DNA of 64,000 nucleotides from Acidobacteriota bacterium (GCA_023265315.1 JAHFUA010000002.1:21266-85265), one strand, 5' to 3'. Shown: positions 1 to 64,000, counted from the first letter of the stretch. Notes: generated from the letters alone by a model not told the origin. Translations and numbers: made by a program.

Positions 1-778
1 CGATGTGCTGATGGCGGTCGAGCTTCGATCCGAAGGCCGCCTTGGCGTCATTGCAGTGCCACACTGGAATGTTCGCGAGGCCCACGGCCTCGTCGATCTG
101 CCGCAGCGTGGCCTGGTAGCCCTCGGGGCTGACGATGTCGTATCCGGCCACGTGGATGTGGCAGGTATCCATGCAGGCAGCGACCGGGATGTACTCCCGC
201 AACACCCCCACCAGCGCCGCCACATGCTCGAAACTAGCGCCCAGCGAGTACTCGGCGCCGGCCGTATTCTCGACCAGCACCGTCAGGCTTCCCTTGGCGA
301 GATCGAGGCCGGCTGCTCCCTCGCGGATGGCATAGGCCGCGCGCGCCAGTCCTTCTTCCCGGCTGGCGCCGCGGAACGATCCGGGATGAACGACGAGATA
401 ATCGGCGCACAAGGCCAGCGCACGTTCCACTTCCCCGCGGAACGCAGCAATGGTCTTGGCGTAGAACTCGGGATTGCCGCCGGCCAGATTCAGCAGGTAG
501 CTGGCGTGGATAACCAGCGGCTTCAGGTCGTACTTCTCGCGCAGGCGGCGCATTTCCGCGCACTGCTTCGGTCCCAGGTCGTAGGGTTTCCATTGCCGCG
601 GGCTGGACGAGAAGATCTGGAAGGTACTGCAGCCCAGGCGCCAGGCACGTTCGGCGGCGTTCTCGACCCCACCGGCGGTCGAAGTGTGAATGCCGATGCG
701 GGGCGCGGTCCGGCGCGGTGGCCGCTTGGGCGGCGGCAGCTTCAGGATTTCCTGCTCGCGGGCCATGGAGATAGGCAT
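1..778 (-). CDS. nfo: Deoxyribonuclease IV (AP endonuclease, Nfo family), C-terminus cut by window edge
   Basis: Own reverse-strand translation from ATG at 776-778: MPISMAREQEILKLPPPKRPPRRTAPRIGIHTSTAGGVENAAERAWRLGCSTFQIFSSSPRQWKPYDL..., then LVVHPGS, LVENTAG, DTCHIHVAGYD, VWHCNDAKAAFGSKLDRHQH. No stop in window, so missing from the ORF track. Confidence 0.92.
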   Translation of the reverse strand, partial: MPISMAREQEILKLPPPKRPPRRTAPRIGIHTSTAGGVENAAERAWRLGCSTFQIFSSSPRQWKPYDLGPKQCAEMRRLREKYDLKPLVIHASYLLNLAGGNPEFYAKTIAAFRGEVERALALCADYLVVHPGSFRGASREEGLARAAYAIREGAAGLDLAKGSLTVLVENTAGAEYSLGASFEHVAALVGVLREYIPVAACMDTCHIHVAGYDIVSPEGYQATLRQIDEAVGLANIPVWHCNDAKAAFGSKLDRHQHI

Positions 779-934
779 AAAACCAGTTGTCGGTTGTCAG
801 TTAAGACCTTTGTATTGGATTCGCAAGGAAGTTATTCGGTGCGCTCACAAATGGCGGTTGCCGACTCGAGACCAATGAACCCGACGTTTGCGGCGTGCTC
901 TGCGGTAAACTAGTGCGTCTTTCCGAGGTCAGCC

Positions 935-2020
935 ATGCTAGTCGTCATGCAAGCGCACGCCAGCGAAGAGCAGGTGCGTGCAGTCTGCGAAAAGATCGAT
1001 GCGGCGGGATTGCGCGCGCACCCCATCCCGGGCGCGGAGCGCACCGCCATTGGCATCACCGGAAACCGCGGCGAGGTGGAGATCGGCCTGGAAGAGATGC
1101 CGGGCGTGGCCGAAGTCATCCGCGTCACCAAGCCCTACAAGCTGGTGAGCCGCGACGTGAAGCAAGAGAACACCGTCGTGCACTTTCCCGGGAGCCCCGC
1201 CAGCATCGGCGGGCCGGAGCTGGCGATCATCGCCGGACCCTGCGCGGTGGAGAGCCGCGAGCAGACCTTCGCCATCGCTGAGCGCGTGCATCGCGCCGGG
1301 GCGCAGTTCTTCCGCGGTGGCGCCTACAAGCCGCGCACCTCGCCCTACTCTTTCCAGGGACTGGGCGAGGAGGGCCTGCGGATCCTGGCGGAAGTGCGTG
1401 AGCGCTGGGGCATGCGCGTCGTCACCGAGGCTATCGACAACGAATCGCTGGAGCTGGTGGAAGAGTACGCCGACGTCATCCAGATCGGGGCGCGCAACAT
1501 GCAGAACTTCTCGCTGCTGAAGCGCGCCGGACGGGCGAAGAAGCCGGTGCTGCTGAAGCGCGGCATGGCCGCGACGCTCGAAGAATTCCTCATGGCGGCC
1601 GAGTACGTTATGTGCGAAGGCAACTACAACGTGATCCTGTGCGAGCGCGGGGTACGCACCTTCGCCGACCACACCCGCAATACCCTGGACCTGAGCGTTG
1701 TGCCGGCGGTGCACCGCCTCAGCCACCTGCCTATCGTGGTGGACCCCAGCCACGGCACCGGCAAGCGCAATAAGGTGACGCCGCTTTCGCGCGCCGCGGT
1801 GGCGGTGGGTTGCGACGGCCTGATCGTCGAGGTGCATAACGATCCCGACCGCGCGCTCTCCGACGGCATGCAATCGCTCTATCCCGAGCAGTTCGACGAA
1901 TTGATGTCGGAAGTGCGGCAGATCGCCGCCGTGGTGCGCCGCGAGCTGCCATACCAGCTCGCGCAAAACCGACGCGTGCTGGGGACCCCGGATGCGCCCG
2001 CGACCGCAGCCGCTCGCTAG
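935..2020 (+). CDS. aroF: 3-deoxy-7-phosphoheptulonate synthase (DAHP synthase, N-terminal ferredoxin-like domain type)
   Basis: ORF 361 aa; [42 protein letters not shown] motifs. Confidence 0.95.
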
Positions 2021-3173
2021 ACAGTTGAGTCTCAGGAAGCAGATCGCCGCCGCCTTTGCGGGCCTGTCCTTGCTGGCGCTTGGCGGCTGCCGCAGCCAGG
2101 CGGTTCCCGATCTGCGGCAGTACGCCTACGTCACTAACGGCAAGAGTGATAGCGTCAGCGTCATCGACCTGTACAGCTTTCGTGCCGTCAAGACCATTCC
2201 CGTGGGGCGCAATCCTACCGGCGTGACCGCCAGCCCCGCCCGCAACCAGGTCTATGTCGTCAACACGGAATCGAACAACGTCAGCGTGATCGACGCCGAG
2301 CGCAACCAAACAGTGGCGACCATCGGCGTGCAGCGCGCGCCCTACTTCATTGGCGTGTCGGCGGACGGCAAGCGCGGCTACGTGGCCAACTCCGGCTCGG
2401 CCAACGTCTCAGTGCTCGACCTGGAAGCGCGGCGCGTGCTGGCGACGGTGGGCGTGGGCGGAGCGCCGGGGGTGGCGCGCGTTTCGCCGGATGGGAAGAC
2501 AGTGGTGGTCTCCAACCGAGGCGGCGATTCGGTCTCGCTCATCGACACCGAGCGCAACCAGGTCCGCGGCACCGTCGCCGTGTGCCGGCAGCCGGGGGAC
2601 GTGGCCATCCTGCCGGATTCCAGCAAGGCTTTCGTCGCCTGCAGCGGGTCGGAGCAGGTGGCCGCCGTGGACTTGCGATCCGGGAGCCTGCTCACCCTGC
2701 TCGATGTCGGCAACACACCCGTCAGTCTGGCACTCAAGCCCGATGGCGGTGAACTGTTCGTGTGCAACTTCGACTCTGACAGCGTCTCCGTCATCGAGAC
2801 CTCGACCAACGAGGTCGGTGGCACGTTCCTGATCGGCACCCATCCGTCGCATGCAGTTGTCAGCGGCGATAATTCCCTGCTCTACGTGAGCAACTTCGGC
2901 GCCGACGCGGTGGCCGTCTACAGCATCGATACCGGCAGGCTGGTGGCCTCGGTACCGGTGGGCAGCCGTCCCGACGCGTTGGCGCTCAGTCCCAACCAGC
3001 ACTTCGTGCTGGTCGCCGACGCGCTCGCCGGAGACGTGGCGGTAATCCTGAAGCGCGACAAGACCACCAAGGCCAATCCCGCTCCTTTCGCGCTTCACAC
3101 CATGGTGCCGGTCGGCATTCAGCCCAACCAGATCGCGGTCAAAGCCTACATCGCCCAGAAACCAGCGCCGTGA
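1992..3173 (+). CDS. YVTN beta-propeller repeat lipoprotein
   Basis: Lipobox-like LLALGGC, then repeated YVTN/YVxNxxSxxVSVID units. Overlaps the aroF 3' end. Confidence 0.85.
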
Positions 3174-3214
3174 CCCCGGTGCTTCGCGGCTTTCCTCTGC
3201 TATTCTGGGCCCAC

Positions 3215-4261
3215 ATGCAGATCCAGCAACAGTTTCCACTGGCCCCGCTGACTACGTTCAAAGTCGGCGGCCCGGCGCGCTATTTTGTCGAAGCCTGCAG
3301 TGAGGAGGATGTCCGCGCGGCAGTCGCGGAAGCGCGCAGCCGTGGATGGCCGCTGTTTGTGCTGGGCGGCGGCAGCAACCTGGTCATTTCCGACGCAGGC
3401 TGGCCGGGCCTGGTGCTGAAGATTGCTCTTGCCGGAATCTCGGAGCGGCGCGACGGCCCTCGCATGCTGTTGGGAGCCGCTGCGGGGGAAGATTGGGATG
3501 GCTTCGTCGCGCATGCGGTCGCGCGGGACTGTGCCGGAATCGAGTGTCTGAGCGGCATCCCGGGGACAGTCGGTGGCACTCCAGTGCAGAACGTCGGCGC
3601 CTACGGCCAGGAGGTCGGCGACACCATCACCAGCGTGCGCGTGCTCGACACCGAGAGCGGCGAGTTCTGCGAACTGGAGAATGCCGACTCGGGCTTCGCC
3701 TACCGCGCCAGCATCTTCAACACGCGGGAGCGCGGGCGGTATATCGTGTTGCAAGTGACGTTCGCGCTCGCGCCCGGAGGTGCTGCGCGCATCGAATACG
3801 CCGACCTGAAGCAGCGCTTCGCCGGTTGTAGCCGCCCTCCGACCCTGGCGGAGACGCGCGAGGCAGTGCGCGCGATCCGTCTCAGCAAGGCCATGCTGAT
3901 TGTTCCCGGCGACGACGACTGCCGCAGCGCAGGATCCTTCTTCAAGAACCCGGTGCTGACCCGTGAGGCATTCGACCAACTGCAAGCCCGCGCCAGCCCG
4001 ATTCCCAACTTCCCCGCCCGCGGCGGCCGGGTCAAGCTGGCGTCGGCGTGGCTGGTGGAGCATGCGGGCTTCACCCGGGGACTGGCGCGCGGGCCGGTGG
4101 GAATCTCGCGCAAGCACGCGCTGGCCATCGTCAACCGCGGTGGTGCCACTGCCGCCGATATCATTGCCCTGAAGAACGAAATCCAAAAACGCGTGCTTGA
4201 CGAATTCGGCATTGAGCTGCAGCCCGAGCCGGTCTTCGTGGGGTTCGACCAGCAAGCTTGA
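3215..4261 (+). CDS. murB: UDP-N-acetylmuramate dehydrogenase
   Basis: TFKVGGPARYFVEA, LGGGSNLVISD, GIPGTVGGTPVQNVGAYGQEV, AGSFFKNP motifs; internal start MQIQQQF chosen. Confidence 0.93.
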   Translation: MQIQQQFPLAPLTTFKVGGPARYFVEACSEEDVRAAVAEARSRGWPLFVLGGGSNLVISDAGWPGLVLKIALAGISERRDGPRMLLGAAAGEDWDGFVAHAVARDCAGIECLSGIPGTVGGTPVQNVGAYGQEVGDTITSVRVLDTESGEFCELENADSGFAYRASIFNTRERGRYIVLQVTFALAPGGAARIEYADLKQRFAGCSRPPTLAETREAVRAIRLSKAMLIVPGDDDCRSAGSFFKNPVLTREAFDQLQARASPIPNFPARGGRVKLASAWLVEHAGFTRGLARGPVGISRKHALAIVNRGGATAADIIALKNEIQKRVLDEFGIELQPEPVFVGFDQQA

Positions 4262-4264
4262 CGC

Positions 4265-5434
4265 CTAACGGCTCAAGTGCTGAAGCCGGTTCAAGAACAG
4301 GTAGTGAAGCAGCAGCCCGAGCACGAGTCCCACTACATACCCGTAAGGCAGCGCCAATGCGCTCACCCCCACGACGAGGACCACAGCGAAGTCCGCGATT
4401 GACGACGCCATGTCTCGACAGAGAAGCACCAATGCCAGGGCTTCAAACAGCAGCATGATCCCCAGCACGGGCCTGGGGAACAGCGGAATGACCTGCTGAA
4501 AGGCTGCGGAGAAAAACAGTCCCAGCAGCACATAGAAAAGACCGTAGATGATGACCGAGCCGCCGGTTCGCGCCCCGAAGGTGTAGTGTCCCACCATCCC
4601 GCCCGATCCGTGGCATGTCGGGACGCCACCGAAAAACGGGTTCACGAGATTCATGGCCGAGTACGTCAGACCGATCTTCTTGATCGTGAGATCTCGGCCG
4701 GGGAACAAGTCGGCAGCAACCTGCCGCGTAGCCAGAATCGAGTTGCCGAAGGACAACGCGAGTTGCGGGATGGCGAGCACATAGAAGCCGACCCAAACAT
4801 CGTGTCGGGTGGGCACATGCAGTGCCGGTGGGACGAATCCGACGCCTTGCATGAGCAGCTTGGGGTGAACGCGAAACCAGAACGCGAAGGCGAGCCCTAA
4901 TGCGAGCACGAAGGGCGCTGGGGGAATGCGCCGATTCCCCAACAGCAAGAGAGTGATAAAAAAGGCGAGCACGGCCAGAATCAGACCGCCAGCGCCCTCC
5001 GCGGGCACATAATCCCGCAGCGCCAGAGTCGCCAACTGCAGGCCCAAGCCAAACTGGATGCCACGAACCACCGATTTCGGAACGGCATCTGCCAGCCGCG
5101 TCAGCAGGCCGCTGGCGGCGAGCACGAGCATCACCAGGCCGATCGCCAGGCCGGCTCCGTAAAGCACGGCGCCGCTCGCCTTCTGGCTGATGACAATGAC
5201 CGCCATCGCCTTTAACGGCTGCGCCGGCATGGGGATGCCGTACAGCAGCCCGGTGAGAATCTGCATGGCGCCGAAGAGGGTCAACACGCTGGCAGGATTC
5301 AGGCCCGCAGCTAGGATCATTCCCGCAATAAGCGGAAAATCCGTGCCCATATCGCCGAAGGCGCCAGAGAGCTCGTTACGGTCAAAGCGGATACGAGCCC
5401 TTGGTTCGGCGATGGCTGGGGGCGAGGTTGTCAT
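4265..5434 (-). CDS. Putative sulfate/molybdate transporter (MOT1/SulP-like membrane protein)
   Basis: ELSGAFGDMGTDFPLIAGM, FGGVPTCHGSGGMVGHYTFGARTGGS; many TM segments. Confidence 0.85.
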   Translation of the reverse strand: MTTSPPAIAEPRARIRFDRNELSGAFGDMGTDFPLIAGMILAAGLNPASVLTLFGAMQILTGLLYGIPMPAQPLKAMAVIVISQKASGAVLYGAGLAIGLVMLVLAASGLLTRLADAVPKSVVRGIQFGLGLQLATLALRDYVPAEGAGGLILAVLAFFITLLLLGNRRIPPAPFVLALGLAFAFWFRVHPKLLMQGVGFVPPALHVPTRHDVWVGFYVLAIPQLALSFGNSILATRQVAADLFPGRDLTIKKIGLTYSAMNLVNPFFGGVPTCHGSGGMVGHYTFGARTGGSVIIYGLFYVLLGLFFSAAFQQVIPLFPRPVLGIMLLFEALALVLLCRDMASSIADFAVVLVVGVSALALPYGYVVGLVLGLLLHYLFLNRLQHLSR

Positions 5435-5451
5435 GTGGGTTCACGTCCGGC

Positions 5452-5853
5452 TCACACGCGGACAATCATCACCTCGGTGGACTTGATGAGGGCGGCGGCG
5501 GTGTCGCCCCTTTTCAGCCGCATCTCCCGCACCGCGTCAGCGGTGATGATGGAAGTGATGGTCTGGCCGCCGATGGAGAGCTTCACCTGGGCCATCAAGC
5601 CGCTGGTGCGCACCTCCAGCACGCGTCCAACGAGCTGATTGCGCCCGCTGATGCGGCGAAAATTGCGGCGCCGCTCCGGCCCCGGCTTCTGGCGCAGCCG
5701 GTGCAGGTAGCGGTCAAGTTCGCTCTGCGGGATGCGGTGATGGCCGCCGGCGGTCTTGACGGTGCGCAGCTTGCCTTTATAGATCCACTGCTTCACCGTG
5801 GGGTAGCTGATGCCCAGCACGGTGGCGGCGTCGCGCGGACGAAGGAGGTCCAT
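5452..5853 (-). CDS. HTH (excisionase/MerR-like) plus TOBE domain molybdate-responsive regulator
   Basis: N-terminal LLRPRDAATVLGISYPTVKQWIYKGKLRTVKTAGGHHRI; C-terminal SGRNQLVGRVLEVRTSGLMAQVKLSIGGQTITSIITADAVREM (TOBE). Confidence 0.85.
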   Translation of the reverse strand: MDLLRPRDAATVLGISYPTVKQWIYKGKLRTVKTAGGHHRIPQSELDRYLHRLRQKPGPERRRNFRRISGRNQLVGRVLEVRTSGLMAQVKLSIGGQTITSIITADAVREMRLKRGDTAAALIKSTEVMIVRV

Positions 5854-6162
5854 AGGATGCGCAGTTTAATACGATATTAGACGTATAGACAAGTTGTCTT
5901 TAAACGCTTCCAAGACGAAAGAGCAGAATCAACGGATTGCAGCGAAGCGGGCAGCGGCTCTGGGCATGCCGACGCAACGTGCTCGGACGCCACCGCCTGA
6001 TTCATGTGCCGTGAAGGAGCCCGGCTCTGGGAATATAGGAGACGGAGCAAGCTACGTTTCTACAATGGATTCGGGGCCGAAACTTTTTGCTCTGCGGTGA
6101 ATCTGAATGGGGGCGTGCAATCCGCCGGCTCCTGGAATACGTACCAAGGTTGTGGGGGGAAC

Positions 6163-7140
6163 ATGCTGATCAAGAAGCCTGCCGATGTGGCCTCATCCGA
6201 GATCACGCCCAAGCGCGCCTACCTGAGCCGGCGCACGTTCATGGCGGGAGCGGCGGCAGCCGGTGCCTCGCTGCTAGCTGGACGCAAGCTGCTCGAGATG
6301 GGCTCTCCTGCCCAGGTAGTCGAGGCGGGGGCGAAGCTGAGCACGGTCAAAGGTCCGTTCGGCACGGACGAAAAGCTTACGCCGTACAAGGACGTGACCA
6401 CTTACAACAATTTCTACGAGTTCTCCACTGACAAGGACGGGCCGGCGGCGCTGGCCAAGGATTTTCGCACGCGTCCCTGGCAGGTGAAGGTGGAAGGCCT
6501 AGTGCAGAAGCCGCGCACGTTTGACATCGACGACATCCTGAAGCTGGCGCCGCTCGAAGAGCGCGTGTACCGGCATCGCTGCGTGGAGGGCTGGTCGATG
6601 GTGATCCCCTGGGTGGGCTACCCGCTAAGCAGCCTGCTCAAGCAGGTGGACCCGCTGGGGAAAGCGAAGTACGTGGAGTTCACCACGATCCTCGATCCGA
6701 AGCAAATGCCGGGGCAGCGGGCTCGCATCCTGGACTGGCCCTACATTGAAGGCTTGCGGCTGGACGAAGCGATGCATCCGCTGGCCATCCTGTGCGTGGG
6801 CCTCTACGGCGAGGCCCTGCCCAACCAGGACGGCGCGCCGGTGCGCATCGTGGTGCCGTGGAAGTACGGATTCAAGAGCGCCAAGTCGCTCGTGAAGATA
6901 CGGCTCGTGGAGCAGCAGCCCATCAACACCTGGAACCAGGCAGCGCCCAGCGAGTACGGCTTTTATTCCAACGTCAACCCTCAGGTGGACCATCCGCGCT
7001 GGAGCCAGAAGATGGAGCGGCGCATCGACGGCAGCGGCTTCTTCGCCTCGATCAAGAAGATCCCGACGCGGCCGTTCAACGGCTACGGCGACCAGGTGGC
7101 GCAACTTTACGCCGGGATGGATCTGCGAAAATACTTCTAG
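6163..7140 (+). CDS. msrP: Protein-methionine-sulfoxide reductase catalytic subunit MsrP (YedY, Mo-pterin)
   Basis: Tat-type [43 protein letters not shown]; internal start at 6163. Confidence 0.93.
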
Positions 7141-7776
7141 ATGACGCGCGTCGGCTGGCTCAAACTCGCGATCTTCCCCTTGTGCCTGGCGCCGCTGGGG
7201 CTTCTCGTCTGGAAGGCCGCGAACGCAAACCTGGGCGCCAATCCCATCGAGGCCATCACCCACTCCACCGGCGATTGGACCCTCAGACTCCTGCTGGTCA
7301 CGCTGGCGATCACGCCGCTGCGCAAGCTCACGGGACAGCTCTGGCTCATCGGGCTGCGCCGCATGATCGGGCTGTTCGCCTTCTTCTACGGCTGCCTGCA
7401 CTTTCTCACCTACATCTGGCTCGACCAGGGATTCGACGTTCACAGCATGGCGAAGGACGTCTACAAGCGGCCGTTCATCACCATGGGTTTCACCGCGTTT
7501 GTGCTGCTCATCCCGCTGGCCGTGACCTCGACGCGCAAGATGATCCAGCGCCTGGGCGGACGCCGCTGGCAGTGGCTGCACCGCTTGATCTACGTGACCG
7601 CGACGGCGGCTATCGTGCACTTCACCTGGGCGATGAAGAAAGATATCCACCGGCCGATCGAGTACGGCATCGTGCTCGCCATGCTGCTCGGGTATCGCGT
7701 GGTGGCCTGGGCCCGCGCCAGCACCGGCAACCAGCCCAAGCGCGTGCCGGAAGTCACAGGAATCGCGGCAGACTAA
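7141..7776 (+). CDS. msrQ: Heme-binding membrane subunit MsrQ (YedZ)
   Basis: Starts directly after the msrP stop; LRRMIGLFAFFYGCLHFLTYIWLDQGFD, WQWLHRLIYVTATAAIVHFTW. Confidence 0.93.
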   Translation: MTRVGWLKLAIFPLCLAPLGLLVWKAANANLGANPIEAITHSTGDWTLRLLLVTLAITPLRKLTGQLWLIGLRRMIGLFAFFYGCLHFLTYIWLDQGFDVHSMAKDVYKRPFITMGFTAFVLLIPLAVTSTRKMIQRLGGRRWQWLHRLIYVTATAAIVHFTWAMKKDIHRPIEYGIVLAMLLGYRVVAWARASTGNQPKRVPEVTGIAAD

Positions 7777-7842
7777 ACCGCTCCGCCCAGCCGCTCCCGT
7801 AAAAGAGACTCCGTGCTGTCCAGATACTCCGCTAGTGAAGTC

Positions 7843-9450
7843 CTACTCGCTTGCGGCAGTCGTGCGGGAGATCTCATCGAACTGGCGGTCGCGCGCTTTG
7901 CGGCGAATCACCTCCAGTACGGCCACTAGAGTGGCGAAGCTGGCCAGCCACGCTGCGGTCAAAATCTTGACCAGCCACGCCGGCGCCGCGCCTGCCTGCT
8001 TGAGAACGAATGGGAGAAAGTTCCAGGTGGTGATGTGGACGTAGTCCCATTCGTCCCACTTCATGGCGTAGTTGGTAAGGCTCCAGGCCTGCATCTTTCC
8101 GAGCGCGAGGGCGGCAATGTTCTTGAAGCGCAGCGCGATGACGAACGTGGGGTGGCCGAGGGTTTCCATCTGGTAGATCTCGAGGGGCACCCAGAATGCC
8201 ACCGACGCAAGCTGGATGACGACGCCGGCCACCACCAGCGTCATCCCGACTGCTCGCACGAACCGGCCCACCTGCGCGCCGTGTCGCAATAACAAGGGCA
8301 CGGAAATGAACGCGACCAGTTCCGCTGTGGTTGAAACGTAGCGGTCGCCCCAGGCGAAGTCGCCACTCCAGACTGTGTACCGCGCGTAGAAGCAGATGTA
8401 GGCCAGCAGCAGGAGCACGAAGGCGGCTACGTAGGCCTTGATCTCCGGCCGGAAGCGCCGCCACAGAAGAATGGAGACCAGGAGCGTCAACAGCAGCAGC
8501 GGGTCAAAGAGAAAAACGGACTTCTCCGGCGTGAAGAGGGCGCCGAAGAAGCCGACATGGAAGGGGTTCTCGAAGGGATAGTTCGCCGGCAGGCTGGGGT
8601 CGAGCATTCTGCGCTCGCGCCCGAAAACGCTGATGTAGGTGTTGAAGAACGAGCCGAAACGGTAGAACTGGTAGATACGATCGAGGAGAATGAACCCCGC
8701 ATATACGGGTGCGGCCACCCGCAGGTACGAGATAGCGCGCTCCAGCAGGGCACGCCCACGTACGCCTGTGGAGTATGACACCAGCAGCAGGAAGACGCCG
8801 ACCGCCATCAGGTCCATGCCGGTGGTGAGCCTCGTCAACAGGTTCAGTCCCAGCGCCCCGGAACCAATGAGCAGGGCCCGGCGACTCCCGGTGCGCAGCC
8901 ACTCATACTGGAACGCCAGGCCGGTAAGCGTCAGCAGCATGATGTAGTTGTTCTCCATCATGTTCTGCGTGTAGTGCAGGTGGGTGGTGCAGAACAGCAG
9001 CGCCAGCACCCCAGCAATCGCCTGGTTCACGGTGAACTCGAACCACCGCAGCAGGCGAAAGCACACCAGGGCAGTCAGAACCGACAGCAGAATGTTCGTG
9101 CAGTAGGTGACAACGATGTTGCGAACGCTGGGATCGTTTCCGCTGTAAGCGGAGAAGACCGGCAGCCGCTCGATGAAGCTCCCGGCAACGTCGAACGGAA
9201 GCAGCAGCAGCGACTGGCCGATCCCATACCACCCGTAGAGCTTGCCGCCGCGCCCATGCAAGCCGAACTCCGGGTATTCGTTGGGAAAGACCGCCGGCTC
9301 GGTGGTCCAGAACGAATGGGCCGCCTGCAGCCGGTGCATGGTGTCGCTGGAACCCAGTTCGCCGGACTGCACGAGCAGCGCGGCGAGGAATGCCACCACA
9401 GCTAGCAGAAAAGCTGGGCGGCAGAAAAGCGCAAGGAGGCGAGTTCGCAT
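7843..9450 (-). CDS. Multi-pass membrane protein, glycosyltransferase-like
   Basis: 535 aa with repeated hydrophobic segments; family assignment tentative. Confidence 0.6.
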   Translation of the reverse strand: MRTRLLALFCRPAFLLAVVAFLAALLVQSGELGSSDTMHRLQAAHSFWTTEPAVFPNEYPEFGLHGRGGKLYGWYGIGQSLLLLPFDVAGSFIERLPVFSAYSGNDPSVRNIVVTYCTNILLSVLTALVCFRLLRWFEFTVNQAIAGVLALLFCTTHLHYTQNMMENNYIMLLTLTGLAFQYEWLRTGSRRALLIGSGALGLNLLTRLTTGMDLMAVGVFLLLVSYSTGVRGRALLERAISYLRVAAPVYAGFILLDRIYQFYRFGSFFNTYISVFGRERRMLDPSLPANYPFENPFHVGFFGALFTPEKSVFLFDPLLLLTLLVSILLWRRFRPEIKAYVAAFVLLLLAYICFYARYTVWSGDFAWGDRYVSTTAELVAFISVPLLLRHGAQVGRFVRAVGMTLVVAGVVIQLASVAFWVPLEIYQMETLGHPTFVIALRFKNIAALALGKMQAWSLTNYAMKWDEWDYVHITTWNFLPFVLKQAGAAPAWLVKILTAAWLASFATLVAVLEVIRRKARDRQFDEISRTTAASE

Positions 9451-9580
9451 CCGCAGCGATGCTATCGCACAGGCGGAAGGGGTTCAAATGTGTTGAGAGG
9501 CAGCTTGCGGCGTCTCCCGGCGAGAAAAGACGAGGAGACGCAGCTATGTCACTACGAAGCGGGCGGGGACGCCATGCCGG

Positions 9581-9980
9581 CTACCAGAGCGGCTTGCCGT
9601 TCTTGTCGCGGAAAGTGAACGTCTGGTTACCGCGCTCGATCTTGCGCGCCAGGATGGCATTTTCGTCGTCGCCGACCTTGGCCTTGGCGCCGACGATCTG
9701 GACCTCATCACCCTTGGCGAAACCGAACCCGTACTCGCTCAAGAACTTGCTCAAGGCGAGGTGAACGGTGACTAAGCCCTTGTCCGTCTTGACCACCAGG
9801 TGCGCGCCCATGCCGCCGCTCGCCGGGCATTGGAAATCCTTCACTTCCTGCACCACACCCCTGATGGTCACTTCATTGCCGTGGTCGTACTTGGGAGCGC
9901 TGGCTGGGACTTGCGCCCAGGCCATAGTCACCGTTAAAAGAACGAGAATGCCTACGGCGAGAATGAATCTCCACGGCATA
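9581..9980 (-). CDS. Exported small OB-fold-like hypothetical protein
   Basis: MPWRFILAVGILVLLTVTMAWAQ signal peptide; VTIRGVVQEVKDFQCP...GDEVQIVGAKAKV beta-rich domain. ORF opens further upstream. Confidence 0.65.
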
Positions 9981-10245
9981 GCGGGCCTCCTTTTGCCGAA
10001 CTGTCGTCGCCGCCCGTGCGGACGCAGAATGAACGAACTCCCGCTCATATCCACTTAGCAACTTATGCCGGTCCCGGCCCCGGGGTCAGTGATGCCCATC
10101 ACTTTGTGCTGCACCATAGGTCACCGCCGGGAGACGCAGAACTTTCCGCGGCCGCAAGGGTTCCAGAAGAGGAGATGCCTGCCGCTCGCGGCATCTCTGC
10201 TAGGATTAAAGCCATCATCAGCTTTTTTTGTACTGGGGTCCTACG

Positions 10246-10434
10246 ATGTTTGGTGAACTCGGCCTTCCCGAAATCCTGCTCATCCTGGGGATCGCGCTGC
10301 TGCTGTTCGGCCCGAAGAAGCTCGGCGAACTGGGCAAGAGCCTGGGAGAAGGAATCCGCAGCTTCAGGTCGGCGGTGAAAGAGGAGCCGCCCAAGCCCGC
10401 TCCCGAATCGTCCGAGAAGAAAGAGGCCTCGTAA
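10246..10434 (+). CDS. tatA: Sec-independent protein translocase TatA
   Basis: MFGELGLPEILLILGIALLLFGPKKLGELGKSLGEGIRSF. Confidence 0.95.
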   Translation: MFGELGLPEILLILGIALLLFGPKKLGELGKSLGEGIRSFRSAVKEEPPKPAPESSEKKEAS

Positions 10435-10535
10435 GGAGAGCGTCCTGGGGCAGGTCAGCTGCTCTTGCGCTACGCCCGCACCGATTCACACGGTACCACC
10501 CGCAAGTTAGCGCCCGCCGCGGGGCGGCTAAGTCG

Positions 10536-10775
10536 CTAGTCCAAGAGCGTCAACTGGGCTTCCAGGTCGGCGAGCGCCTGGTTCAGCATCTCGCGATGTC
10601 GCGGATTCTGGCTGACCTCCAATTGCTGGAGTACGCGGCTGCGCGAGAGCACGAGCGCCTGGCGGCGGCGCATGCGCTCCGGGTCGTGGTTGTCGTGGTG
10701 GCTGGACTCCTGGTTGCTGGTTTCGGCTGACTCGATCTGTGATTCTATGGACTTGCTTTCCCAACCTCTGGCCAT
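10536..10775 (-). CDS. Small conserved-looking hypothetical protein
   Basis: 80-codon ORF tail MARGWESKSIESQIESAE...LVLSRSRVLQQLEVSQNPRHREMLNQALADLEAQLTLLD; the upstream part of the ORF is antisense to the PilZ gene and not credible. Confidence 0.55.
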   Translation of the reverse strand: MARGWESKSIESQIESAETSNQESSHHDNHDPERMRRRQALVLSRSRVLQQLEVSQNPRHREMLNQALADLEAQLTLLD

Positions 10776-10955
10776 ATTCGCGATTATACGAAGCCCGGCG
10801 CACAAAATCAGGTGCTTGTTCTGGTGCGGTGGTACCGGATGTGTCTGCACATCGTGAATCGATATTAGGTTGCTCGCCGGTACGTCCGTACCCGGACCTA
10901 AAGTAATTTGAGCGTCCACAGGACCGGAGATTACTATCGACAACGAGGTGAAGGC

Positions 10956-11330
10956 ATGGCCACGGAAGTCGTAATGCCGCAGCCGGGGTACGGGAGGATG
11001 CGGCGCTGGCCGCGTTACCGCATCAACGTGCCTGTCCGCGTGCTGGTCCAGAGGCCCGACAAGACGGTAATCGTCAGCGGCCGGGGTATGGAGCTGAGTG
11101 AAGGCGGCATGGCCATTTTCGCCGGCGTCGAACTGAAGGTCGGCCAGCGCGTGGAAATCGAATTCACGCCTCCCTACGACGGCCAGCCCGTGCGCGTGCG
11201 CAGCACCATCCGCAACCGCAACGGCTACAACTACGGCACCCAGTTCCTGCTCCTGAGCCGTGAAGACAACCAGCAGGCCGAGCAGATCCGCCAAGTCTTG
11301 CAGGCGATGGGATCGCCCACGGACGACTGA
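10956..11330 (+). CDS. PilZ-domain protein
   Basis: RRWPRYRINVPVRVLV...GRGMELSEGGMAIFAGVELKVGQRVEIEFTPP. Confidence 0.85.
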   Translation: MATEVVMPQPGYGRMRRWPRYRINVPVRVLVQRPDKTVIVSGRGMELSEGGMAIFAGVELKVGQRVEIEFTPPYDGQPVRVRSTIRNRNGYNYGTQFLLLSREDNQQAEQIRQVLQAMGSPTDD

Positions 11331-11587
11331 ACCGGCACCCAGATCGCGAAGTCCCTACGCCGTCCTGGCGACACCGGCGGGCTCAAACTTCGCCACTAAA
11401 GATTCGATCAGCTCTTCCTTTGCGCGAAGATCGGCCTTGAACCGGTAGTCCTCGGTTTGGCTCTTCAGACCTCAGGTCGATTTGCATGTGAGTGCCTCCG
11501 ACCGACTTTAAGTCTGGTCCTGCTGTGTCCAGGCGGGTGCAGGTGGACGGTCCCAAAACGGGACCAGGCTGTATACTCTGGGCCGCC

Positions 11588-12535
11588 ATGTACCCACAGC
11601 TTGATGCGCGATTGAAGAGCCGCGAACCCGTCCTGCTGGACGGAGCTCTGGGGACGGAACTGGTGCGCCGCGGGGTGCGCTGGCGCAAGCACGGACTGCT
11701 CACTGACGCCGAACGCGTCCTGCGGCTGCATGAGGAGTACCTGGCGGCTGGCGCCGGCGTGATCCGCACCAACACCTTTCAACTGAATCCCCGCATCTAC
11801 CTCAACGTCTTCCGCAACCGCGAGCACATGCGCCACATCGGGGCGCCCGGACTGGAAGAGCTCACGCCCAAACTCCTGCGCACCAGCGTGCGGGTGGCGC
11901 GACAGGCCCGCGCCAATGCAGGCAAGGAGAAGCAGGCGGCGATTGCAGGCGTGCTGGCGCCGCTCGAACACTGCTTCCGTCCCGACCTGGCGCCGGGATT
12001 CGAGCAGGCGCGCGCGGAACAGCGCGAGCTGGCGCACGTCTTCGCCGAGGAGCGTGTCGACCTGCTGCTGGCGGAGAGCATGAACACCATCGCGGAAGCG
12101 CGGGCGGTGGCGGAGGCGGCGCGCGCCGTCGGACTGCCGGTTTGGATAAGTTTTGTCATCGGGCCGGAAGGAGAGCTGCTGAGCCGCGAGCCGCTAGCGC
12201 AAGCCGTGGCCGAGGTGGAGAGGCTGGGCGCGCAGGCGGTGCTGGTCAACTGCGCTCCACCCGCTGAGATCGGCCGAGCTCTCGCCAAAGTCAAAGCGGC
12301 GACGCGGCTTCCCTATGGCGGCTTCGCGCATATCGGGCGGTTCTCGCCGCCGAGCTGGAAGTTCGAATTCTTCCCCCAGTTCAGCGAAACCGAAACCTGG
12401 CCCCCCGAGCGTTACGCCAGCGAAGCCCAGCGCTGGGGGGAGGAGGGCGCCACGATCATCGGCGGCTGTTGCGGCACGACGCCGGCGCACATCGCAGCGC
12501 TGCACGCCCGGCGGGAAGGAGCCAAGTCGGCATGA
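11588..12535 (+). CDS. Homocysteine S-methyltransferase family protein (copy 1)
   Basis: LLDGALGTELVRRG, VLVNCAPP, IIGGCCGTTPAHIAAL zinc-ligand motif. Confidence 0.9.
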   Translation: MYPQLDARLKSREPVLLDGALGTELVRRGVRWRKHGLLTDAERVLRLHEEYLAAGAGVIRTNTFQLNPRIYLNVFRNREHMRHIGAPGLEELTPKLLRTSVRVARQARANAGKEKQAAIAGVLAPLEHCFRPDLAPGFEQARAEQRELAHVFAEERVDLLLAESMNTIAEARAVAEAARAVGLPVWISFVIGPEGELLSREPLAQAVAEVERLGAQAVLVNCAPPAEIGRALAKVKAATRLPYGGFAHIGRFSPPSWKFEFFPQFSETETWPPERYASEAQRWGEEGATIIGGCCGTTPAHIAALHARREGAKSA

Positions 12536-13458
12536 GCTACCAGGCGATCGGCAATAAGCTCGCGGCGGGCGGGACAGTAATCCTTGACGGCGCCATCGGC
12601 ACCGAGATCCTGCGCCGCAACGTCACTTGGGCCGACCACCAACTGGCGAGCCGGCCGGAATTCGTGCGCGGCATCCACGAAGACTATATCCGCGCCGGTG
12701 CCGACGTGATCAGCACCAACAGCTTTCAGCTCTGCCGGCGCGCGCTCTACAACCACTTTCGCGATGAGGTCCACCGCCGGCAGATCGGCTCGACCGACCT
12801 CGACGATCGCGCCAACGAGCTGCTGGCGGCTTCGGTGCGCCTGGCCATCGAAGCGCGCGCGCACGCGGCGGCGGGGCGGCCCGTCGCAGTGGCCGCGGCC
12901 ATCACCACCCTGGAGTGGTGCTTCCGTCCCGACCTGGCGCCGTCGCCCGAACAGGCGAAACGCGAGTACCGCGAAATCTTCCAGGTGGTAAAGGACGCGG
13001 GCGCCGATTTGGTGCTGCTGGAGACGCTGAACAGCATCTCGGAAGCTCGCGCCGCGCTGGAGGTGGCCAAGAGCCTCGGCCTTCCCTGCTGGACCAGCTT
13101 CGTGTGCGACGAACGCGGAAGGTTGTTCACCGGCGAGACCATGGCTGAGATGGTCGCCGCGCTCGAACCGCTGGGAGTGGACGCCATCCTGCTGAACTGC
13201 GCGCCGCCGGGGGACATCAACGCCGGGATGAAGGAATTGCTACCGCACGCACGGGTGGCGACGGGAGCATATCCCCACATCGGGCGCTTCGACCCGCCGG
13301 AGTGGATGTTCACCGACGAGTATCCGCCGGCGCGCTATTTGCAAGTGGCCTCAAGTTGGAAGCAGATGGGAGCGCGGATTCTGGGCGGCTGCTGCGGCAC
13401 CACGCCCGAGCACATCGCGGCGCTGGCGGATCTGCGCGAGAGGCCGGCGCAGGCGTAA
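12532..13458 (+). CDS. Homocysteine S-methyltransferase family protein (copy 2)
   Basis: ATGA overlap with copy 1; ILDGAIGTEILRRN, ILLNCAPP, ILGGCCGTTPEHIAAL. Confidence 0.9.
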   Translation: MSYQAIGNKLAAGGTVILDGAIGTEILRRNVTWADHQLASRPEFVRGIHEDYIRAGADVISTNSFQLCRRALYNHFRDEVHRRQIGSTDLDDRANELLAASVRLAIEARAHAAAGRPVAVAAAITTLEWCFRPDLAPSPEQAKREYREIFQVVKDAGADLVLLETLNSISEARAALEVAKSLGLPCWTSFVCDERGRLFTGETMAEMVAALEPLGVDAILLNCAPPGDINAGMKELLPHARVATGAYPHIGRFDPPEWMFTDEYPPARYLQVASSWKQMGARILGGCCGTTPEHIAALADLRERPAQA

Positions 13459-13507
13459 TGTGCTTCGCAAAAACGCAGACATGTAACAAGCTACGTCTCT
13501 ACAGCTT

Positions 13508-14176
13508 CTACTCCGCCGCCAGTTTCCAGCCCTTGTCTCCGCGAACAAAGGTCAATGCCGCCTGGGCGGGTTCCACTTGGTAAAACGCTACGCCGTATTT
13601 CTGGATGAGTGTGGAGCGGTCCCAGGTATTGAAGCTCTTCACCAGCGGCCCGGAGGCGTCGAAGGCGTTGCCTAGCTCGTTGGGCGCCCATTGCCAGGTG
13701 AACTGCACGTAAGCGATGTCGCGGTTGCTGATGGTGACCTTGGACACGGCAGTCAACTGGCGCTCCGCCAGGGGAACGGTGTAAGCATCCGTGCCATCCG
13801 AGTTCCTAGTCTTTACCACTCCCGGGATGGCGGCCAGCTTGCGCTCACCTTCGGGCGCGAAAGCAACGCTAATGTCGGCGCCCTTGGCCTTGCCCAGCTT
13901 GAGGATGCCGGCTTTTTCCAGCAGGCGGTAATGCGGGTCGCGGATCTTCTCGTCCACGCTGGGCTGCAGCACGCCGACGTGGAAGTGGACGGTGGCCGGC
14001 CCTTCTCCCTTCAGGAATGCCGCGACGAGTCCGGCGGCCTGTTCCTGGGACAAGCTCTTGCTGGGCACCACCCAGTAGCCGATCGTGCCCACGATCACCG
14101 CGATCAGCACCAGGACCAGCGCCAGCGGTATGAAGTACGACGATTCCTTCTGCAACTTAAGTTCTTCTTCGAACAT
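13508..14176 (-). CDS. Membrane-anchored hypothetical protein
   Basis: Single TM near N-terminus (FIPLALVLVLIAVIVGTIGYWVV) followed by soluble domain; start MFEEELKLQ. Confidence 0.6.
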   Translation of the reverse strand: MFEEELKLQKESSYFIPLALVLVLIAVIVGTIGYWVVPSKSLSQEQAAGLVAAFLKGEGPATVHFHVGVLQPSVDEKIRDPHYRLLEKAGILKLGKAKGADISVAFAPEGERKLAAIPGVVKTRNSDGTDAYTVPLAERQLTAVSKVTISNRDIAYVQFTWQWAPNELGNAFDASGPLVKSFNTWDRSTLIQKYGVAFYQVEPAQAALTFVRGDKGWKLAAE

Positions 14177-14370
14177 CGGCACGCTCCCGCGAGGGCCGTC
14201 AAAACCACCCCAGCAAACCGAAGCCGAGTTGGCTGGGGCCCCTGGGTTTGGGGCCGGGGCCCCCCGATAATCCTGCAACTTCCACTATAGGCGGTGGCGC
14301 GTAGGGGTCTGTGACCGCGCTTACAAGCGTGCGTGACGGATGAGCACGCGACCGAAAATCACGGGCGAGT

Positions 14371-14384
14371 GTGATAACGGTCAC
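14371..14384. promoter_or_regulatory. CRP/FNR-like palindrome GTGATAACGGTCAC
   Basis: Exact GTGA-N6-TCAC, 64 bp before TPR gene start. Confidence 0.55.
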
Positions 14385-14448
14385 TGTGCAAGGTGGAACG
14401 GCGTCGTGAAATGGAGGCTGCGGGGCTGTCCGCAGGGCGAGGGATGCC

Positions 14449-15195
14449 ATGAGCAACGGGAAGGTGGTTTCTGTCGAGCGCTGTCCGAGGTGTGGCGCCA
14501 GTTGCGCCCCTAACCACAAGTTCTGCGCGGAATGCGGCAGGTTCCTGCGCGACGAATTCCTGGACCAACGATTGCTGTTGGCGCTGGTGCATGAACGCGA
14601 GGGCCGCAACGACGAAGCCCGCCAGGAGCTGGAGCGCATCCTGGAATCGGATCCCGGCCACGTGCTCGCCAATCATTGGTTGGGGAGTCTGTATTTCCAC
14701 GAAGGCGTGCTGGAAGTCGCGATCCGCTATTACCAGAAGGCGGTCGCGGCGGCGCCGCGCTTCATCCTGGCGCACTATGACCTGGGCGTGGCCTGGTATC
14801 ACCAGGGCAACATGCTGGAGGCGATCCGCGCCTTCCGCCGCTGTCTGGAGATCGACCCGCACTACAACGCCGCCCATTACCGGCTGGCGCTGGCGCTGTT
14901 CCATGCCGGACAACTGGAGGAAGCGCTGAAGCAGTTCGAAGACGCGATCCTCCTCACCCCGGAGTACCTGATGGCGCACTACCACATGGGCGTGATCCAC
15001 GAGCGGCGGGGCGAGATGCAGGCCGCCGAGTGTGCCTTCGAGTACAGCGAGGACCAGGCGGTGGGCGAGGTCAGCAGCCTTTTCCACCTGGCGGTGCTTC
15101 GCCGGGCGCAGGGGGATGTGGCCGGAGCCGAGGAATGTCTGCGGCGAGCGCGCGAGTTCGGGCAGAACCTGTCGCCGGCAACCGTCCGCCCGTAG
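14449..15195 (+). CDS. Zinc-ribbon plus TPR-repeat protein
   Basis: CPRCGASCAPNHKFCAECG zinc ribbon then tandem TPR units (LANHWLGSLYFHEGVLEVAIRYYQKAV...). Confidence 0.85.
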   Translation: MSNGKVVSVERCPRCGASCAPNHKFCAECGRFLRDEFLDQRLLLALVHEREGRNDEARQELERILESDPGHVLANHWLGSLYFHEGVLEVAIRYYQKAVAAAPRFILAHYDLGVAWYHQGNMLEAIRAFRRCLEIDPHYNAAHYRLALALFHAGQLEEALKQFEDAILLTPEYLMAHYHMGVIHERRGEMQAAECAFEYSEDQAVGEVSSLFHLAVLRRAQGDVAGAEECLRRAREFGQNLSPATVRP

Positions 15196-15312
15196 TCGGC
15201 TGGACCAGCCGATTCTCCAAGCGCCTCTCCACGCTACCCACCTTTTTGGATATTTGTGAACTCGGAATCTGTGTCGTAAGCTGGAGTCGCTCAGCGCACG
15301 CGGGGGAGGACT

Positions 15313-15780
15313 GTGCAGGAACGATTCATGCGGAGGGCCATCGCGCTCTCGCTGGAGAACGTCGAGTTGGGCCGGGGAGGTCCGTTCGCCGCCGTGGTGG
15401 TGCGGAACGGCGAGATCATTGGGGAGGGGACCAACCAGGTGACCTCCAGCAACGACCCCAGCGCGCACGCTGAGATGCTGGCGGTGCGGGCCGCCTGCTG
15501 CAGGCTCGCGCATTTCCAACTGACGGGATGCGAGATCTACACCAGTTGCGAGCCCTGTCCCATGTGCCTGGGGCTGATCTATTGGGCACGGCCGGACAAG
15601 GTTTATTACGCCAACACGGCGGAGGATGCGGCCGCCATCGGCTTCGATGACTCGCGCATCTATCGCGAGCTCGAGTCGCCGCCCGCCGCGCGCAGCATCC
15701 CCATGATGCAGATGCTGCGCCACGAAGCTCTGGCCGCATTCCGTGCCTGGCAGGAAAAACCAGGCAAGATTCCTTATTGA
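15313..15780 (+). CDS. Nucleoside/guanine deaminase (cytidine deaminase superfamily)
   Basis: HAEMLAVRAA and TSCEPCPMCLGLIYWAR zinc motifs; GTG start; next to the purine degradation genes. Confidence 0.88.
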   Translation: MQERFMRRAIALSLENVELGRGGPFAAVVVRNGEIIGEGTNQVTSSNDPSAHAEMLAVRAACCRLAHFQLTGCEIYTSCEPCPMCLGLIYWARPDKVYYANTAEDAAAIGFDDSRIYRELESPPAARSIPMMQMLRHEALAAFRAWQEKPGKIPY

Positions 15781-18021
15781 TCGAGATGCAATCCGACTCC
15801 ATGGCCGACCGATTCATTGGTAAGTCCATCCCGCGGAAAGAAGGCCGCGCGAAGGTGACCGGCCGCGCCCTGTACGTGGACGACATGGTGATGCCGGGGA
15901 TGCTCTATGGCGCAACGGTGCGCAGCCCGGTCGCCCGCGGGCGCATCCGCGGGATCCGCTACGCCCAAGGCATTCCCTGGGACGAGTTCACCATCGTCAC
16001 CGCCCAGGACATCCCGGGAAAGAACTGCGTGGCGCTCATGCTCAACGACCAGCCATGTCTTGCGGACCAGGTGGTGAACCACGCGGAGGAGCCGGTGGTC
16101 CTGCTGGCGCACCCGGACCGGTACCTGCTGGAAGAAGCGCGGCGCGCCGTCGAGCTCGACATCGAGCCGCTGCCGGCGGTGTTCACCATTGACGAATCCC
16201 TCGCTAGGCAGCAAGTGGTCTGGGGCGAGGACAACATTTTCAAGTCCTTCCTGGTAGAGTCGGGCGACGTGGAGAGCGCATGGGGCCACGCCCACCTCAT
16301 CGTCGAAGGTGAGTACGAGACTGGCGCCCAGGAGCAGCTCTACATCGAGCCGCAGGGAATGATCGCAACCTTCACCGCGGAGCAAGGATTGACCGTCTGG
16401 GGCTCGATGCAGTGCCCGTACTACGTCCACCGCGCGCTGATGACGTTGCTGGACTTGCCGGTAAACCAAGTGCGGGTGATCCAGACCGAGACCGGTGGCG
16501 GCTTCGGCGGCAAGGAAGAGTACCCGTCGATGATCGCCGGGCACGCCGCGCTGCTGGCGCGGAAGTCGGGCAAGCCGGTCAAGATCGTGTACGACCGCAT
16601 GGAAGACATGGCGGCCACCACCAAGCGGCACCCCTCGCGCACGCGGCATCGCACCGCGGTCACGCGCGAGGGTAAGCTGCTGGCCATGGACATCGAGTTC
16701 GTGGTAGATGGCGGCGCTTATGCCACGCTCTCGCCGGTGGTGCTGTCGCGCGGCACCATCCACGCCGCCGGGCCGTACTTCTGCCCCAACGTGCGCATCC
16801 GCAGCCAGGCTGTAGCCACCAACTTCCCGCCGCACGGGGCGTTTCGCGGCTTCGGCGCGCCGCAGAGCATCTTCGCGCTGGAACGCCAGATGGACCAGGT
16901 CGCCAAAGTCCTCGGCCTCGCTCCCGAGGAATTGCGTCGCCGCAACTTCGTGAAGCAAGGCGAGACGCTGGCGGTCGGGCAGGTGGTGCGGGAAAAAGTT
17001 GACATGGCCGGGCTGATGGAGCGCGCGCTGGAGCTGAGCGATTACTACGCCAAGCGCAAGCGCTTTGCGGAGGAAAATCCTCGTCGCGAGGTGAAGAAAG
17101 GGATCGGCTTGGCGTCGTTCCTGCACGGCGCAGGATTCACCGGATCGGGCGAGCGTTACCTGGCATCGCTGGTCGGGGCGGAGGCGACGCCGGAGGGCCG
17201 CGTGCGCGTGCTGGCCGCCAGCACCGAGATGGGGCAGGGCACAATGACGGTGTTCTCGCAGATCGCGGCTGAGGCCCTGGGCGTGGATTACGACATGATT
17301 GAGATCGTGCAGCCGGACACCGCGGTCGTCCCCAACAGCGGTCCCACGGTGGCTTCGCGTACCTGCATGGTGGTGGGCAAGCTGGTTGAGTCGGCGGTGC
17401 TCGGGATTCGGCAGCAACTCCTGAGTAGCGGCCTGCTGCCGGAGAGATACACATCGGAGCAGTTCCGGCAAGCCTGCCGGCAGTTCATCGAAAATCACGG
17501 CGCTCTGAAATCAAGCAGCGAGTACAGCGCTCCCCCTGGCGTCTACTGGGACGATGACAAGTACCGTGGCGACGCGTACGGTGCCTATGCCTGGGCGGTG
17601 TACGTGGCGGAAGTTTCGGTGGACCTGACGACTTACGAAATCCGCGTGGACGATTTCGTCGCCGTGCAGGAGGTCGGGCGGGTGATCAATCCGGTGCTGG
17701 CGACGGGGCAGATCGAAGGCGGCGTGGCCCAGGGCATTGGCTTCGCGCTCTACGAGAACGTGGTCTGGCAGGAAGGGCAGATGGTCAACAGCCAGATGAC
17801 CAATTACATCATGCCGACTTCCGCCGACCTGCCGCCCATCCGCGTGTTCTTCGAGGAAGTGCCCTACGCACACGGGCCGGGCGGCGCCAAGGGCATCGGC
17901 GAACTGCCCATTGATGGGCCGGCGCCGGCGATCGTGAATGCCATCGAGAACGCCGGCGGGGTGAACGTCAACCGCATCCCCGTCACCCCGGAAGTGCTGA
18001 TGGAAGCGCTGGAGGGCGTGC

Positions 18022-18029
<8 letters not shown>
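15777..18029 (+). CDS. Xanthine dehydrogenase molybdopterin-binding subunit
   Basis: GRALYVDDM, TETGGGFGGKEEYPSM, FRGFGAPQ, GGAKGIGELP motifs. Confidence 0.93.
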
Positions 18030-18509
<480 letters not shown>

Positions 18510-18513
<4 letters not shown>

Positions 18514-19391
18514 GATCCTACCTGCCGGCGTACGACATGCGGGTCCCGCTCGAACTCGATGAGGCGCTCGAGACCATGGCGCGCGCGCCGGGTGAATGGA
18601 AACCCTTCGCCGGCGGCACCGACCTGATGGTGCTGCTCGAGCAGGGCAAGCTGGCGCACCGGAAATTCCTGAGCGTGGCACGGCTGAAGGGCCTTTATGG
18701 CTTCGCCCTGACCGACGACCACGTCACGCTCGGCGCCATGATCACCTACCGGCAGGTGCAGGCGACGGCCATCCTGCAGCAGGAATTTCCCCTGCTCTGC
18801 CGCGCCGCGTACGAGACCGGCGGCATCGCCACTCAGAACCGGGGCACGCTGGGCGGCAACATCGCCAACGCCTCGCCGGCCGCCGATTCCCCGCCCGCGC
18901 TGCTGGTTTACGATGCGGAGCTGGAGCTGGTCTCGGCGAGGGGAGCGCGCTGGGTGCCGTATGCCGGCTTTCATCTCGATTACAAGAAGCTGGACATGCG
19001 ACCGGAAGAGGTGATCCGAAACATCCGCCTGCCGCGCACGAAGAAGAACTGGCGGCAGCATTATCGCAAGGTCGGCACGCGGCGGGCGCAGGCCATCTCC
19101 AAGGTTTGCTTCGCGGGCGCGGCGCTGGTCGATGGCGGCGAGATCAACGACGTACGCATCGCGCTGGGCAGCGTTGCGCCGACCGTGTTGCGCTGCCGCA
19201 AGACCGAAGCGCTTCTGCGGGGAAGCCTTACCACGGAAATGGTCCGCGCGGCGTGTGACGAGCTGGCGCGGGAGATCCAGCCTATCGACGACTTCCGTTC
19301 CACCGCTCGCTACCGCACACGGGTGGCGCAGAAGCTGCTCGCGGAGTTTCTCCTCGGACTCATCGCGCCGCCGGCAGGCGATCGGGCATGA
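18510..19391 (+). CDS. Xanthine dehydrogenase FAD-binding subunit
   Basis: FAGGTDLMVLL, RNRGTLGGNIANASPAADSPPALL-type motif (QNRGTLGGNIANASPAADSPPALL). Confidence 0.93.
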
Positions 19392-19422
19392 GCGCCGGAC
19401 GCGTGCTCAAACGAGGCCAGGC

Positions 19423-20919
19423 ATGAGCGACTTCACCGAGTTGGTGGACCTCGCTTGCGAGCGCGTCGGCGGGCGCGTGCTCGCAGCCAACGACGAGTTC
19501 TTCGCGCCCAAGGAGAACTTGCTGAAGCCGGCCAAGCCGGTATGGCTCGAGGACAAGTACACTGACCGCGGCAAATGGATGGATGGCTGGGAGACGCGTC
19601 GGCGGCGCACCCTGGGATTTGACTGGTGCATCGTGCAGCTCGGCGTTCCCGGCATCCTGCGCGGAGTGGTCGTGGACACGAGCTACTTCAAAGGCAATTA
19701 TCCGCAACACTGCTCCCTCGAGGCGTGTGCGCTCGCGGACCACGCACGTGTGGAAGAGTTCAGCTCCGACGCGGTCCGCTGGGCCGAAGTTCTGCCTAAG
19801 TCGGCCCTGGAAGGCGACACGCAGAACCACTTCGCGATCGGCGATCCGCACCGCTACACCCATCTGCGCTTCAACATTTATCCCGATGGCGGCGTGGCGC
19901 GGCTGCACGTGCATGGCGAGGCGGTGCCCGATTGGAAACGGGTGCTGGCGGAAGGCGCGTGCATCGACCTGGCGGCGGTCGTCAACGGCGGGTGCGTGGT
20001 GGACTGCAGCGACATGTTCTTCAGCGCGCCGCAGAACCTGCTCATGCCGGACCGGAGTTCGCACATGGGCGACGGCTGGGAAACCAAGCGCAGGCGCGGT
20101 GAGGGACACGATTGGGTGGTCATCCGGCTGGGGATCGCGGGCATGCTCCGCCAGGTCGAGGTGGATACATCGCACTTCAAGGGAAATTTTCCCGAGAGCT
20201 GCTCCCTGGAAGGGTGCGACGGCGCCGACCGCGCTTCGCAGCGTGACTGGAAGGAAGTTCTGCCGCGCACGCTGTTGCAGGCGGATTCGGTGCGCCGCTT
20301 CGAGATCACAGACCGTGCCCCCGCATCGCAGGTGCGCTTCAATATCTATCCCGATGGAGGAGTGGCGCGGCTGCGCATCTTCGGGGTGCCCACGCGCGAA
20401 GGCAGGATCGCCGAGGGCCTGCGCTGGCTGAATACGCTGCCGGATGAGGTGGCACGCGCTTCCCTGCTGAATTGCTGCGGATCGAGCACCTGGGCGCAAC
20501 GCGTTGCGGATCGGCGTCCCTTCCGTGACGCAGCCCAGCTTTTCGAGGCCGCGCACGAGGTTTGGGAGAAACTTGGGAGGAACGACTGGCTCGAGGCCTT
20601 CAGCCACCATCCGAAGATCGGCGAACGCAAGGCCGCAGTCGCGCAGCCGGCCGAGGCGCAGCGATGGTCGGAACAGGAGCAGCGGTCGGTCTCGAGCTCC
20701 GCAGCGCACCTGCGGGAGGAGCTGGCCAACACGAACCAGATCTATCAGGCGCGCTTCGGCTACATCTTCATCATGTGCGCCACCGGCAAGAGCACGGAGG
20801 AGATGCTGGCGCTGCTGCGCGAGCGGCTGAAGAACGATCCTGAGACTGAGTTGCGCGTGGCCGCCGGCGAGCAACAGAAGATCACCCGGCTGCGCCTGGA
20901 GAAGATGCTGGAGCTATGA
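19423..20919 (+). CDS. Allantoicase fused to OHCU decarboxylase (bifunctional)
   Basis: Two allantoicase repeats (DEFFAPKENLL..GWETRRRR..FNIYPDGGVARL; DMFFSAPQNLL..GWETKRRR..FNIYPDGGVARL), then LLNCCGSSTWAQRV...FSHHPKIGERKA...FGYIFIMCATGKSTEEMLALLRERLKNDPETELRVAAGEQQKITRLRLEKML. Confidence 0.92.
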   Translation: MSDFTELVDLACERVGGRVLAANDEFFAPKENLLKPAKPVWLEDKYTDRGKWMDGWETRRRRTLGFDWCIVQLGVPGILRGVVVDTSYFKGNYPQHCSLEACALADHARVEEFSSDAVRWAEVLPKSALEGDTQNHFAIGDPHRYTHLRFNIYPDGGVARLHVHGEAVPDWKRVLAEGACIDLAAVVNGGCVVDCSDMFFSAPQNLLMPDRSSHMGDGWETKRRRGEGHDWVVIRLGIAGMLRQVEVDTSHFKGNFPESCSLEGCDGADRASQRDWKEVLPRTLLQADSVRRFEITDRAPASQVRFNIYPDGGVARLRIFGVPTREGRIAEGLRWLNTLPDEVARASLLNCCGSSTWAQRVADRRPFRDAAQLFEAAHEVWEKLGRNDWLEAFSHHPKIGERKAAVAQPAEAQRWSEQEQRSVSSSAAHLREELANTNQIYQARFGYIFIMCATGKSTEEMLALLRERLKNDPETELRVAAGEQQKITRLRLEKMLEL

Positions 20920-21257
20920 GCGCCATCACCACACACGTACTGGACACGAGCACCGGCCGCCCGGCGGTGGGCGTGCCGGTCACGCTGGAGAGGCAAGCGG
21001 GCGACGGCCGGTGGCAGAGCGCCGGACACGGCGTCACCAATCAGGACGGGCGGCTCACCAATCTGCTTGCCGGCTCGCAACTCGCGGCGGGAACGTACCG
21101 CGTCACCTTCGACACTGCCGCCTACTTCAGGGCGAAGAACCAGCAGGTATTTTATCCGCAGGTGCAGGTGATGTTCACGGTCCGCGACGCTGGGCAGCAC
21201 TACCACGTGCCCCTTTTACTGAGCCCCTACGGGTACTCCACTTATCGGGGAAGCTGA
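20916..21257 (+). CDS. uraH: 5-hydroxyisourate hydrolase (transthyretin-like)
   Basis: THVLDTSTGRPAVGVPVTLE...YHVPLLLSPYGYSTYRGS C-terminal signature. Confidence 0.95.
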   Translation: MSAITTHVLDTSTGRPAVGVPVTLERQAGDGRWQSAGHGVTNQDGRLTNLLAGSQLAAGTYRVTFDTAAYFRAKNQQVFYPQVQVMFTVRDAGQHYHVPLLLSPYGYSTYRGS

Positions 21258-21260
21258 GCG

Positions 21261-22106
21261 ATGGGGATCAAGCTCTCGAGCAGCAACTACGGCAAGTCGC
21301 GCGTGCGCCTGGTGCGGATCACGCGCGGCGAGGAAGCGCACCACCTGAAAGACATCTCCGTTGACATACAGTTCGAGGGCGACTTCGAGGAGGCCCACAC
21401 CCACGGCGATAACCGCAAGGTGCTGCCCACCGACACCATGAAGAACACCGTCTATGCACTGGCCGGGCAGCAACCGGTGGGCGAAATCGAGGAATTTGGA
21501 CTGCGTTTGACCGAACATTTCCTGGCGACGAATCCGCAGGTCCGGAACGTGCGCGTAGCGATGAGCGAACGATTGTGGGCGCGCATCCTGGTCGAGGGCC
21601 AACCGCACCCCTGGGCCTTCGTCGGCGGCCGGCCGGAGAAGCGCACTGCGCTGGTCGCGGCCACGCGCGCCGGCCATTCCACCCAGGCCGGGATCGAAGA
21701 CCTGCTGGTGCTGAAAAGTTACGAATCGGCCTTCGAGGGTTACATCCAGGACCGCTACACCACGCTGAAGGAGACGCGCGACCGCATCCTCGCGACCGTG
21801 GTGAAAGCGAACTGGAGTTACAGCTTGCGGGATGTCGCGTTCGGGCGCTGCTGGGAAGGCGTGCGCGGCGTGTTGCTCCAAACCTTCGCCGAACACCGGA
21901 GCGAGTCGGTGCAGCACACGCTGTTCGCCATGGCCGGGGCGGTGCTGGATGCCTTCGGCGCGGTCGAGGTTATCCGGCTGTCCATGCCCAACAAGCACCA
22001 CCTCCCGGTGGACCTGACGCCGTTCGGGATGGAAAACCACAACGAGGTGTTTGTGGCGACGGATGAGCCGTACGGACTGATCGAAGCGGTGGTGCGAAGG
22101 GATTAG
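21261..22106 (+). CDS. Urate oxidase (uricase)
   Basis: NNYGKSRVRL-like (SNYGKSRVRLVRI), GDNRKVLPTDTMKNTVYALA, LPNKHHLPVDLTPFG-like. Confidence 0.94.
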   Translation: MGIKLSSSNYGKSRVRLVRITRGEEAHHLKDISVDIQFEGDFEEAHTHGDNRKVLPTDTMKNTVYALAGQQPVGEIEEFGLRLTEHFLATNPQVRNVRVAMSERLWARILVEGQPHPWAFVGGRPEKRTALVAATRAGHSTQAGIEDLLVLKSYESAFEGYIQDRYTTLKETRDRILATVVKANWSYSLRDVAFGRCWEGVRGVLLQTFAEHRSESVQHTLFAMAGAVLDAFGAVEVIRLSMPNKHHLPVDLTPFGMENHNEVFVATDEPYGLIEAVVRRD

Positions 22107-22125
22107 AATCGGTTCGGCAGGCTTT

Positions 22126-23091
22126 ATGGGACGTGCCGTTCAGACTCGGGTTGCCTTCCCGCCGTCCTACCTCAATCTGTGGAAATCGGGTGAGCTCGCC
22201 CGCCGCGTCGAACGCGGGCTCAGCAAACTCGGCGATTGTACCCTCTGCCCGCGTGATTGCCACGTCAACCGCCTGGCCGACAAGTTCGCGGTCTGCCGCT
22301 CTGGCCGTTACCTGCGGGTCAGCAGCCATTTCCCCCACTTCGGCGAAGAAGACTGCCTGCGGGGGACGCGCGGCTCAGGGACCATCTTCTTCAGCGGCTG
22401 CAACCTGCGCTGCGTCTTCTGCCAGAACTTCGAGGCGAGCTGGCGCGTGGAAGGCGAGATCGCGCCTCCCCAGAAATTGGCCTCCATGATGCTCGAGCTC
22501 GAGGGGCGGGGCTGCCACAACATCAACCTGGTGACGCCTGAACACGTGGTGCCGCAGATCCTGGAAGCGTTGCTAATCGCGGTCGAGGGCGGGCTGCGGC
22601 TGCCGCTGGTGTACAACACCGGCGCCTATGACTCGCTCGACTCGCTTGAGCTGATGGATGGCCTGGTTGACGTCTACATGCCGGACTTCAAGTTCTGGGA
22701 TCCGGAGATGGCGCGCCGCTACCTCCGCGCACCCGACTACCCGGAGGCGGCCCGCCGCGCCATTAAGGAAATGCACCGGCAGGTCGGGCCGCTGGTGGTG
22801 GATGAGAGCGGGCTGGCGTTGCGCGGCGTGATCCTGCGCCATCTGGTCATGCCCGGCGACATTGCCGGCACACGCGAGATTCTGCACTGGATCGCCCGCG
22901 AACTCGGCCCCGACACCTACCTCAACGTCATGCCGCAGTACTATCCCGCGGGCAAGGTGAGCGCCAAGGAGCACGCTGAGATCAACCGCTGCATCACGCT
23001 CGAGGAATTCCAGGAGGCGCTGGGAACCGCCTCAGAAGCCGGCTTGCGCCGTCTGGACAACCGGTCGGTGCTTCGCGCCCTCATGCGGTGA
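22126..23091 (+). CDS. Radical SAM protein (PflX/COG1313-like)
   Basis: GSGTIFFSGCNLRCVFCQNFEAS; MNVMPQYYP-like tail; start site uncertain. Confidence 0.85.
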   Translation: MGRAVQTRVAFPPSYLNLWKSGELARRVERGLSKLGDCTLCPRDCHVNRLADKFAVCRSGRYLRVSSHFPHFGEEDCLRGTRGSGTIFFSGCNLRCVFCQNFEASWRVEGEIAPPQKLASMMLELEGRGCHNINLVTPEHVVPQILEALLIAVEGGLRLPLVYNTGAYDSLDSLELMDGLVDVYMPDFKFWDPEMARRYLRAPDYPEAARRAIKEMHRQVGPLVVDESGLALRGVILRHLVMPGDIAGTREILHWIARELGPDTYLNVMPQYYPAGKVSAKEHAEINRCITLEEFQEALGTASEAGLRRLDNRSVLRALMR

Positions 23092-23099
23092 GGCGGCAG

Positions 23100-24575
23100 C
23101 TACCCTTTGACCACGGCAACGGGCTCCAGCCGCGCGACTTTCTTGCCGATGCCGGCACGCTCGACAACGTCGACTACGCGCGAGACGTCCTTGTAAGCCT
23201 GGGGCGCTTCTTCCGCCAGCCCCGATATCGAACCGGCGCGCACGGCAATGCCACGGCTCTTCAGCTCCTGCCGCAACTCCTCGCCCCGCACCATCTTTCT
23301 GGCGCGGGCGCGGCTCCACACCCGTCCGGCGCCATGGCAGGTTGAGCCGAAGGTCCGTTCCATCGAATCCAGGGTGCCGATTAGCACGTACGACGCCGTA
23401 CCCATCGAGCCTGGGATCAGCACCGGCTGGCCGATGTCGCGCAGGTCGTCCGGCAACCCGGGCGAACCTGGACCGAAGGCCCGGGTTGCGCCTTTGCGGT
23501 GCACGCACACCTGCATGCGGGTCCCGCCTACCTCGTGTTCTTCGATCTTGGCCATGTTGTGGGCGATGTCGTAGACCTGGTGGAGGTCGAAGGCGAGCAC
23601 CTTGCCGGCCAGTACTTGCTCAAAGGAGCGCCGGATGTGGCCGGCCAGCACTTGGCGGTTGGCGAAGGCAAAATTGGCCGCGCAGGCCATGGCATGGAAA
23701 TACTGCTGCCCATCCTCGGACGCAAAGGGCGCGCACACCAACTCGCGGTCGGGAAGTTCGATGCCGAGGTCGCGCACCGTTTTCTGAAAGCGCGCGACGT
23801 AATCCTCGCAGACCTGGTGGCCGAAGCCGCGCGAGCCGCAGTGGATCTGCACCACTGCCTGGCCGGGGAACAAGCCCAAGCGCTCGGCCACGGTCTCGTC
23901 GTAGACTTCTGTGACGCGATCCACCTCGATGAAATGATTGCCCGCGCCCAGCGTGCCGAGCTGGCCACGTCCACGTTCCCGCGCTTTGTGGGAAACGTAT
24001 TCGGGATCGGCTCCGGGCATGGCACCGAACTCCTCTGTGTGTTCGAGGTCTTCCTTACGGGCGAGGCTGCGCTCTCGCGTCCAGCGCGCGCCTTCCACTA
24101 GCACCTTGTCCAGTTCGGCGTCCTGCAGCTTGATCTCACCGTGGACTCCCACCCCGCTGGGACAGTTGCGATAGATCGCCGAGGCCAGATCGTTCAGGAA
24201 CGGGGAGATCTCTTCCGCTAAGGCTTCCGAAGCCAGCAGGCGCACCCCGCAGTTGATGTCGTAGCCCACACCTCCGGGCGAGATGATGCCATCGGGCAAC
24301 TTAGTAGCGACTACGCCGCCGATGGGAAAGCCGTACCCCTGGTGGATGTCGGGCATGGCGATGGCGTACTTGACGATTCCGGGCAAGGTGGCAGTGTTGA
24401 CCAACTGCTCTACCGAGTTGTCGGTCAGGGACGCCTCAAGCAAGGCTTCGTCAGCGTAGAGCCGGGCCGGCGCTCGCATGTCCTCGCGGAAATCACGCGG
24501 AATCTCCCACACCTGTTCTGAAATACGCTTGAAATCAGAGCGCGCAATCGTGCGAGTTGGAGATGGTTTCCCCAT
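23100..24575 (-). CDS. rtcB: RNA-splicing ligase RtcB
   Basis: [51 protein letters not shown]. Confidence 0.95.
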
Positions 24576-24585
24576 TCTTTGCCAC

Positions 24586-24999
24586 TCAAACGTCCACCAC
24601 AAGGGTGGCTTCCCAGCCATCCGGTAGCCGCTCGATTTTCAGACCGTGGAAGGTCACTGCTTTAATGCTACGCCGAATCGAAGCATTGGGCTCACCATGC
24701 AGGGATGCGCGCAGAAAGGTCTCAGAAATTGCGATCACCTGGAAACCGGAATAGGATTCCTGGTGAACGTCCTGAAGATACAGAATCTCGTTTAACCAAT
24801 TCACCAGCAGGGTTTCGCGATCGACGCCTGAAACTTCAACTTCCCGGCTAACGGTTTCCTGAGTGTCTGTGGGTTGCCCCTGGATGGCACAGAGGGCGTG
24901 GGCGGCAAGCACAAACAGCTCGGCCAGGTCACGTCCTCGGACCGTGAAAGCGCGGTCGGCAGTGTGTTCCACTTCCCGGAATTGCGAGTCATTGGCCAT
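24586..24999 (-). CDS. Archease
   Basis: [50 protein letters not shown]; immediately upstream of rtcB. Confidence 0.94.
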
Positions 25000-25091
25000 A
25001 GGCGATCAATCTGAGCGTTGCCAGGAATCGCTCACTTGAATTTTCACCCTTGCTTCCTTGAACAAAATAGCCCCTGCAGACAAACGCTCCA

Positions 25092-25105
25092 GTGACCACG
25101 CTCAC
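25092..25105. promoter_or_regulatory. CRP/FNR-like palindrome GTGACCACGCTCAC
   Basis: Exact GTGA-N6-TCAC upstream of UspA gene. Confidence 0.5.
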
Positions 25106-25173
25106 AGGGCGACCGCCACGAATCCAGAGTGAGCAACAGCCTGTTCCTCGCCGCCCCGGCTTGTGCTGCGGGG

Positions 25174-25187
25174 GTGACCGCAATCAC
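25174..25187. promoter_or_regulatory. CRP/FNR-like palindrome GTGACCGCAATCAC
   Basis: Exact GTGA-N6-TCAC, 72 bp before UspA start. Confidence 0.55.
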
Positions 25188-25259
25188 TGCAACATCCCAG
25201 TCCCCGTATTAACCTCAAGATGCCAACATGTTTCTCACCAAAGCGGGAGGAGGTGTCTC

Positions 25260-26126
25260 ATGCCCGTGGTGGAAGGGAAAGCCCGCGTCGCACTCAAGAA
25301 TATCCTGTTCCCAACTGACTTCTCGGAACGCTCAGCCGCGGCCCTGCCCTATGCCGCCGCCGTCGCACGCCGTTACCAAGCCAAGGTCTACCTGGCGCAT
25401 GTGGTCATGATGGAACCGGCGGTTGCACCGGCAGCCGGCCCACCGGTTTCGGACTGGAAAATGGCAGAACAGGAGATGGCGATCCTGGACCGCTGCGATC
25501 TGCTGAACGGGATACCCTACGAGACCCTGGTGGAAGAAGGAGAGATCGGGGATGTGCTCTCCGAGATGATCCGGCAGCGGGAGATCGACCTCATCATTTT
25601 GGGCACACATGGGCGAGGAGGATTCAAGAAGCTGATCCTGGGATCGGTGGCGGAGGAGATCATCCGCGAGGCGCCGTGCCCGGTGCTGGCGGTCGGGCCG
25701 GAAGTGCCATCGCGTGCACAGTTCCCTGGCGACATGCGCCATATCCTCTGTGCCACGGACTTCGGCCCCGGATCGCTTACCGCCCTGGAGTATGCGGTTT
25801 CTTTCGCCGAAGAGAACAGGGCCCGGCTGACGATCGTGCATATCGTGGAGCCTTATAATCCCCTGCTGGCGCCGAAGAGTCGAGAGGACGCGTTCCAGCA
25901 GTTGCTGCCGGCGGACGTGGTTCTGGCCTCGCCGCCGGAGTTCGTCGTCAAGATCGGCTCAGCGGCGGAGGTCATCCTCGAACTGGCTGGTGACAAGCAA
26001 AGCGATTTGATCGTGATGGGCGCCCATGAAACGCCGGTTGGGGCGCTGTCGACTCGTTTGGTCTGGCCGACTTTGCATCGTATCCTTTGTGAGGCGCGGT
26101 CTCCGGTGCTGACCGTACGGGGATAG
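25260..26126 (+). CDS. Universal stress protein, two tandem UspA domains
   Basis: NILFPTDFSERSAAALPYA...ILGTHGRGGFKKLILGSVAEEIIREAPCPVL; second HILCATDFGPGS...IVMGAHE. Confidence 0.93.
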   Translation: MPVVEGKARVALKNILFPTDFSERSAAALPYAAAVARRYQAKVYLAHVVMMEPAVAPAAGPPVSDWKMAEQEMAILDRCDLLNGIPYETLVEEGEIGDVLSEMIRQREIDLIILGTHGRGGFKKLILGSVAEEIIREAPCPVLAVGPEVPSRAQFPGDMRHILCATDFGPGSLTALEYAVSFAEENRARLTIVHIVEPYNPLLAPKSREDAFQQLLPADVVLASPPEFVVKIGSAAEVILELAGDKQSDLIVMGAHETPVGALSTRLVWPTLHRILCEARSPVLTVRG

Positions 26127-26187
26127 TTGCCTGGCCAACCGAGATCGGCACGGGAATGGCCATCGCCCCAGACCCGAACCGTGGGCA

Positions 26188-26201
26188 GTGATTCCAGTCA
26201 C
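26188..26201. promoter_or_regulatory. CRP/FNR-like palindrome GTGATTCCAGTCAC
   Basis: Exact GTGA-N6-TCAC, 89 bp before 26291 ORF. Confidence 0.55.
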
Positions 26202-26290
26202 TGCGCGGCCTTCCAATGGGGTTCAAGATAAAGAAGGGGATGGCCTAGGGCCATCCGGCTGCAGTCGCGAGGATTGCAGGGAGGCAGCAT

Positions 26291-26770
26291 ATGTTTTCGA
26301 TTCGATTGGTCCAACTGATCGAGGCCCACGCTGACAAGCTGTCTCAGGGGCTGATGCACAGCCTCGAGACTTCGCCGCGATCGAGCGAGCTGTTGCGCAA
26401 GGTGCCTGCCGACGAATTAAACAGCCGGGTGCAGGAGATCTATCGCAATCTCGGCGACTGGTTGCTGACCAAGACCGAGTCGGAGATCGAAGAGAGATAC
26501 ACCGGCTTGGGCATGCGGCGGGCGCGGCAGGGCGTGCCTTTCAGCCAGTTTGAGTGGGCTATCATCCTTACCAAAGAATATCTGTGGCAACACCTGGAGA
26601 GCGAAGGCCTGCTGGAGGAACCCGTCGAACTTCTGGGCGAACTGGAGCTGCTCCACAACCTGGAGCGGTTCTTTGATCGGGCAATCTATTTCGCCGCTGT
26701 GGGCTATGAGAGCGCGTCCGGGCACGAGGCGGCGCATCGAGGCGCCGCGCCGGCGGCAGCGCGGCGATGA
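26291..26770 (+). CDS. RsbR/histidine-kinase N-terminal (globin-like) domain protein, stand-alone
   Basis: All-helical; VQEIYRNLGDWLLTKTESEIEERYTGLGMRRARQGVPFSQFEWAIILTKEYLWQHL. Confidence 0.6.
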   Translation: MFSIRLVQLIEAHADKLSQGLMHSLETSPRSSELLRKVPADELNSRVQEIYRNLGDWLLTKTESEIEERYTGLGMRRARQGVPFSQFEWAIILTKEYLWQHLESEGLLEEPVELLGELELLHNLERFFDRAIYFAAVGYESASGHEAAHRGAAPAAARR

Positions 26771-26834
26771 TCGGTCTCGGGGGTGACGGATCGCCTGAGA
26801 CCAACGCAACCGCCTAAGCAACACGGAGGTCATT

Positions 26835-27314
26835 ATGCCAAGCAACACGCTGACAGAACTTCTGGATAGTCACAACATCAAGTACACGATCATTACTCAC
26901 TCGGTGGCCTACACCGCCCAGGGAATTGCGGCCCTGACCCATATTCCCGGCCAGGAGCTGGCCAAGACCGTGATCGTGAACCTCGACGACTCGCTGGCCA
27001 TGGCGGTCCTGCCGGCCTCGTGCCAGGTGGATCTGGCTGCCCTGCGGGCGGCGACGGGAGCGAATACCGTCACGCTCGCCAAAGAAAAGGACTTCATGCA
27101 TCGTTTCCCGGGATGCGAGACCGGCGCCATGCCTCCTTTCGGCAATCTCTACGGCATGAACATCTTCGTGGACGAGACCCTGACCAAGGACCAAGAGATC
27201 GCGTTCAATGCCGGGTCGCACCGGGAACTGATGCGGCTTGCCTATGAAGATTTCGCCCGAGTGGCGAAGCCGACGGTATTGCAGTTTGCCCTGCCACGCC
27301 CGCGAGCCGCTTGA
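26835..27314 (+). CDS. YbaK/aminoacyl-tRNA deacylase family protein
   Basis: HNIKYTIITHSVAYTAQGIAALTHIPGQELAKTVIVN...ALPASCQVDL...GCETGAMPPFGNLYG. Confidence 0.9.
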   Translation: MPSNTLTELLDSHNIKYTIITHSVAYTAQGIAALTHIPGQELAKTVIVNLDDSLAMAVLPASCQVDLAALRAATGANTVTLAKEKDFMHRFPGCETGAMPPFGNLYGMNIFVDETLTKDQEIAFNAGSHRELMRLAYEDFARVAKPTVLQFALPRPRAA

Positions 27315-27475
27315 GACTCGGAGTCCGGGCCAGGAACAGTGCCTGGGTCACACGGACCGCAAAACGCGGCAGGGGTGTCTTCGGCAGGCCACGGCTCTCC
27401 TAGTCAGCCACAGCCCGCGGCACTATAACCTTGCCACAAGCCTCAGCCATCCCCGGATCTCCATCCGCGAAATGC

Positions 27476-28825
27476 TCAGTCGCGAGTGGCTATAAGCACT
27501 CCTGCTGGGCCTGGCAGAGGCACACGGCGTATGTCCCGGAAGCCGGCCTCGGCAAGCCAGGCCGCGTACTCCGGCTCGCTGTAGCTGCTGCCAGCGCGCG
27601 TGCCCACCAGCATGTTAAGCGAGAACAGGGCGGCAAACCGGGGCGCGGTCTTCTCCGGCTCCAGGATGAAATCCTGCACCAGCACGCGTCCTCCGGGAGC
27701 AAGAGCGGCATGCACCCGCTGGTAGAGCGCGCGGTTTTCTTTCGGTGAAAACATGTGGCAGATAGCGGAGAGCAGCACCAGGTCGAAACCGTGTCCTAGG
27801 GGATCGCGGAGCATATCCCCGACGCGCGCGTGGATGCGGCCGACGAGACCCGCCCTGCGAATGTACTCCTGGGTGAGCGGGAGGACATCGGCGAGGTCCA
27901 GCACTTCGGCCGTCACGCCGGAATTCGCCCGGGCAAAGGCGATGGAGTATGCGGCGGACCCGCCTCCCAGGTCGAGGATGCGGCGGATGCCCTCCGTTCC
28001 CGCGGCGTTCACCACCGCCTGAGATCTCTCCCGGGCGTTGCGGTCCATGGCGGCGATGAACGTGTTCACCCATTCGCCATCGCCCGTTTTTGGGGCCGGC
28101 GTTCCCGCGCGCACCGATGCGGTGAGGTTGGACCAGCGGTGCCAGAGATTAGCCGTGTGCAGCAGGGCTTTGCGGGCGCTGTCCGGAGAGGCTTCCGCGA
28201 AGAAACGCGCGCTCAGCGGCGTGTTGCGGAAGATTCCATTCTCCTTGCGCAGCAGCTTCAGGGCGGCAAGCGCATGGAGAAGCATCTCCGTGCCTCGCCG
28301 GCTGGACTGGATCCTCTCGGCCACGGCGTCGGCGGACGCGCCGCCGGCAAGCGCCGTGAAAACGTCCAACTCCAGCGCCGTCAAAACCGTCCGGCTGAAC
28401 ATGAATCCGCGGATCAGTTCGTTGATGTCGTCGGGTAAGGCACCGGCCTGGTCCCTAGCCTTCAGCATGGCGCGATACTGGTTGCCATGTTCGGTGATCA
28501 GCGCCTTCATCGCCGGGGCATCGTTCCACACCAGCCGCGACACGGGTTTGCCGGATCGCAAGTGCGACGCAACGATCTCGGGCACGTCCGCAGCCTTCAC
28601 TCCCCGGTACCAGACGCCATCGGGGTAAATGATTACCACTGGGCCCTCGTCGCACAGCCCCAGACATCCGCAGGTCGTGACCTGAACTTCGCCGGCAGCG
28701 CCCTCGATATCCAATTCGCGGTTTAGGGCGGCGAGCACATCCCAGGAGCAGGCGGCGGAACAAGAGTTCACACCCTCCGGCTTTTCCTGCCTGCAAACGA
28801 AGACGTGATACTGGAACGGTTCCAC
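27476..28825 (-). CDS. Thioredoxin-like [2Fe-2S] ferredoxin domain fused to SAM-dependent O-methyltransferase-like domain
   Basis: N-term CRQEKPEGVNSCSAACSWDVL...TTCGCLGLCDEGPVVIIYPDGVWYRGV; then ILDLGGGSAAYSIAFARANSGVTAEVLDLADVL...GHGFDLVLLSAICHMFSPKEN...APGGRVLVQDFIL. Confidence 0.88.
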   Translation of the reverse strand: MEPFQYHVFVCRQEKPEGVNSCSAACSWDVLAALNRELDIEGAAGEVQVTTCGCLGLCDEGPVVIIYPDGVWYRGVKAADVPEIVASHLRSGKPVSRLVWNDAPAMKALITEHGNQYRAMLKARDQAGALPDDINELIRGFMFSRTVLTALELDVFTALAGGASADAVAERIQSSRRGTEMLLHALAALKLLRKENGIFRNTPLSARFFAEASPDSARKALLHTANLWHRWSNLTASVRAGTPAPKTGDGEWVNTFIAAMDRNARERSQAVVNAAGTEGIRRILDLGGGSAAYSIAFARANSGVTAEVLDLADVLPLTQEYIRRAGLVGRIHARVGDMLRDPLGHGFDLVLLSAICHMFSPKENRALYQRVHAALAPGGRVLVQDFILEPEKTAPRFAALFSLNMLVGTRAGSSYSEPEYAAWLAEAGFRDIRRVPLPGPAGVLIATRD

Positions 28826-28920
28826 TGTGTCCTCCTTCTAAACCCGTCTCCTAAATCGTCAATGGTGGCTGCGAGCTGGTCCGCAGGGGCTAAAACCCGC
28901 ACAAATACAGAACCTTCAGC

Positions 28921-28940
28921 GGCACGGCTGAAGCCGTGCC
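28921..28940. repeat. REP-like palindrome GGCACGGCTGAAGCCGTGCC
   Basis: Perfect inverted repeat, intergenic. Confidence 0.5.
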
Positions 28941-28957
28941 CTCCCCGGAGAATCGGC

Positions 28958-30202
28958 TTACAGAGCGATCAGCTCCGGCCGCTTCATCTGGCTTCGCACT
29001 GCTACCGACAAGCGGCGGATGCCCTCGCGGATCCGCTCCGGCGGTGCGTTGGAAAAATTCAGCCGCAGGTGACGACGCCCCTCGTCGCCGGTGGCGTAGA
29101 AAGAGTCGCCGGGCACGAAGGCCACGTTTTGCTGCAATGCCGCGTCGAAGAGCGTCTGACACTCGATGTCCGCCGGCAGGGTCACCCACAGGAACAAGCC
29201 TCCCGCGGGATGGGTCCATGTGACCTGCGGCGGAAAGAATTCCTGGAGCGCTGCCAGCATGGCATCGCGACGCTCGCGATAGACCTGCCGGATCTTCTTG
29301 ACGTGCTCATCGAGAAAGCCGTCGCGCGCCACCTCGTAGGCCACCACCTGGACGAAGGTGCTGGTGTGCAGGTCTGCCCCTTGCTTGAGCTGCACGAGCC
29401 TCGTGATCACTTCCGGCGGAGCCACGATCCATCCCAGGCGCAGACCCGGGGCCAGCGTCTTAGAGAAAGTGCTCAGATAGATCACGTTGCCCAACCGATA
29501 GCCGTCGTCGCGCTGCAGGTTTTCGCGGTCGGCCACGATCAAGGGCGCCAGGTGCTGCCCTTCATACCGCAGTTGACCGTAGGGATCGTCCTCGATGATG
29601 GGAATGCCGTACCGGTCGGCCAGGAGCACCAATTCGTGCCGCCGTCCTTCCGATAGCGTCACCCCTCCCGGATTCTGGAAGTTCGGCAGGATGTACATGA
29701 ACTTCGGTCCGGAGCGCAGCGCTTCTTCCAGCCGCTCGGTCTGCACTCCATCGTCATCGATAGGAACCGAGACGTACTGGGCGCCATAAACATCGAAAGC
29801 CTGAAGTGCACCCAGGTACGTCGGCGCCTCGACCAGCAAGCGGTCGCCGGGATTGACCAGCAGTTTCCCGATCAGATCCAGCGCCTGCTGGGAGCCGGAG
29901 GTGATCAGGACGTTGTCCGCAGCAGCCACGACCCCATAGCGAGACATGTTCTGGGAGATCATCTCCCGCAGCGGAGCGTAACCCTCAGTGGTGCCGTACT
30001 GCAGAGCGCAGGCCCCCTTCTCCGCCAGGACTCGCTGGCAGGCTTGCTGGAATCGCTCGATGGGAAACAATTCCGGCGCGGGCAGGCCGCCGGCGAAGGA
30101 TATAACTTCGGGGCGCTGGGTCAGCTTCAGCAACTCGCGGATCACCGAACTCTTGATGACCTTCGTCCGCTGTGCAAAGCGATAAGTCCAAGACGTTGAC
30201 AT
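28958..30202 (-). CDS. PLP-dependent aminotransferase (MocR/2-aminoadipate transaminase-like, fold I)
   Basis: VISFAGGLPAPELFP, YGTTEGYAPLREMI, IIEDDPYGQLRYEG, YLSTFSKTLAPGLRLGW. Confidence 0.9.
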   Translation of the reverse strand: MSTSWTYRFAQRTKVIKSSVIRELLKLTQRPEVISFAGGLPAPELFPIERFQQACQRVLAEKGACALQYGTTEGYAPLREMISQNMSRYGVVAAADNVLITSGSQQALDLIGKLLVNPGDRLLVEAPTYLGALQAFDVYGAQYVSVPIDDDGVQTERLEEALRSGPKFMYILPNFQNPGGVTLSEGRRHELVLLADRYGIPIIEDDPYGQLRYEGQHLAPLIVADRENLQRDDGYRLGNVIYLSTFSKTLAPGLRLGWIVAPPEVITRLVQLKQGADLHTSTFVQVVAYEVARDGFLDEHVKKIRQVYRERRDAMLAALQEFFPPQVTWTHPAGGLFLWVTLPADIECQTLFDAALQQNVAFVPGDSFYATGDEGRRHLRLNFSNAPPERIREGIRRLSVAVRSQMKRPELIAL

Positions 30203-30322
30203 GCATCCCTCCGACACACACCACACAGTTTAATTCTCAATCGTCGCCTCTTGGAAAGGCTGTGATCTGGATTACGGGCCTTGGTGCGCTCTGGAGGCGT
30301 GTGCCGCGCCTCACGAACTCTG

Positions 30323-30336
30323 GTGACAGGACTCAC
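30323..30336. promoter_or_regulatory. CRP/FNR-like palindrome GTGACAGGACTCAC
   Basis: Exact GTGA-N6-TCAC, 90 bp before 30427; degenerate neighbour GTGATCTGGATTAC at 30262-30275. Confidence 0.55.
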
Positions 30337-30426
30337 TGCGCGGAGATACAAGAAACCAATAACCTGTTGATAAAGAACGCCCCCTCGCAGCCGCTTCATT
30401 GCGGCCAACGAGCTTGGAGGTGTGTT

Positions 30427-31176
30427 ATGTTGCCGGTGTTCTGGCTCGTGCTCCTGGTCATTGGTACCTGCATCTCTCTGCTGATGCTGGGGCTCGGGGG
30501 AAAAGCAATCTACAACCGCTATCGCGGAGGCCGGGCAGTCACCTGCCCGGAAACTCACCAGCAGGTCGGGGTGAGATTCGATGCGCTGCGTGCGGCCGTC
30601 ACCGAATTGAGCGGAAGGCCCGCTTTTCGCCTCGCTGACTGCACTCGCTGGCCCATGCGCGCCGATTGCGGCCAGGAATGCATCCCGGAGGCACTCGAAA
30701 CCGCGCCGTATACCAAAGGCGAAGTCGATCTGCCGAAAACCAAGAAGATCTATCACCTTCCGGTGCTGATGGCCGCTTTTGCGGCTTGGGTCTTGGGGGC
30801 GCTCTGGCATTCGCAATACCTGCTGCGCCCATCCTGGACGCAATCGCTAGGGCTGAGCCCAGCCGATCTGCACCGCATCGTCAGGTGGTGGGCTCCTCAC
30901 CTGCTCAGCGTAACGGCCTGCCTTCTGTTTGCCTACGGTGCGGCGTGGCTTTTCGCCTGGCAGGGAGGAAAACGTGCCCGGCAGGGGATCATCACGTCGA
31001 TCTCTCTTTGGTTGGCCGTGGCGGCAGCCAGTCTGCTGGTTACGGGTTGGGCAGGAATCCCAGGAGATCTGCTGAGGATTGAGGCTGCTTACACGTTCCT
31101 GGCGAGCGTCGTGATTGGCGCAATCATCGGTGGGTTGAGCGGCAGACTGGGGGAATCGGCGTTCGAACAGCAGTGA
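30427..31176 (+). CDS. Multi-pass membrane protein of unknown function with Cys-containing loop
   Basis: MLPVFWLVLLVIGTCISLLMLGLGGKAIYNRY...LADCTRWPMRADCGQECIPEA...four further hydrophobic segments. Confidence 0.7.
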   Translation: MLPVFWLVLLVIGTCISLLMLGLGGKAIYNRYRGGRAVTCPETHQQVGVRFDALRAAVTELSGRPAFRLADCTRWPMRADCGQECIPEALETAPYTKGEVDLPKTKKIYHLPVLMAAFAAWVLGALWHSQYLLRPSWTQSLGLSPADLHRIVRWWAPHLLSVTACLLFAYGAAWLFAWQGGKRARQGIITSISLWLAVAAASLLVTGWAGIPGDLLRIEAAYTFLASVVIGAIIGGLSGRLGESAFEQQ

Positions 31177-31303
31177 GAGGCGATCCGCGACTTCTGCGTC
31201 CAACCGTGCCTGCCCACGCCGTTGTGCAACCCCGCGTCACGTTTATTGGTCACAGACACGGCATCACGGCTATGGTAAGCAAGGGCACGCTCGGAGGTGC
31301 CCC

Positions 31304-32122
31304 GTGGCTTATGGAAGCTTGCGTCACCTGCGATTGGCTTTTCTCGGCGCCGGAAGCATCGCCGCGCCGCTAATCGAGCGCCTGGTGAAGTCAGGCGCCA
31401 TCTCACCCGAAAACATCCTTGCTACCGACGGGCGACCGGAGCGCCTGGTGGAAATGCAGCGGCGGTTCGGTATCATGGTCTCGCCGCATAACAGCGCGGC
31501 AACCTCTTTCGCTGATTCCATTCTTCTCTCTGCACCCCCCGACGTGGCAGCAGCCGTGCTCGCTGAATTGCGTGGCCGCCTGGCTCGCGACCAGTTGATC
31601 ATCTCCCTCGTCGCTGGCGTTACCACCGCGGTGATAGAAGATCATCTGGGACAGGCGATCGCGGTGGTGCGCGTGGTTCCCAACCTTCCGTGTACTGTCG
31701 GTTGTGGCGTGATCCCCTACTGCCTGGGCCGGTACGCAAAGCCTTCCGATCAGGGGCGGGCAACGACGCTGCTGTCCGTCTTGGGGTGTTCTGTCAAAAT
31801 CCGCGAGGATCAGATGAATGCCGCCGCGGCGGTCACTGCGGCTGGTCCCAGTTACATCTTGCCGGTGATCAAGACGCTGATCCAGGCGGCCGTGCGGAAT
31901 GGACTGGCGGAAGGCGAGGCTCGCTCCCTGGTGGCACGTATGGTGCGGGGAACGGGGGAGCTGGCGGCAGAAACCCGAGAGGACTTGGACACGCTCACCC
32001 TGAAGATCGGCGCCAGTATCCCCAACGAAGAACAGGTGTGTGCCTTATTCACTGAAGCCTTCGAAACTGCAATGAAGAAGCTGACCGGGGAGGAGAAAGA
32101 ACCTGCGGCCGCGGCAGCGTAG
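31304..32122 (+). CDS. proC: Pyrroline-5-carboxylate reductase family protein
   Basis: LAFLGAGSIAAPLIERLVKSG, VVPNLPCTVGCGVI, AAAVTAAGPSYILPVI; GTG start. Confidence 0.85.
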   Translation: MAYGSLRHLRLAFLGAGSIAAPLIERLVKSGAISPENILATDGRPERLVEMQRRFGIMVSPHNSAATSFADSILLSAPPDVAAAVLAELRGRLARDQLIISLVAGVTTAVIEDHLGQAIAVVRVVPNLPCTVGCGVIPYCLGRYAKPSDQGRATTLLSVLGCSVKIREDQMNAAAAVTAAGPSYILPVIKTLIQAAVRNGLAEGEARSLVARMVRGTGELAAETREDLDTLTLKIGASIPNEEQVCALFTEAFETAMKKLTGEEKEPAAAAA

Positions 32123-32188
32123 GTCGTGGAAGCACAAACGTCAAACGAGCAGCGTGTTGCTCAAGCACTTAGAAAACTGGAGACGCCG

Positions 32189-33313
32189 ATGAAAACTACC
32201 CTGACAGTAATCAAGGCCGACGTGGGGTCCATCGGGGGGCACATCATGCCCTCCAAGCGGCTGCTGGCGCGGGTGCAGGAAGTGGTGGAGTCCGCCGGCA
32301 AGGCGCTGATCCAGGATCACTACATCGGTTTTACGGGCGACGACATCGCCATCCTCATGACCCACACCCACGGAGTGCGGCACGAGCAGGTGCACAAGTT
32401 GGCGTGGGATGCCTTTGTGGCCGGAACCGCCATTGCCAAGGAGGAAGGCCTCTACGGCGCCGGGCAGGACCTTCTGAAGGATTCTTTCTCCGGCAACGTC
32501 CACGGTCTGGGGCCGGCGGTTGCGGAAATGGAGATCAATGAACGTCCCAACGAGCCGTTCCTGTTCTTTGCCGCCGATAAGACCGACCCCGGGGCGTACA
32601 ACCTGCCGCTCTTCCTCACCTTTGCCGACGTAATGACCACTCCGGGCCTGATTCTGTCCCCCAAGCTCAGTCAGGGCTTCCGCTGGGTCGTCATGGACGT
32701 AAATCACACCGAGGGTGACCGGGTGATCGAGTTGGTCACGCCAGAGGAGATCTACGATCTGGCAGCGCTGCTGCGCGACAACGAGCGCTTCGTGGTGGAG
32801 TCGGTATGGTCGCGGGCCAGCGGCGAACAATGCGCGGCCGTCGCTACTTCCCGGCTGCACAACATTGCCGGCAAATATACGGGCAAGGACGATCCGGTGA
32901 TGATGGTGCGCACGCAGATGGACTTTCCGGCTACCGGGGAGGTGCTGGCGCCCTATGCCATCGGGCATTTCGTCGCCGGCGGCATGCGCGGCTCGCACAA
33001 CATGCCGCTGATGCCGGTGGCGCTGAATACGCCCACGTCGTATTTCGACGGGCCTCCGCTGGTCTCCTGCGCCGCCTTCTGCGTCCATGGCACCAAGCTG
33101 ACGGAGCCAGCCGACTGCTTCGCTCATCCCTTGTGGGACGAAGTGCGGGCACACGTCAGCCGCAAGGCCATCGACATGCGACGCCAGGGGTTCAATGGCG
33201 CTGCCATGCTGCCCATGGCTGAACTGGAGTACACCGGCGTCATGGACAAGCTGGCCAAGCTGGAGAAACGCTTCACGGTGCGTGTCCAGAAGAAGCCAGC
33301 GGCTGCGGCCTGA
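32189..33313 (+). CDS. Fructose-1,6-bisphosphate aldolase/phosphatase (archaeal type, bifunctional)
   Basis: MKTTLTVIKADVGSIGGHIMPSKRLL...GFTGDDIAILMTHTHG...EPFLFFAADKTDPGAYNLPLFLTFADVM. Confidence 0.93.
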   Translation: MKTTLTVIKADVGSIGGHIMPSKRLLARVQEVVESAGKALIQDHYIGFTGDDIAILMTHTHGVRHEQVHKLAWDAFVAGTAIAKEEGLYGAGQDLLKDSFSGNVHGLGPAVAEMEINERPNEPFLFFAADKTDPGAYNLPLFLTFADVMTTPGLILSPKLSQGFRWVVMDVNHTEGDRVIELVTPEEIYDLAALLRDNERFVVESVWSRASGEQCAAVATSRLHNIAGKYTGKDDPVMMVRTQMDFPATGEVLAPYAIGHFVAGGMRGSHNMPLMPVALNTPTSYFDGPPLVSCAAFCVHGTKLTEPADCFAHPLWDEVRAHVSRKAIDMRRQGFNGAAMLPMAELEYTGVMDKLAKLEKRFTVRVQKKPAAAA

Positions 33314-33365
33314 GGAGCGACGTCACAAGCTGTAAGTTAGACGGGGACGACTCGAAAGGAGCCAT

Positions 33366-33409
33366 GCGGGGCGTGATCTGATCGCAGTCGATCACGCCTC
33401 TTGCCCCGC
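33366..33409. terminator. Nested inverted repeat downstream of FBP aldolase/phosphatase
   Basis: GGCGTGATC (33370-33378) / GATCACGCC (33390-33398) plus outer GCGGGGC / GCCCCGC. Confidence 0.4.
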
Positions 33410-33433
33410 CCCCCGCGTCGCTAACTCGCTAGA

Positions 33434-33447
33434 GTGATATTCGTCAC
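33434..33447. promoter_or_regulatory. CRP/FNR-like palindrome GTGATATTCGTCAC
   Basis: Exact GTGA-N6-TCAC in the intergenic region before livKHMGF. Confidence 0.5.
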
Positions 33448-33745
33448 AGACGAGCGCTTCTCATCCGGCTAAAAATGTATGGCTTTGAGGAAGTCGTAGC
33501 CGGCTAAGCCCCGGTGTCAAAGGTGAACGGCGCGCCGGGGGAACAGCCTGCCACCTTTCCGAACGCGGCGGACACCAAAGCAACGATTTCCTGTCCAAAA
33601 ACCGGAACCGCTGTTCTTGCAAGCGCCTTCTCGGCAGTCCTGCACGGTTCCGAGATCCGGCTGTCTTGCGTACAATACCTCCGACCTCCCGGCCCTTGAA
33701 TCGTTAGCGATGCACTTTGAAAACATCTTCTTACCGAGGTGGATT

Positions 33746-34948
33746 GTGAAACAAGTGACTCTGCTTGCCTTCGTCCTGGTTCTTCTGGCCAGCGTGGGAT
33801 TCTGCCAGCAACCGATCACCATCGGATTCACCGTTTCCAAGACCGGCGCCCTGAACGTCGACTCCCTGGAGCAATACCGCGGATTCGAACTGTGGCGCGA
33901 CCAGGTCAATGCTGCCGGCGGCATCAAGGCGAGCGGCAAAAGCTACAAAGTACAGTTTGCAAGTTACGATGACGAATCCAACTCCAAGCGCGTACAGCAG
34001 CTCTACACGCGCATGATCCTGGAGGATAAGGCTGACTTCCTGTTCAGTCCCTATTCATCCGGGCTCACCGCCACGGCGGCGGTGGTGACGGAGCAATACG
34101 GCAAGATCATGCTCACCACGGGCGCCGCCGAAGGAAAAACCTACACCCTGGGCAACCACTACTTGTTCCAGATGTTTGCGCCCGCTCCCGAATATCTGAA
34201 GGTTGCCTTAGACGCGCTGAAAGCCAAGGACCCGAAAGCCACGGTCGCCTTCGTGTACGAGGACGCCGCCTTTTCCGTTGCCGTGGTAACCCCGGCGAAG
34301 GCCTATGCGCAGCAGCAAGGGTTCAACGTGGTCTTCAGCGAAGCCTACGCTCCTAACACGACCGACTTCAGCGCGATTCTCGACAAGGTAATTGCATCCA
34401 AAGCCACGGTAATGCTGGGCGGGGGCCATTACGCCGACGGGTCGACCTTGGGGCGGCAACTGTACGCCCGCAAGGCCGCCCTGAAGATGATTACGTTGCT
34501 GGTGGCGCCTGACAGCGAGAAATGGGTGGAGTTGGGCGATGCCGGTGTGGGCGTGTGCGTGCCCTCACAGTGGGAACCGCAAGTGACGGCTAAACCGCAA
34601 TTCGGGCCTACGGTGGCACAGTTCGACAAAGACTATCGGGCTAAGTTCAACGCTGAGCCTAGCTATGAATCGGCGGGTGGTTACGCAGCGGGCCTCATCC
34701 TGCAACACGCTATCGAGAAGGCGGGCGGAATCGACGCCGCCAAGGTGGCTGAGGCGCTGAACGCGACGGACGCCACCACATTCTACGGGCGCACCCAGTT
34801 CGCCACCGCGCCCAACGAACATGGTTTGCAGGTGGGTCACAGCATGGTGCTGGCGCAGTGGCACAAGGACAAGTCGGGAAAGCCGGTGAAGCAAGTGGTG
34901 TGGCCATTGGCCAGCAAGAGCGCCAATCTCGCGTATCCCATCCGCTAA
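33746..34948 (+). CDS. ABC transporter substrate-binding protein, branched-chain amino acid type
   Basis: GTG start with GAGGTGG upstream; signal KQVTLLAFVLVLLASVGFCQQ; ITIGFTVSKTGALN... Confidence 0.9.
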   Translation: MKQVTLLAFVLVLLASVGFCQQPITIGFTVSKTGALNVDSLEQYRGFELWRDQVNAAGGIKASGKSYKVQFASYDDESNSKRVQQLYTRMILEDKADFLFSPYSSGLTATAAVVTEQYGKIMLTTGAAEGKTYTLGNHYLFQMFAPAPEYLKVALDALKAKDPKATVAFVYEDAAFSVAVVTPAKAYAQQQGFNVVFSEAYAPNTTDFSAILDKVIASKATVMLGGGHYADGSTLGRQLYARKAALKMITLLVAPDSEKWVELGDAGVGVCVPSQWEPQVTAKPQFGPTVAQFDKDYRAKFNAEPSYESAGGYAAGLILQHAIEKAGGIDAAKVAEALNATDATTFYGRTQFATAPNEHGLQVGHSMVLAQWHKDKSGKPVKQVVWPLASKSANLAYPIR

Positions 34949-35027
34949 CCAGGTTTCCGGCAAAACCGCTTCGGCGCCGGCGAGCACAGGTAGCTCAGCT
35001 ACAAAACCACAACAGCGAAGGGGGAGT

Positions 35028-35888
35028 ATGTCTGGCATTCTGGCCTCTATGATTGACGGCCTGCTCGTCGGCTCGGTGTACGGCTTGGCCGCGATGGGAC
35101 TGAGTCTGATCTGGGGGGTTATGAATGTCATCAATCTCACCCACGGCGCCATGATCGCCCTGGGCATGTTCGGCATGTATCTGCTGTTCGGACTTGTCAC
35201 GACGAACGCGTACTTGTTGTTGCTGCCGGTTATAGCGGCGGGGCTGGTGCTCGGCATTGTCGTGTACTGGATGGCGGTACACTGGGTCATTGGCCGCAGC
35301 GAACTGATGAGCCTGCTGTCCACCTTCGCGGTGAACATGATGGTCATCGGCATCGGCACCACGCTGTTCAGCACCAGCCCCTACAACGTCAACTTCAGCC
35401 TGCCGGGCATTACCATCGGGGCTTACACGTTTACCGGGAACCATATCGCGGCGGCCGTCTCAGCGGTCGTGATTGCACTGGCGCTGCAGCTCTTCCTGTA
35501 CCGCACGCGGCCCGGCAAAGCCATCCGCGCCGTCGCCGATAACCGCGAAGCCGCCGAGTTGATGGGCATCTCCTCGACTGCGGTGCTGACTATCGCCTTC
35601 GGGATCGGGATTGCCCTGGCCACAGCCTCCGGTGCACTGGTGTCAACAATGTTCCCATTTACCATCCTCTCCGGCGGCGCCTACGAGCTGAAAAGCTTCG
35701 TGGTTACCGTCCTTGCGGGACTGGGCAAGCCTGCCGGTGCGCTGCTCGCCGGAGTGTTGCTGGGCCTGCTGGAGGGAGCGTTGACTCCGTTCATCGCTGT
35801 AAGTTGGATTCCGCTGATTGAATTCGGGCTGTTCGTGGTGGTGCTGGTGGCTCTTCCGCACGGCATTTTCGGGAGGGCAACGGCATGA
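35028..35888 (+). CDS. livH: Branched-chain amino acid ABC permease LivH-type
   Basis: GLLVGSVYGLAAMGLSLIWGVMNVINLTHGAMIALG. Confidence 0.93.
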   Translation: MSGILASMIDGLLVGSVYGLAAMGLSLIWGVMNVINLTHGAMIALGMFGMYLLFGLVTTNAYLLLLPVIAAGLVLGIVVYWMAVHWVIGRSELMSLLSTFAVNMMVIGIGTTLFSTSPYNVNFSLPGITIGAYTFTGNHIAAAVSAVVIALALQLFLYRTRPGKAIRAVADNREAAELMGISSTAVLTIAFGIGIALATASGALVSTMFPFTILSGGAYELKSFVVTVLAGLGKPAGALLAGVLLGLLEGALTPFIAVSWIPLIEFGLFVVVLVALPHGIFGRATA

Positions 35889-36850
35889 TCCTTCGGCGGC
35901 CCTTCTTTTGGCTAGTTCTCCTCGCGTCGGCGCTGTTCGTATTCATTCCGCTGCGTTCCAACAATGTTCTTCTGCGCGAGGACCTCATCCTGGTGGCCGT
36001 TGCCATCATCCTGGCCAGCAATCTGAACTTGATGATCGGCTATACCGGGTACGTGAATTTCGGAAACATCATCTTTTTCGGCCTCGGCGGTTATGTCGGG
36101 CTGTACCTGGCGACGGTACGAGGCTGGAATCTGATGCTTGCCGCCGTAGTGGCCGGCGTGGCAGTCAGCCTCTTCGCGCTGCTCTTCGGGCTGGCTATTC
36201 TTCGCTTGCGGGGCGCTTATTTTGCGCTCGCCACCATCGGCGTGCTGGAAGCCGTCCAGGCGTTCGTTTCCAATTTCAACCCCTGGGGACGCGCGACAGG
36301 CATGTACGTATCCTTTAGCGCCTACCAGCCGCTGGGCGGGGCGATGCGCGCCCTCTGGATCACCTATTACCTGATCATTGCGGTCATGGCTTTATCGCTG
36401 ATCCTGAGCCTGGCCATCAAGAATTCCAAGTTCGGGCTTGGCCTGTTCGCCATCCGCGAGGACGAGGACGCCGCCGTTGTGCTGGGCGTTAATGCCACCG
36501 TTTACAAGGCGATCATCTACAGCGTCTCCGCCTTCCTGCCCGCCATTGCCGGCACACTGATGTTCTATAAGAACGGGATGATCGATCCCTCGATCGCGTT
36601 CGAGTTGACGCTATCCATCGAGGCCATCGTGATGCTGATGCTCGGCGGCCAAGGCACGGTGATGGGCGCGGCCTTGGGCGGGGGCCTGTACGAGACACTG
36701 CGCTCCTACCTGCTGACCTCTCCCAAGCTGTCCAGCTTTCACCTGGTGATCGCCGGCGGGCTGCTGCTGCTGGTGGTGCTGTTCGCGCCCGGAGGCCTGA
36801 TCGGCTGGCTCTATCGCCTGGCGCCGCGTGCGCGCAAGGTGATCGAATGA
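35885..36850 (+). CDS. livM: Branched-chain amino acid ABC permease LivM-type
   Basis: GYTGYVNFGNIIFFGLGGYVG; AIREDEDAAVVLGVN. Confidence 0.93.
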   Translation: MILRRPFFWLVLLASALFVFIPLRSNNVLLREDLILVAVAIILASNLNLMIGYTGYVNFGNIIFFGLGGYVGLYLATVRGWNLMLAAVVAGVAVSLFALLFGLAILRLRGAYFALATIGVLEAVQAFVSNFNPWGRATGMYVSFSAYQPLGGAMRALWITYYLIIAVMALSLILSLAIKNSKFGLGLFAIREDEDAAVVLGVNATVYKAIIYSVSAFLPAIAGTLMFYKNGMIDPSIAFELTLSIEAIVMLMLGGQGTVMGAALGGGLYETLRSYLLTSPKLSSFHLVIAGGLLLLVVLFAPGGLIGWLYRLAPRARKVIE

Positions 36851-37599
36851 ACTCCATCCTGGAAGTGCGCGGCGTCACCAAACGTTTCGGCGGGCTAGTG
36901 GCAGTTTCTGACGTCAGCTTCAGCCTCGCCGAGGGCGAGATCCTGGGTCTGATTGGTCCCAATGGCGCCGGAAAAACCACCCTGTTCAATATCGTGAACG
37001 GGGTCTACAAGGCCGACCAGGGAACCATCACGTTTTCGGGAAGAGACATCACTGGCCATTCGCCGGACAAGGTGGTCCACCTTGGGGTGGCGCGCACGCA
37101 CCAGATCGTGAAGCCGCTGAACGACCTGACCCTGCTGGACAACGTCACGGTCGGCGCTTGCTTCGGTCGCGAATACCTCGATTTGAAGGCCGCGCGAGCC
37201 GCAGCTGCCGAAGTCCTGCAACAGGTTGGGTTGGGAAACCGCGCCCACATGATGGCGCGGTCGCTGACCATCGCCGGCAAAAAGCGTCTGGAAGTAGCGC
37301 GAGCGCTGGCGGCGCAACCCAAACTGCTGCTGCTGGACGAGGTGCTGGCGGGCCTGAATCCCACCGAGATCGCGCTGATGATCGAACTGGTACGCAAGAT
37401 CCGCGACAGCGGCGTCTCGGTGTTCATGATCGAACACCTGATGCAGGCGATCATGAGCCTTTCCGACCGTATCGTGGTGCTGAACCTGGGCCGCAAGCTG
37501 GCGGAAGGGCGGCCGGACGAAGTGGTGCACAACCCGGATGTCGTGGAAGCCTATTTGGGCTTCCCGGATATCGTCGACAAACTGACGAGGACGGACTGA
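36847..37599 (+). CDS. livG: ABC ATP-binding protein LivG-type
   Basis: GPNGAGKTTLFNIVNGVYKAD; LLLDEVLAGLNPTE. Confidence 0.93.
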   Translation: MNSILEVRGVTKRFGGLVAVSDVSFSLAEGEILGLIGPNGAGKTTLFNIVNGVYKADQGTITFSGRDITGHSPDKVVHLGVARTHQIVKPLNDLTLLDNVTVGACFGREYLDLKAARAAAAEVLQQVGLGNRAHMMARSLTIAGKKRLEVARALAAQPKLLLLDEVLAGLNPTEIALMIELVRKIRDSGVSVFMIEHLMQAIMSLSDRIVVLNLGRKLAEGRPDEVVHNPDVVEAYLGFPDIVDKLTRTD

Positions 37600-38312
37600 T
37601 GGACCTTGCCCTCCAATTAGAGAACGTCGAGTCCGGTTACGGCGAGGTGCAGGTCCTGTGGGGCATTTCGCTTGAAGTGTCCTCAGGAAAAATGACCACC
37701 ATCATCGGCGCCAATGGCGCCGGCAAGACCACCACCCTGCGCACCACCATGGGCAGCCTGCGTGCCTGGGGCGGCCGCGTCCTGCTGCACGGAGAAGACG
37801 TCACCAGGCTCTCCCCGCACGCCAAAGCTAACCGCGGCCTGGTGCTGGTGCCGGAGGGCCGGCAGCTTTTCCCGGATATGTCCGTGGAAGAGAACCTGGA
37901 GATGGGCGGATACTCGAAGCGTGCACGCAAGCGACAGAAGCAGAACCTGGAGCGGGTCTATGAATTGTTTCCACGCTTGAAAGAGCGCGGCAAACAAAAA
38001 TCTTCCACCCTCTCCGGCGGCGAGCAGCAGATGCTGGCCTTGGGACGCGGGTTGATGCAGGAGCCCGTGGTTCTGATGATCGATGAGCTCTCGCTTGGCC
38101 TGGCGCCGGTCCTGGCGCAACAACTTTTCATAACTTTGAAGACCCTGAGGGAGCAGGGACTCACCATAGTCCTGGTGGAACAGAATGTGCACCTGGCGCT
38201 GGCGATGAGCGATTACACCTACGTGCTTGCCGAGGGTCGAATCAACATCCGCGGAGAGTCGGACGAGGTCGCCAAGATGGATGAAGTGCGGCGGGCGTAC
38301 TTGGGGCGGTAG
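37599..38312 (+). CDS. livF: ABC ATP-binding protein LivF-type
   Basis: GANGAGKTTTLRTTMG; LSGGEQQMLALGRGLM; MIDELSLGLAP. Confidence 0.93.
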   Translation: MDLALQLENVESGYGEVQVLWGISLEVSSGKMTTIIGANGAGKTTTLRTTMGSLRAWGGRVLLHGEDVTRLSPHAKANRGLVLVPEGRQLFPDMSVEENLEMGGYSKRARKRQKQNLERVYELFPRLKERGKQKSSTLSGGEQQMLALGRGLMQEPVVLMIDELSLGLAPVLAQQLFITLKTLREQGLTIVLVEQNVHLALAMSDYTYVLAEGRINIRGESDEVAKMDEVRRAYLGR

Positions 38313-38362
38313 CAACCCAATGTCATTCTGCCGCCGACGCCGGGTGCGGGGCCGGATGCCGG

Positions 38363-39664
38363 CTAGAAGGCCAACCACCACAGCAGTGGGAAGAGGCCGC
38401 ATGCCGCCAGTCCCCATAAGAGGCTGGCGCTCTGACGCCCGGTCTGACGATCCGCAAACACGTACGCATAGATTCCCTTCACGAGATTATTGCTGGCAGC
38501 CGCTATCAGAATGCCCGTAGCCGCCAACGGCTGGGGTGTTGCCCTGCCGGCCGACTGGGTCAAACCCAGAATGAACGGATCCACATCCGTAAGACCCATG
38601 ATCGCTGCGAGCGTGTACACTCCGCCCCGGCCAAAATGGAGGAGGACAAACTGGGTGACCACCAGAATCGCCAGGAACAGCAGAGCGAACAGGAACGCGG
38701 CGCGAAGTTCAAGCGGATTCCTCGGTGTGAATTCCCTGTGAATGGCTTCCGAACTCGGGTCAGGTCGGTGCGACCACAGCCAGCCGCCCAGGATGGCCAA
38801 AGCAGCCAGCGCCAGAAACGCCGGCGCCAGGCGAGCTAGGAGAGGGCGGTTAAACAGACCCACCAGCGCCGCAAGACGAAGGTACATCACGCCGGAGGCG
38901 ATGAGGATTGCTCCCGAAAACAGGTGCGCGTGCTCTTTCTGCGACGCTCTTTTGGAGAGGACCACCGTCGTAACCGTTGATGAGTAGGCGCCCCCGAGTG
39001 CAGCAGCCAGAATCACGCCGCCACGCCCCTTGGTAACCGTCTGCAGAACATAACTGCCATAGGAAACCCCACTGACTGCGACCACAATCACCCAGGTCTT
39101 GAACGGGTTGATGTGGAAAGGACCGAGGTCCTGCCTGGGCAGGATCGGAAGGATAACCGCGGTGAGGAGAAGGAATTTGGTGAAGGTGAGGACCTCCTCG
39201 GGGGGAACGCGCTTGGTGACGCCTTCCAGGGCGTCCTTCAACTCCAGCAACAACATGCTGATCACCACCAGCGTGGTGGCAATCCAGAAATGACCGCGAT
39301 AGACCAACGCTCCTATCAAGTAGGTGGTGAGGCCGGACATCTCGGAGGTCACGCCTGCAATCTCGGACGTAGCCAGCTTGTGGCGATAGGACAGCCACAG
39401 AAAGGCGCCAACCACACCGAAGCCCAAGGCCAGCGGCAGCAGTTGATCGCCGGACTAGCCGATGAGCCCAATCAGCGGGAACGTACGCACTCCGCCGAAT
39501 GCGTAATACTCCGAGCTGCGCTTGTGTTCCTCTCTCTCCAGTCCGATCAAGAAGGACAGGAACAGGAGCAAGAGGATCTTCCATGCCTCGGCTGGCAGGA
39601 ACTGAATGAGGGGCGCTAATGCGCTGGGTTCGCTCACGCCGGAGACGACCTCTACAGCTAGCAC
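38363..39664 (-). pseudogene. MgtC/SapB-DUF4010 family membrane protein split by a single in-frame TAG
   Basis: ORFs 39455..39664 (ending FGGVRTFPLIGLIG*) and 38363..39427 are in the same frame; reading through gives ...GLIG*SGDQLLPLALGFGVVGAFLWLSY.... Confidence 0.75.
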
Positions 39665-40035
39665 TAGACCTGTGTCAATACATTTCGTTTGAGATCCTCC
39701 GCCAGTTTCCCAGCGCCGTGTTCCGGGCGGGTGAACTCCTGGTCATTAAGTTTGGCGCGGTAGGCGAAGTAGTTGTGGACGGCCTCCTGGATCAGCAGCG
39801 TGGGATCTTCGGGCGGCCACTGTTCCAACTGGATCCGCAACGTCACCGGTTCGTTGGGCGGGTACTCGTGCGCCCAACCCACGATGAACTCCTCTGCATT
39901 CTTGTCCAGGTCCTGGTCGTTGAAGGGGGAAGGGTCCATCGAGTTGAAGCGCTGGTTCATGTCACGCAGCATCAGCTTGATGCGGTGCGAGTGGTTCGGT
40001 TCCGCCGCGACCATGCCCCGTGAGTTCGGGCTCAT
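39664..40035 (-). CDS. Hypothetical protein
   Basis: MSPNSRGMVAAEPNHSHRIKLMLRDMNQRFNSMDPSPFNDQDLDKNAEEFIVGWAHEY...; stop overlaps the start of the DUF4010 gene. Confidence 0.65.
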   Translation of the reverse strand: MSPNSRGMVAAEPNHSHRIKLMLRDMNQRFNSMDPSPFNDQDLDKNAEEFIVGWAHEYPPNEPVTLRIQLEQWPPEDPTLLIQEAVHNYFAYRAKLNDQEFTRPEHGAGKLAEDLKRNVLTQV

Positions 40036-40212
40036 AAAATGACCTCCGATAGTGTTCTTGTGGGCGGAATTCCCGCCTGTATGCCAAGCGTGACCGGCGT
40101 TGCGCCGGTACCGAGCGCGAGCTTCAAATCGTTCTAGCAGCGTGCGGAAAAACTCACTCCGGAGCGCAGGCACAAACAGGATTGCGGCTAAAGTACGGGA
40201 TAGCGTGTGCGC

Positions 40213-40530
40213 TCAGCGGTCACTGCGCGGGAAGGGAATACTGATCGCCCGAACCAATGAAACGAACCCCGTCGCTATCACAGCCACTCGCAACCAATCC
40301 CAGATCATCCAGCGTCGCACCAGCAGTATCAGCTCAGCGTCGCTTCTTACGACCTTCCCGGAGCCAGCGCCATAGAGTTCACGGATCATCGACCAGAACA
40401 CGGTGGGGGTAAAGATCCAGATAATGAGAAAAGTGATGACTGGCACCCACAACCAAATCCGATACCCAAGCCGGGTCTTCCATTCACTGATGAGCGCTCC
40501 GAGGATCCCCACCACCATCAGCGCGCTCAA
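40213..40530 (-). CDS. Small membrane protein of unknown function
   Basis: Three hydrophobic segments; overlaps the upstream ORF end. Confidence 0.6.
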   Translation of the reverse strand: MSALMVVGILGALISEWKTRLGYRIWLWVPVITFLIIWIFTPTVFWSMIRELYGAGSGKVVRSDAELILLVRRWMIWDWLRVAVIATGFVSLVRAISIPFPRSDR

Positions 40531-40769
40531 GGGCTGGTAGTATGCTCTACGGGTTCCCGGGCGAGGATCCGGGCGAGTACGAAAAGATGGCGGAGCTGAT
40601 CCCCTCCCTGCTGCACCTCCGTTATCAGAATAGAGCGTGCCCAGAATTTTCTACGCAGGTGCTTGAAAACTTCGAATAGCTCAATGCTGACGCGATGATA
40701 GGCGACGGATTCGGGTGAAACGAGTTCGTCTTCAAGAAGGCGCGCTTTCCCGGTTGAGTGGTTCGTCAT
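40527..40769 (-). CDS. Small hypothetical protein
   Basis: MTNHSTGKARLLEDELVSPESVAYHRVSIELFEVFKHLRRKFW...; overlaps 40213..40530. Exact start uncertain. Confidence 0.5.
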   Translation of the reverse strand: MTNHSTGKARLLEDELVSPESVAYHRVSIELFEVFKHLRRKFWARSILITEVQQGGDQLRHLFVLARILAREPVEHTTSP

Positions 40770-40841
40770 TGCGGCCTCCTCGGTTTCCCTCACAGCACAG
40801 TTTTTGTTGCTCGGACGACCATGAGCCGGAACTGGCTCACC

Positions 40842-41954
40842 TTACGCCCCATCTCCAAAAGAAATATCGAGTGCACGGGATACAAGAACGAAGTCGCTAT
40901 CTTGCGGCACCAGCTTCAGCTTTGCGATGGCCACCTGAATGGGAACAAAATCAATGCGCGGTGGGTTCAGTGCCACCATCACCCCGTCCATACCCATCGA
41001 GAGCGCCTGAACGGCAGCGGCGCCGAACGTAACTCCGAGGATGCGATCAATTGCCGTAGGAGACCCGCCACGCAACAGGTGGCCCAGAACCACGCACCGG
41101 CTCTCCTTGCCAGTGAGTTCCTGAAGTTGCGCGGCGACGGTCTCGCCGATGCCGCCCAGCTGTTCGGCCCGGCTGACCTCACGACTTCTTACACTCACGT
41201 CGCCGCCTAAAGGTTTCGCTCCTTCAGCAACCACAACAATGGAATACGGTTTGCCGTCGTGGTGCTTGCGGCAAAGGCATGCCGCGACGTTCTCAATTTC
41301 GTACGGGATCTCCGGAATCAGAATGGCATCCGCTCTTGCAGCTAACCCTGAGTGAAGCGCAATCCATCCGGCATTGCGACCCATGACTTCGACGACAATG
41401 ACTCGCCGATGCGATAAAGCCGTGCTGTGGAGCCGGTCAATACACTCCGTCGCAAACGAAACAGCGGTATTGAAACCAAATGTGAGGACCGTGGACTCAA
41501 GATCGTTGTCTATCGTCTTCGGCACACCGACGACGCGCAGGCCCTTGTCTTGCAGCTTGTGTGCAATGCTGAGACTGCCGTCGCCTCCGACTGCGATCAG
41601 CGCGTCGAGGCTGTTCTTTCGAAAACATTCGATGAGTTCGTCGGAACGATCGACTTCTCTAACACTACCATCCGGCTGTTTCGTGGGGCGACAGAACGGA
41701 TTGCCTCGGTTGGTTGTGCCCAGGATCGTGCCGCCCAAATGAGAGATCTCACGCACTGTCGAACGCCTAAGTTCACGCAGACCGCCGTCAGGATAGTTCT
41801 GTGGTTCGAGAAAGCCGTCGTAGCCGTCGCGAATGCCGAAAATTTGCCAGCCCAGGCCGCGCGCGGCATAGACCGCGCCATGAATGACTGCATTCAGTCC
41901 GGGGGCATCGCCGCCTCCGGTATTGATTGCGACTCGTTTCGCTGCGACTGTCAT
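40842..41954 (-). CDS. pfkA: 6-phosphofructokinase (PfkA family)
   Basis: GGTILGTTNRGNPF, AVGGDGSLSIAHKL, GVPKTIDNDL, EVMGRNAGWIAL. Confidence 0.93.
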   Translation of the reverse strand: MTVAAKRVAINTGGGDAPGLNAVIHGAVYAARGLGWQIFGIRDGYDGFLEPQNYPDGGLRELRRSTVREISHLGGTILGTTNRGNPFCRPTKQPDGSVREVDRSDELIECFRKNSLDALIAVGGDGSLSIAHKLQDKGLRVVGVPKTIDNDLESTVLTFGFNTAVSFATECIDRLHSTALSHRRVIVVEVMGRNAGWIALHSGLAARADAILIPEIPYEIENVAACLCRKHHDGKPYSIVVVAEGAKPLGGDVSVRSREVSRAEQLGGIGETVAAQLQELTGKESRCVVLGHLLRGGSPTAIDRILGVTFGAAAVQALSMGMDGVMVALNPPRIDFVPIQVAIAKLKLVPQDSDFVLVSRALDISFGDGA

Positions 41955-41968
41955 GACCAGGTGCCTCT

Positions 41969-43441
41969 TTATTGCATTTCAAACGTAAGATATTGCAGTT
42001 GCCCCTGGCGCTCGATCCGCAACACCGCCGCATCGCCCGGTTTGAGCTTAGCCAGGGCGACCTTCAGTTGCTCGACCGATTCGATCACCGTGCGATTCAG
42101 GGAGTGGATGACGTCGCCTGCCCGCAGGCCGGCGCTGACGGAATTGAAACCCTGCGCCCGTCCGACCACGATGACGCCCGACGCAATACGTACATCCGGC
42201 AACATAGAGCGTAGTTCGTCGTCCAGATCAAGCCCCAGAATGGCCAGCGGTCCGATGTGATTCTTTGTTGGGTCGGCAATACCGGCGAACTGTTCCATGC
42301 GGTCGCGCGCCCGGATAGCCGGCACGTTAAACGACAGCCTTTGCTCGCCGCGTAAAACATCGATTTTCAGGACCCGATCGAACGGATGCCGATAGAGCGC
42401 GGCGGCGAACATGTGCAGGTCCAGCATGGGATGGCTGTCTACCGCTAAAACAATGTCTTCCGGCTTTATACCGGCTGCGTCCGCGGGCCCCCGCGGTGTG
42501 ACATCGGCAATTACCACGCCCCAGTGCTGCGCCAACGCCAGGCCTTGGGCCATCGTAGGAGTAATGGTTTGCGCAAGTACCCCGATTTCCACGTGATCTA
42601 CGTGGCCATACTTTTTCAAGCTTTGGTAAACGAAATTTACGATGGGTGCGGGGATGGCGAAACCCAGCCCTTCGCTGCCGCCGCCGTTGCTAAGGATAAA
42701 GGTGTTCAGTCCGACGATGGCGCCGGTTACGTCCACCAGCGGTCCTCCGCTATTGCCGGAGTTAATGGGTGCGTCCGTTTGCAGGTACACCATCGGATTA
42801 TCGGGATCCGGCTGCCGCCAGACTGAACTGATCACGCCCATAGTTATGGAGTTCTGCAGACCTTCGGGGCTGCCAATCGCGAACACAAGTTCTCCCGGCC
42901 GCGGTTCGCGTTCCAAATCGAAAGGCAGCGTAGGGAGATTGCTGGCCTCAACTTTCAGCAATGCGAGGTCAGCTTCTTTTTGCAACCCGATAACTTTTGC
43001 GTCCAACACTTGAGACTTGCCGGCACTGGAGACATCGAACAAGGCCACCGGCCCCGCTGTCATAACCACGCGAATCCGCTGCGCCCCTGCTACTACATGC
43101 GCGTTGGTCATGATGTACCCGTCAGCATCCACGATGACGCCGGCCCCGATGGCACGCTGGCGCACGATGAGCGCCGTATCCTTGCGCCCGCTCTCCTCGG
43201 CTGGTCCGAATCCTGACACTTCGATTTGAACTACGGCAGGAGAAACCTTGCTGGCTAGCTGTTGCAATTCGCCGCTAAGCTGGGCCAACATCTCTGCCGG
43301 CGCCCGTGAGACGACTGGACGACCGCCACCGCGTTCCACGGTAGGCTTGGCCGGCAGGCGTTGGCAAACGCCACTTGCCAGCAAAGTTGTGACGACGACT
43401 GCAATCGCCAGTGGGCGCGTCAAGCCTCGGCTCATGAACAA
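41969..43441 (-). CDS. HtrA/DegP-type serine protease with two PDZ domains
   Basis: MTNAHVV, KEADLALLKVE, INSGNSGGPLVD; two downstream PDZ-like GIKPEDIVLAVD / GLRAGDVIHSLN. Confidence 0.92.
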   Translation of the reverse strand: MFMSRGLTRPLAIAVVVTTLLASGVCQRLPAKPTVERGGGRPVVSRAPAEMLAQLSGELQQLASKVSPAVVQIEVSGFGPAEESGRKDTALIVRQRAIGAGVIVDADGYIMTNAHVVAGAQRIRVVMTAGPVALFDVSSAGKSQVLDAKVIGLQKEADLALLKVEASNLPTLPFDLEREPRPGELVFAIGSPEGLQNSITMGVISSVWRQPDPDNPMVYLQTDAPINSGNSGGPLVDVTGAIVGLNTFILSNGGGSEGLGFAIPAPIVNFVYQSLKKYGHVDHVEIGVLAQTITPTMAQGLALAQHWGVVIADVTPRGPADAAGIKPEDIVLAVDSHPMLDLHMFAAALYRHPFDRVLKIDVLRGEQRLSFNVPAIRARDRMEQFAGIADPTKNHIGPLAILGLDLDDELRSMLPDVRIASGVIVVGRAQGFNSVSAGLRAGDVIHSLNRTVIESVEQLKVALAKLKPGDAAVLRIERQGQLQYLTFEMQ

Positions 43442-43447
43442 ACCCCC

Positions 43448-46400
43448 TTACTGCTGCCCTGCGTGAGCGGTTTCGGCCAATTCGGATGCGGGCTTGTCAT
43501 GTGACTCCCACTTGATCAGCTTCAGGTCCAACACGAAGATCGAATACATGACCGGCACAAGTAATAGAGTGATGAAAGTCGCGATCGTGAGCCCGCCGAT
43601 CTGCGCATAGCAGAGCGGCTCCCAGAGCGGCCCGCCGTGTATCGCCAGCGGTACGAGCCCGAGCACAGTCGCGCCCACCGTGATCATCACCGGCCGCAAT
43701 CGTACGATGCCGGCGTCGAGCAGCGCTTCTCGTAATGGCGCTCCGCGATGGTGCGCCTCCTCGATGAAGTCGAAGAGCACGATCACGTGGCTGACAATCA
43801 CGCCAACCAGGCTCGCCACTCCCAAGAACCCCATGAACCCGAAGGGTTGACGCATGATCACCAAGCCCGCGAGGGCTCCGGTCATCCCGTATGGGATTGC
43901 CGCGAACACGAGAAACGGCTTGACTGCATTCTTGAACTGCACGACTAACGCGATGTAGATGAGCAGTACGGAAATCGCCATCACGACGCTGAGTTCCTTG
44001 AATCCTTTCACCTGCTCGTCGTATTCGCCCCCGATCTCGAGGAAATAACCAGCTGGAAGCTGCTTTTGGAATTCCTTGATCTTCGGCAGCAAGGGCGTCA
44101 AGACTTGCGAGGGCAACACACCTGGGATTGGGAACGCCGACACCGTCACCGTGCGGAATTGATTGCGGCGCTTAATTTTTGGTACTGACATGTCAGTCGT
44201 GACCTGCGACACCTGCCGCAGCGGTACGCGCTGATTGCTGGTCATGGAGTACACGTAGGTATTCTGGACGTCAGATAATCCGGCTCGATCCTCCATTCGC
44301 AAGCGAACGGCTATCGGGATTTGCTTGTCAGCTTCCCGGTACGTTGCCACCGGTAATCCGCTCATCGCAGCGGCGGATGAGAGTGCTACATCCAGGTTCG
44401 TGACACCCGAAATGTTGGCGCGATCGGGGTCAACCTTCAGCCGCACCGTCATGGCAGGCTCTCCCCAGTCGTCGCGCACCCGGGTCGCGTTCGGCTGGGA
44501 GCGGAGGATGGCCTGGAGATCGGTGGAAAGTTGGTGCAGGACGCCAATATCTGCGCCGGAAATTCGAATGGAGACGGGAATGCCGACTGGCTTGCCGGTC
44601 TCCAGTTGCCGCACATCGACCCGAGCTCCGGGGACTTCGCGGCTCAGCGCCGTCTGCAGCGGCCCGACGAATTCGTTGGTGAAGTGCTTGTCGGAAACCT
44701 CTATGAGGATCTGCGCATAATTCAGTTGTTGCCGCTCGGGGTCGACCGAAAACCAGAATCTGGGACCGCCGCCACCGACAAATGTGGTCAGCGATTTCAG
44801 AACATCTTTCCGATGATGTTCGTTTCCAAACCGTTCGGCCTCTTCCCGGATGACAGTTTCTGCTCGCTGGGCAACCGCATCCGTCGCGCCGAGCGGGGCG
44901 TCGGGTGGGAGCCAGACGTCCACGTACGACAGGTACGAGAGGTCCTTGGGGAAGAACTGCGAATTGAGCCTGGTGAACAACCACCCGCCCAGCACAAGCA
45001 CCAGGAGCGAACATCCGAACACGCGCCAACGGTGTGTGAGGCAGAAATCACCTACGCGGTAGTAAAGTCCTGGGAAGCCGTGGGTGCGTCGTTCCGACAT
45101 CGGTCGCTCCACTTGCTTGGGCGGCTTGATGAGGTAATACGCGATCAGCGGCATGAAGGTGAAGGAAACGATGACGGACGCGACCAGGGTACAGGTCATC
45201 ACCACCGGCAGGCTGTAAAGGAAGAACCCTGTATCGCCGGTCAGCATCAGGAACGGGAGGTAGGCGACGATATTGGTGATGGTGGCGAAGATAATCGCCT
45301 TTGCCAGTTTCGTCGGACCAATCCAGGACGCAAGGTCGCGAGGTGAACCAGAGCCCAGCTCGCGTTTGATGGCATCACCGGCCACGACGGGCATGTCCAC
45401 CAGCAAGCCAAGAGCGATGATCAGGGTTGCGATGGAAACCTGTTGAATATCGATATGCAGAACGTGAATGACGCCGAAGGTCATGGCCAGCGTCAGGGGA
45501 ATGGAGGCCGCCATCAGCATGGCCGCGCGCCAGTCCCAGAATCCCACCAGCGCGACAACGACGACGAGCACGATGGCCTCATAGAGGCTGGACATCAACA
45601 GGCTGACAAGTTCGTGCACTTGCCTCGGCTGGTCCGAGGTGCGCGCCACGATTAGATCAGGGGGCAGCGTTGGCAGCACGGTGGCAAGCGCCTTGTCCAC
45701 GGCGATGCCGAATTTGCCGATCTGTTCGCCCGAGCGCATTTGCACGGCCAGGGTGATGCCACGGTTGCGATGCCAATTCCCGTTCGCCTCGCGAGAGACC
45801 ATGTAGTTCAGGTAGCGTGTGGGTGTCTGATACGCACGGGAGACGTCCACAAGGTCGCGCAAATAGACCGGCACTCCCGTGGGCGACGTTCCCAGCAGGA
45901 CGTTGCCAATGTCTTTCGTGTTTTTGAATTCGGCGGTCGCGTCCACCAGGACATTTCGCGATTGGGTCTCGACGATGCCGCCCGGAGCGGTGACATTGCG
46001 AGCTGTGAGGACATCTTTGATTTTCGTCGGCTGCAACCCGAAGGCGGCCATCCGGGCGTCGGAGTACTCCAGATAAAATTCTTCCGGCAGGACGCCCACG
46101 CGCTGAACTTTGGCTACTTCCGGTACACGCTGCAGCGTGCGTTGGATCAGATCGGTGAAGTCATCAAGTTGCCGGTACGAATACCGGTCGCTCGCCATTT
46201 GCGCAATGCGTTCCTTCGTCGATAGGGGATCGCGAATGATGATCGGTCCCCACGCGTCGGGATGCATGTCGTACTGCTGGAGCCTCTTCTCTATGAATTG
46301 CTGCACATAAGCGCGGAATTCGTCGTCCGATTTCGTCGTCGCAAAATCCAGCCCGGAGCAGTTTCCGACGGACACCGGATGAACATCATGCGCCACGCCG

Positions 46401-47038
46401 TCTCGCTCGGCCTGCGCAGCAAATAATCTGAAAGGTCTCTCAAAGACGCTGGAGGAGACCGATGCCGGATAACAATAGAGAGCGGTGGCGCGCCCTTGCG
46501 TATCGCCTTGGCGCGCTTTCTCAATCGCCTCACGCACCCCACGGGCGCGCAACTCGATTTCCAGGTTCGGGACGGACGGGCTGGCGACTGTCAGCATCAG
46601 CGCTGCGGTGTCTCCGAAATCGCTGATCCAGGTAATCGGCCCCGCGCCCTGCGGCAGGTCAGTGATCTGATTCAGCCGTTGCCCAATGTCCTGAAATTCC
46701 TGCTGTGTGTTCTGTATGTTGTCGAGCAATCGAACCTGCACGACAGAGATATTGTCCAGCGTGGTGGATTCCACACGGTCCACCTTGCTGTTGCCAGTCG
46801 CTGCCTGCTCGACCTTTCGTGTGACCAACTGCTCGACCTTGTCTGCCGAGATACCGGGCCACGGGGTGATGGCAAGGGCGATGCGCACCGGGATATCAGG
46901 GTCTTTCCGCTTGGGCATGTTCAAGTACCCGAACACGCCCCAGGCGAGCGTCGCGAGCAATGCAACAAACGCAATCTGCCGGTTGTGCGTAAAGAAGCGT
47001 GCGACGTTGCGACTATTGGTCTGGTTATCCGTTTTCAT
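43448..47038 (-). CDS. RND efflux transporter permease (AcrB family)
   Basis: 1196 aa; PDIPVRIALAITPWPGISADKVEQLVT; LGLLVDMPVVAGDAIKRELG; PYGMTGALAGLVIMRQPFGFMGFLGVASLVGVIVSHVIVLFDFIEE. Confidence 0.94.
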   Translation of the reverse strand: MKTDNQTNSRNVARFFTHNRQIAFVALLATLAWGVFGYLNMPKRKDPDIPVRIALAITPWPGISADKVEQLVTRKVEQAATGNSKVDRVESTTLDNISVVQVRLLDNIQNTQQEFQDIGQRLNQITDLPQGAGPITWISDFGDTAALMLTVASPSVPNLEIELRARGVREAIEKARQGDTQGRATALYCYPASVSSSVFERPFRLFAAQAERDGVAHDVHPVSVGNCSGLDFATTKSDDEFRAYVQQFIEKRLQQYDMHPDAWGPIIIRDPLSTKERIAQMASDRYSYRQLDDFTDLIQRTLQRVPEVAKVQRVGVLPEEFYLEYSDARMAAFGLQPTKIKDVLTARNVTAPGGIVETQSRNVLVDATAEFKNTKDIGNVLLGTSPTGVPVYLRDLVDVSRAYQTPTRYLNYMVSREANGNWHRNRGITLAVQMRSGEQIGKFGIAVDKALATVLPTLPPDLIVARTSDQPRQVHELVSLLMSSLYEAIVLVVVVALVGFWDWRAAMLMAASIPLTLAMTFGVIHVLHIDIQQVSIATLIIALGLLVDMPVVAGDAIKRELGSGSPRDLASWIGPTKLAKAIIFATITNIVAYLPFLMLTGDTGFFLYSLPVVMTCTLVASVIVSFTFMPLIAYYLIKPPKQVERPMSERRTHGFPGLYYRVGDFCLTHRWRVFGCSLLVLVLGGWLFTRLNSQFFPKDLSYLSYVDVWLPPDAPLGATDAVAQRAETVIREEAERFGNEHHRKDVLKSLTTFVGGGGPRFWFSVDPERQQLNYAQILIEVSDKHFTNEFVGPLQTALSREVPGARVDVRQLETGKPVGIPVSIRISGADIGVLHQLSTDLQAILRSQPNATRVRDDWGEPAMTVRLKVDPDRANISGVTNLDVALSSAAAMSGLPVATYREADKQIPIAVRLRMEDRAGLSDVQNTYVYSMTSNQRVPLRQVSQVTTDMSVPKIKRRNQFRTVTVSAFPIPGVLPSQVLTPLLPKIKEFQKQLPAGYFLEIGGEYDEQVKGFKELSVVMAISVLLIYIALVVQFKNAVKPFLVFAAIPYGMTGALAGLVIMRQPFGFMGFLGVASLVGVIVSHVIVLFDFIEEAHHRGAPLREALLDAGIVRLRPVMITVGATVLGLVPLAIHGGPLWEPLCYAQIGGLTIATFITLLLVPVMYSIFVLDLKLIKWESHDKPASELAETAHAGQQ

Positions 47039-48162
47039 TGCAGGACCTCCACCCGCTGACCATCCTTCAACAGGTTGGCGCCGGTGGTGATGATCCGGTC
47101 CCCTGCGGACAGCCCGCTTACTACCGCTATATCGGTTCCATTGACAGCGCCGATGTCCACGCTACGCAGGCTGGCTACTGGACCGGCGCTCGAGCTTGAG
47201 ATCACAAACACGCCATACTTGCCGTCTTTCGCCTGCACGACTGCCGAAAGCGGAACCAGCAAAGACGGGGTTTGTCTTTCGCCGACGTCGCTGGCGAGTT
47301 GCAACGAACCGATCATGCCCACCCTCAGCAAGTGATCGCGGTTGGGGATGGCGACCTCGACATCAAAGTTGCGAGTAACCGCATCTGCCGCCGACGACAT
47401 GCGGCTGATTCGCGCATTAAAAGTGCGCGTCGGGAATGCGTCGATGGCAACCTCAACCGGTTGGCCGACTTTGATTGAGCGCACCGCCGTGTCAGGTACG
47501 CCGACTACGATCTTCACCACGTCGGTTTTGGCGAGCGCGAATACCGGAATGCCGGGACCAACGAAGGCGCCCAGCTCTACCGTCTTCTTTACGACGTCAC
47601 CGTCGAAGGGCGCGATGAGCGACGTGTCGCCGAGAGCGATTTCCGCTTCGCTGGTGGCGGCACGAGCCGATTTCACCTGCTCCTGGCTGGCGTCATGTTG
47701 CGCGCGCGCCGCATCGAAATCCGGTTTCGTGATGCTCTGACTGTCGTACAGGCGCGTGGCGCGATCAAAGTCGAGCTTTGCCTTCAGTGCGACGGCTTCA
47801 ACGGCCGCGGCCTGCGAGGACGCCTGGCGTACCTTGTCCTGATATTCGGCCGCTCGCATGCGGACGAGCACGGCGCCCCGGCTGACTCGATCCCCTTCCG
47901 CAATGTCGCGGATCCTCCCGTCCTGTCCGTGTACTTGCTTTAACGCAATGACGTATCCGGGCACCCGGAAGGCCAAGGGGGCTTCCGCATCAGGCATGAC
48001 GACCGCCGAGAAGCGCAGACCGGCGCCAGTGGCAGCGGCATTGTTGTCTATGCGCTGCGCCTGGACTGCCTGGGGCGCTTGCTGGATCGGCTTGCTCGAA
48101 CTGCAGCCGGCCATCACGATCGCGAGCAACAGCATTGCCAGTGTGTTTCTCATCTCATTCAT
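47035..48162 (-). CDS. RND efflux periplasmic adaptor (membrane fusion lipoprotein)
   Basis: MLLLAIVMAGCSSS lipobox; VSRGAVLVRMRAAEYQDKVRQASSQ...SLIAPFDGDVVKKTVELGAFVGPG. Confidence 0.92.
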   Translation of the reverse strand: MNEMRNTLAMLLLAIVMAGCSSSKPIQQAPQAVQAQRIDNNAAATGAGLRFSAVVMPDAEAPLAFRVPGYVIALKQVHGQDGRIRDIAEGDRVSRGAVLVRMRAAEYQDKVRQASSQAAAVEAVALKAKLDFDRATRLYDSQSITKPDFDAARAQHDASQEQVKSARAATSEAEIALGDTSLIAPFDGDVVKKTVELGAFVGPGIPVFALAKTDVVKIVVGVPDTAVRSIKVGQPVEVAIDAFPTRTFNARISRMSSAADAVTRNFDVEVAIPNRDHLLRVGMIGSLQLASDVGERQTPSLLVPLSAVVQAKDGKYGVFVISSSSAGPVASLRSVDIGAVNGTDIAVVSGLSAGDRIITTGANLLKDGQRVEVLQ

Positions 48163-49519
48163 CTCCCATCGCCCGGCGAAGTTCGGCCAGCGCACCCCAG
48201 TAAGAAGAAAGTGCCTGCTGGTACTGAAATTCGGTCTCGGTGCTTCGGGCCTGCGCCTGAAGAACATCCTTTATGAGCGCGGCCTGTTCTTTATATTTGT
48301 TGCTGGTGGTCCGAAATTGCTCCGCAGCCGCCTGTCGTCCGGTCCGGGTGGCCTTGAGAAGCAGGGCTGCCTCTTGCCACTTGCGGTACTTGGCTCCGAC
48401 CTCAACCGCGATCTGCGACTCTGTTTCGCGCAAGCCATTGCGCGCCTGTTCGACTGTTTTGCTTTTTTCAGCCACGTTGTTGCGGCGGCGTCCCCAGTCG
48501 AACGGCTCCCAGCTCAGATAGAAGCCCGCTGTGGCAACGTTCGTCGGAAGTACTTTTACGTTGTTCAGTCCCTGATATCTCAGCGACAGGCTTAGGTCGG
48601 GGATGTAGTCTGCTTTGGCAATCCGGCGGTCGTATTGCGCTTGCTTCTCCCTGAGGACCGCTTGCCGAAGCTCGGGCCGGCTTTGCGACGCCTTCTCCCG
48701 CGCGGCACCGAGTGTCAGATCCGTCGCGTCCTCCTCGGGCGTGGCATCAACCCGAAAACGCATGCCCAGATCGCGGCCCAGCAGTTGGTTCAAGTGCTCG
48801 TGCTGGGTGGCGAGTCCGTTCTCCGCGACCGACAACTCATAGCGGCTCTTTGCGAGGCGTGCATCAACCTCCAACGCATCTCCACGGAGCACCGTCTTCT
48901 GTGCGATGTATTGCAGGGTGACCCGCTGCGCCTCTTGCAGGGTCTTGACCGCTTCGCGCGCCGCGTCTACGCCGGCTTGGGTCGCAACCAGCTCGAAGTA
49001 CGCGGTCCGAACCTCGGCGGCGATCTTCTGGCGCTCAGCACGCACGTCTTCGCGAGCGATCAAGCGCCCAAGCTCGGTAGCGCGAATTCCGAGTCCGATC
49101 TTGTACTGTTGCGTCAGCGGTTGGTCGAGAGTGCCAGTCACATACGTGGTGAATCGCGCTGGTTGGCGGATCTTCGTTTTGTTCCCTGGGATCGGCCCGA
49201 CGCCTGGATAAGTGCCGAAGGCGCCCTGATCGAACGTGAAATCGAACGAGTGCATTAACTCGCCACCAAGGACGGCAAATTGAGATTGCGGCAGCCGTCT
49301 GCTGCGGACCGTGCTCACGCGGAAATCAAACTTCTGTGCCTCCAGCGCCGCGTTCTTGACCAGGCGGTTGTTACTGAGGGCGAGGGAGACCGCATCGTCC
49401 AACGTAAGCAGTGGCGCCTCGGCGTCCGGTGCGGGCGCCGGCTGCCGTTGCGCCTGCACTGTGACACGGGATACAACGGCAAACATCAGCAAGAGCATAA
49501 GAAGATGCTTCGCTCGCAT
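48155..49519 (-). CDS. TolC family outer membrane efflux protein
   Basis: LTLDDAVSLALSNN; ARSTETEFQYQQALSSYWGALAELRRAMG. Confidence 0.92.
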   Translation of the reverse strand: MRAKHLLMLLLMFAVVSRVTVQAQRQPAPAPDAEAPLLTLDDAVSLALSNNRLVKNAALEAQKFDFRVSTVRSRRLPQSQFAVLGGELMHSFDFTFDQGAFGTYPGVGPIPGNKTKIRQPARFTTYVTGTLDQPLTQQYKIGLGIRATELGRLIAREDVRAERQKIAAEVRTAYFELVATQAGVDAAREAVKTLQEAQRVTLQYIAQKTVLRGDALEVDARLAKSRYELSVAENGLATQHEHLNQLLGRDLGMRFRVDATPEEDATDLTLGAAREKASQSRPELRQAVLREKQAQYDRRIAKADYIPDLSLSLRYQGLNNVKVLPTNVATAGFYLSWEPFDWGRRRNNVAEKSKTVEQARNGLRETESQIAVEVGAKYRKWQEAALLLKATRTGRQAAAEQFRTTSNKYKEQAALIKDVLQAQARSTETEFQYQQALSSYWGALAELRRAMGDE

Positions 49520-49570
49520 TTCGTTGAACCTCAGGTGTGACCAAACTGTCGATCTACGGAACCTCGATAG

Positions 49571-49586
49571 TGCAGATCGAGTGCCA
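49571..49586 (-). promoter_or_regulatory. Sigma-54 -24/-12 promoter TGGCACTCGATCTGCA for tolC-MFP-RND operon
   Basis: Reverse complement of TGCAGATCGAGTGCCA; GG/GC spacing fits the sigma-54 consensus TGGCACGNNNNTTGCW; 51 bp upstream of tolC start. Confidence 0.75.
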
Positions 49587-49647
49587 GCGAACACTCATCG
49601 CAAATGATTGAAAATGCGAGATGAAGGTGGATTGGTCCACTGGCCCG

Positions 49648-49665
49648 CTGCCCGCATGCGGGCAG
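49648..49665. promoter_or_regulatory. 18-bp perfect palindrome CTGCCCGCATGCGGGCAG, candidate enhancer-binding site
   Basis: About 60-80 bp upstream of the sigma-54 box; a second inverted repeat AGCTCGT-TTG-ACGAGCT lies at 49669-49685. Confidence 0.5.
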
Positions 49666-49784
49666 ATGAGCTCGTTTGACGAGCTGCACGCGTCGTCAAG
49701 TACTTAGGACTTAATTACTTGGAGTCAAATCGGGGGTGGATGGCGTGCCGCGCTGCCCTCGGAAGGGCACTCTGGGCAATGTGG

Positions 49785-51893
49785 TCAGTTCGAGTAATCT
49801 GCCCGAGTGATTTTCAGCCGGTGCATCTTGTTCTGCAGTGTTGTTCGCTTCAGGCCGAGGCGCTCGGCAGCTCCATTGGCTCCGGACATTCTCCCGGATG
49901 CGGATTTCAGCGCATCAATGATTACCTGCCGTTCGGCGTCTTCGAATGTCGCACCTGCTGCAACAGCAGTCCGAGCCGACGACGGCTTGAGCTCTGCGCT
50001 CTTTAGCTCTGCACGAGGCACTTTGAGTTCGTCACCTTGCGTCAGAATCACGCAGCGCTCGATGAAGTTCTCAAGTTCGCGAACATTGCCTGGCCAGTCG
50101 GCGTTTACGAGGGCCTCCATCGCCTGTTTGGGAATGGACTTGATGCGTTTCTGCATGCGGCGCGAGAGACGGCCAACGAAGTAGTGAATGAGAAGTGAAA
50201 TGTCTTCACGTCGTTCGCGAAGCGGGGGAATCTCGATCGGGAACACATTCAAGCGGTAAAAAAGGTCCTCGCGAAATTGGCTATTGCGGATCATCGCCGC
50301 CAGGTCGCGATGCGTGGCGGCAATCAAACGGACATCAACCTGGATAGTTCTCGTGCCGCCTAACCGTTCGAACTCATGTTCCTGCAGCGCCCGCAGGAGC
50401 TTGGGCTGCAAATCCAGGCTGATATCGCCGATCTCGTCCAGGAAGAGTGTGCCGCGATCCGCCACTTCAAAGCGTCCCTTTTTCTGCATCAGAGCGCCGG
50501 TGAAGGCGCCTTTTTCGTGGCCGAACAGTTCGCTCTCCACCAGGCCGGATGGAATCGCCGCGCAATTCAAGCGCACAAAAGTGCGTTCGCGCCGCGGGCT
50601 GAGGTTGTGAATCGCTCGCGCAACCAGCTCCTTGCCAGTGCCGGTCTCGCCATGCAGCAGCACCGTCGAGCCAGTCGGCGCGACGATGGCAACCTGGTCC
50701 AGGACTTTGCGAAGCGCGGCGCTCTTCCCGACTATGTCCTCAAAGCTGAATTCGGAACGGATTTCCGACTCAAGATAGAGCCGCTGATCTTCCAGATCGT
50801 CGCGCGACGCGCGGATCCGCCCATAAGCCAGAGCATTCTCAAGCACCAGAGATGTCTGGGTGCCTATTTGAGACAGCAGATCGCGATCCTCATCGCTGAA
50901 AGCATTCTCCCTTCGACTGTCCAGCACCAAGGCGCCCAAGGGACCGGTTACGCCCACCAGCGGCACAATCACGCCCGAGGAGAGCGATTCAGCGATTTTC
51001 GCCTCGCGGAGGGCCGGAGGTAACTGTGACTCCACTGTTGAGAAAAACTGCGGCTTGCCAATTCGCCACCATTCCTCAAATGTCTTGGTGGGCACGGCCA
51101 CAGCGACCTTCTCCAGAATGCCCTTGCCCGTTGGAAAATCGAGGAACTTACGTTCCACACAGCCTGTCTCCTTGTTAAGGAGCCACAATGAAGTGAGCTC
51201 GTTGCCGAAGTGCTTGCGGAGCGAACCTGCGACAGCATGAAACAGTTCCTCCGCTTCCAGCTTGTTAACAAGGTGGTTGTTAATCTCGAGCACCAGGCTG
51301 AGCCGATCGCGCTCGCGAGCAAGTTCACGTTGATACTGCTCTGCATGATCCCTTGCCAGCGCGCTCTCAAGAGCCACTGCGACGTGCGATGCAACCGAAT
51401 CCATCAGCTCCAGTTGTTCGGCAGGAACTTCACCTCCCTGCATTCTGACAAATTCAAGAAACCCGTATTGCTTCCGAGACGTCGAGACCGGAAACACATA
51501 CGCGCTTCGCGCCCCTACGCTGGATGCAAATGGAACCAGTGCCGGGTATTGCAGCATCTCGTGCGCTACATCGGGAATATAGAACGGTTTTTGTTCGCGC
51601 AACGCTTGCTCAAGCACCGGGGTGACGGGAATTTTCGTTCCTTTGGGAACGGGTGGCGCGTCAGGCGCGCGATCGAATGCGATGAACTGCAGCTCCTTGC
51701 CGTCATCGCTCAACAGGAAGAGTTCGGCTCCCTGGAAGGCAGCGACGTTCGACAGAACGCCGCGAAGGGTACACAGGATTGCATCTACGGTGGGCTGCTC
51801 GGCAATGGCACTCGACACATCGAGCAGCGCTCGGTACCGGCCGTCCGTCGCTCTCCTCTCACCTTTAGGTACGCTCGTAGGTACGCTCGACAT
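49785..51893 (-). CDS. Sigma-54 dependent activator: two GAF domains, AAA+ (GAFTGA), Fis-type HTH
   Basis: LHGETGTGKELVARAIH, ESELFGHEKGAFTGAL, WPGNVRELENFIERCVILTQ, AERLGLKRTTLQNKMHRL. Confidence 0.94.
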   Translation of the reverse strand: MSSVPTSVPKGERRATDGRYRALLDVSSAIAEQPTVDAILCTLRGVLSNVAAFQGAELFLLSDDGKELQFIAFDRAPDAPPVPKGTKIPVTPVLEQALREQKPFYIPDVAHEMLQYPALVPFASSVGARSAYVFPVSTSRKQYGFLEFVRMQGGEVPAEQLELMDSVASHVAVALESALARDHAEQYQRELARERDRLSLVLEINNHLVNKLEAEELFHAVAGSLRKHFGNELTSLWLLNKETGCVERKFLDFPTGKGILEKVAVAVPTKTFEEWWRIGKPQFFSTVESQLPPALREAKIAESLSSGVIVPLVGVTGPLGALVLDSRRENAFSDEDRDLLSQIGTQTSLVLENALAYGRIRASRDDLEDQRLYLESEIRSEFSFEDIVGKSAALRKVLDQVAIVAPTGSTVLLHGETGTGKELVARAIHNLSPRRERTFVRLNCAAIPSGLVESELFGHEKGAFTGALMQKKGRFEVADRGTLFLDEIGDISLDLQPKLLRALQEHEFERLGGTRTIQVDVRLIAATHRDLAAMIRNSQFREDLFYRLNVFPIEIPPLRERREDISLLIHYFVGRLSRRMQKRIKSIPKQAMEALVNADWPGNVRELENFIERCVILTQGDELKVPRAELKSAELKPSSARTAVAAGATFEDAERQVIIDALKSASGRMSGANGAAERLGLKRTTLQNKMHRLKITRADYSN

Positions 51894-51946
51894 CGCGGAT
51901 AAGGGTAGCACCGAACTGCGTCAGAGACTCGGGCTTCCGATGATTG

Positions 51947-52060
51947 ACTCTGCTCCTTTGCCAGGCACCATGGTCTGGCAGAGTCACACACGTTGCGTCC
52001 TGGGTGCCGACTTCAAATGCCCGCATTCCGGCACGGTTGATTGCCCGAATTGCGGCAATC
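51947..52060. promoter_or_regulatory. Candidate upstream activator palindromes
   Basis: GACTCTGC...GCAGAGTC (51947-51986) enclosing TGCCAG-N10-CTGGCA (51960-51981); GATTGCC-N8-GGCAATC (52039-52060). Confidence 0.4.
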
Positions 52061-52137
52061 CTGCCCTCAGGCGGGCCTGGCTGCGGAGTTAATTGCACCA
52101 ACGCCTGTTTTTTCTGTGACTTACGGCAGTTCGCGGT

Positions 52138-52153
52138 TGGCACATCGCCTGCA
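52138..52153 (+). promoter_or_regulatory. Sigma-54 -24/-12 promoter TGGCACATCGCCTGCA for STAS-DedA-glgP-glgX operon
   Basis: Correct GG-N10-GC spacing; 30 bp before the first ATG (52184). Confidence 0.75.
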
Positions 52154-52183
52154 TATCCCTGATTTGCTTATTCCGGAGGAGCC

Positions 52184-52474
52184 ATGCTTCGAGCGGAGAT
52201 GCAACATTCAGCGAAGGTTTTGGTCCTCAGGCTGGAAGGGCGATTCGCCGGTGACGATGCGGAGCACGTTCGGGTGCTGGTAACGCGCCACAACATTGAA
52301 ACACCGCTGGTGGTTGACCTGACGGAAGTTACCTTCATTGATCCTGTCGGCGAAGCCACGCTGTCATTTTTCAGCCGACTCGGAGGGAAGTTCATTGCTG
52401 AGGACGTGTACACGTTGGAGGTATGCGAGCGGCTTCATCTTCCTCTGGCTCGGAACGGCAAGGGGAAAGTATGA
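52184..52474 (+). CDS. STAS-like (anti-anti-sigma factor-like) small protein
   Basis: VLVLRLEGRFAGDDAEHVRVLVTRHNIETPLVVDLTEVTFIDPVGEATLSFFSRLG. Confidence 0.7.
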   Translation: MLRAEMQHSAKVLVLRLEGRFAGDDAEHVRVLVTRHNIETPLVVDLTEVTFIDPVGEATLSFFSRLGGKFIAEDVYTLEVCERLHLPLARNGKGKV

Positions 52475-53166
52475 ACATTATCGTCCAGTTCGTTCTGAAG
52501 CATGGCTACACAATCCTGTTCGGTGCATTATTCGCGCACCAGATAGGCCTGCCGCTACCGGGACCTCTGTTTCTACTCGCGGCCGGGGCGCTGGCAGCCG
52601 CCGGGAAGTTAGGCCTGGTCGCCTCGATCGGTCTGGCTGTCACCGCCTGTGTGCTGGCGGACTGGGTGTGGTACGAGGCGGGTCGGCGCCGCGGCGAGAA
52701 GGCCTTGCACTTCATTCACCGTTTCACGCGAGACCCCGAATACCACGATCGCAGGGCGAAAGAGACCTTCGCGCGGTATGGGCTTCCGATTCTCCTAGTG
52801 GCTAAGTTCGTCCCGGGACTGGACGCGGTAACGCCACCCCTGGCGGGGACATCCCGCATCAGCCGGCTCCGTTTCCTGGCCTTTGATGCAGTTGGCGCTG
52901 CGATCTACGCATGCGCCTATGCCGGACTCGGGTACGTGTTCAGCCATGACCTGGACCACGCGGCTGCCTACGCTGGCAGAGTGGGAAGTGTTTTGGCAGG
53001 TCTCGCGTTCGCTGGAATCTCTATTTACGCCACCTGCAAGCTGGTTCAGCGGCATCGCCTTACGCGCGAGGCTCGCCTTGTGGGGATCTCACCTGATCCG
53101 CTGGGATGTGCACACTCGGTTATCGATCCTTGCAGCATCGTTGGAGGACTCGACCATGGCGACTAA
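52471..53166 (+). CDS. DedA family membrane protein
   Basis: FGALFAHQIGLPLPGPLFLLAAGALAAAGKLG; KFVPGLDAVTPPLAGTSRISRLRFLAFDAVGA. Confidence 0.9.
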   Translation: MNIIVQFVLKHGYTILFGALFAHQIGLPLPGPLFLLAAGALAAAGKLGLVASIGLAVTACVLADWVWYEAGRRRGEKALHFIHRFTRDPEYHDRRAKETFARYGLPILLVAKFVPGLDAVTPPLAGTSRISRLRFLAFDAVGAAIYACAYAGLGYVFSHDLDHAAAYAGRVGSVLAGLAFAGISIYATCKLVQRHRLTREARLVGISPDPLGCAHSVIDPCSIVGGLDHGD

Positions 53167-55669
53167 CGCTGCAGCGAAAGGGCAGTCATTGTCGGAGGCC
53201 GTCAGACTCAAAGACACTCAATACGGATGCGGCCCTGTACGGTTCGTGGGAACGGACGAAGCACTGTATGAACGGCACCTGCTGTTCGATAGTGGCGTCG
53301 ATGTGGCGGCGGCAACGGCGCGCGACCGCTTCGAGGCGCTGGCCCGGTCCGTGCGCGACATTCTCTCTCAGCGCTGGCTCCTGACAGAGAACACCTACGA
53401 GGGACAAAATCCTAAGCGGCTCTACTACCTCTCGATGGAGTTCCTCATCGGCCGCTCACTCGCAAACAACGTCACCAACCTTCTGCTCACTCCACTGGCG
53501 GACCACTTGATGGAGGAAAAGAAACTAAACGTCGTCGAAATAGTCGAGCAGGAGCCCGATGCCGGCCTGGGCAACGGTGGCTTGGGACGTCTGGCAGCCT
53601 GCTTCATGGAATCGGCCGCGACCATGCAGCTCCCGGCCATGGGCTACGGACTGCGCTATGAGTACGGCATCTTCAGGCAAGCAATCCGGAACGGATGGCA
53701 AGAGGAAATGCCCGACAACTGGCTCCGTTCTCCCGACCCGTGGGAGGTCGCTCGCCCCAACGAGAAGGTGGAAGTCAGATTAGGTTGCTCGGCCGAGCTC
53801 AGCGGAGGCAGCCTGCGCCTCGTACCTGGGCGTCCATCCACTCTGATCGGCATCCCATTTGACCGCCCCGTAATCGGGTACGGCGGTTCGACAATCAACA
53901 CCCTCCGCCTTTGGGCCGCGGCCACGCCGGACTACTTCAACTTTGAGGAGTTCTCGCATGGCGATTTTGTAGAAGCGTTTGCCCAGACACTCGTGGCCGA
54001 AACGCTAACACGGGTCCTTTATCCCGATGATTCAATGTTCAAGGGACAAGGGCTGCGGCTCATCCAGGAGTACTTTCTCGTCGCCTGCTCGCTGGCGGAT
54101 GCCGTGCGCCGTTTTCAACGGGGCAATTCGGATTGGCGCTTGTTTCCAGAAAAAGTGGCGCTTCAGATGAACGATACGCACCCGGCTCTGGCAGTGTCGG
54201 AGCTCATGCGAATCCTGGTTGACCAGGTGCACCTTGGATGGGACGAAGCCTGGAACATCACACAGAAAACGCTGGCGTACACGAATCACACGTTATTGCC
54301 CGAAGCCCTCGAAAAATGGCCGGTGGAGTGGTTCCAAGACATGCTGCCCAGGCAGCTTGAGATCATCCACGAAATCAATCGCCGCTTTCTGGGCGACGTT
54401 CGCCGCCAGTTCCCGGGCGATGAAGGCCGCATTCAGCGTGTGAGCCTTATTGAGGAGGGCGTGGGCAAGAAGGTTCGCATGGCCAATCTGGCCGTCGTAG
54501 GCTCCCACAGTACCAACGGAGTGGCGCAGATTCATTCGAATCTGTTGCGCAACACAACCCTAAAAGACCTGGCCGAGATCTTTCCTGAGCGTTTCAACAA
54601 CAAGACAAACGGAGTCACGCCCCGCCGCTGGTTGCTACTTTGCAATCCTGGGCTTTCCAGACTGATCACTGATGCGATTGGAGACGGCTGGATCAGTGAC
54701 CTGACCCAATTGAGCAAGCTGAAAGCGTTCACGGCCGACAGCGGCTTCCGCGACGACTTCCGCAAGGCCAAGCGCAATGCCAAACAGAAGTTTTGCGATT
54801 GGCTTGAATGGTCGACAGGGCAGATTGTTGATCCGGATGCGATATTCGATTGCCAGGTTAAGCGCATCCACGAGTACAAACGCCAGTTCCTGAACGCGTT
54901 GCGGATCGTCGTGCTTTACAACCGGCTACGGCAGAACCCAGGGCTGGACATGCATCCACGGACGTTCTTTTTCGCCGGCAAAGCTGCCCCTGCATACCGG
55001 CTCGCCAAACTGATTATCAAGTTCATTAACAATCTGGCCGGCACCATTGACGGCGACCCCGCGGTACGCGGGCGGCTCAAGGTCGTATTCCTGCCCGAGT
55101 ACTGTGCCTCGCTGGCAGAACACCTAATCCCCGCCAGCGACGTCTCCAACCAGATTTCGACAGCAGGCTACGAAGCCAGCGGCACAAGCAATATGAAATT
55201 CATGATGAATGGCGCGTTGACGATCGGCACACGCGACGGCGCGACCATCGAGATGGCACAGGAGGCGGGCGAGGAGAACTTCTTCCTATTCGGTTTGACA
55301 GCGGAGCAGGTGACCGGCAGTCGCGGGTCATACAACCCGCATTGGCACTACGAACACGAGCCTGAGACCCGCGAGGCTCTGGACTTGATGTTTTCCGACT
55401 TTTTCAGCCGCAACGAACCGGGCGTCTTCGACCTATTACGCGACACGCTGCTGAAGCACGGCGATCACTACATGCACCTGGCCGACCTGCAGTCGTACCT
55501 CGAAGCGGACGAGCGGCTGCGCGCGCTGTACGCCGATCCCGATGAGTGGGCGCGCAAGACAATTTTGAACGTGGCGGGCTCGGGCAAATTCTCCAGCGAC
55601 CGCACCATCGCCGAATACGCAGAAGAAATCTGGAACGTGCAACCATGTCCAGTGCCAGAGAAGGCTTGA
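53156..55669 (+). CDS. glgP: Glycogen/starch phosphorylase
   Basis: YYLSMEFLIGRSLANN, DAGLGNGGLGRLAACFMESAATM, QMNDTHPALAV, NKTNGVTPRRWL, VKRIHEYKRQFLN, EASGTSNMKFMMNGALTIGT. Confidence 0.96.
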   Translation: MATNAAAKGQSLSEAVRLKDTQYGCGPVRFVGTDEALYERHLLFDSGVDVAAATARDRFEALARSVRDILSQRWLLTENTYEGQNPKRLYYLSMEFLIGRSLANNVTNLLLTPLADHLMEEKKLNVVEIVEQEPDAGLGNGGLGRLAACFMESAATMQLPAMGYGLRYEYGIFRQAIRNGWQEEMPDNWLRSPDPWEVARPNEKVEVRLGCSAELSGGSLRLVPGRPSTLIGIPFDRPVIGYGGSTINTLRLWAAATPDYFNFEEFSHGDFVEAFAQTLVAETLTRVLYPDDSMFKGQGLRLIQEYFLVACSLADAVRRFQRGNSDWRLFPEKVALQMNDTHPALAVSELMRILVDQVHLGWDEAWNITQKTLAYTNHTLLPEALEKWPVEWFQDMLPRQLEIIHEINRRFLGDVRRQFPGDEGRIQRVSLIEEGVGKKVRMANLAVVGSHSTNGVAQIHSNLLRNTTLKDLAEIFPERFNNKTNGVTPRRWLLLCNPGLSRLITDAIGDGWISDLTQLSKLKAFTADSGFRDDFRKAKRNAKQKFCDWLEWSTGQIVDPDAIFDCQVKRIHEYKRQFLNALRIVVLYNRLRQNPGLDMHPRTFFFAGKAAPAYRLAKLIIKFINNLAGTIDGDPAVRGRLKVVFLPEYCASLAEHLIPASDVSNQISTAGYEASGTSNMKFMMNGALTIGTRDGATIEMAQEAGEENFFLFGLTAEQVTGSRGSYNPHWHYEHEPETREALDLMFSDFFSRNEPGVFDLLRDTLLKHGDHYMHLADLQSYLEADERLRALYADPDEWARKTILNVAGSGKFSSDRTIAEYAEEIWNVQPCPVPEKA

Positions 55670-57777
55670 TAGGAAAACCGGTTTCAGCCCCGGCGATCGG
55701 CCGTAGCTTTCCGATAGGGGCTACGCTGGTCACCGGCGGCGCCAACTTCTCAGTCTTCTCCAGAAGCGCGGGCAGTATCGAACTGCTTCTTTTCGATCGT
55801 GTGGAGGATGCTCGTCCTTCGCGTGTCATCCCCATCGATCCGTTAGCAAACCGCACCTACCATTATTGGCACGTCTTCGTTCCGGGAGTGCAGGCGGGTC
55901 AGATCTACGGATTCCGGGCCCACGGGCCGTTCGACCCGGATCGGGGACTCAGGTTCGATCCATCCAAGCTACTACTCGACCCTTATGGCCGCGCTGTCGC
56001 CGTGCCAACAAACTATAGCCGTGAGGCAGCCCGTCGCAAAGGCGACAACACCGCCACCGCCATGAAGAGCGTGGTTACGGACCCGCACGCGTACGACTGG
56101 GAAGGTGACATGCCCCTGAAACGGCCGTGGTCGCGCACCATCATTTATGAGATGCATGTGCGCGGTTTTACCGCACACGCTAGTTCCGGTTTGGCGGAAT
56201 CGAAACGTGGCACATACGCCGGACTGGTCGAGAAGATCCCCTACCTCAAGCAACTGGGCATTACCGCCGTCGAACTGCTTCCGGTGTTTCAGTTCGATCC
56301 TCAGGATGCGCCCGCAGGCCGGACGAACTACTGGGGCTACTCGCCGGTTTCATTCTTCGCGCCGCACCAGGCCTACAGTTCGCGTCAAGACGCGCTGGGA
56401 GCACTGGATGAATTTCGCGATACGGTGAAGGCCCTGCACCGGGCCGGGATCGAGGTCATTCTCGATGTCGTCTTCAACCACACGGCGGAAAATGCACACG
56501 ATGGCCCAACCCAGTGCTTCCGGGGCCTCGATAATCCGACTTACTACCTCCTCTGTGAAGACCGCTCACGGTACGCGAACTTCACCGGTACAGGAAACAC
56601 GCTGAACGCGAACCATCCAGCAGTACGGCGCATGATTGTGGACAGCCTCCGTTACTGGGTGAGCGAAATGCATGTGGATGGCTTCCGTTTCGATCTTGCG
56701 TCGATCCTCGCGCGCGACTCCTCCGGCGCTGTGATGGCGAATCCTCCGGTGCTTTGGGACATCGAGTCCGATCCGGCGCTAGCCGGCACCAAGATGATTG
56801 CAGAAGCGTGGGACGCCGGAGGGCTTTATCAGGTCGGCAGCTTCGTGGGAGATAGCTGGAAGGAGTGGAACGACCGGTTTCGCGATGATGTCCGCGACTT
56901 CTTCCGGGGTTCGACTAATTCCGTCTGCCGCATGGCCGACCGTCTGCTTGGCAGCCCAAGCATTTATGGCCAGAGGGAGCGCGAAGCCGAGGAGAGCGTC
57001 AATTTTGTTGCTTGCCATGATGGGTTCACCCTCAACGACGTCGTCACCTACGCCCGTAAGGACAACCAACAAAATGGTGAAGAGAACCGCGACGGCCGTG
57101 ATGACAACCGAAGCTGGAACTGCGGCTTCGAAGGTCCGACGGATGACCCCGTAATCGAGAGGTTGCGCAACCAGCAGGTCAAGAACTTCTTCATCGCGAC
57201 GATGCTTTCGGCGGGGGTGCCCATGTTCGTTATGGGCGACGAGGTGCGGCGTACTCAGCGCGGCAACAATAACGCCTACTGCCAGGACAATGAGACCAGT
57301 TGGCTCGACTGGAAGCTGCTGTCAGAACACGCCGACGTCCTCCGGTTCGTTAAGTTGCTGATCGAGCGGCGTGCCATGCGGGACGTGGAACATGAGCGCC
57401 GGCGCGTGAGTCTAAGCCAGGTCCTCCGCGACGCGAAGTACACCTGGCACGGTGTGAAACTCGGTCAACCCGACTGGTCACCCGTTTCGCATAGCCTCGC
57501 CATAGGTGCGGAACTCAAGGGTGAAGGAGTGTTGCTATACGTCATCCTGAATGCGTATTGGGAAGCTCTTGAGTTCGAACTTCCGGCAGTGGGGAACGGT
57601 ACAGAGAAGTGGCGGCGGTGGATCGATACGGCGTTAGATCCGCCGCACGAGATTTGCGAATGGAACAAAGCGGTACCGGTTCCGGGTGGAACGTATTGCG
57701 CTGGGGCGAGGTCCGTGGTGGTGCTAATCGCAGGTGAGGAGGTGAGCGGGTGCACGGCGCCGTTGTCAACACGCTGA
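55645..57777 (+). CDS. glgX: Glycogen debranching protein GlgX (isoamylase type)
   Basis: GANFSVFSRSAGSIELLLFD, TNYWGYSPVSFFAP, DVVFNHTAE, DGFRFDLASIL, EAWDAGGLYQVG. Confidence 0.95.
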   Translation: MSSAREGLIGKPVSAPAIGRSFPIGATLVTGGANFSVFSRSAGSIELLLFDRVEDARPSRVIPIDPLANRTYHYWHVFVPGVQAGQIYGFRAHGPFDPDRGLRFDPSKLLLDPYGRAVAVPTNYSREAARRKGDNTATAMKSVVTDPHAYDWEGDMPLKRPWSRTIIYEMHVRGFTAHASSGLAESKRGTYAGLVEKIPYLKQLGITAVELLPVFQFDPQDAPAGRTNYWGYSPVSFFAPHQAYSSRQDALGALDEFRDTVKALHRAGIEVILDVVFNHTAENAHDGPTQCFRGLDNPTYYLLCEDRSRYANFTGTGNTLNANHPAVRRMIVDSLRYWVSEMHVDGFRFDLASILARDSSGAVMANPPVLWDIESDPALAGTKMIAEAWDAGGLYQVGSFVGDSWKEWNDRFRDDVRDFFRGSTNSVCRMADRLLGSPSIYGQREREAEESVNFVACHDGFTLNDVVTYARKDNQQNGEENRDGRDDNRSWNCGFEGPTDDPVIERLRNQQVKNFFIATMLSAGVPMFVMGDEVRRTQRGNNNAYCQDNETSWLDWKLLSEHADVLRFVKLLIERRAMRDVEHERRRVSLSQVLRDAKYTWHGVKLGQPDWSPVSHSLAIGAELKGEGVLLYVILNAYWEALEFELPAVGNGTEKWRRWIDTALDPPHEICEWNKAVPVPGGTYCAGARSVVVLIAGEEVSGCTAPLSTR

Positions 57778-59375
57778 CAGAGAACCCGATCCTCACGCTG
57801 TTCATCGTGATTGGGCTCGGCTACGTATTGGGCGAAACCCGTTTCTTCGGATTTCGTTTCGGCGTCGTCGGGGTCCTGTTCGTTGGTCTGGCCGTGGGCT
57901 CGCTCGGCCCCTCCATCTCCGTCCCGGAAGCGATTCCCACACTGGGACTGATCATCTTCATCTACACCATTGGGATCCAGAGCGGTCCCGAGTTCTTCAA
58001 GTCTCTGCGCCAGGGTTATCGCCAGAGCCTGTTTGCGCTGGTGATCGTGGTCCTCGGCGCGGGAGTCACGCTCCTGGTGTCGCGTCCGATGCACCTTTCA
58101 CGCCCTCGGGTCGCCGGCCTCTACACCGGCGCTATGACCAATACGCCCGCGCTGGCGGCCGTGCGCGAGTTGCTGGGCGAGCGCGGCCGCGCGGCCGGGT
58201 TGTCCCCCGAGCAGCTTCGCGCGATTTCCGGCGAGCCGGTGATTGCCTACTCGATCGCTTACCCGGTGGGCGTCATCGGCGTGCTGGTCTCGTTCGCCAT
58301 ATGGCGACGGCGTTGGAAGCCGCAAATGGAGCCGCTCGCGGAAGGGGCTGAAATCCGTGTCCGCAACTTCGAGGTGATCAATCCGGCAGTGATCGATCGC
58401 ACTGTCGAGCAGGTTCTGCAGCCGCACCGAAGGCCAGGCTTTGTCATCAGCCGGGTCCAGCACGGTCAGTCGAGCGACATCGCCCGCGGAGACACGCTAC
58501 TGCAGCGGGGCGACATTGTCGTTGCCGTCGGCGACGACGACGCGCTGGAGTCCGCCGAACAGATTTTCGGCCATACCCTCGATGCTCACATCGAGCAGGA
58601 TCGGTCGCAGCTTGATTTTCGGCGCGTATTCGTCTCCCGACAGGAGATTGTCGGCAAGAGCATCCGTGAGCTCAGTTTAGAGAACACAATGGGCGCCACG
58701 GTAACACGCCTGCGACGGGGCGATCTGGACTTCGTTCCCACACGAGACACGCGCCTCGAACTCGGTGACCGGGTCCGCGTGCTCACGAGACGCGAGAATT
58801 TCTCCGCCATCTCGCGGTTCTTCGGCGACACGATCCGTGGCACCGCCGAAACCGATTTCGGTTCCGTCGCCCTGGGCATGGTTCTTGGCGTGCTTGTCGG
58901 TCTCGTGCCCATCCCATTGCCCGGAGGGACAATCCGCCTGGGATTCGCCGGCGGTCCTCTCGTAATTGCCCTCATCGTTGGCAAGCTGGAGCGCACCGGC
59001 CGTATCACCTGGACCATCCCTCTGCACACCAACCTCACGCTGCGGCAGATTGGGCTGCTGTTCTTTCTCGCCGGTGTCGGCATCCGCGCGGGCTACTCCT
59101 TCGCGCAGACGCTCCGCCAGAACGGACCGGCAATGCTGCTGGCGGGTGCGGTCGTGACGCTTGTCGTCACGGAAATAGCCCTGGTAGTGGGTTATAAGTG
59201 CCTCAAGATACCATTCCCATCCCTCATGGGCCTGGTTTCCGGCATCCAGACACAACCAGCCTGCCTGGCATACGCCACGCGCGAAGCCAACTCCGATGCA
59301 CCCAACCTCAGCTACGCCGCCGTGTATCCGGTGACGACGATCGCAAAGATCATTCTGGCGCAGTTGATGATATGA
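57750..59375 (+). CDS. AspT/YidE-type antiporter-like membrane protein with RCK_C (TrkA-C) domains
   Basis: LGYVLGETRFFGFRFGVVGVLFVGLAVGSLGP; YTIGIQSGPEFF; two central TrkA-C-like domains; GTG start overlapping glgX. Confidence 0.88.
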   Translation: MHGAVVNTLTENPILTLFIVIGLGYVLGETRFFGFRFGVVGVLFVGLAVGSLGPSISVPEAIPTLGLIIFIYTIGIQSGPEFFKSLRQGYRQSLFALVIVVLGAGVTLLVSRPMHLSRPRVAGLYTGAMTNTPALAAVRELLGERGRAAGLSPEQLRAISGEPVIAYSIAYPVGVIGVLVSFAIWRRRWKPQMEPLAEGAEIRVRNFEVINPAVIDRTVEQVLQPHRRPGFVISRVQHGQSSDIARGDTLLQRGDIVVAVGDDDALESAEQIFGHTLDAHIEQDRSQLDFRRVFVSRQEIVGKSIRELSLENTMGATVTRLRRGDLDFVPTRDTRLELGDRVRVLTRRENFSAISRFFGDTIRGTAETDFGSVALGMVLGVLVGLVPIPLPGGTIRLGFAGGPLVIALIVGKLERTGRITWTIPLHTNLTLRQIGLLFFLAGVGIRAGYSFAQTLRQNGPAMLLAGAVVTLVVTEIALVVGYKCLKIPFPSLMGLVSGIQTQPACLAYATREANSDAPNLSYAAVYPVTTIAKIILAQLMI

Positions 59376-59567
59376 AACCTTGCCCGCCTGCGCCCGGCCA
59401 GCAACAGCTTGCCCGTCACATGGCGGTAGCTGCCGATATTCGGGCACTTAGACACGCCACACGCTGGTCCAAAGTCACGTATATCCACTGAAATTAGCAG
59501 CTTAAGCCACAAGCGGGTGTTTGGCGCTGGCGTTGCATCTCCCACGATCGGGTCCTGGAGAAAAGAA

Positions 59568-60113
59568 GTGACAAAACTTGCGATGATACTTGAGGAAATC
59601 AGCCGAAAGCGTCGCTATGCCACAGCAGAAGACATTCGCAACGTTTTCGGGGATTATCACAACGGGCTGCACTGGTTGGCCGTCTTCCTGATCGGAGACG
59701 AGGAGCTCGCACACCAGTGTGCAGTCGATGCCTGCACCATTGCCCAAACTCAAACGCCGATCTTTCACGAATGGCTCATCCAATGGGCTGCCCTGGCTAC
59801 CCTTCGAAGTGCTCTCCTCAGGCAGCACGCGCCTGTCGCGGAGCTTGCTCGCGAGTATGAGAACGGCGAACCAGCCCACGTACAGCGCCCCCCGCTTTTG
59901 GCTGAGCACTTTCGACTGCTGGTCGAGTATTCCGAAGATATTCATGCCCGGCTGGATGTACTTTGCCGGTTCGTGCTCGTCATGCGAGGCATTGCGAAGG
60001 AATCGCTTGACGAAGTTGCTGCGAAGCTCGGGATCAGCCGCAGCGCCGTCGAGCGAGCATATTGCGTTGCGTTCGACACGCTCGCTACGGTCGCGCTTCC
60101 AGGGCGTTCCTGA
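59568..60113 (+). CDS. Hypothetical protein with C-terminal sigma-70 region-4-like HTH
   Basis: [49 protein letters not shown] start. Confidence 0.5.
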
Positions 60114-60168
60114 TAATGCACGAGCGCGTCCTGCAGGTCCGAATTGCAGCGACAGCATAGGAGACGTT

Positions 60169-61248
<1,080 letters not shown>

Positions 61249-61263
61249 CTACGAGCCTCAGTG

Positions 61264-61288
61264 GAAGCGCCGGCTTTAGCCCGGCGAA
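61264..61288. repeat. REP-like imperfect palindrome GAAGCGCCGGCTTTAGCCCGGCGAA
   Basis: CGCCGGCT-TT-AGCCCGGCG stem with one bulge, intergenic. Confidence 0.4.
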
Positions 61289-61322
61289 CGAGCACGTCAA
61301 TCGGCGGGTGCTGTGACAAGGC

Positions 61323-62897
61323 ATGGCATTGGGAATGCAAAGTTACGATAAGGCAGAGTCTTACCAGGAGCAACTGCTTCATGAACGGGATCGGTCTCGA
61401 CTCTTGCTCGAGATCAACAATCACCTCATCTCGCACCTGAACGTGAGTGAATTGCTGCGCGCCGCTTCTGCGTCTATCCGCACGCATTTCGCCAACGACT
61501 TCGCCGGATTTTGGATCATCGACAAAGATCGCAACCGGCTCGACTGCGCGGTATTGGATTTCCCCGCCAGCAAGCGCTCCCTGGCCGATGTCCGCATGCC
61601 GGAACTCACGGATGAAGACCTGCAGAAAATCCGTGTCCGGCAATCCAATTTGTGGTCGCGGGCAGATATGGAGAGACTTCCCCCTGCGATCCTGGAGAGG
61701 TTCAACGAGGAAGCAATACAGGTTCTGGCGATATCCCCGCTTGTGACCAAAAATGGCCCACTTGGCGTGATTGTGCTGGGTAGCCGGAGAGCCAATCATT
61801 TCGCCGTCGAAGATCTCGAACTCCTATCGCAAATCGGGACGCAGATTTCGTTGGCACTGAATAACGCTCTCGCCTACGCGCGCCTGAACGCTTCGCACCA
61901 TCGGTTAGAAGAAGAACGGCTGTACCTTGAATCCGAGATTCGGGCCGAATACAACTTCGAGGACATCGTCGGAAAGAGCGACGCTCTTCGCAAAGTCCTG
62001 AAACAGATCGCCATCGTGGCACCGACGGATTCGACGGTGCTTCTGCACGGCGAGACCGGCACCGGAAAGGAGCTTCTTGCGCGTGCCGTGCACAGTAATA
62101 GCCCGCGAAAAGACCGCACCTTCGTGCGGCTCAATTGCGCTGCCATTGCTTCTGGCCTGGTCGAAAGCGAACTGTTCGGCCACGAGAAGGGTGCGTTTAC
62201 CGGCGCTTTGATACAAAAGCGCGGGCGGTTCGAAGTTGCCGATCGCGGCACGCTGTTTCTCGACGAAATAGGCGACATCACCCTGGATCTGCAGCCCAAG
62301 CTTTTGCGCGCGCTGCAGGAACATGAGTTTGAACGGCTCGGCAGCACAAAAACCATCCACGTCGATGTGCGTCTGATCGCCGCTACCCATCGTGATCTTT
62401 CGCTCATGATCGCGGAAGGCAAATTCCGCGAAGATCTTTTCTATCGGCTGAACGTGTTCCCGATCGAAGTTCCTCCGCTTCGCGAGCGACGCGAAGACAT
62501 ACCGCTGCTGGTCCACTACTTCGTTGCGCGCCTCGCACGGCGCATGCAGAAACGGATCGAATCAATTCCCAAGTGCGCCATGGACGCGCTCACGAACGCG
62601 CCATGGCCCGGCAATATCAGGGAACTGGAGAACTTTATCGAGCGCTGCGTCATCCTCACCCAGAGTGATCAACTTATGGTGCCGCTTGATGAGTTGATGC
62701 GATCGTCACCAAGCCCCGGTACATCTGTCTCGACGTTTCATGACGCTGAACGGCAGGCGATCATCGACGCGCTGAAGGTTTGCTCCGGGAAACTCGCAGG
62801 CAGCGGCGGCGCCGCCGAACGTCTTGGCCTGAAGCGCACCACCCTGCAGAACAAGATGCGCAAGCTCAACATCTCCCGGGCCGATTACTCGCAGTGA
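61323..62897 (+). CDS. Sigma-54 dependent activator: one GAF, AAA+ (GAFTGA), Fis HTH
   Basis: LHGETGTGKELLARAVH, FGHEKGAFTGALIQKRGRFEVADRGTLFLDEIGDI, WPGNIRELENFIERCVILTQ. Confidence 0.94.
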   Translation: MALGMQSYDKAESYQEQLLHERDRSRLLLEINNHLISHLNVSELLRAASASIRTHFANDFAGFWIIDKDRNRLDCAVLDFPASKRSLADVRMPELTDEDLQKIRVRQSNLWSRADMERLPPAILERFNEEAIQVLAISPLVTKNGPLGVIVLGSRRANHFAVEDLELLSQIGTQISLALNNALAYARLNASHHRLEEERLYLESEIRAEYNFEDIVGKSDALRKVLKQIAIVAPTDSTVLLHGETGTGKELLARAVHSNSPRKDRTFVRLNCAAIASGLVESELFGHEKGAFTGALIQKRGRFEVADRGTLFLDEIGDITLDLQPKLLRALQEHEFERLGSTKTIHVDVRLIAATHRDLSLMIAEGKFREDLFYRLNVFPIEVPPLRERREDIPLLVHYFVARLARRMQKRIESIPKCAMDALTNAPWPGNIRELENFIERCVILTQSDQLMVPLDELMRSSPSPGTSVSTFHDAERQAIIDALKVCSGKLAGSGGAAERLGLKRTTLQNKMRKLNISRADYSQ

Positions 62898-63063
62898 CCG
62901 CATGAGGTCAAGCTGCCTCCCAGCGGGCATTTTGCGGGCCGCCATTGCCCTCGGCTCACTCCAAGTCGCTACAGCCAAACCATTTAGCTGTCGGTGGTAG
63001 TTCGGCCACAGAGCTGCACTATGCCACTAGCGAACGATGCAATGGTCGCGGAGGTGAGAACGG

Positions 63064-63489
63064 ATGAGAAAAGTATTTGCGCTGGCAGCGATTGTGGTTT
63101 TTGGGGCCCTGTCTGCGTGGGCCCAAGAAACGAAGTATGAGTTCACCGTGCAAGGCTCGGGGATTTTCCCGAAGCAAACAAGCAAAGGCGCGCTGACCAG
63201 CAAACCCACATCTTCTGGTGGATTCATGGCCGGGGTTCGAGTCAATCTCGGCAACCGGTTCGCCGTCGAAGGTGATTACGACTACTTACGCAATAGCGAA
63301 AAGTTCTTCAGCAGCAGCGGCCTGACTCGCATTCCAATGAACTTGCATGCGGTGACTGTCACTGGCATTGTGCGACTACCGATATTCAGAAACATAAGGC
63401 CGTTTGCCCTCGCCGGAGGCGGCCTGATGGTGTTCGATCCGCGTGAAGCTTTTGGAACTAGCAGCCAGGAGCGCGGCACCTTCGTTTAG
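63064..63489 (+). pseudogene. Outer-membrane beta-barrel protein, 3' end lost at a junction
   Basis: MRKVFALAAIVVFGALSAWAQETKYEFTVQGSGIFPK...RPFALAGGGLMVFDPREAFGTSSQERGTFV*; ends in mid-barrel. Confidence 0.7.
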
Positions 63490-64000
63490 CACGCTTTATG
63501 GGTCGGAGTTCAACCCAGAGACCAAGTGCGTCGAACGCTTCGTCATCGCCGAGACGGTTGACCTGTACAACAACGCGACCTATGCGAAAGAGCGAGCGTT
63601 GATCGGAGAAGTCAAGGCGCAGCTCGCTCGCGGCCGTAAATGCCAGATCTACGCGGTCTACACGACCAAGTACGACGTGATCTCGCGGCTGGAAGGGCTG
63701 TTGCGTGCCGAGGGCATTCGCGTAGCGGTATTACGGGCCAGCGTTCCGACGCACAAGCGCGAAGCCTGGTATCGCGAGCAGTTGCGCCGTGGAATCGACG
63801 TGGTGATCTGCCATCCCAAAATCGTCGAAACGGGGCTCGACCTGTTGGACTTTCCCACGATCCTGTTTCACGAGACTGGGTACTCGCTGCACACCTTGCG
63901 GCAGGCGAGCCGCCGCTCATGGCGTATCGGACAGAGGCGGCCGGTGGAGGTGAAATTCTTCGCCTACAAGGACACGATGCAGGAAGTCTGTCTGCGGCTG
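63488..64000 (+). CDS. SNF2/DEAD-type helicase C-terminal domain, 5' truncated and running off window
   Basis: Frame aac-cca-gag at 63512: STLYGSEFNPETKCVERFVIAETVDLYNN...CQIYAVYTTKYDVISRLEGLLRAEGIRV...IDVVICHPKIVETGLDLLDFPTILFHETGYSLHTLRQASRRSWRIGQRRPVEVKFFAYKDTMQEV. Not in the ORF track. Confidence 0.85.

What the first reader, a model, noticed from the sequence alone, without database searches (positions are those of the whole stretch)
10089..33447. Candidate CRP/FNR-family regulon: seven intergenic GTGA-N6-TCAC palindromes in 23 kb
Seen directly: GTGATGCCCATCAC (10089), GTGATAACGGTCAC (14371), GTGACCACGCTCAC (25092), GTGACCGCAATCAC (25174), GTGATTCCAGTCAC (26188), GTGACAGGACTCAC (30323), GTGATATTCGTCAC (33434), plus degenerate GTGACCGCGCTTAC (14311) and GTGATCTGGATTAC (30262). 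Eight fixed bases predict about one match in 64 kb, yet seven lie in the small intergenic fraction. Flanks converge on (A/G)GTGA-N6-TCACT. Downstream genes are tatA, a zinc-ribbon TPR protein, UspA (two sites), an RsbR-like protein, a membrane protein and the liv operon. Most sites are 64-143 bp before the start codon; the liv site is about 300 bp before. Inference: one regulator coordinates a stress, energy or low-oxygen programme.
Basis: partly seen in the sequence, partly recalled or inferred. Interest (0 to 1): 0.72.

Follow-up and report, generated by a model that had tools for sequence, protein, structure and literature searches.

The report
Acidobacterial FNR-type regulon, CRP-type sites
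The repeated DNA palindromes are real switches: they belong to a genome-wide set of about a hundred promoters in soil Acidobacteriota that a CRP/FNR-family protein probably turns on when oxygen is scarce, and next to that protein's gene most relatives keep a matching protein that lacks the DNA-binding part and may act as a brake.

Summary
Observation confirmed: seven exact GTGA-N6-TCAC sites, all intergenic, against 1.2 expected. Genome-wide there are 121, against 9 for the reversed pattern. The N6 spacer is unique (49 intergenic; 1-8 for any other spacer). A sigma70-like -10 lies 32-33 bp downstream of 33/55 site centres (mean 4 at other offsets), so these are class II activator sites (about -41.5). 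Predicted targets look anaerobic or redox-related: UspA, ResB, c-type cytochromes, heme synthase, Mo-oxidoreductase, acyl-CoA-dehydratase activase, Rrf2.
Beyond the finding: many operators carry a third half-site (TCAC-N8-GTGA-N6-TCAC; 38 genome-wide, 0 in control). Across 70 genera of the family its abundance follows one regulator (Spearman 0.81). That regulator has an FNR-like four-cysteine pattern, a CRP-like recognition helix (SRETVTR) and conserved sites around its own gene. In 16 of 17 genera with a close orthologue, an HTH-less paralogue is encoded directly downstream, behind such an operator.
tatA is probably not the target, and divergent gene pairs usually have one site each. Oxygen sensing and the HTH-less protein's role are inferred, not shown. 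Several paralogues could share the sites.

The parts
10089..10102 (-). operator GTGATGCCCATCAC; class II -10 TAAGTT at 10060-10065 for gene 9979-9581 (-)
   Evidence: PWM score 18.0
14311..14324 (-). degenerate operator GTGACCGCGCTTAC with third half-site GTGA at 14332; -10 TATAGT (14284-14289) for gene 14176-13508 (-)
   Evidence: score 14.2
14359..14384 (+). three-half-site operator TCACGGGCGAGTGTGATAACGGTCAC (palindrome 14371-14384); -10 TGAAAT 14407-14412 for zinc-ribbon/TPR gene 14449
25092..25105 (-). operator GTGACCACGCTCAC; -10 TATTTT (25064-25069) for archease gene 24999-24586 (-)
25174..25187 (+). operator GTGACCGCAATCAC; -10 TAACCT (25210-25215) for UspA gene 25260-26126
26188..26201 (+). 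operator GTGATTCCAGTCAC; -10 CAAGAT (26224-26229) for gene 26291-26770
   Evidence: a homologue G205:C11:7374 has a tandem operator at 7221-7256
30262..30275 (-). degenerate operator GTGATCTGGATTAC; -10 GAGAAT (30233-30238) for aminotransferase gene 30145-28958 (-)
   Evidence: score 14.8
30311..30336 (+). three-half-site operator TCACGAACTCTGGTGACAGGACTCAC (palindrome 30323-30336); -10 TAACCT (30360-30365) for DUF1761 membrane protein gene 30427
33434..33447 (+). operator GTGATATTCGTCAC; -10 AAAAAT/TAAAAA about 33470-33476; next gene is the liv substrate-binding protein (33746), which implies a leader of about 260 nt
25260..26126 (+). two-domain UspA (predicted target)
   Evidence: Pfam Usp 1.5e-52; a 44% homologue G023:C90:44303-45157(-) has a tandem operator at 45226-45251
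24586..24999 (-). archease (predicted target; rtcB, 23100-24512, lies next to it)
   Evidence: Pfam Archease 4.3e-32; RtcB
9581..9979 (-). small protein with a signal-peptide-like N-terminus (predicted target of the 10089 site instead of tatA)
   Evidence: -10 geometry; no Pfam or NCBIfam family
   Evidence: Pfam TatA_B_E 3.2e-19

Best explanation
The palindromes are operators of a CRP/FNR-family class II activator. A homodimer binds CWGTGAY-N4-RTCACWG centred about 41-42 bp before the transcription start, replacing the -35 element, and recruits polymerase (shown: position relative to the -10; inferred: activation). The main regulator for the three-half-site operators is most likely the protein of contig C1 (locus L016, 1018-1734). 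Its sensor end is FNR-like (Cys13, Cys16, Cys25 as C-x2-C-x8-C, plus Cys112) and its recognition helix is CRP-like (SRETVTR), which fits GTGA half-sites. I infer that it holds an O2-labile Fe-S cluster and switches on micro-oxic or anoxic genes. At many promoters a third half-site, 8 bp upstream and on the same DNA face, probably anchors a second dimer. The regulator's gene is flanked by its own operators. In most close relatives one of these drives a neighbouring paralogue with the sensor and dimer helix but no DNA-binding domain. I infer that this acts as negative feedback, by forming heterodimers that cannot hold a full palindrome.
For: Spacer uniqueness and intergenic bias; 121 against 9; -10 at 32-33 bp in 33/55 sites against a mean of 4.1 and maximum of 9 elsewhere. 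Third half-site: TCAC-N8-GTGA 31 against a median of 2; 38 against 0 genome-wide; it lies upstream in 17/40 promoters with a positioned -10 and downstream in 3, expected 0.13. Replication in 48 orthologous loci: N6 201, N8-outward 129, background about 6. Operator abundance follows the C1 regulator across 70 genera: rho 0.81; median 35 in genomes with an orthologue of at least 77% identity against 2 in the rest. Sites before and after the regulator gene in nearly all intact orthologous loci. Cysteines and SRETVTR conserved. Target functions. HTH-less paralogue: 25 loci, 160-172 aa, dN/dS 0.22, predicted beta-roll plus dimer helix and nothing after it.
Against: No experiment. C-x2-C-x8-C is longer than E. 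coli FNR's C-x2-C-x5-C, so cluster binding is untested; the closest solved relatives by sequence are CRP types. At least two other full-length paralogues have the same helix type. Single GTGA-N6-TCAC sites are also abundant in genomes without the C1 orthologue (e.g. G054: 160 against 15 control), so single sites may belong to other paralogues. In the window's own genome the HTH-less gene has lost the cysteines and the outer half of the distal site is poorly conserved. The AlphaFold model of the full-length protein was poor (mean pLDDT 58). Regulon lists cover 64% of the genome and use my own gene calls.
Confidence: 0.72

Rival explanations
1. The sites are ordinary CRP sites served by a cAMP-responsive CRP orthologue, a carbon or energy regulon with no link to oxygen.
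For: Consensus close to CRP's TGTGA-N6-TCACA; CRP-like helix; CstA (carbon starvation) and liv genes among targets; CRP chains are the best structural relatives.
Against: The sensor lacks the CRP cAMP-cassette arginine at the equivalent place (GKPYELTA against GPRTSSA in Mtb CRP) and has four conserved cysteines instead; targets are rich in O2-sensitive or anaerobic enzymes.
Confidence: 0.15
2. Several CRP/FNR paralogues (C1, C16, C110) share or partition the sites, so there is no single regulon; the three-half-site class belongs to C1 and the single sites to others.
For: Three full-length proteins with SRETV(T/S)R; the C16 gene has its own perfect tandem operator upstream; single sites also occur in genomes without C1.
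Against: A single consensus fits both classes; the third half-site tracks C1 specifically.
Confidence: 0.45
3. The palindromes are parts of interspersed repeats or transcription terminators, not operators.
For: Intergenic location; the -2 C and +2 G flanks extend the symmetry.
Against: Flanks and the central 6 bp differ in every copy; there is no T-run; the positioned -10 at 32-33 bp has no reason in a repeat.
Confidence: 0.02
4. The HTH-less paralogue is not an antagonist but an independent redox sensor, metal or heme chaperone, or a decaying gene.
For: It has its own Cys motif but no equivalent of Cys112; in the window's genome it has lost the cysteines; in a sister clade the same promoter position drives a heme b synthase (AhbD-like) gene instead.
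Against: Uniform length of 160-172 aa and dN/dS 0.22 in 25 loci argue against decay; the dimer helix is retained.
Confidence: 0.35

Closest known systems
Escherichia coli FNR regulon (class II activation, [4Fe-4S] sensor)
   Same: Activator sites about -41.5; four cysteines (E. coli C20, C23, C29, C122; PMC5398030, PMC6659574), three N-terminal and one in the beta-roll; anaerobic targets
   Different: DNA half-site is CRP-like GTGA, not TTGAT; cysteine spacing x2/x8 instead of x2/x5; third half-site at 22 bp; HTH-less partner gene
E. coli CRP (cAMP receptor protein)
   Same: Half-site GTGA, N6 spacer, recognition helix SRETV-R, class II geometry
   Different: No cAMP-cassette arginine in the regulator; cysteine cluster; anaerobic targets
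FnrL (Rhodobacteraceae; NCBIfam NF045989)
   Same: Among the best-scoring family models to include the N-terminal region (E 9e-15, far below cut-off); O2-labile Fe-S regulator
   Different: Not a member by NCBIfam cut-off; different binding site (from general knowledge)
Tandem class I + class II (class III) CRP-dependent promoters
   Same: Two dimers upstream of one promoter
   Different: Here the fixed distance is 22 bp, back to back, and usually only one half of the distal site is conserved

Membership tests
CRP/FNR superfamily | N-terminal cNMP-type beta-roll plus C-terminal Crp winged helix | tested here: met
   PF00027 1.1e-17 and PF13545 2.6e-19 in the C1 regulator
CRP/FNR superfamily | Palindromic operator with fixed N6 (or N4) spacer | tested here: met
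   Only N6 is enriched
FNR (oxygen-sensing) subfamily | Three N-terminal cysteines plus one in the beta-roll | tested here: met
   C13, C16, C25 and C112 invariant or nearly so in 21 sequences
FNR (oxygen-sensing) subfamily | E. coli-type spacing C-x2-C-x5-C | tested here: not met
   C-x2-C-x8-C
FNR (oxygen-sensing) subfamily | O2-labile [4Fe-4S] cluster | not testable with these tools
   needs anaerobic purification and spectroscopy
FNR (oxygen-sensing) subfamily | Recognition helix with E--SR, site TTGAT-N4-ATCAA | tested here: not met
   Helix SRETVTR; site GTGA-N6-TCAC
CRP proper (cAMP-responsive) | Recognition helix RE--R and GTGA half-site | tested here: met
   Invariant SRETV-R; consensus
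CRP proper (cAMP-responsive) | cAMP phosphate-binding cassette with Arg-Ser/Thr-Ala | tested here: not met
   GKPYELTA in place of GPRTSSA (Mtb CRP) by alignment; cAMP binding itself not tested; PRK11753 score 81 against cut-off 266
Class II activator-dependent promoters | Site centre about 41.5 bp before the start, -10 about 32 bp downstream, no separate -35 | tested here: met
   -10 enriched only at 32-33 bp; start sites not mapped

The most novel reading that the evidence does not exclude
A two-component oxygen switch in soil Acidobacteriota. An FNR-type activator with a CRP-type DNA code works together with a co-encoded FNR that lacks its DNA-binding domain. Homodimers fill the palindrome, while activator/HTH-less heterodimers, having only one reading head, either block activation or occupy the single third half-site 8 bp upstream, so that operator architecture (two or three half-sites) reads the ratio of the two proteins.
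Probability: 0.2. Interest if true: 0.8.

Novelty: new variant of a known kind. Interest (0 to 1): 0.58.

Why it matters
Acidobacteriota are among the most abundant soil bacteria, and I found no description of their oxygen-response network in the papers I could search. This gives a testable regulon, operator code and regulator. It also adds two features that I could not match to a described CRP/FNR system: a fixed 22-bp back-to-back operator with a third half-site, and a conserved HTH-less FNR paralogue encoded next to the activator. The sites come with predicted start points, so start-site mapping or one ChIP experiment would test them.

Tried and rejected
Repeat-element or terminator reading: rejected (copies differ, positioned -10s). 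tatA as target of the 10089 site: disfavoured by -10 orientation. A hypoxia story from window genes alone: insufficient, so genome-wide targets were annotated. UspA orthologues in six related genomes: homologues are only 35-44% identical with paralogues, and just one of eight has a clear tandem operator right upstream, so this test is weak. Archease orthologues are nearly absent from the related genomes. The AlphaFold model of the full-length regulator was too poor to use. Literature searches found no acidobacterial FNR/CRP regulon and no HTH-less FNR partner; the superfamily survey by Matsui et al. 2013 was not held.

Full report
Observation. The motif is 7.2 times denser between genes than inside genes, and only the spacer N6 stands out: 49 intergenic matches, against 1 to 8 for every other spacer from 0 to 20. 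The whole genome has 121 matches, against 9 for the pattern read backwards. The matrix built from them reads CWGTGAY-N4-RTCACWG and finds 73 intergenic sites where column-shuffled matrices find 8.

Promoter geometry. Aligning sites by their downstream gene, a -10-like hexamer sits 32-33 bp downstream of the site centre in 33 of 55 sites. Other offsets give 4.1 on average and 9 at most. This is the spacing of class II CRP/FNR activation (site near -41.5, standing in for the -35). It lets targets be assigned by strand. In the window, 14311, 25092 and 30262 point to minus-strand genes, while 14371, 25174 and 30323 point to plus-strand genes in the same three divergent regions. The site at 10089 points away from tatA.

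Third half-site. A scan of half-site pairs between genes shows two peaks and little else: GTGA-N6-TCAC (48, median 3) and TCAC-N8-GTGA (31, median 2). Three-half-site operators TCAC-N8-GTGA-N6-TCAC occur 38 times in the genome, 0 times in the reversed control, and twice in the window (14359 and 30311). Of 40 oriented sites with a positioned -10, 17 have the exact extra half-site upstream and 3 downstream; 0.13 are expected. The extra half lies so that a second dimer would be centred 22 bp upstream, on the same face of the DNA. In this genome its outer half is poorly conserved.

Targets. Among genes behind good sites are four two-domain UspA proteins, ResB (cytochrome c assembly), two c3/c7-type multihaem cytochromes, a heme b synthase-like radical SAM protein, a molybdopterin oxidoreductase, an acyl-CoA dehydratase activase, an Rrf2 regulator, a ferredoxin, CoA-transferase III, FTR1 and CstA. 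The mixture fits a low-oxygen or anaerobic programme. This is an inference from annotation.

Regulator. The genome has five PF13545 matches, four over the family cut-off. Three full-length proteins carry an SRETV(T/S)R recognition helix, which in CRP reads GTGA. The one on contig C1 also has C-x2-C-x8-C at its N-terminus and a fourth cysteine (DPCQV) in the beta-roll, the arrangement, though not the spacing, of FNR's four ligands (E. coli positions from PMC5398030 and PMC6659574). In a 149-genome sample of the phylum the three-half-site operator is abundant only in genomes with a close C1 orthologue. In 70 genera of the family its count correlates with identity to C1 (Spearman 0.81): median 35 in the 17 genomes with an orthologue of at least 77%, and 2 in the others. 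Among 48 orthologous loci from named Acidobacteriota genomes, nearly all intact ones have operators before and/or after the regulator gene, with the same N6 and N8 spacings. This is conservation plus likely autoregulation.

HTH-less paralogue. In 25 of those loci with an intact reading frame the gene after the regulator encodes a 160-172 aa protein with the cysteine motif, beta-roll and dimer helix, ending where the winged helix should begin. It is under purifying selection (dN/dS 0.22). The predicted structure (pLDDT 81) confirms a sensor domain and a 33-residue helix with nothing after it and matches CRP/FNR sensor domains. A conserved three-half-site operator lies between the two genes. Of 17 genera with a regulator orthologue of at least 77%, 16 have the HTH-less neighbour. 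In a sister clade (70-74% identity) the same operator position drives a heme b synthase-like gene instead. In the window's own genome the HTH-less copy (C1:11053-11511) has lost the N-terminal cysteines.

Mechanism. Shown: operator sequence, spacing, promoter position, phyletic link to the C1 regulator, and the conserved gene pair. Inferred: Fe-S oxygen sensing, activation, cooperativity at the third half-site, and negative feedback by the HTH-less protein. Open: division of labour among paralogues, because single sites also abound in genomes without C1.

Known or new. CRP/FNR regulons with class II sites are textbook. The combination of FNR-like cysteines with a CRP half-site, the fixed 22-bp three-half-site operator and the conserved HTH-less partner has no match in the papers I could search. 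That is an absence of evidence in a partial library.

Noticed in passing
G000 contigs C118:18143 (L139), C131:3898 (L148), C143:14034 (L078): Three intergenic sites share an identical different core, TGACAAAAGTCA, each with a -10-like hexamer about 32 bp downstream. They may be sites of another CRP/FNR paralogue, such as the one on C143 with helix TVRELVSR.
   Followed up: partly
G000 genome, intergenic: The palindrome AGGG-N6-CCCT is also strongly intergenic (24 against 6 in genes). It is possibly a repeat or another operator.
   Followed up: no
L018 about 2458-2493 (G000:C16:40479-40514): Two perfect palindromes exactly 22 bp apart (GTGATGCGCATCAC-N8-GTGACAAGAGTCAC) precede the second FNR-like paralogue, which has N-terminal cysteines but no DPC-type fourth cysteine.
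   Followed up: partly
L186 5955-7220, L189, L192, L197: In the 70-74% clade the regulator is followed by a heme b synthase-like (AhbD) radical SAM gene and, further on, a HemA-like reading frame, behind a doubled operator: a link between oxygen control and heme synthesis.
   Followed up: partly
window 33448-33745: If the 33434 site drives the liv gene, the transcript has a leader of about 260 nt; its function was not examined.
   Followed up: no
window 26291-26770: Protein family without a Pfam or NCBIfam name, present in 17 of 18 related genomes, often in two or more copies.
   Followed up: partly
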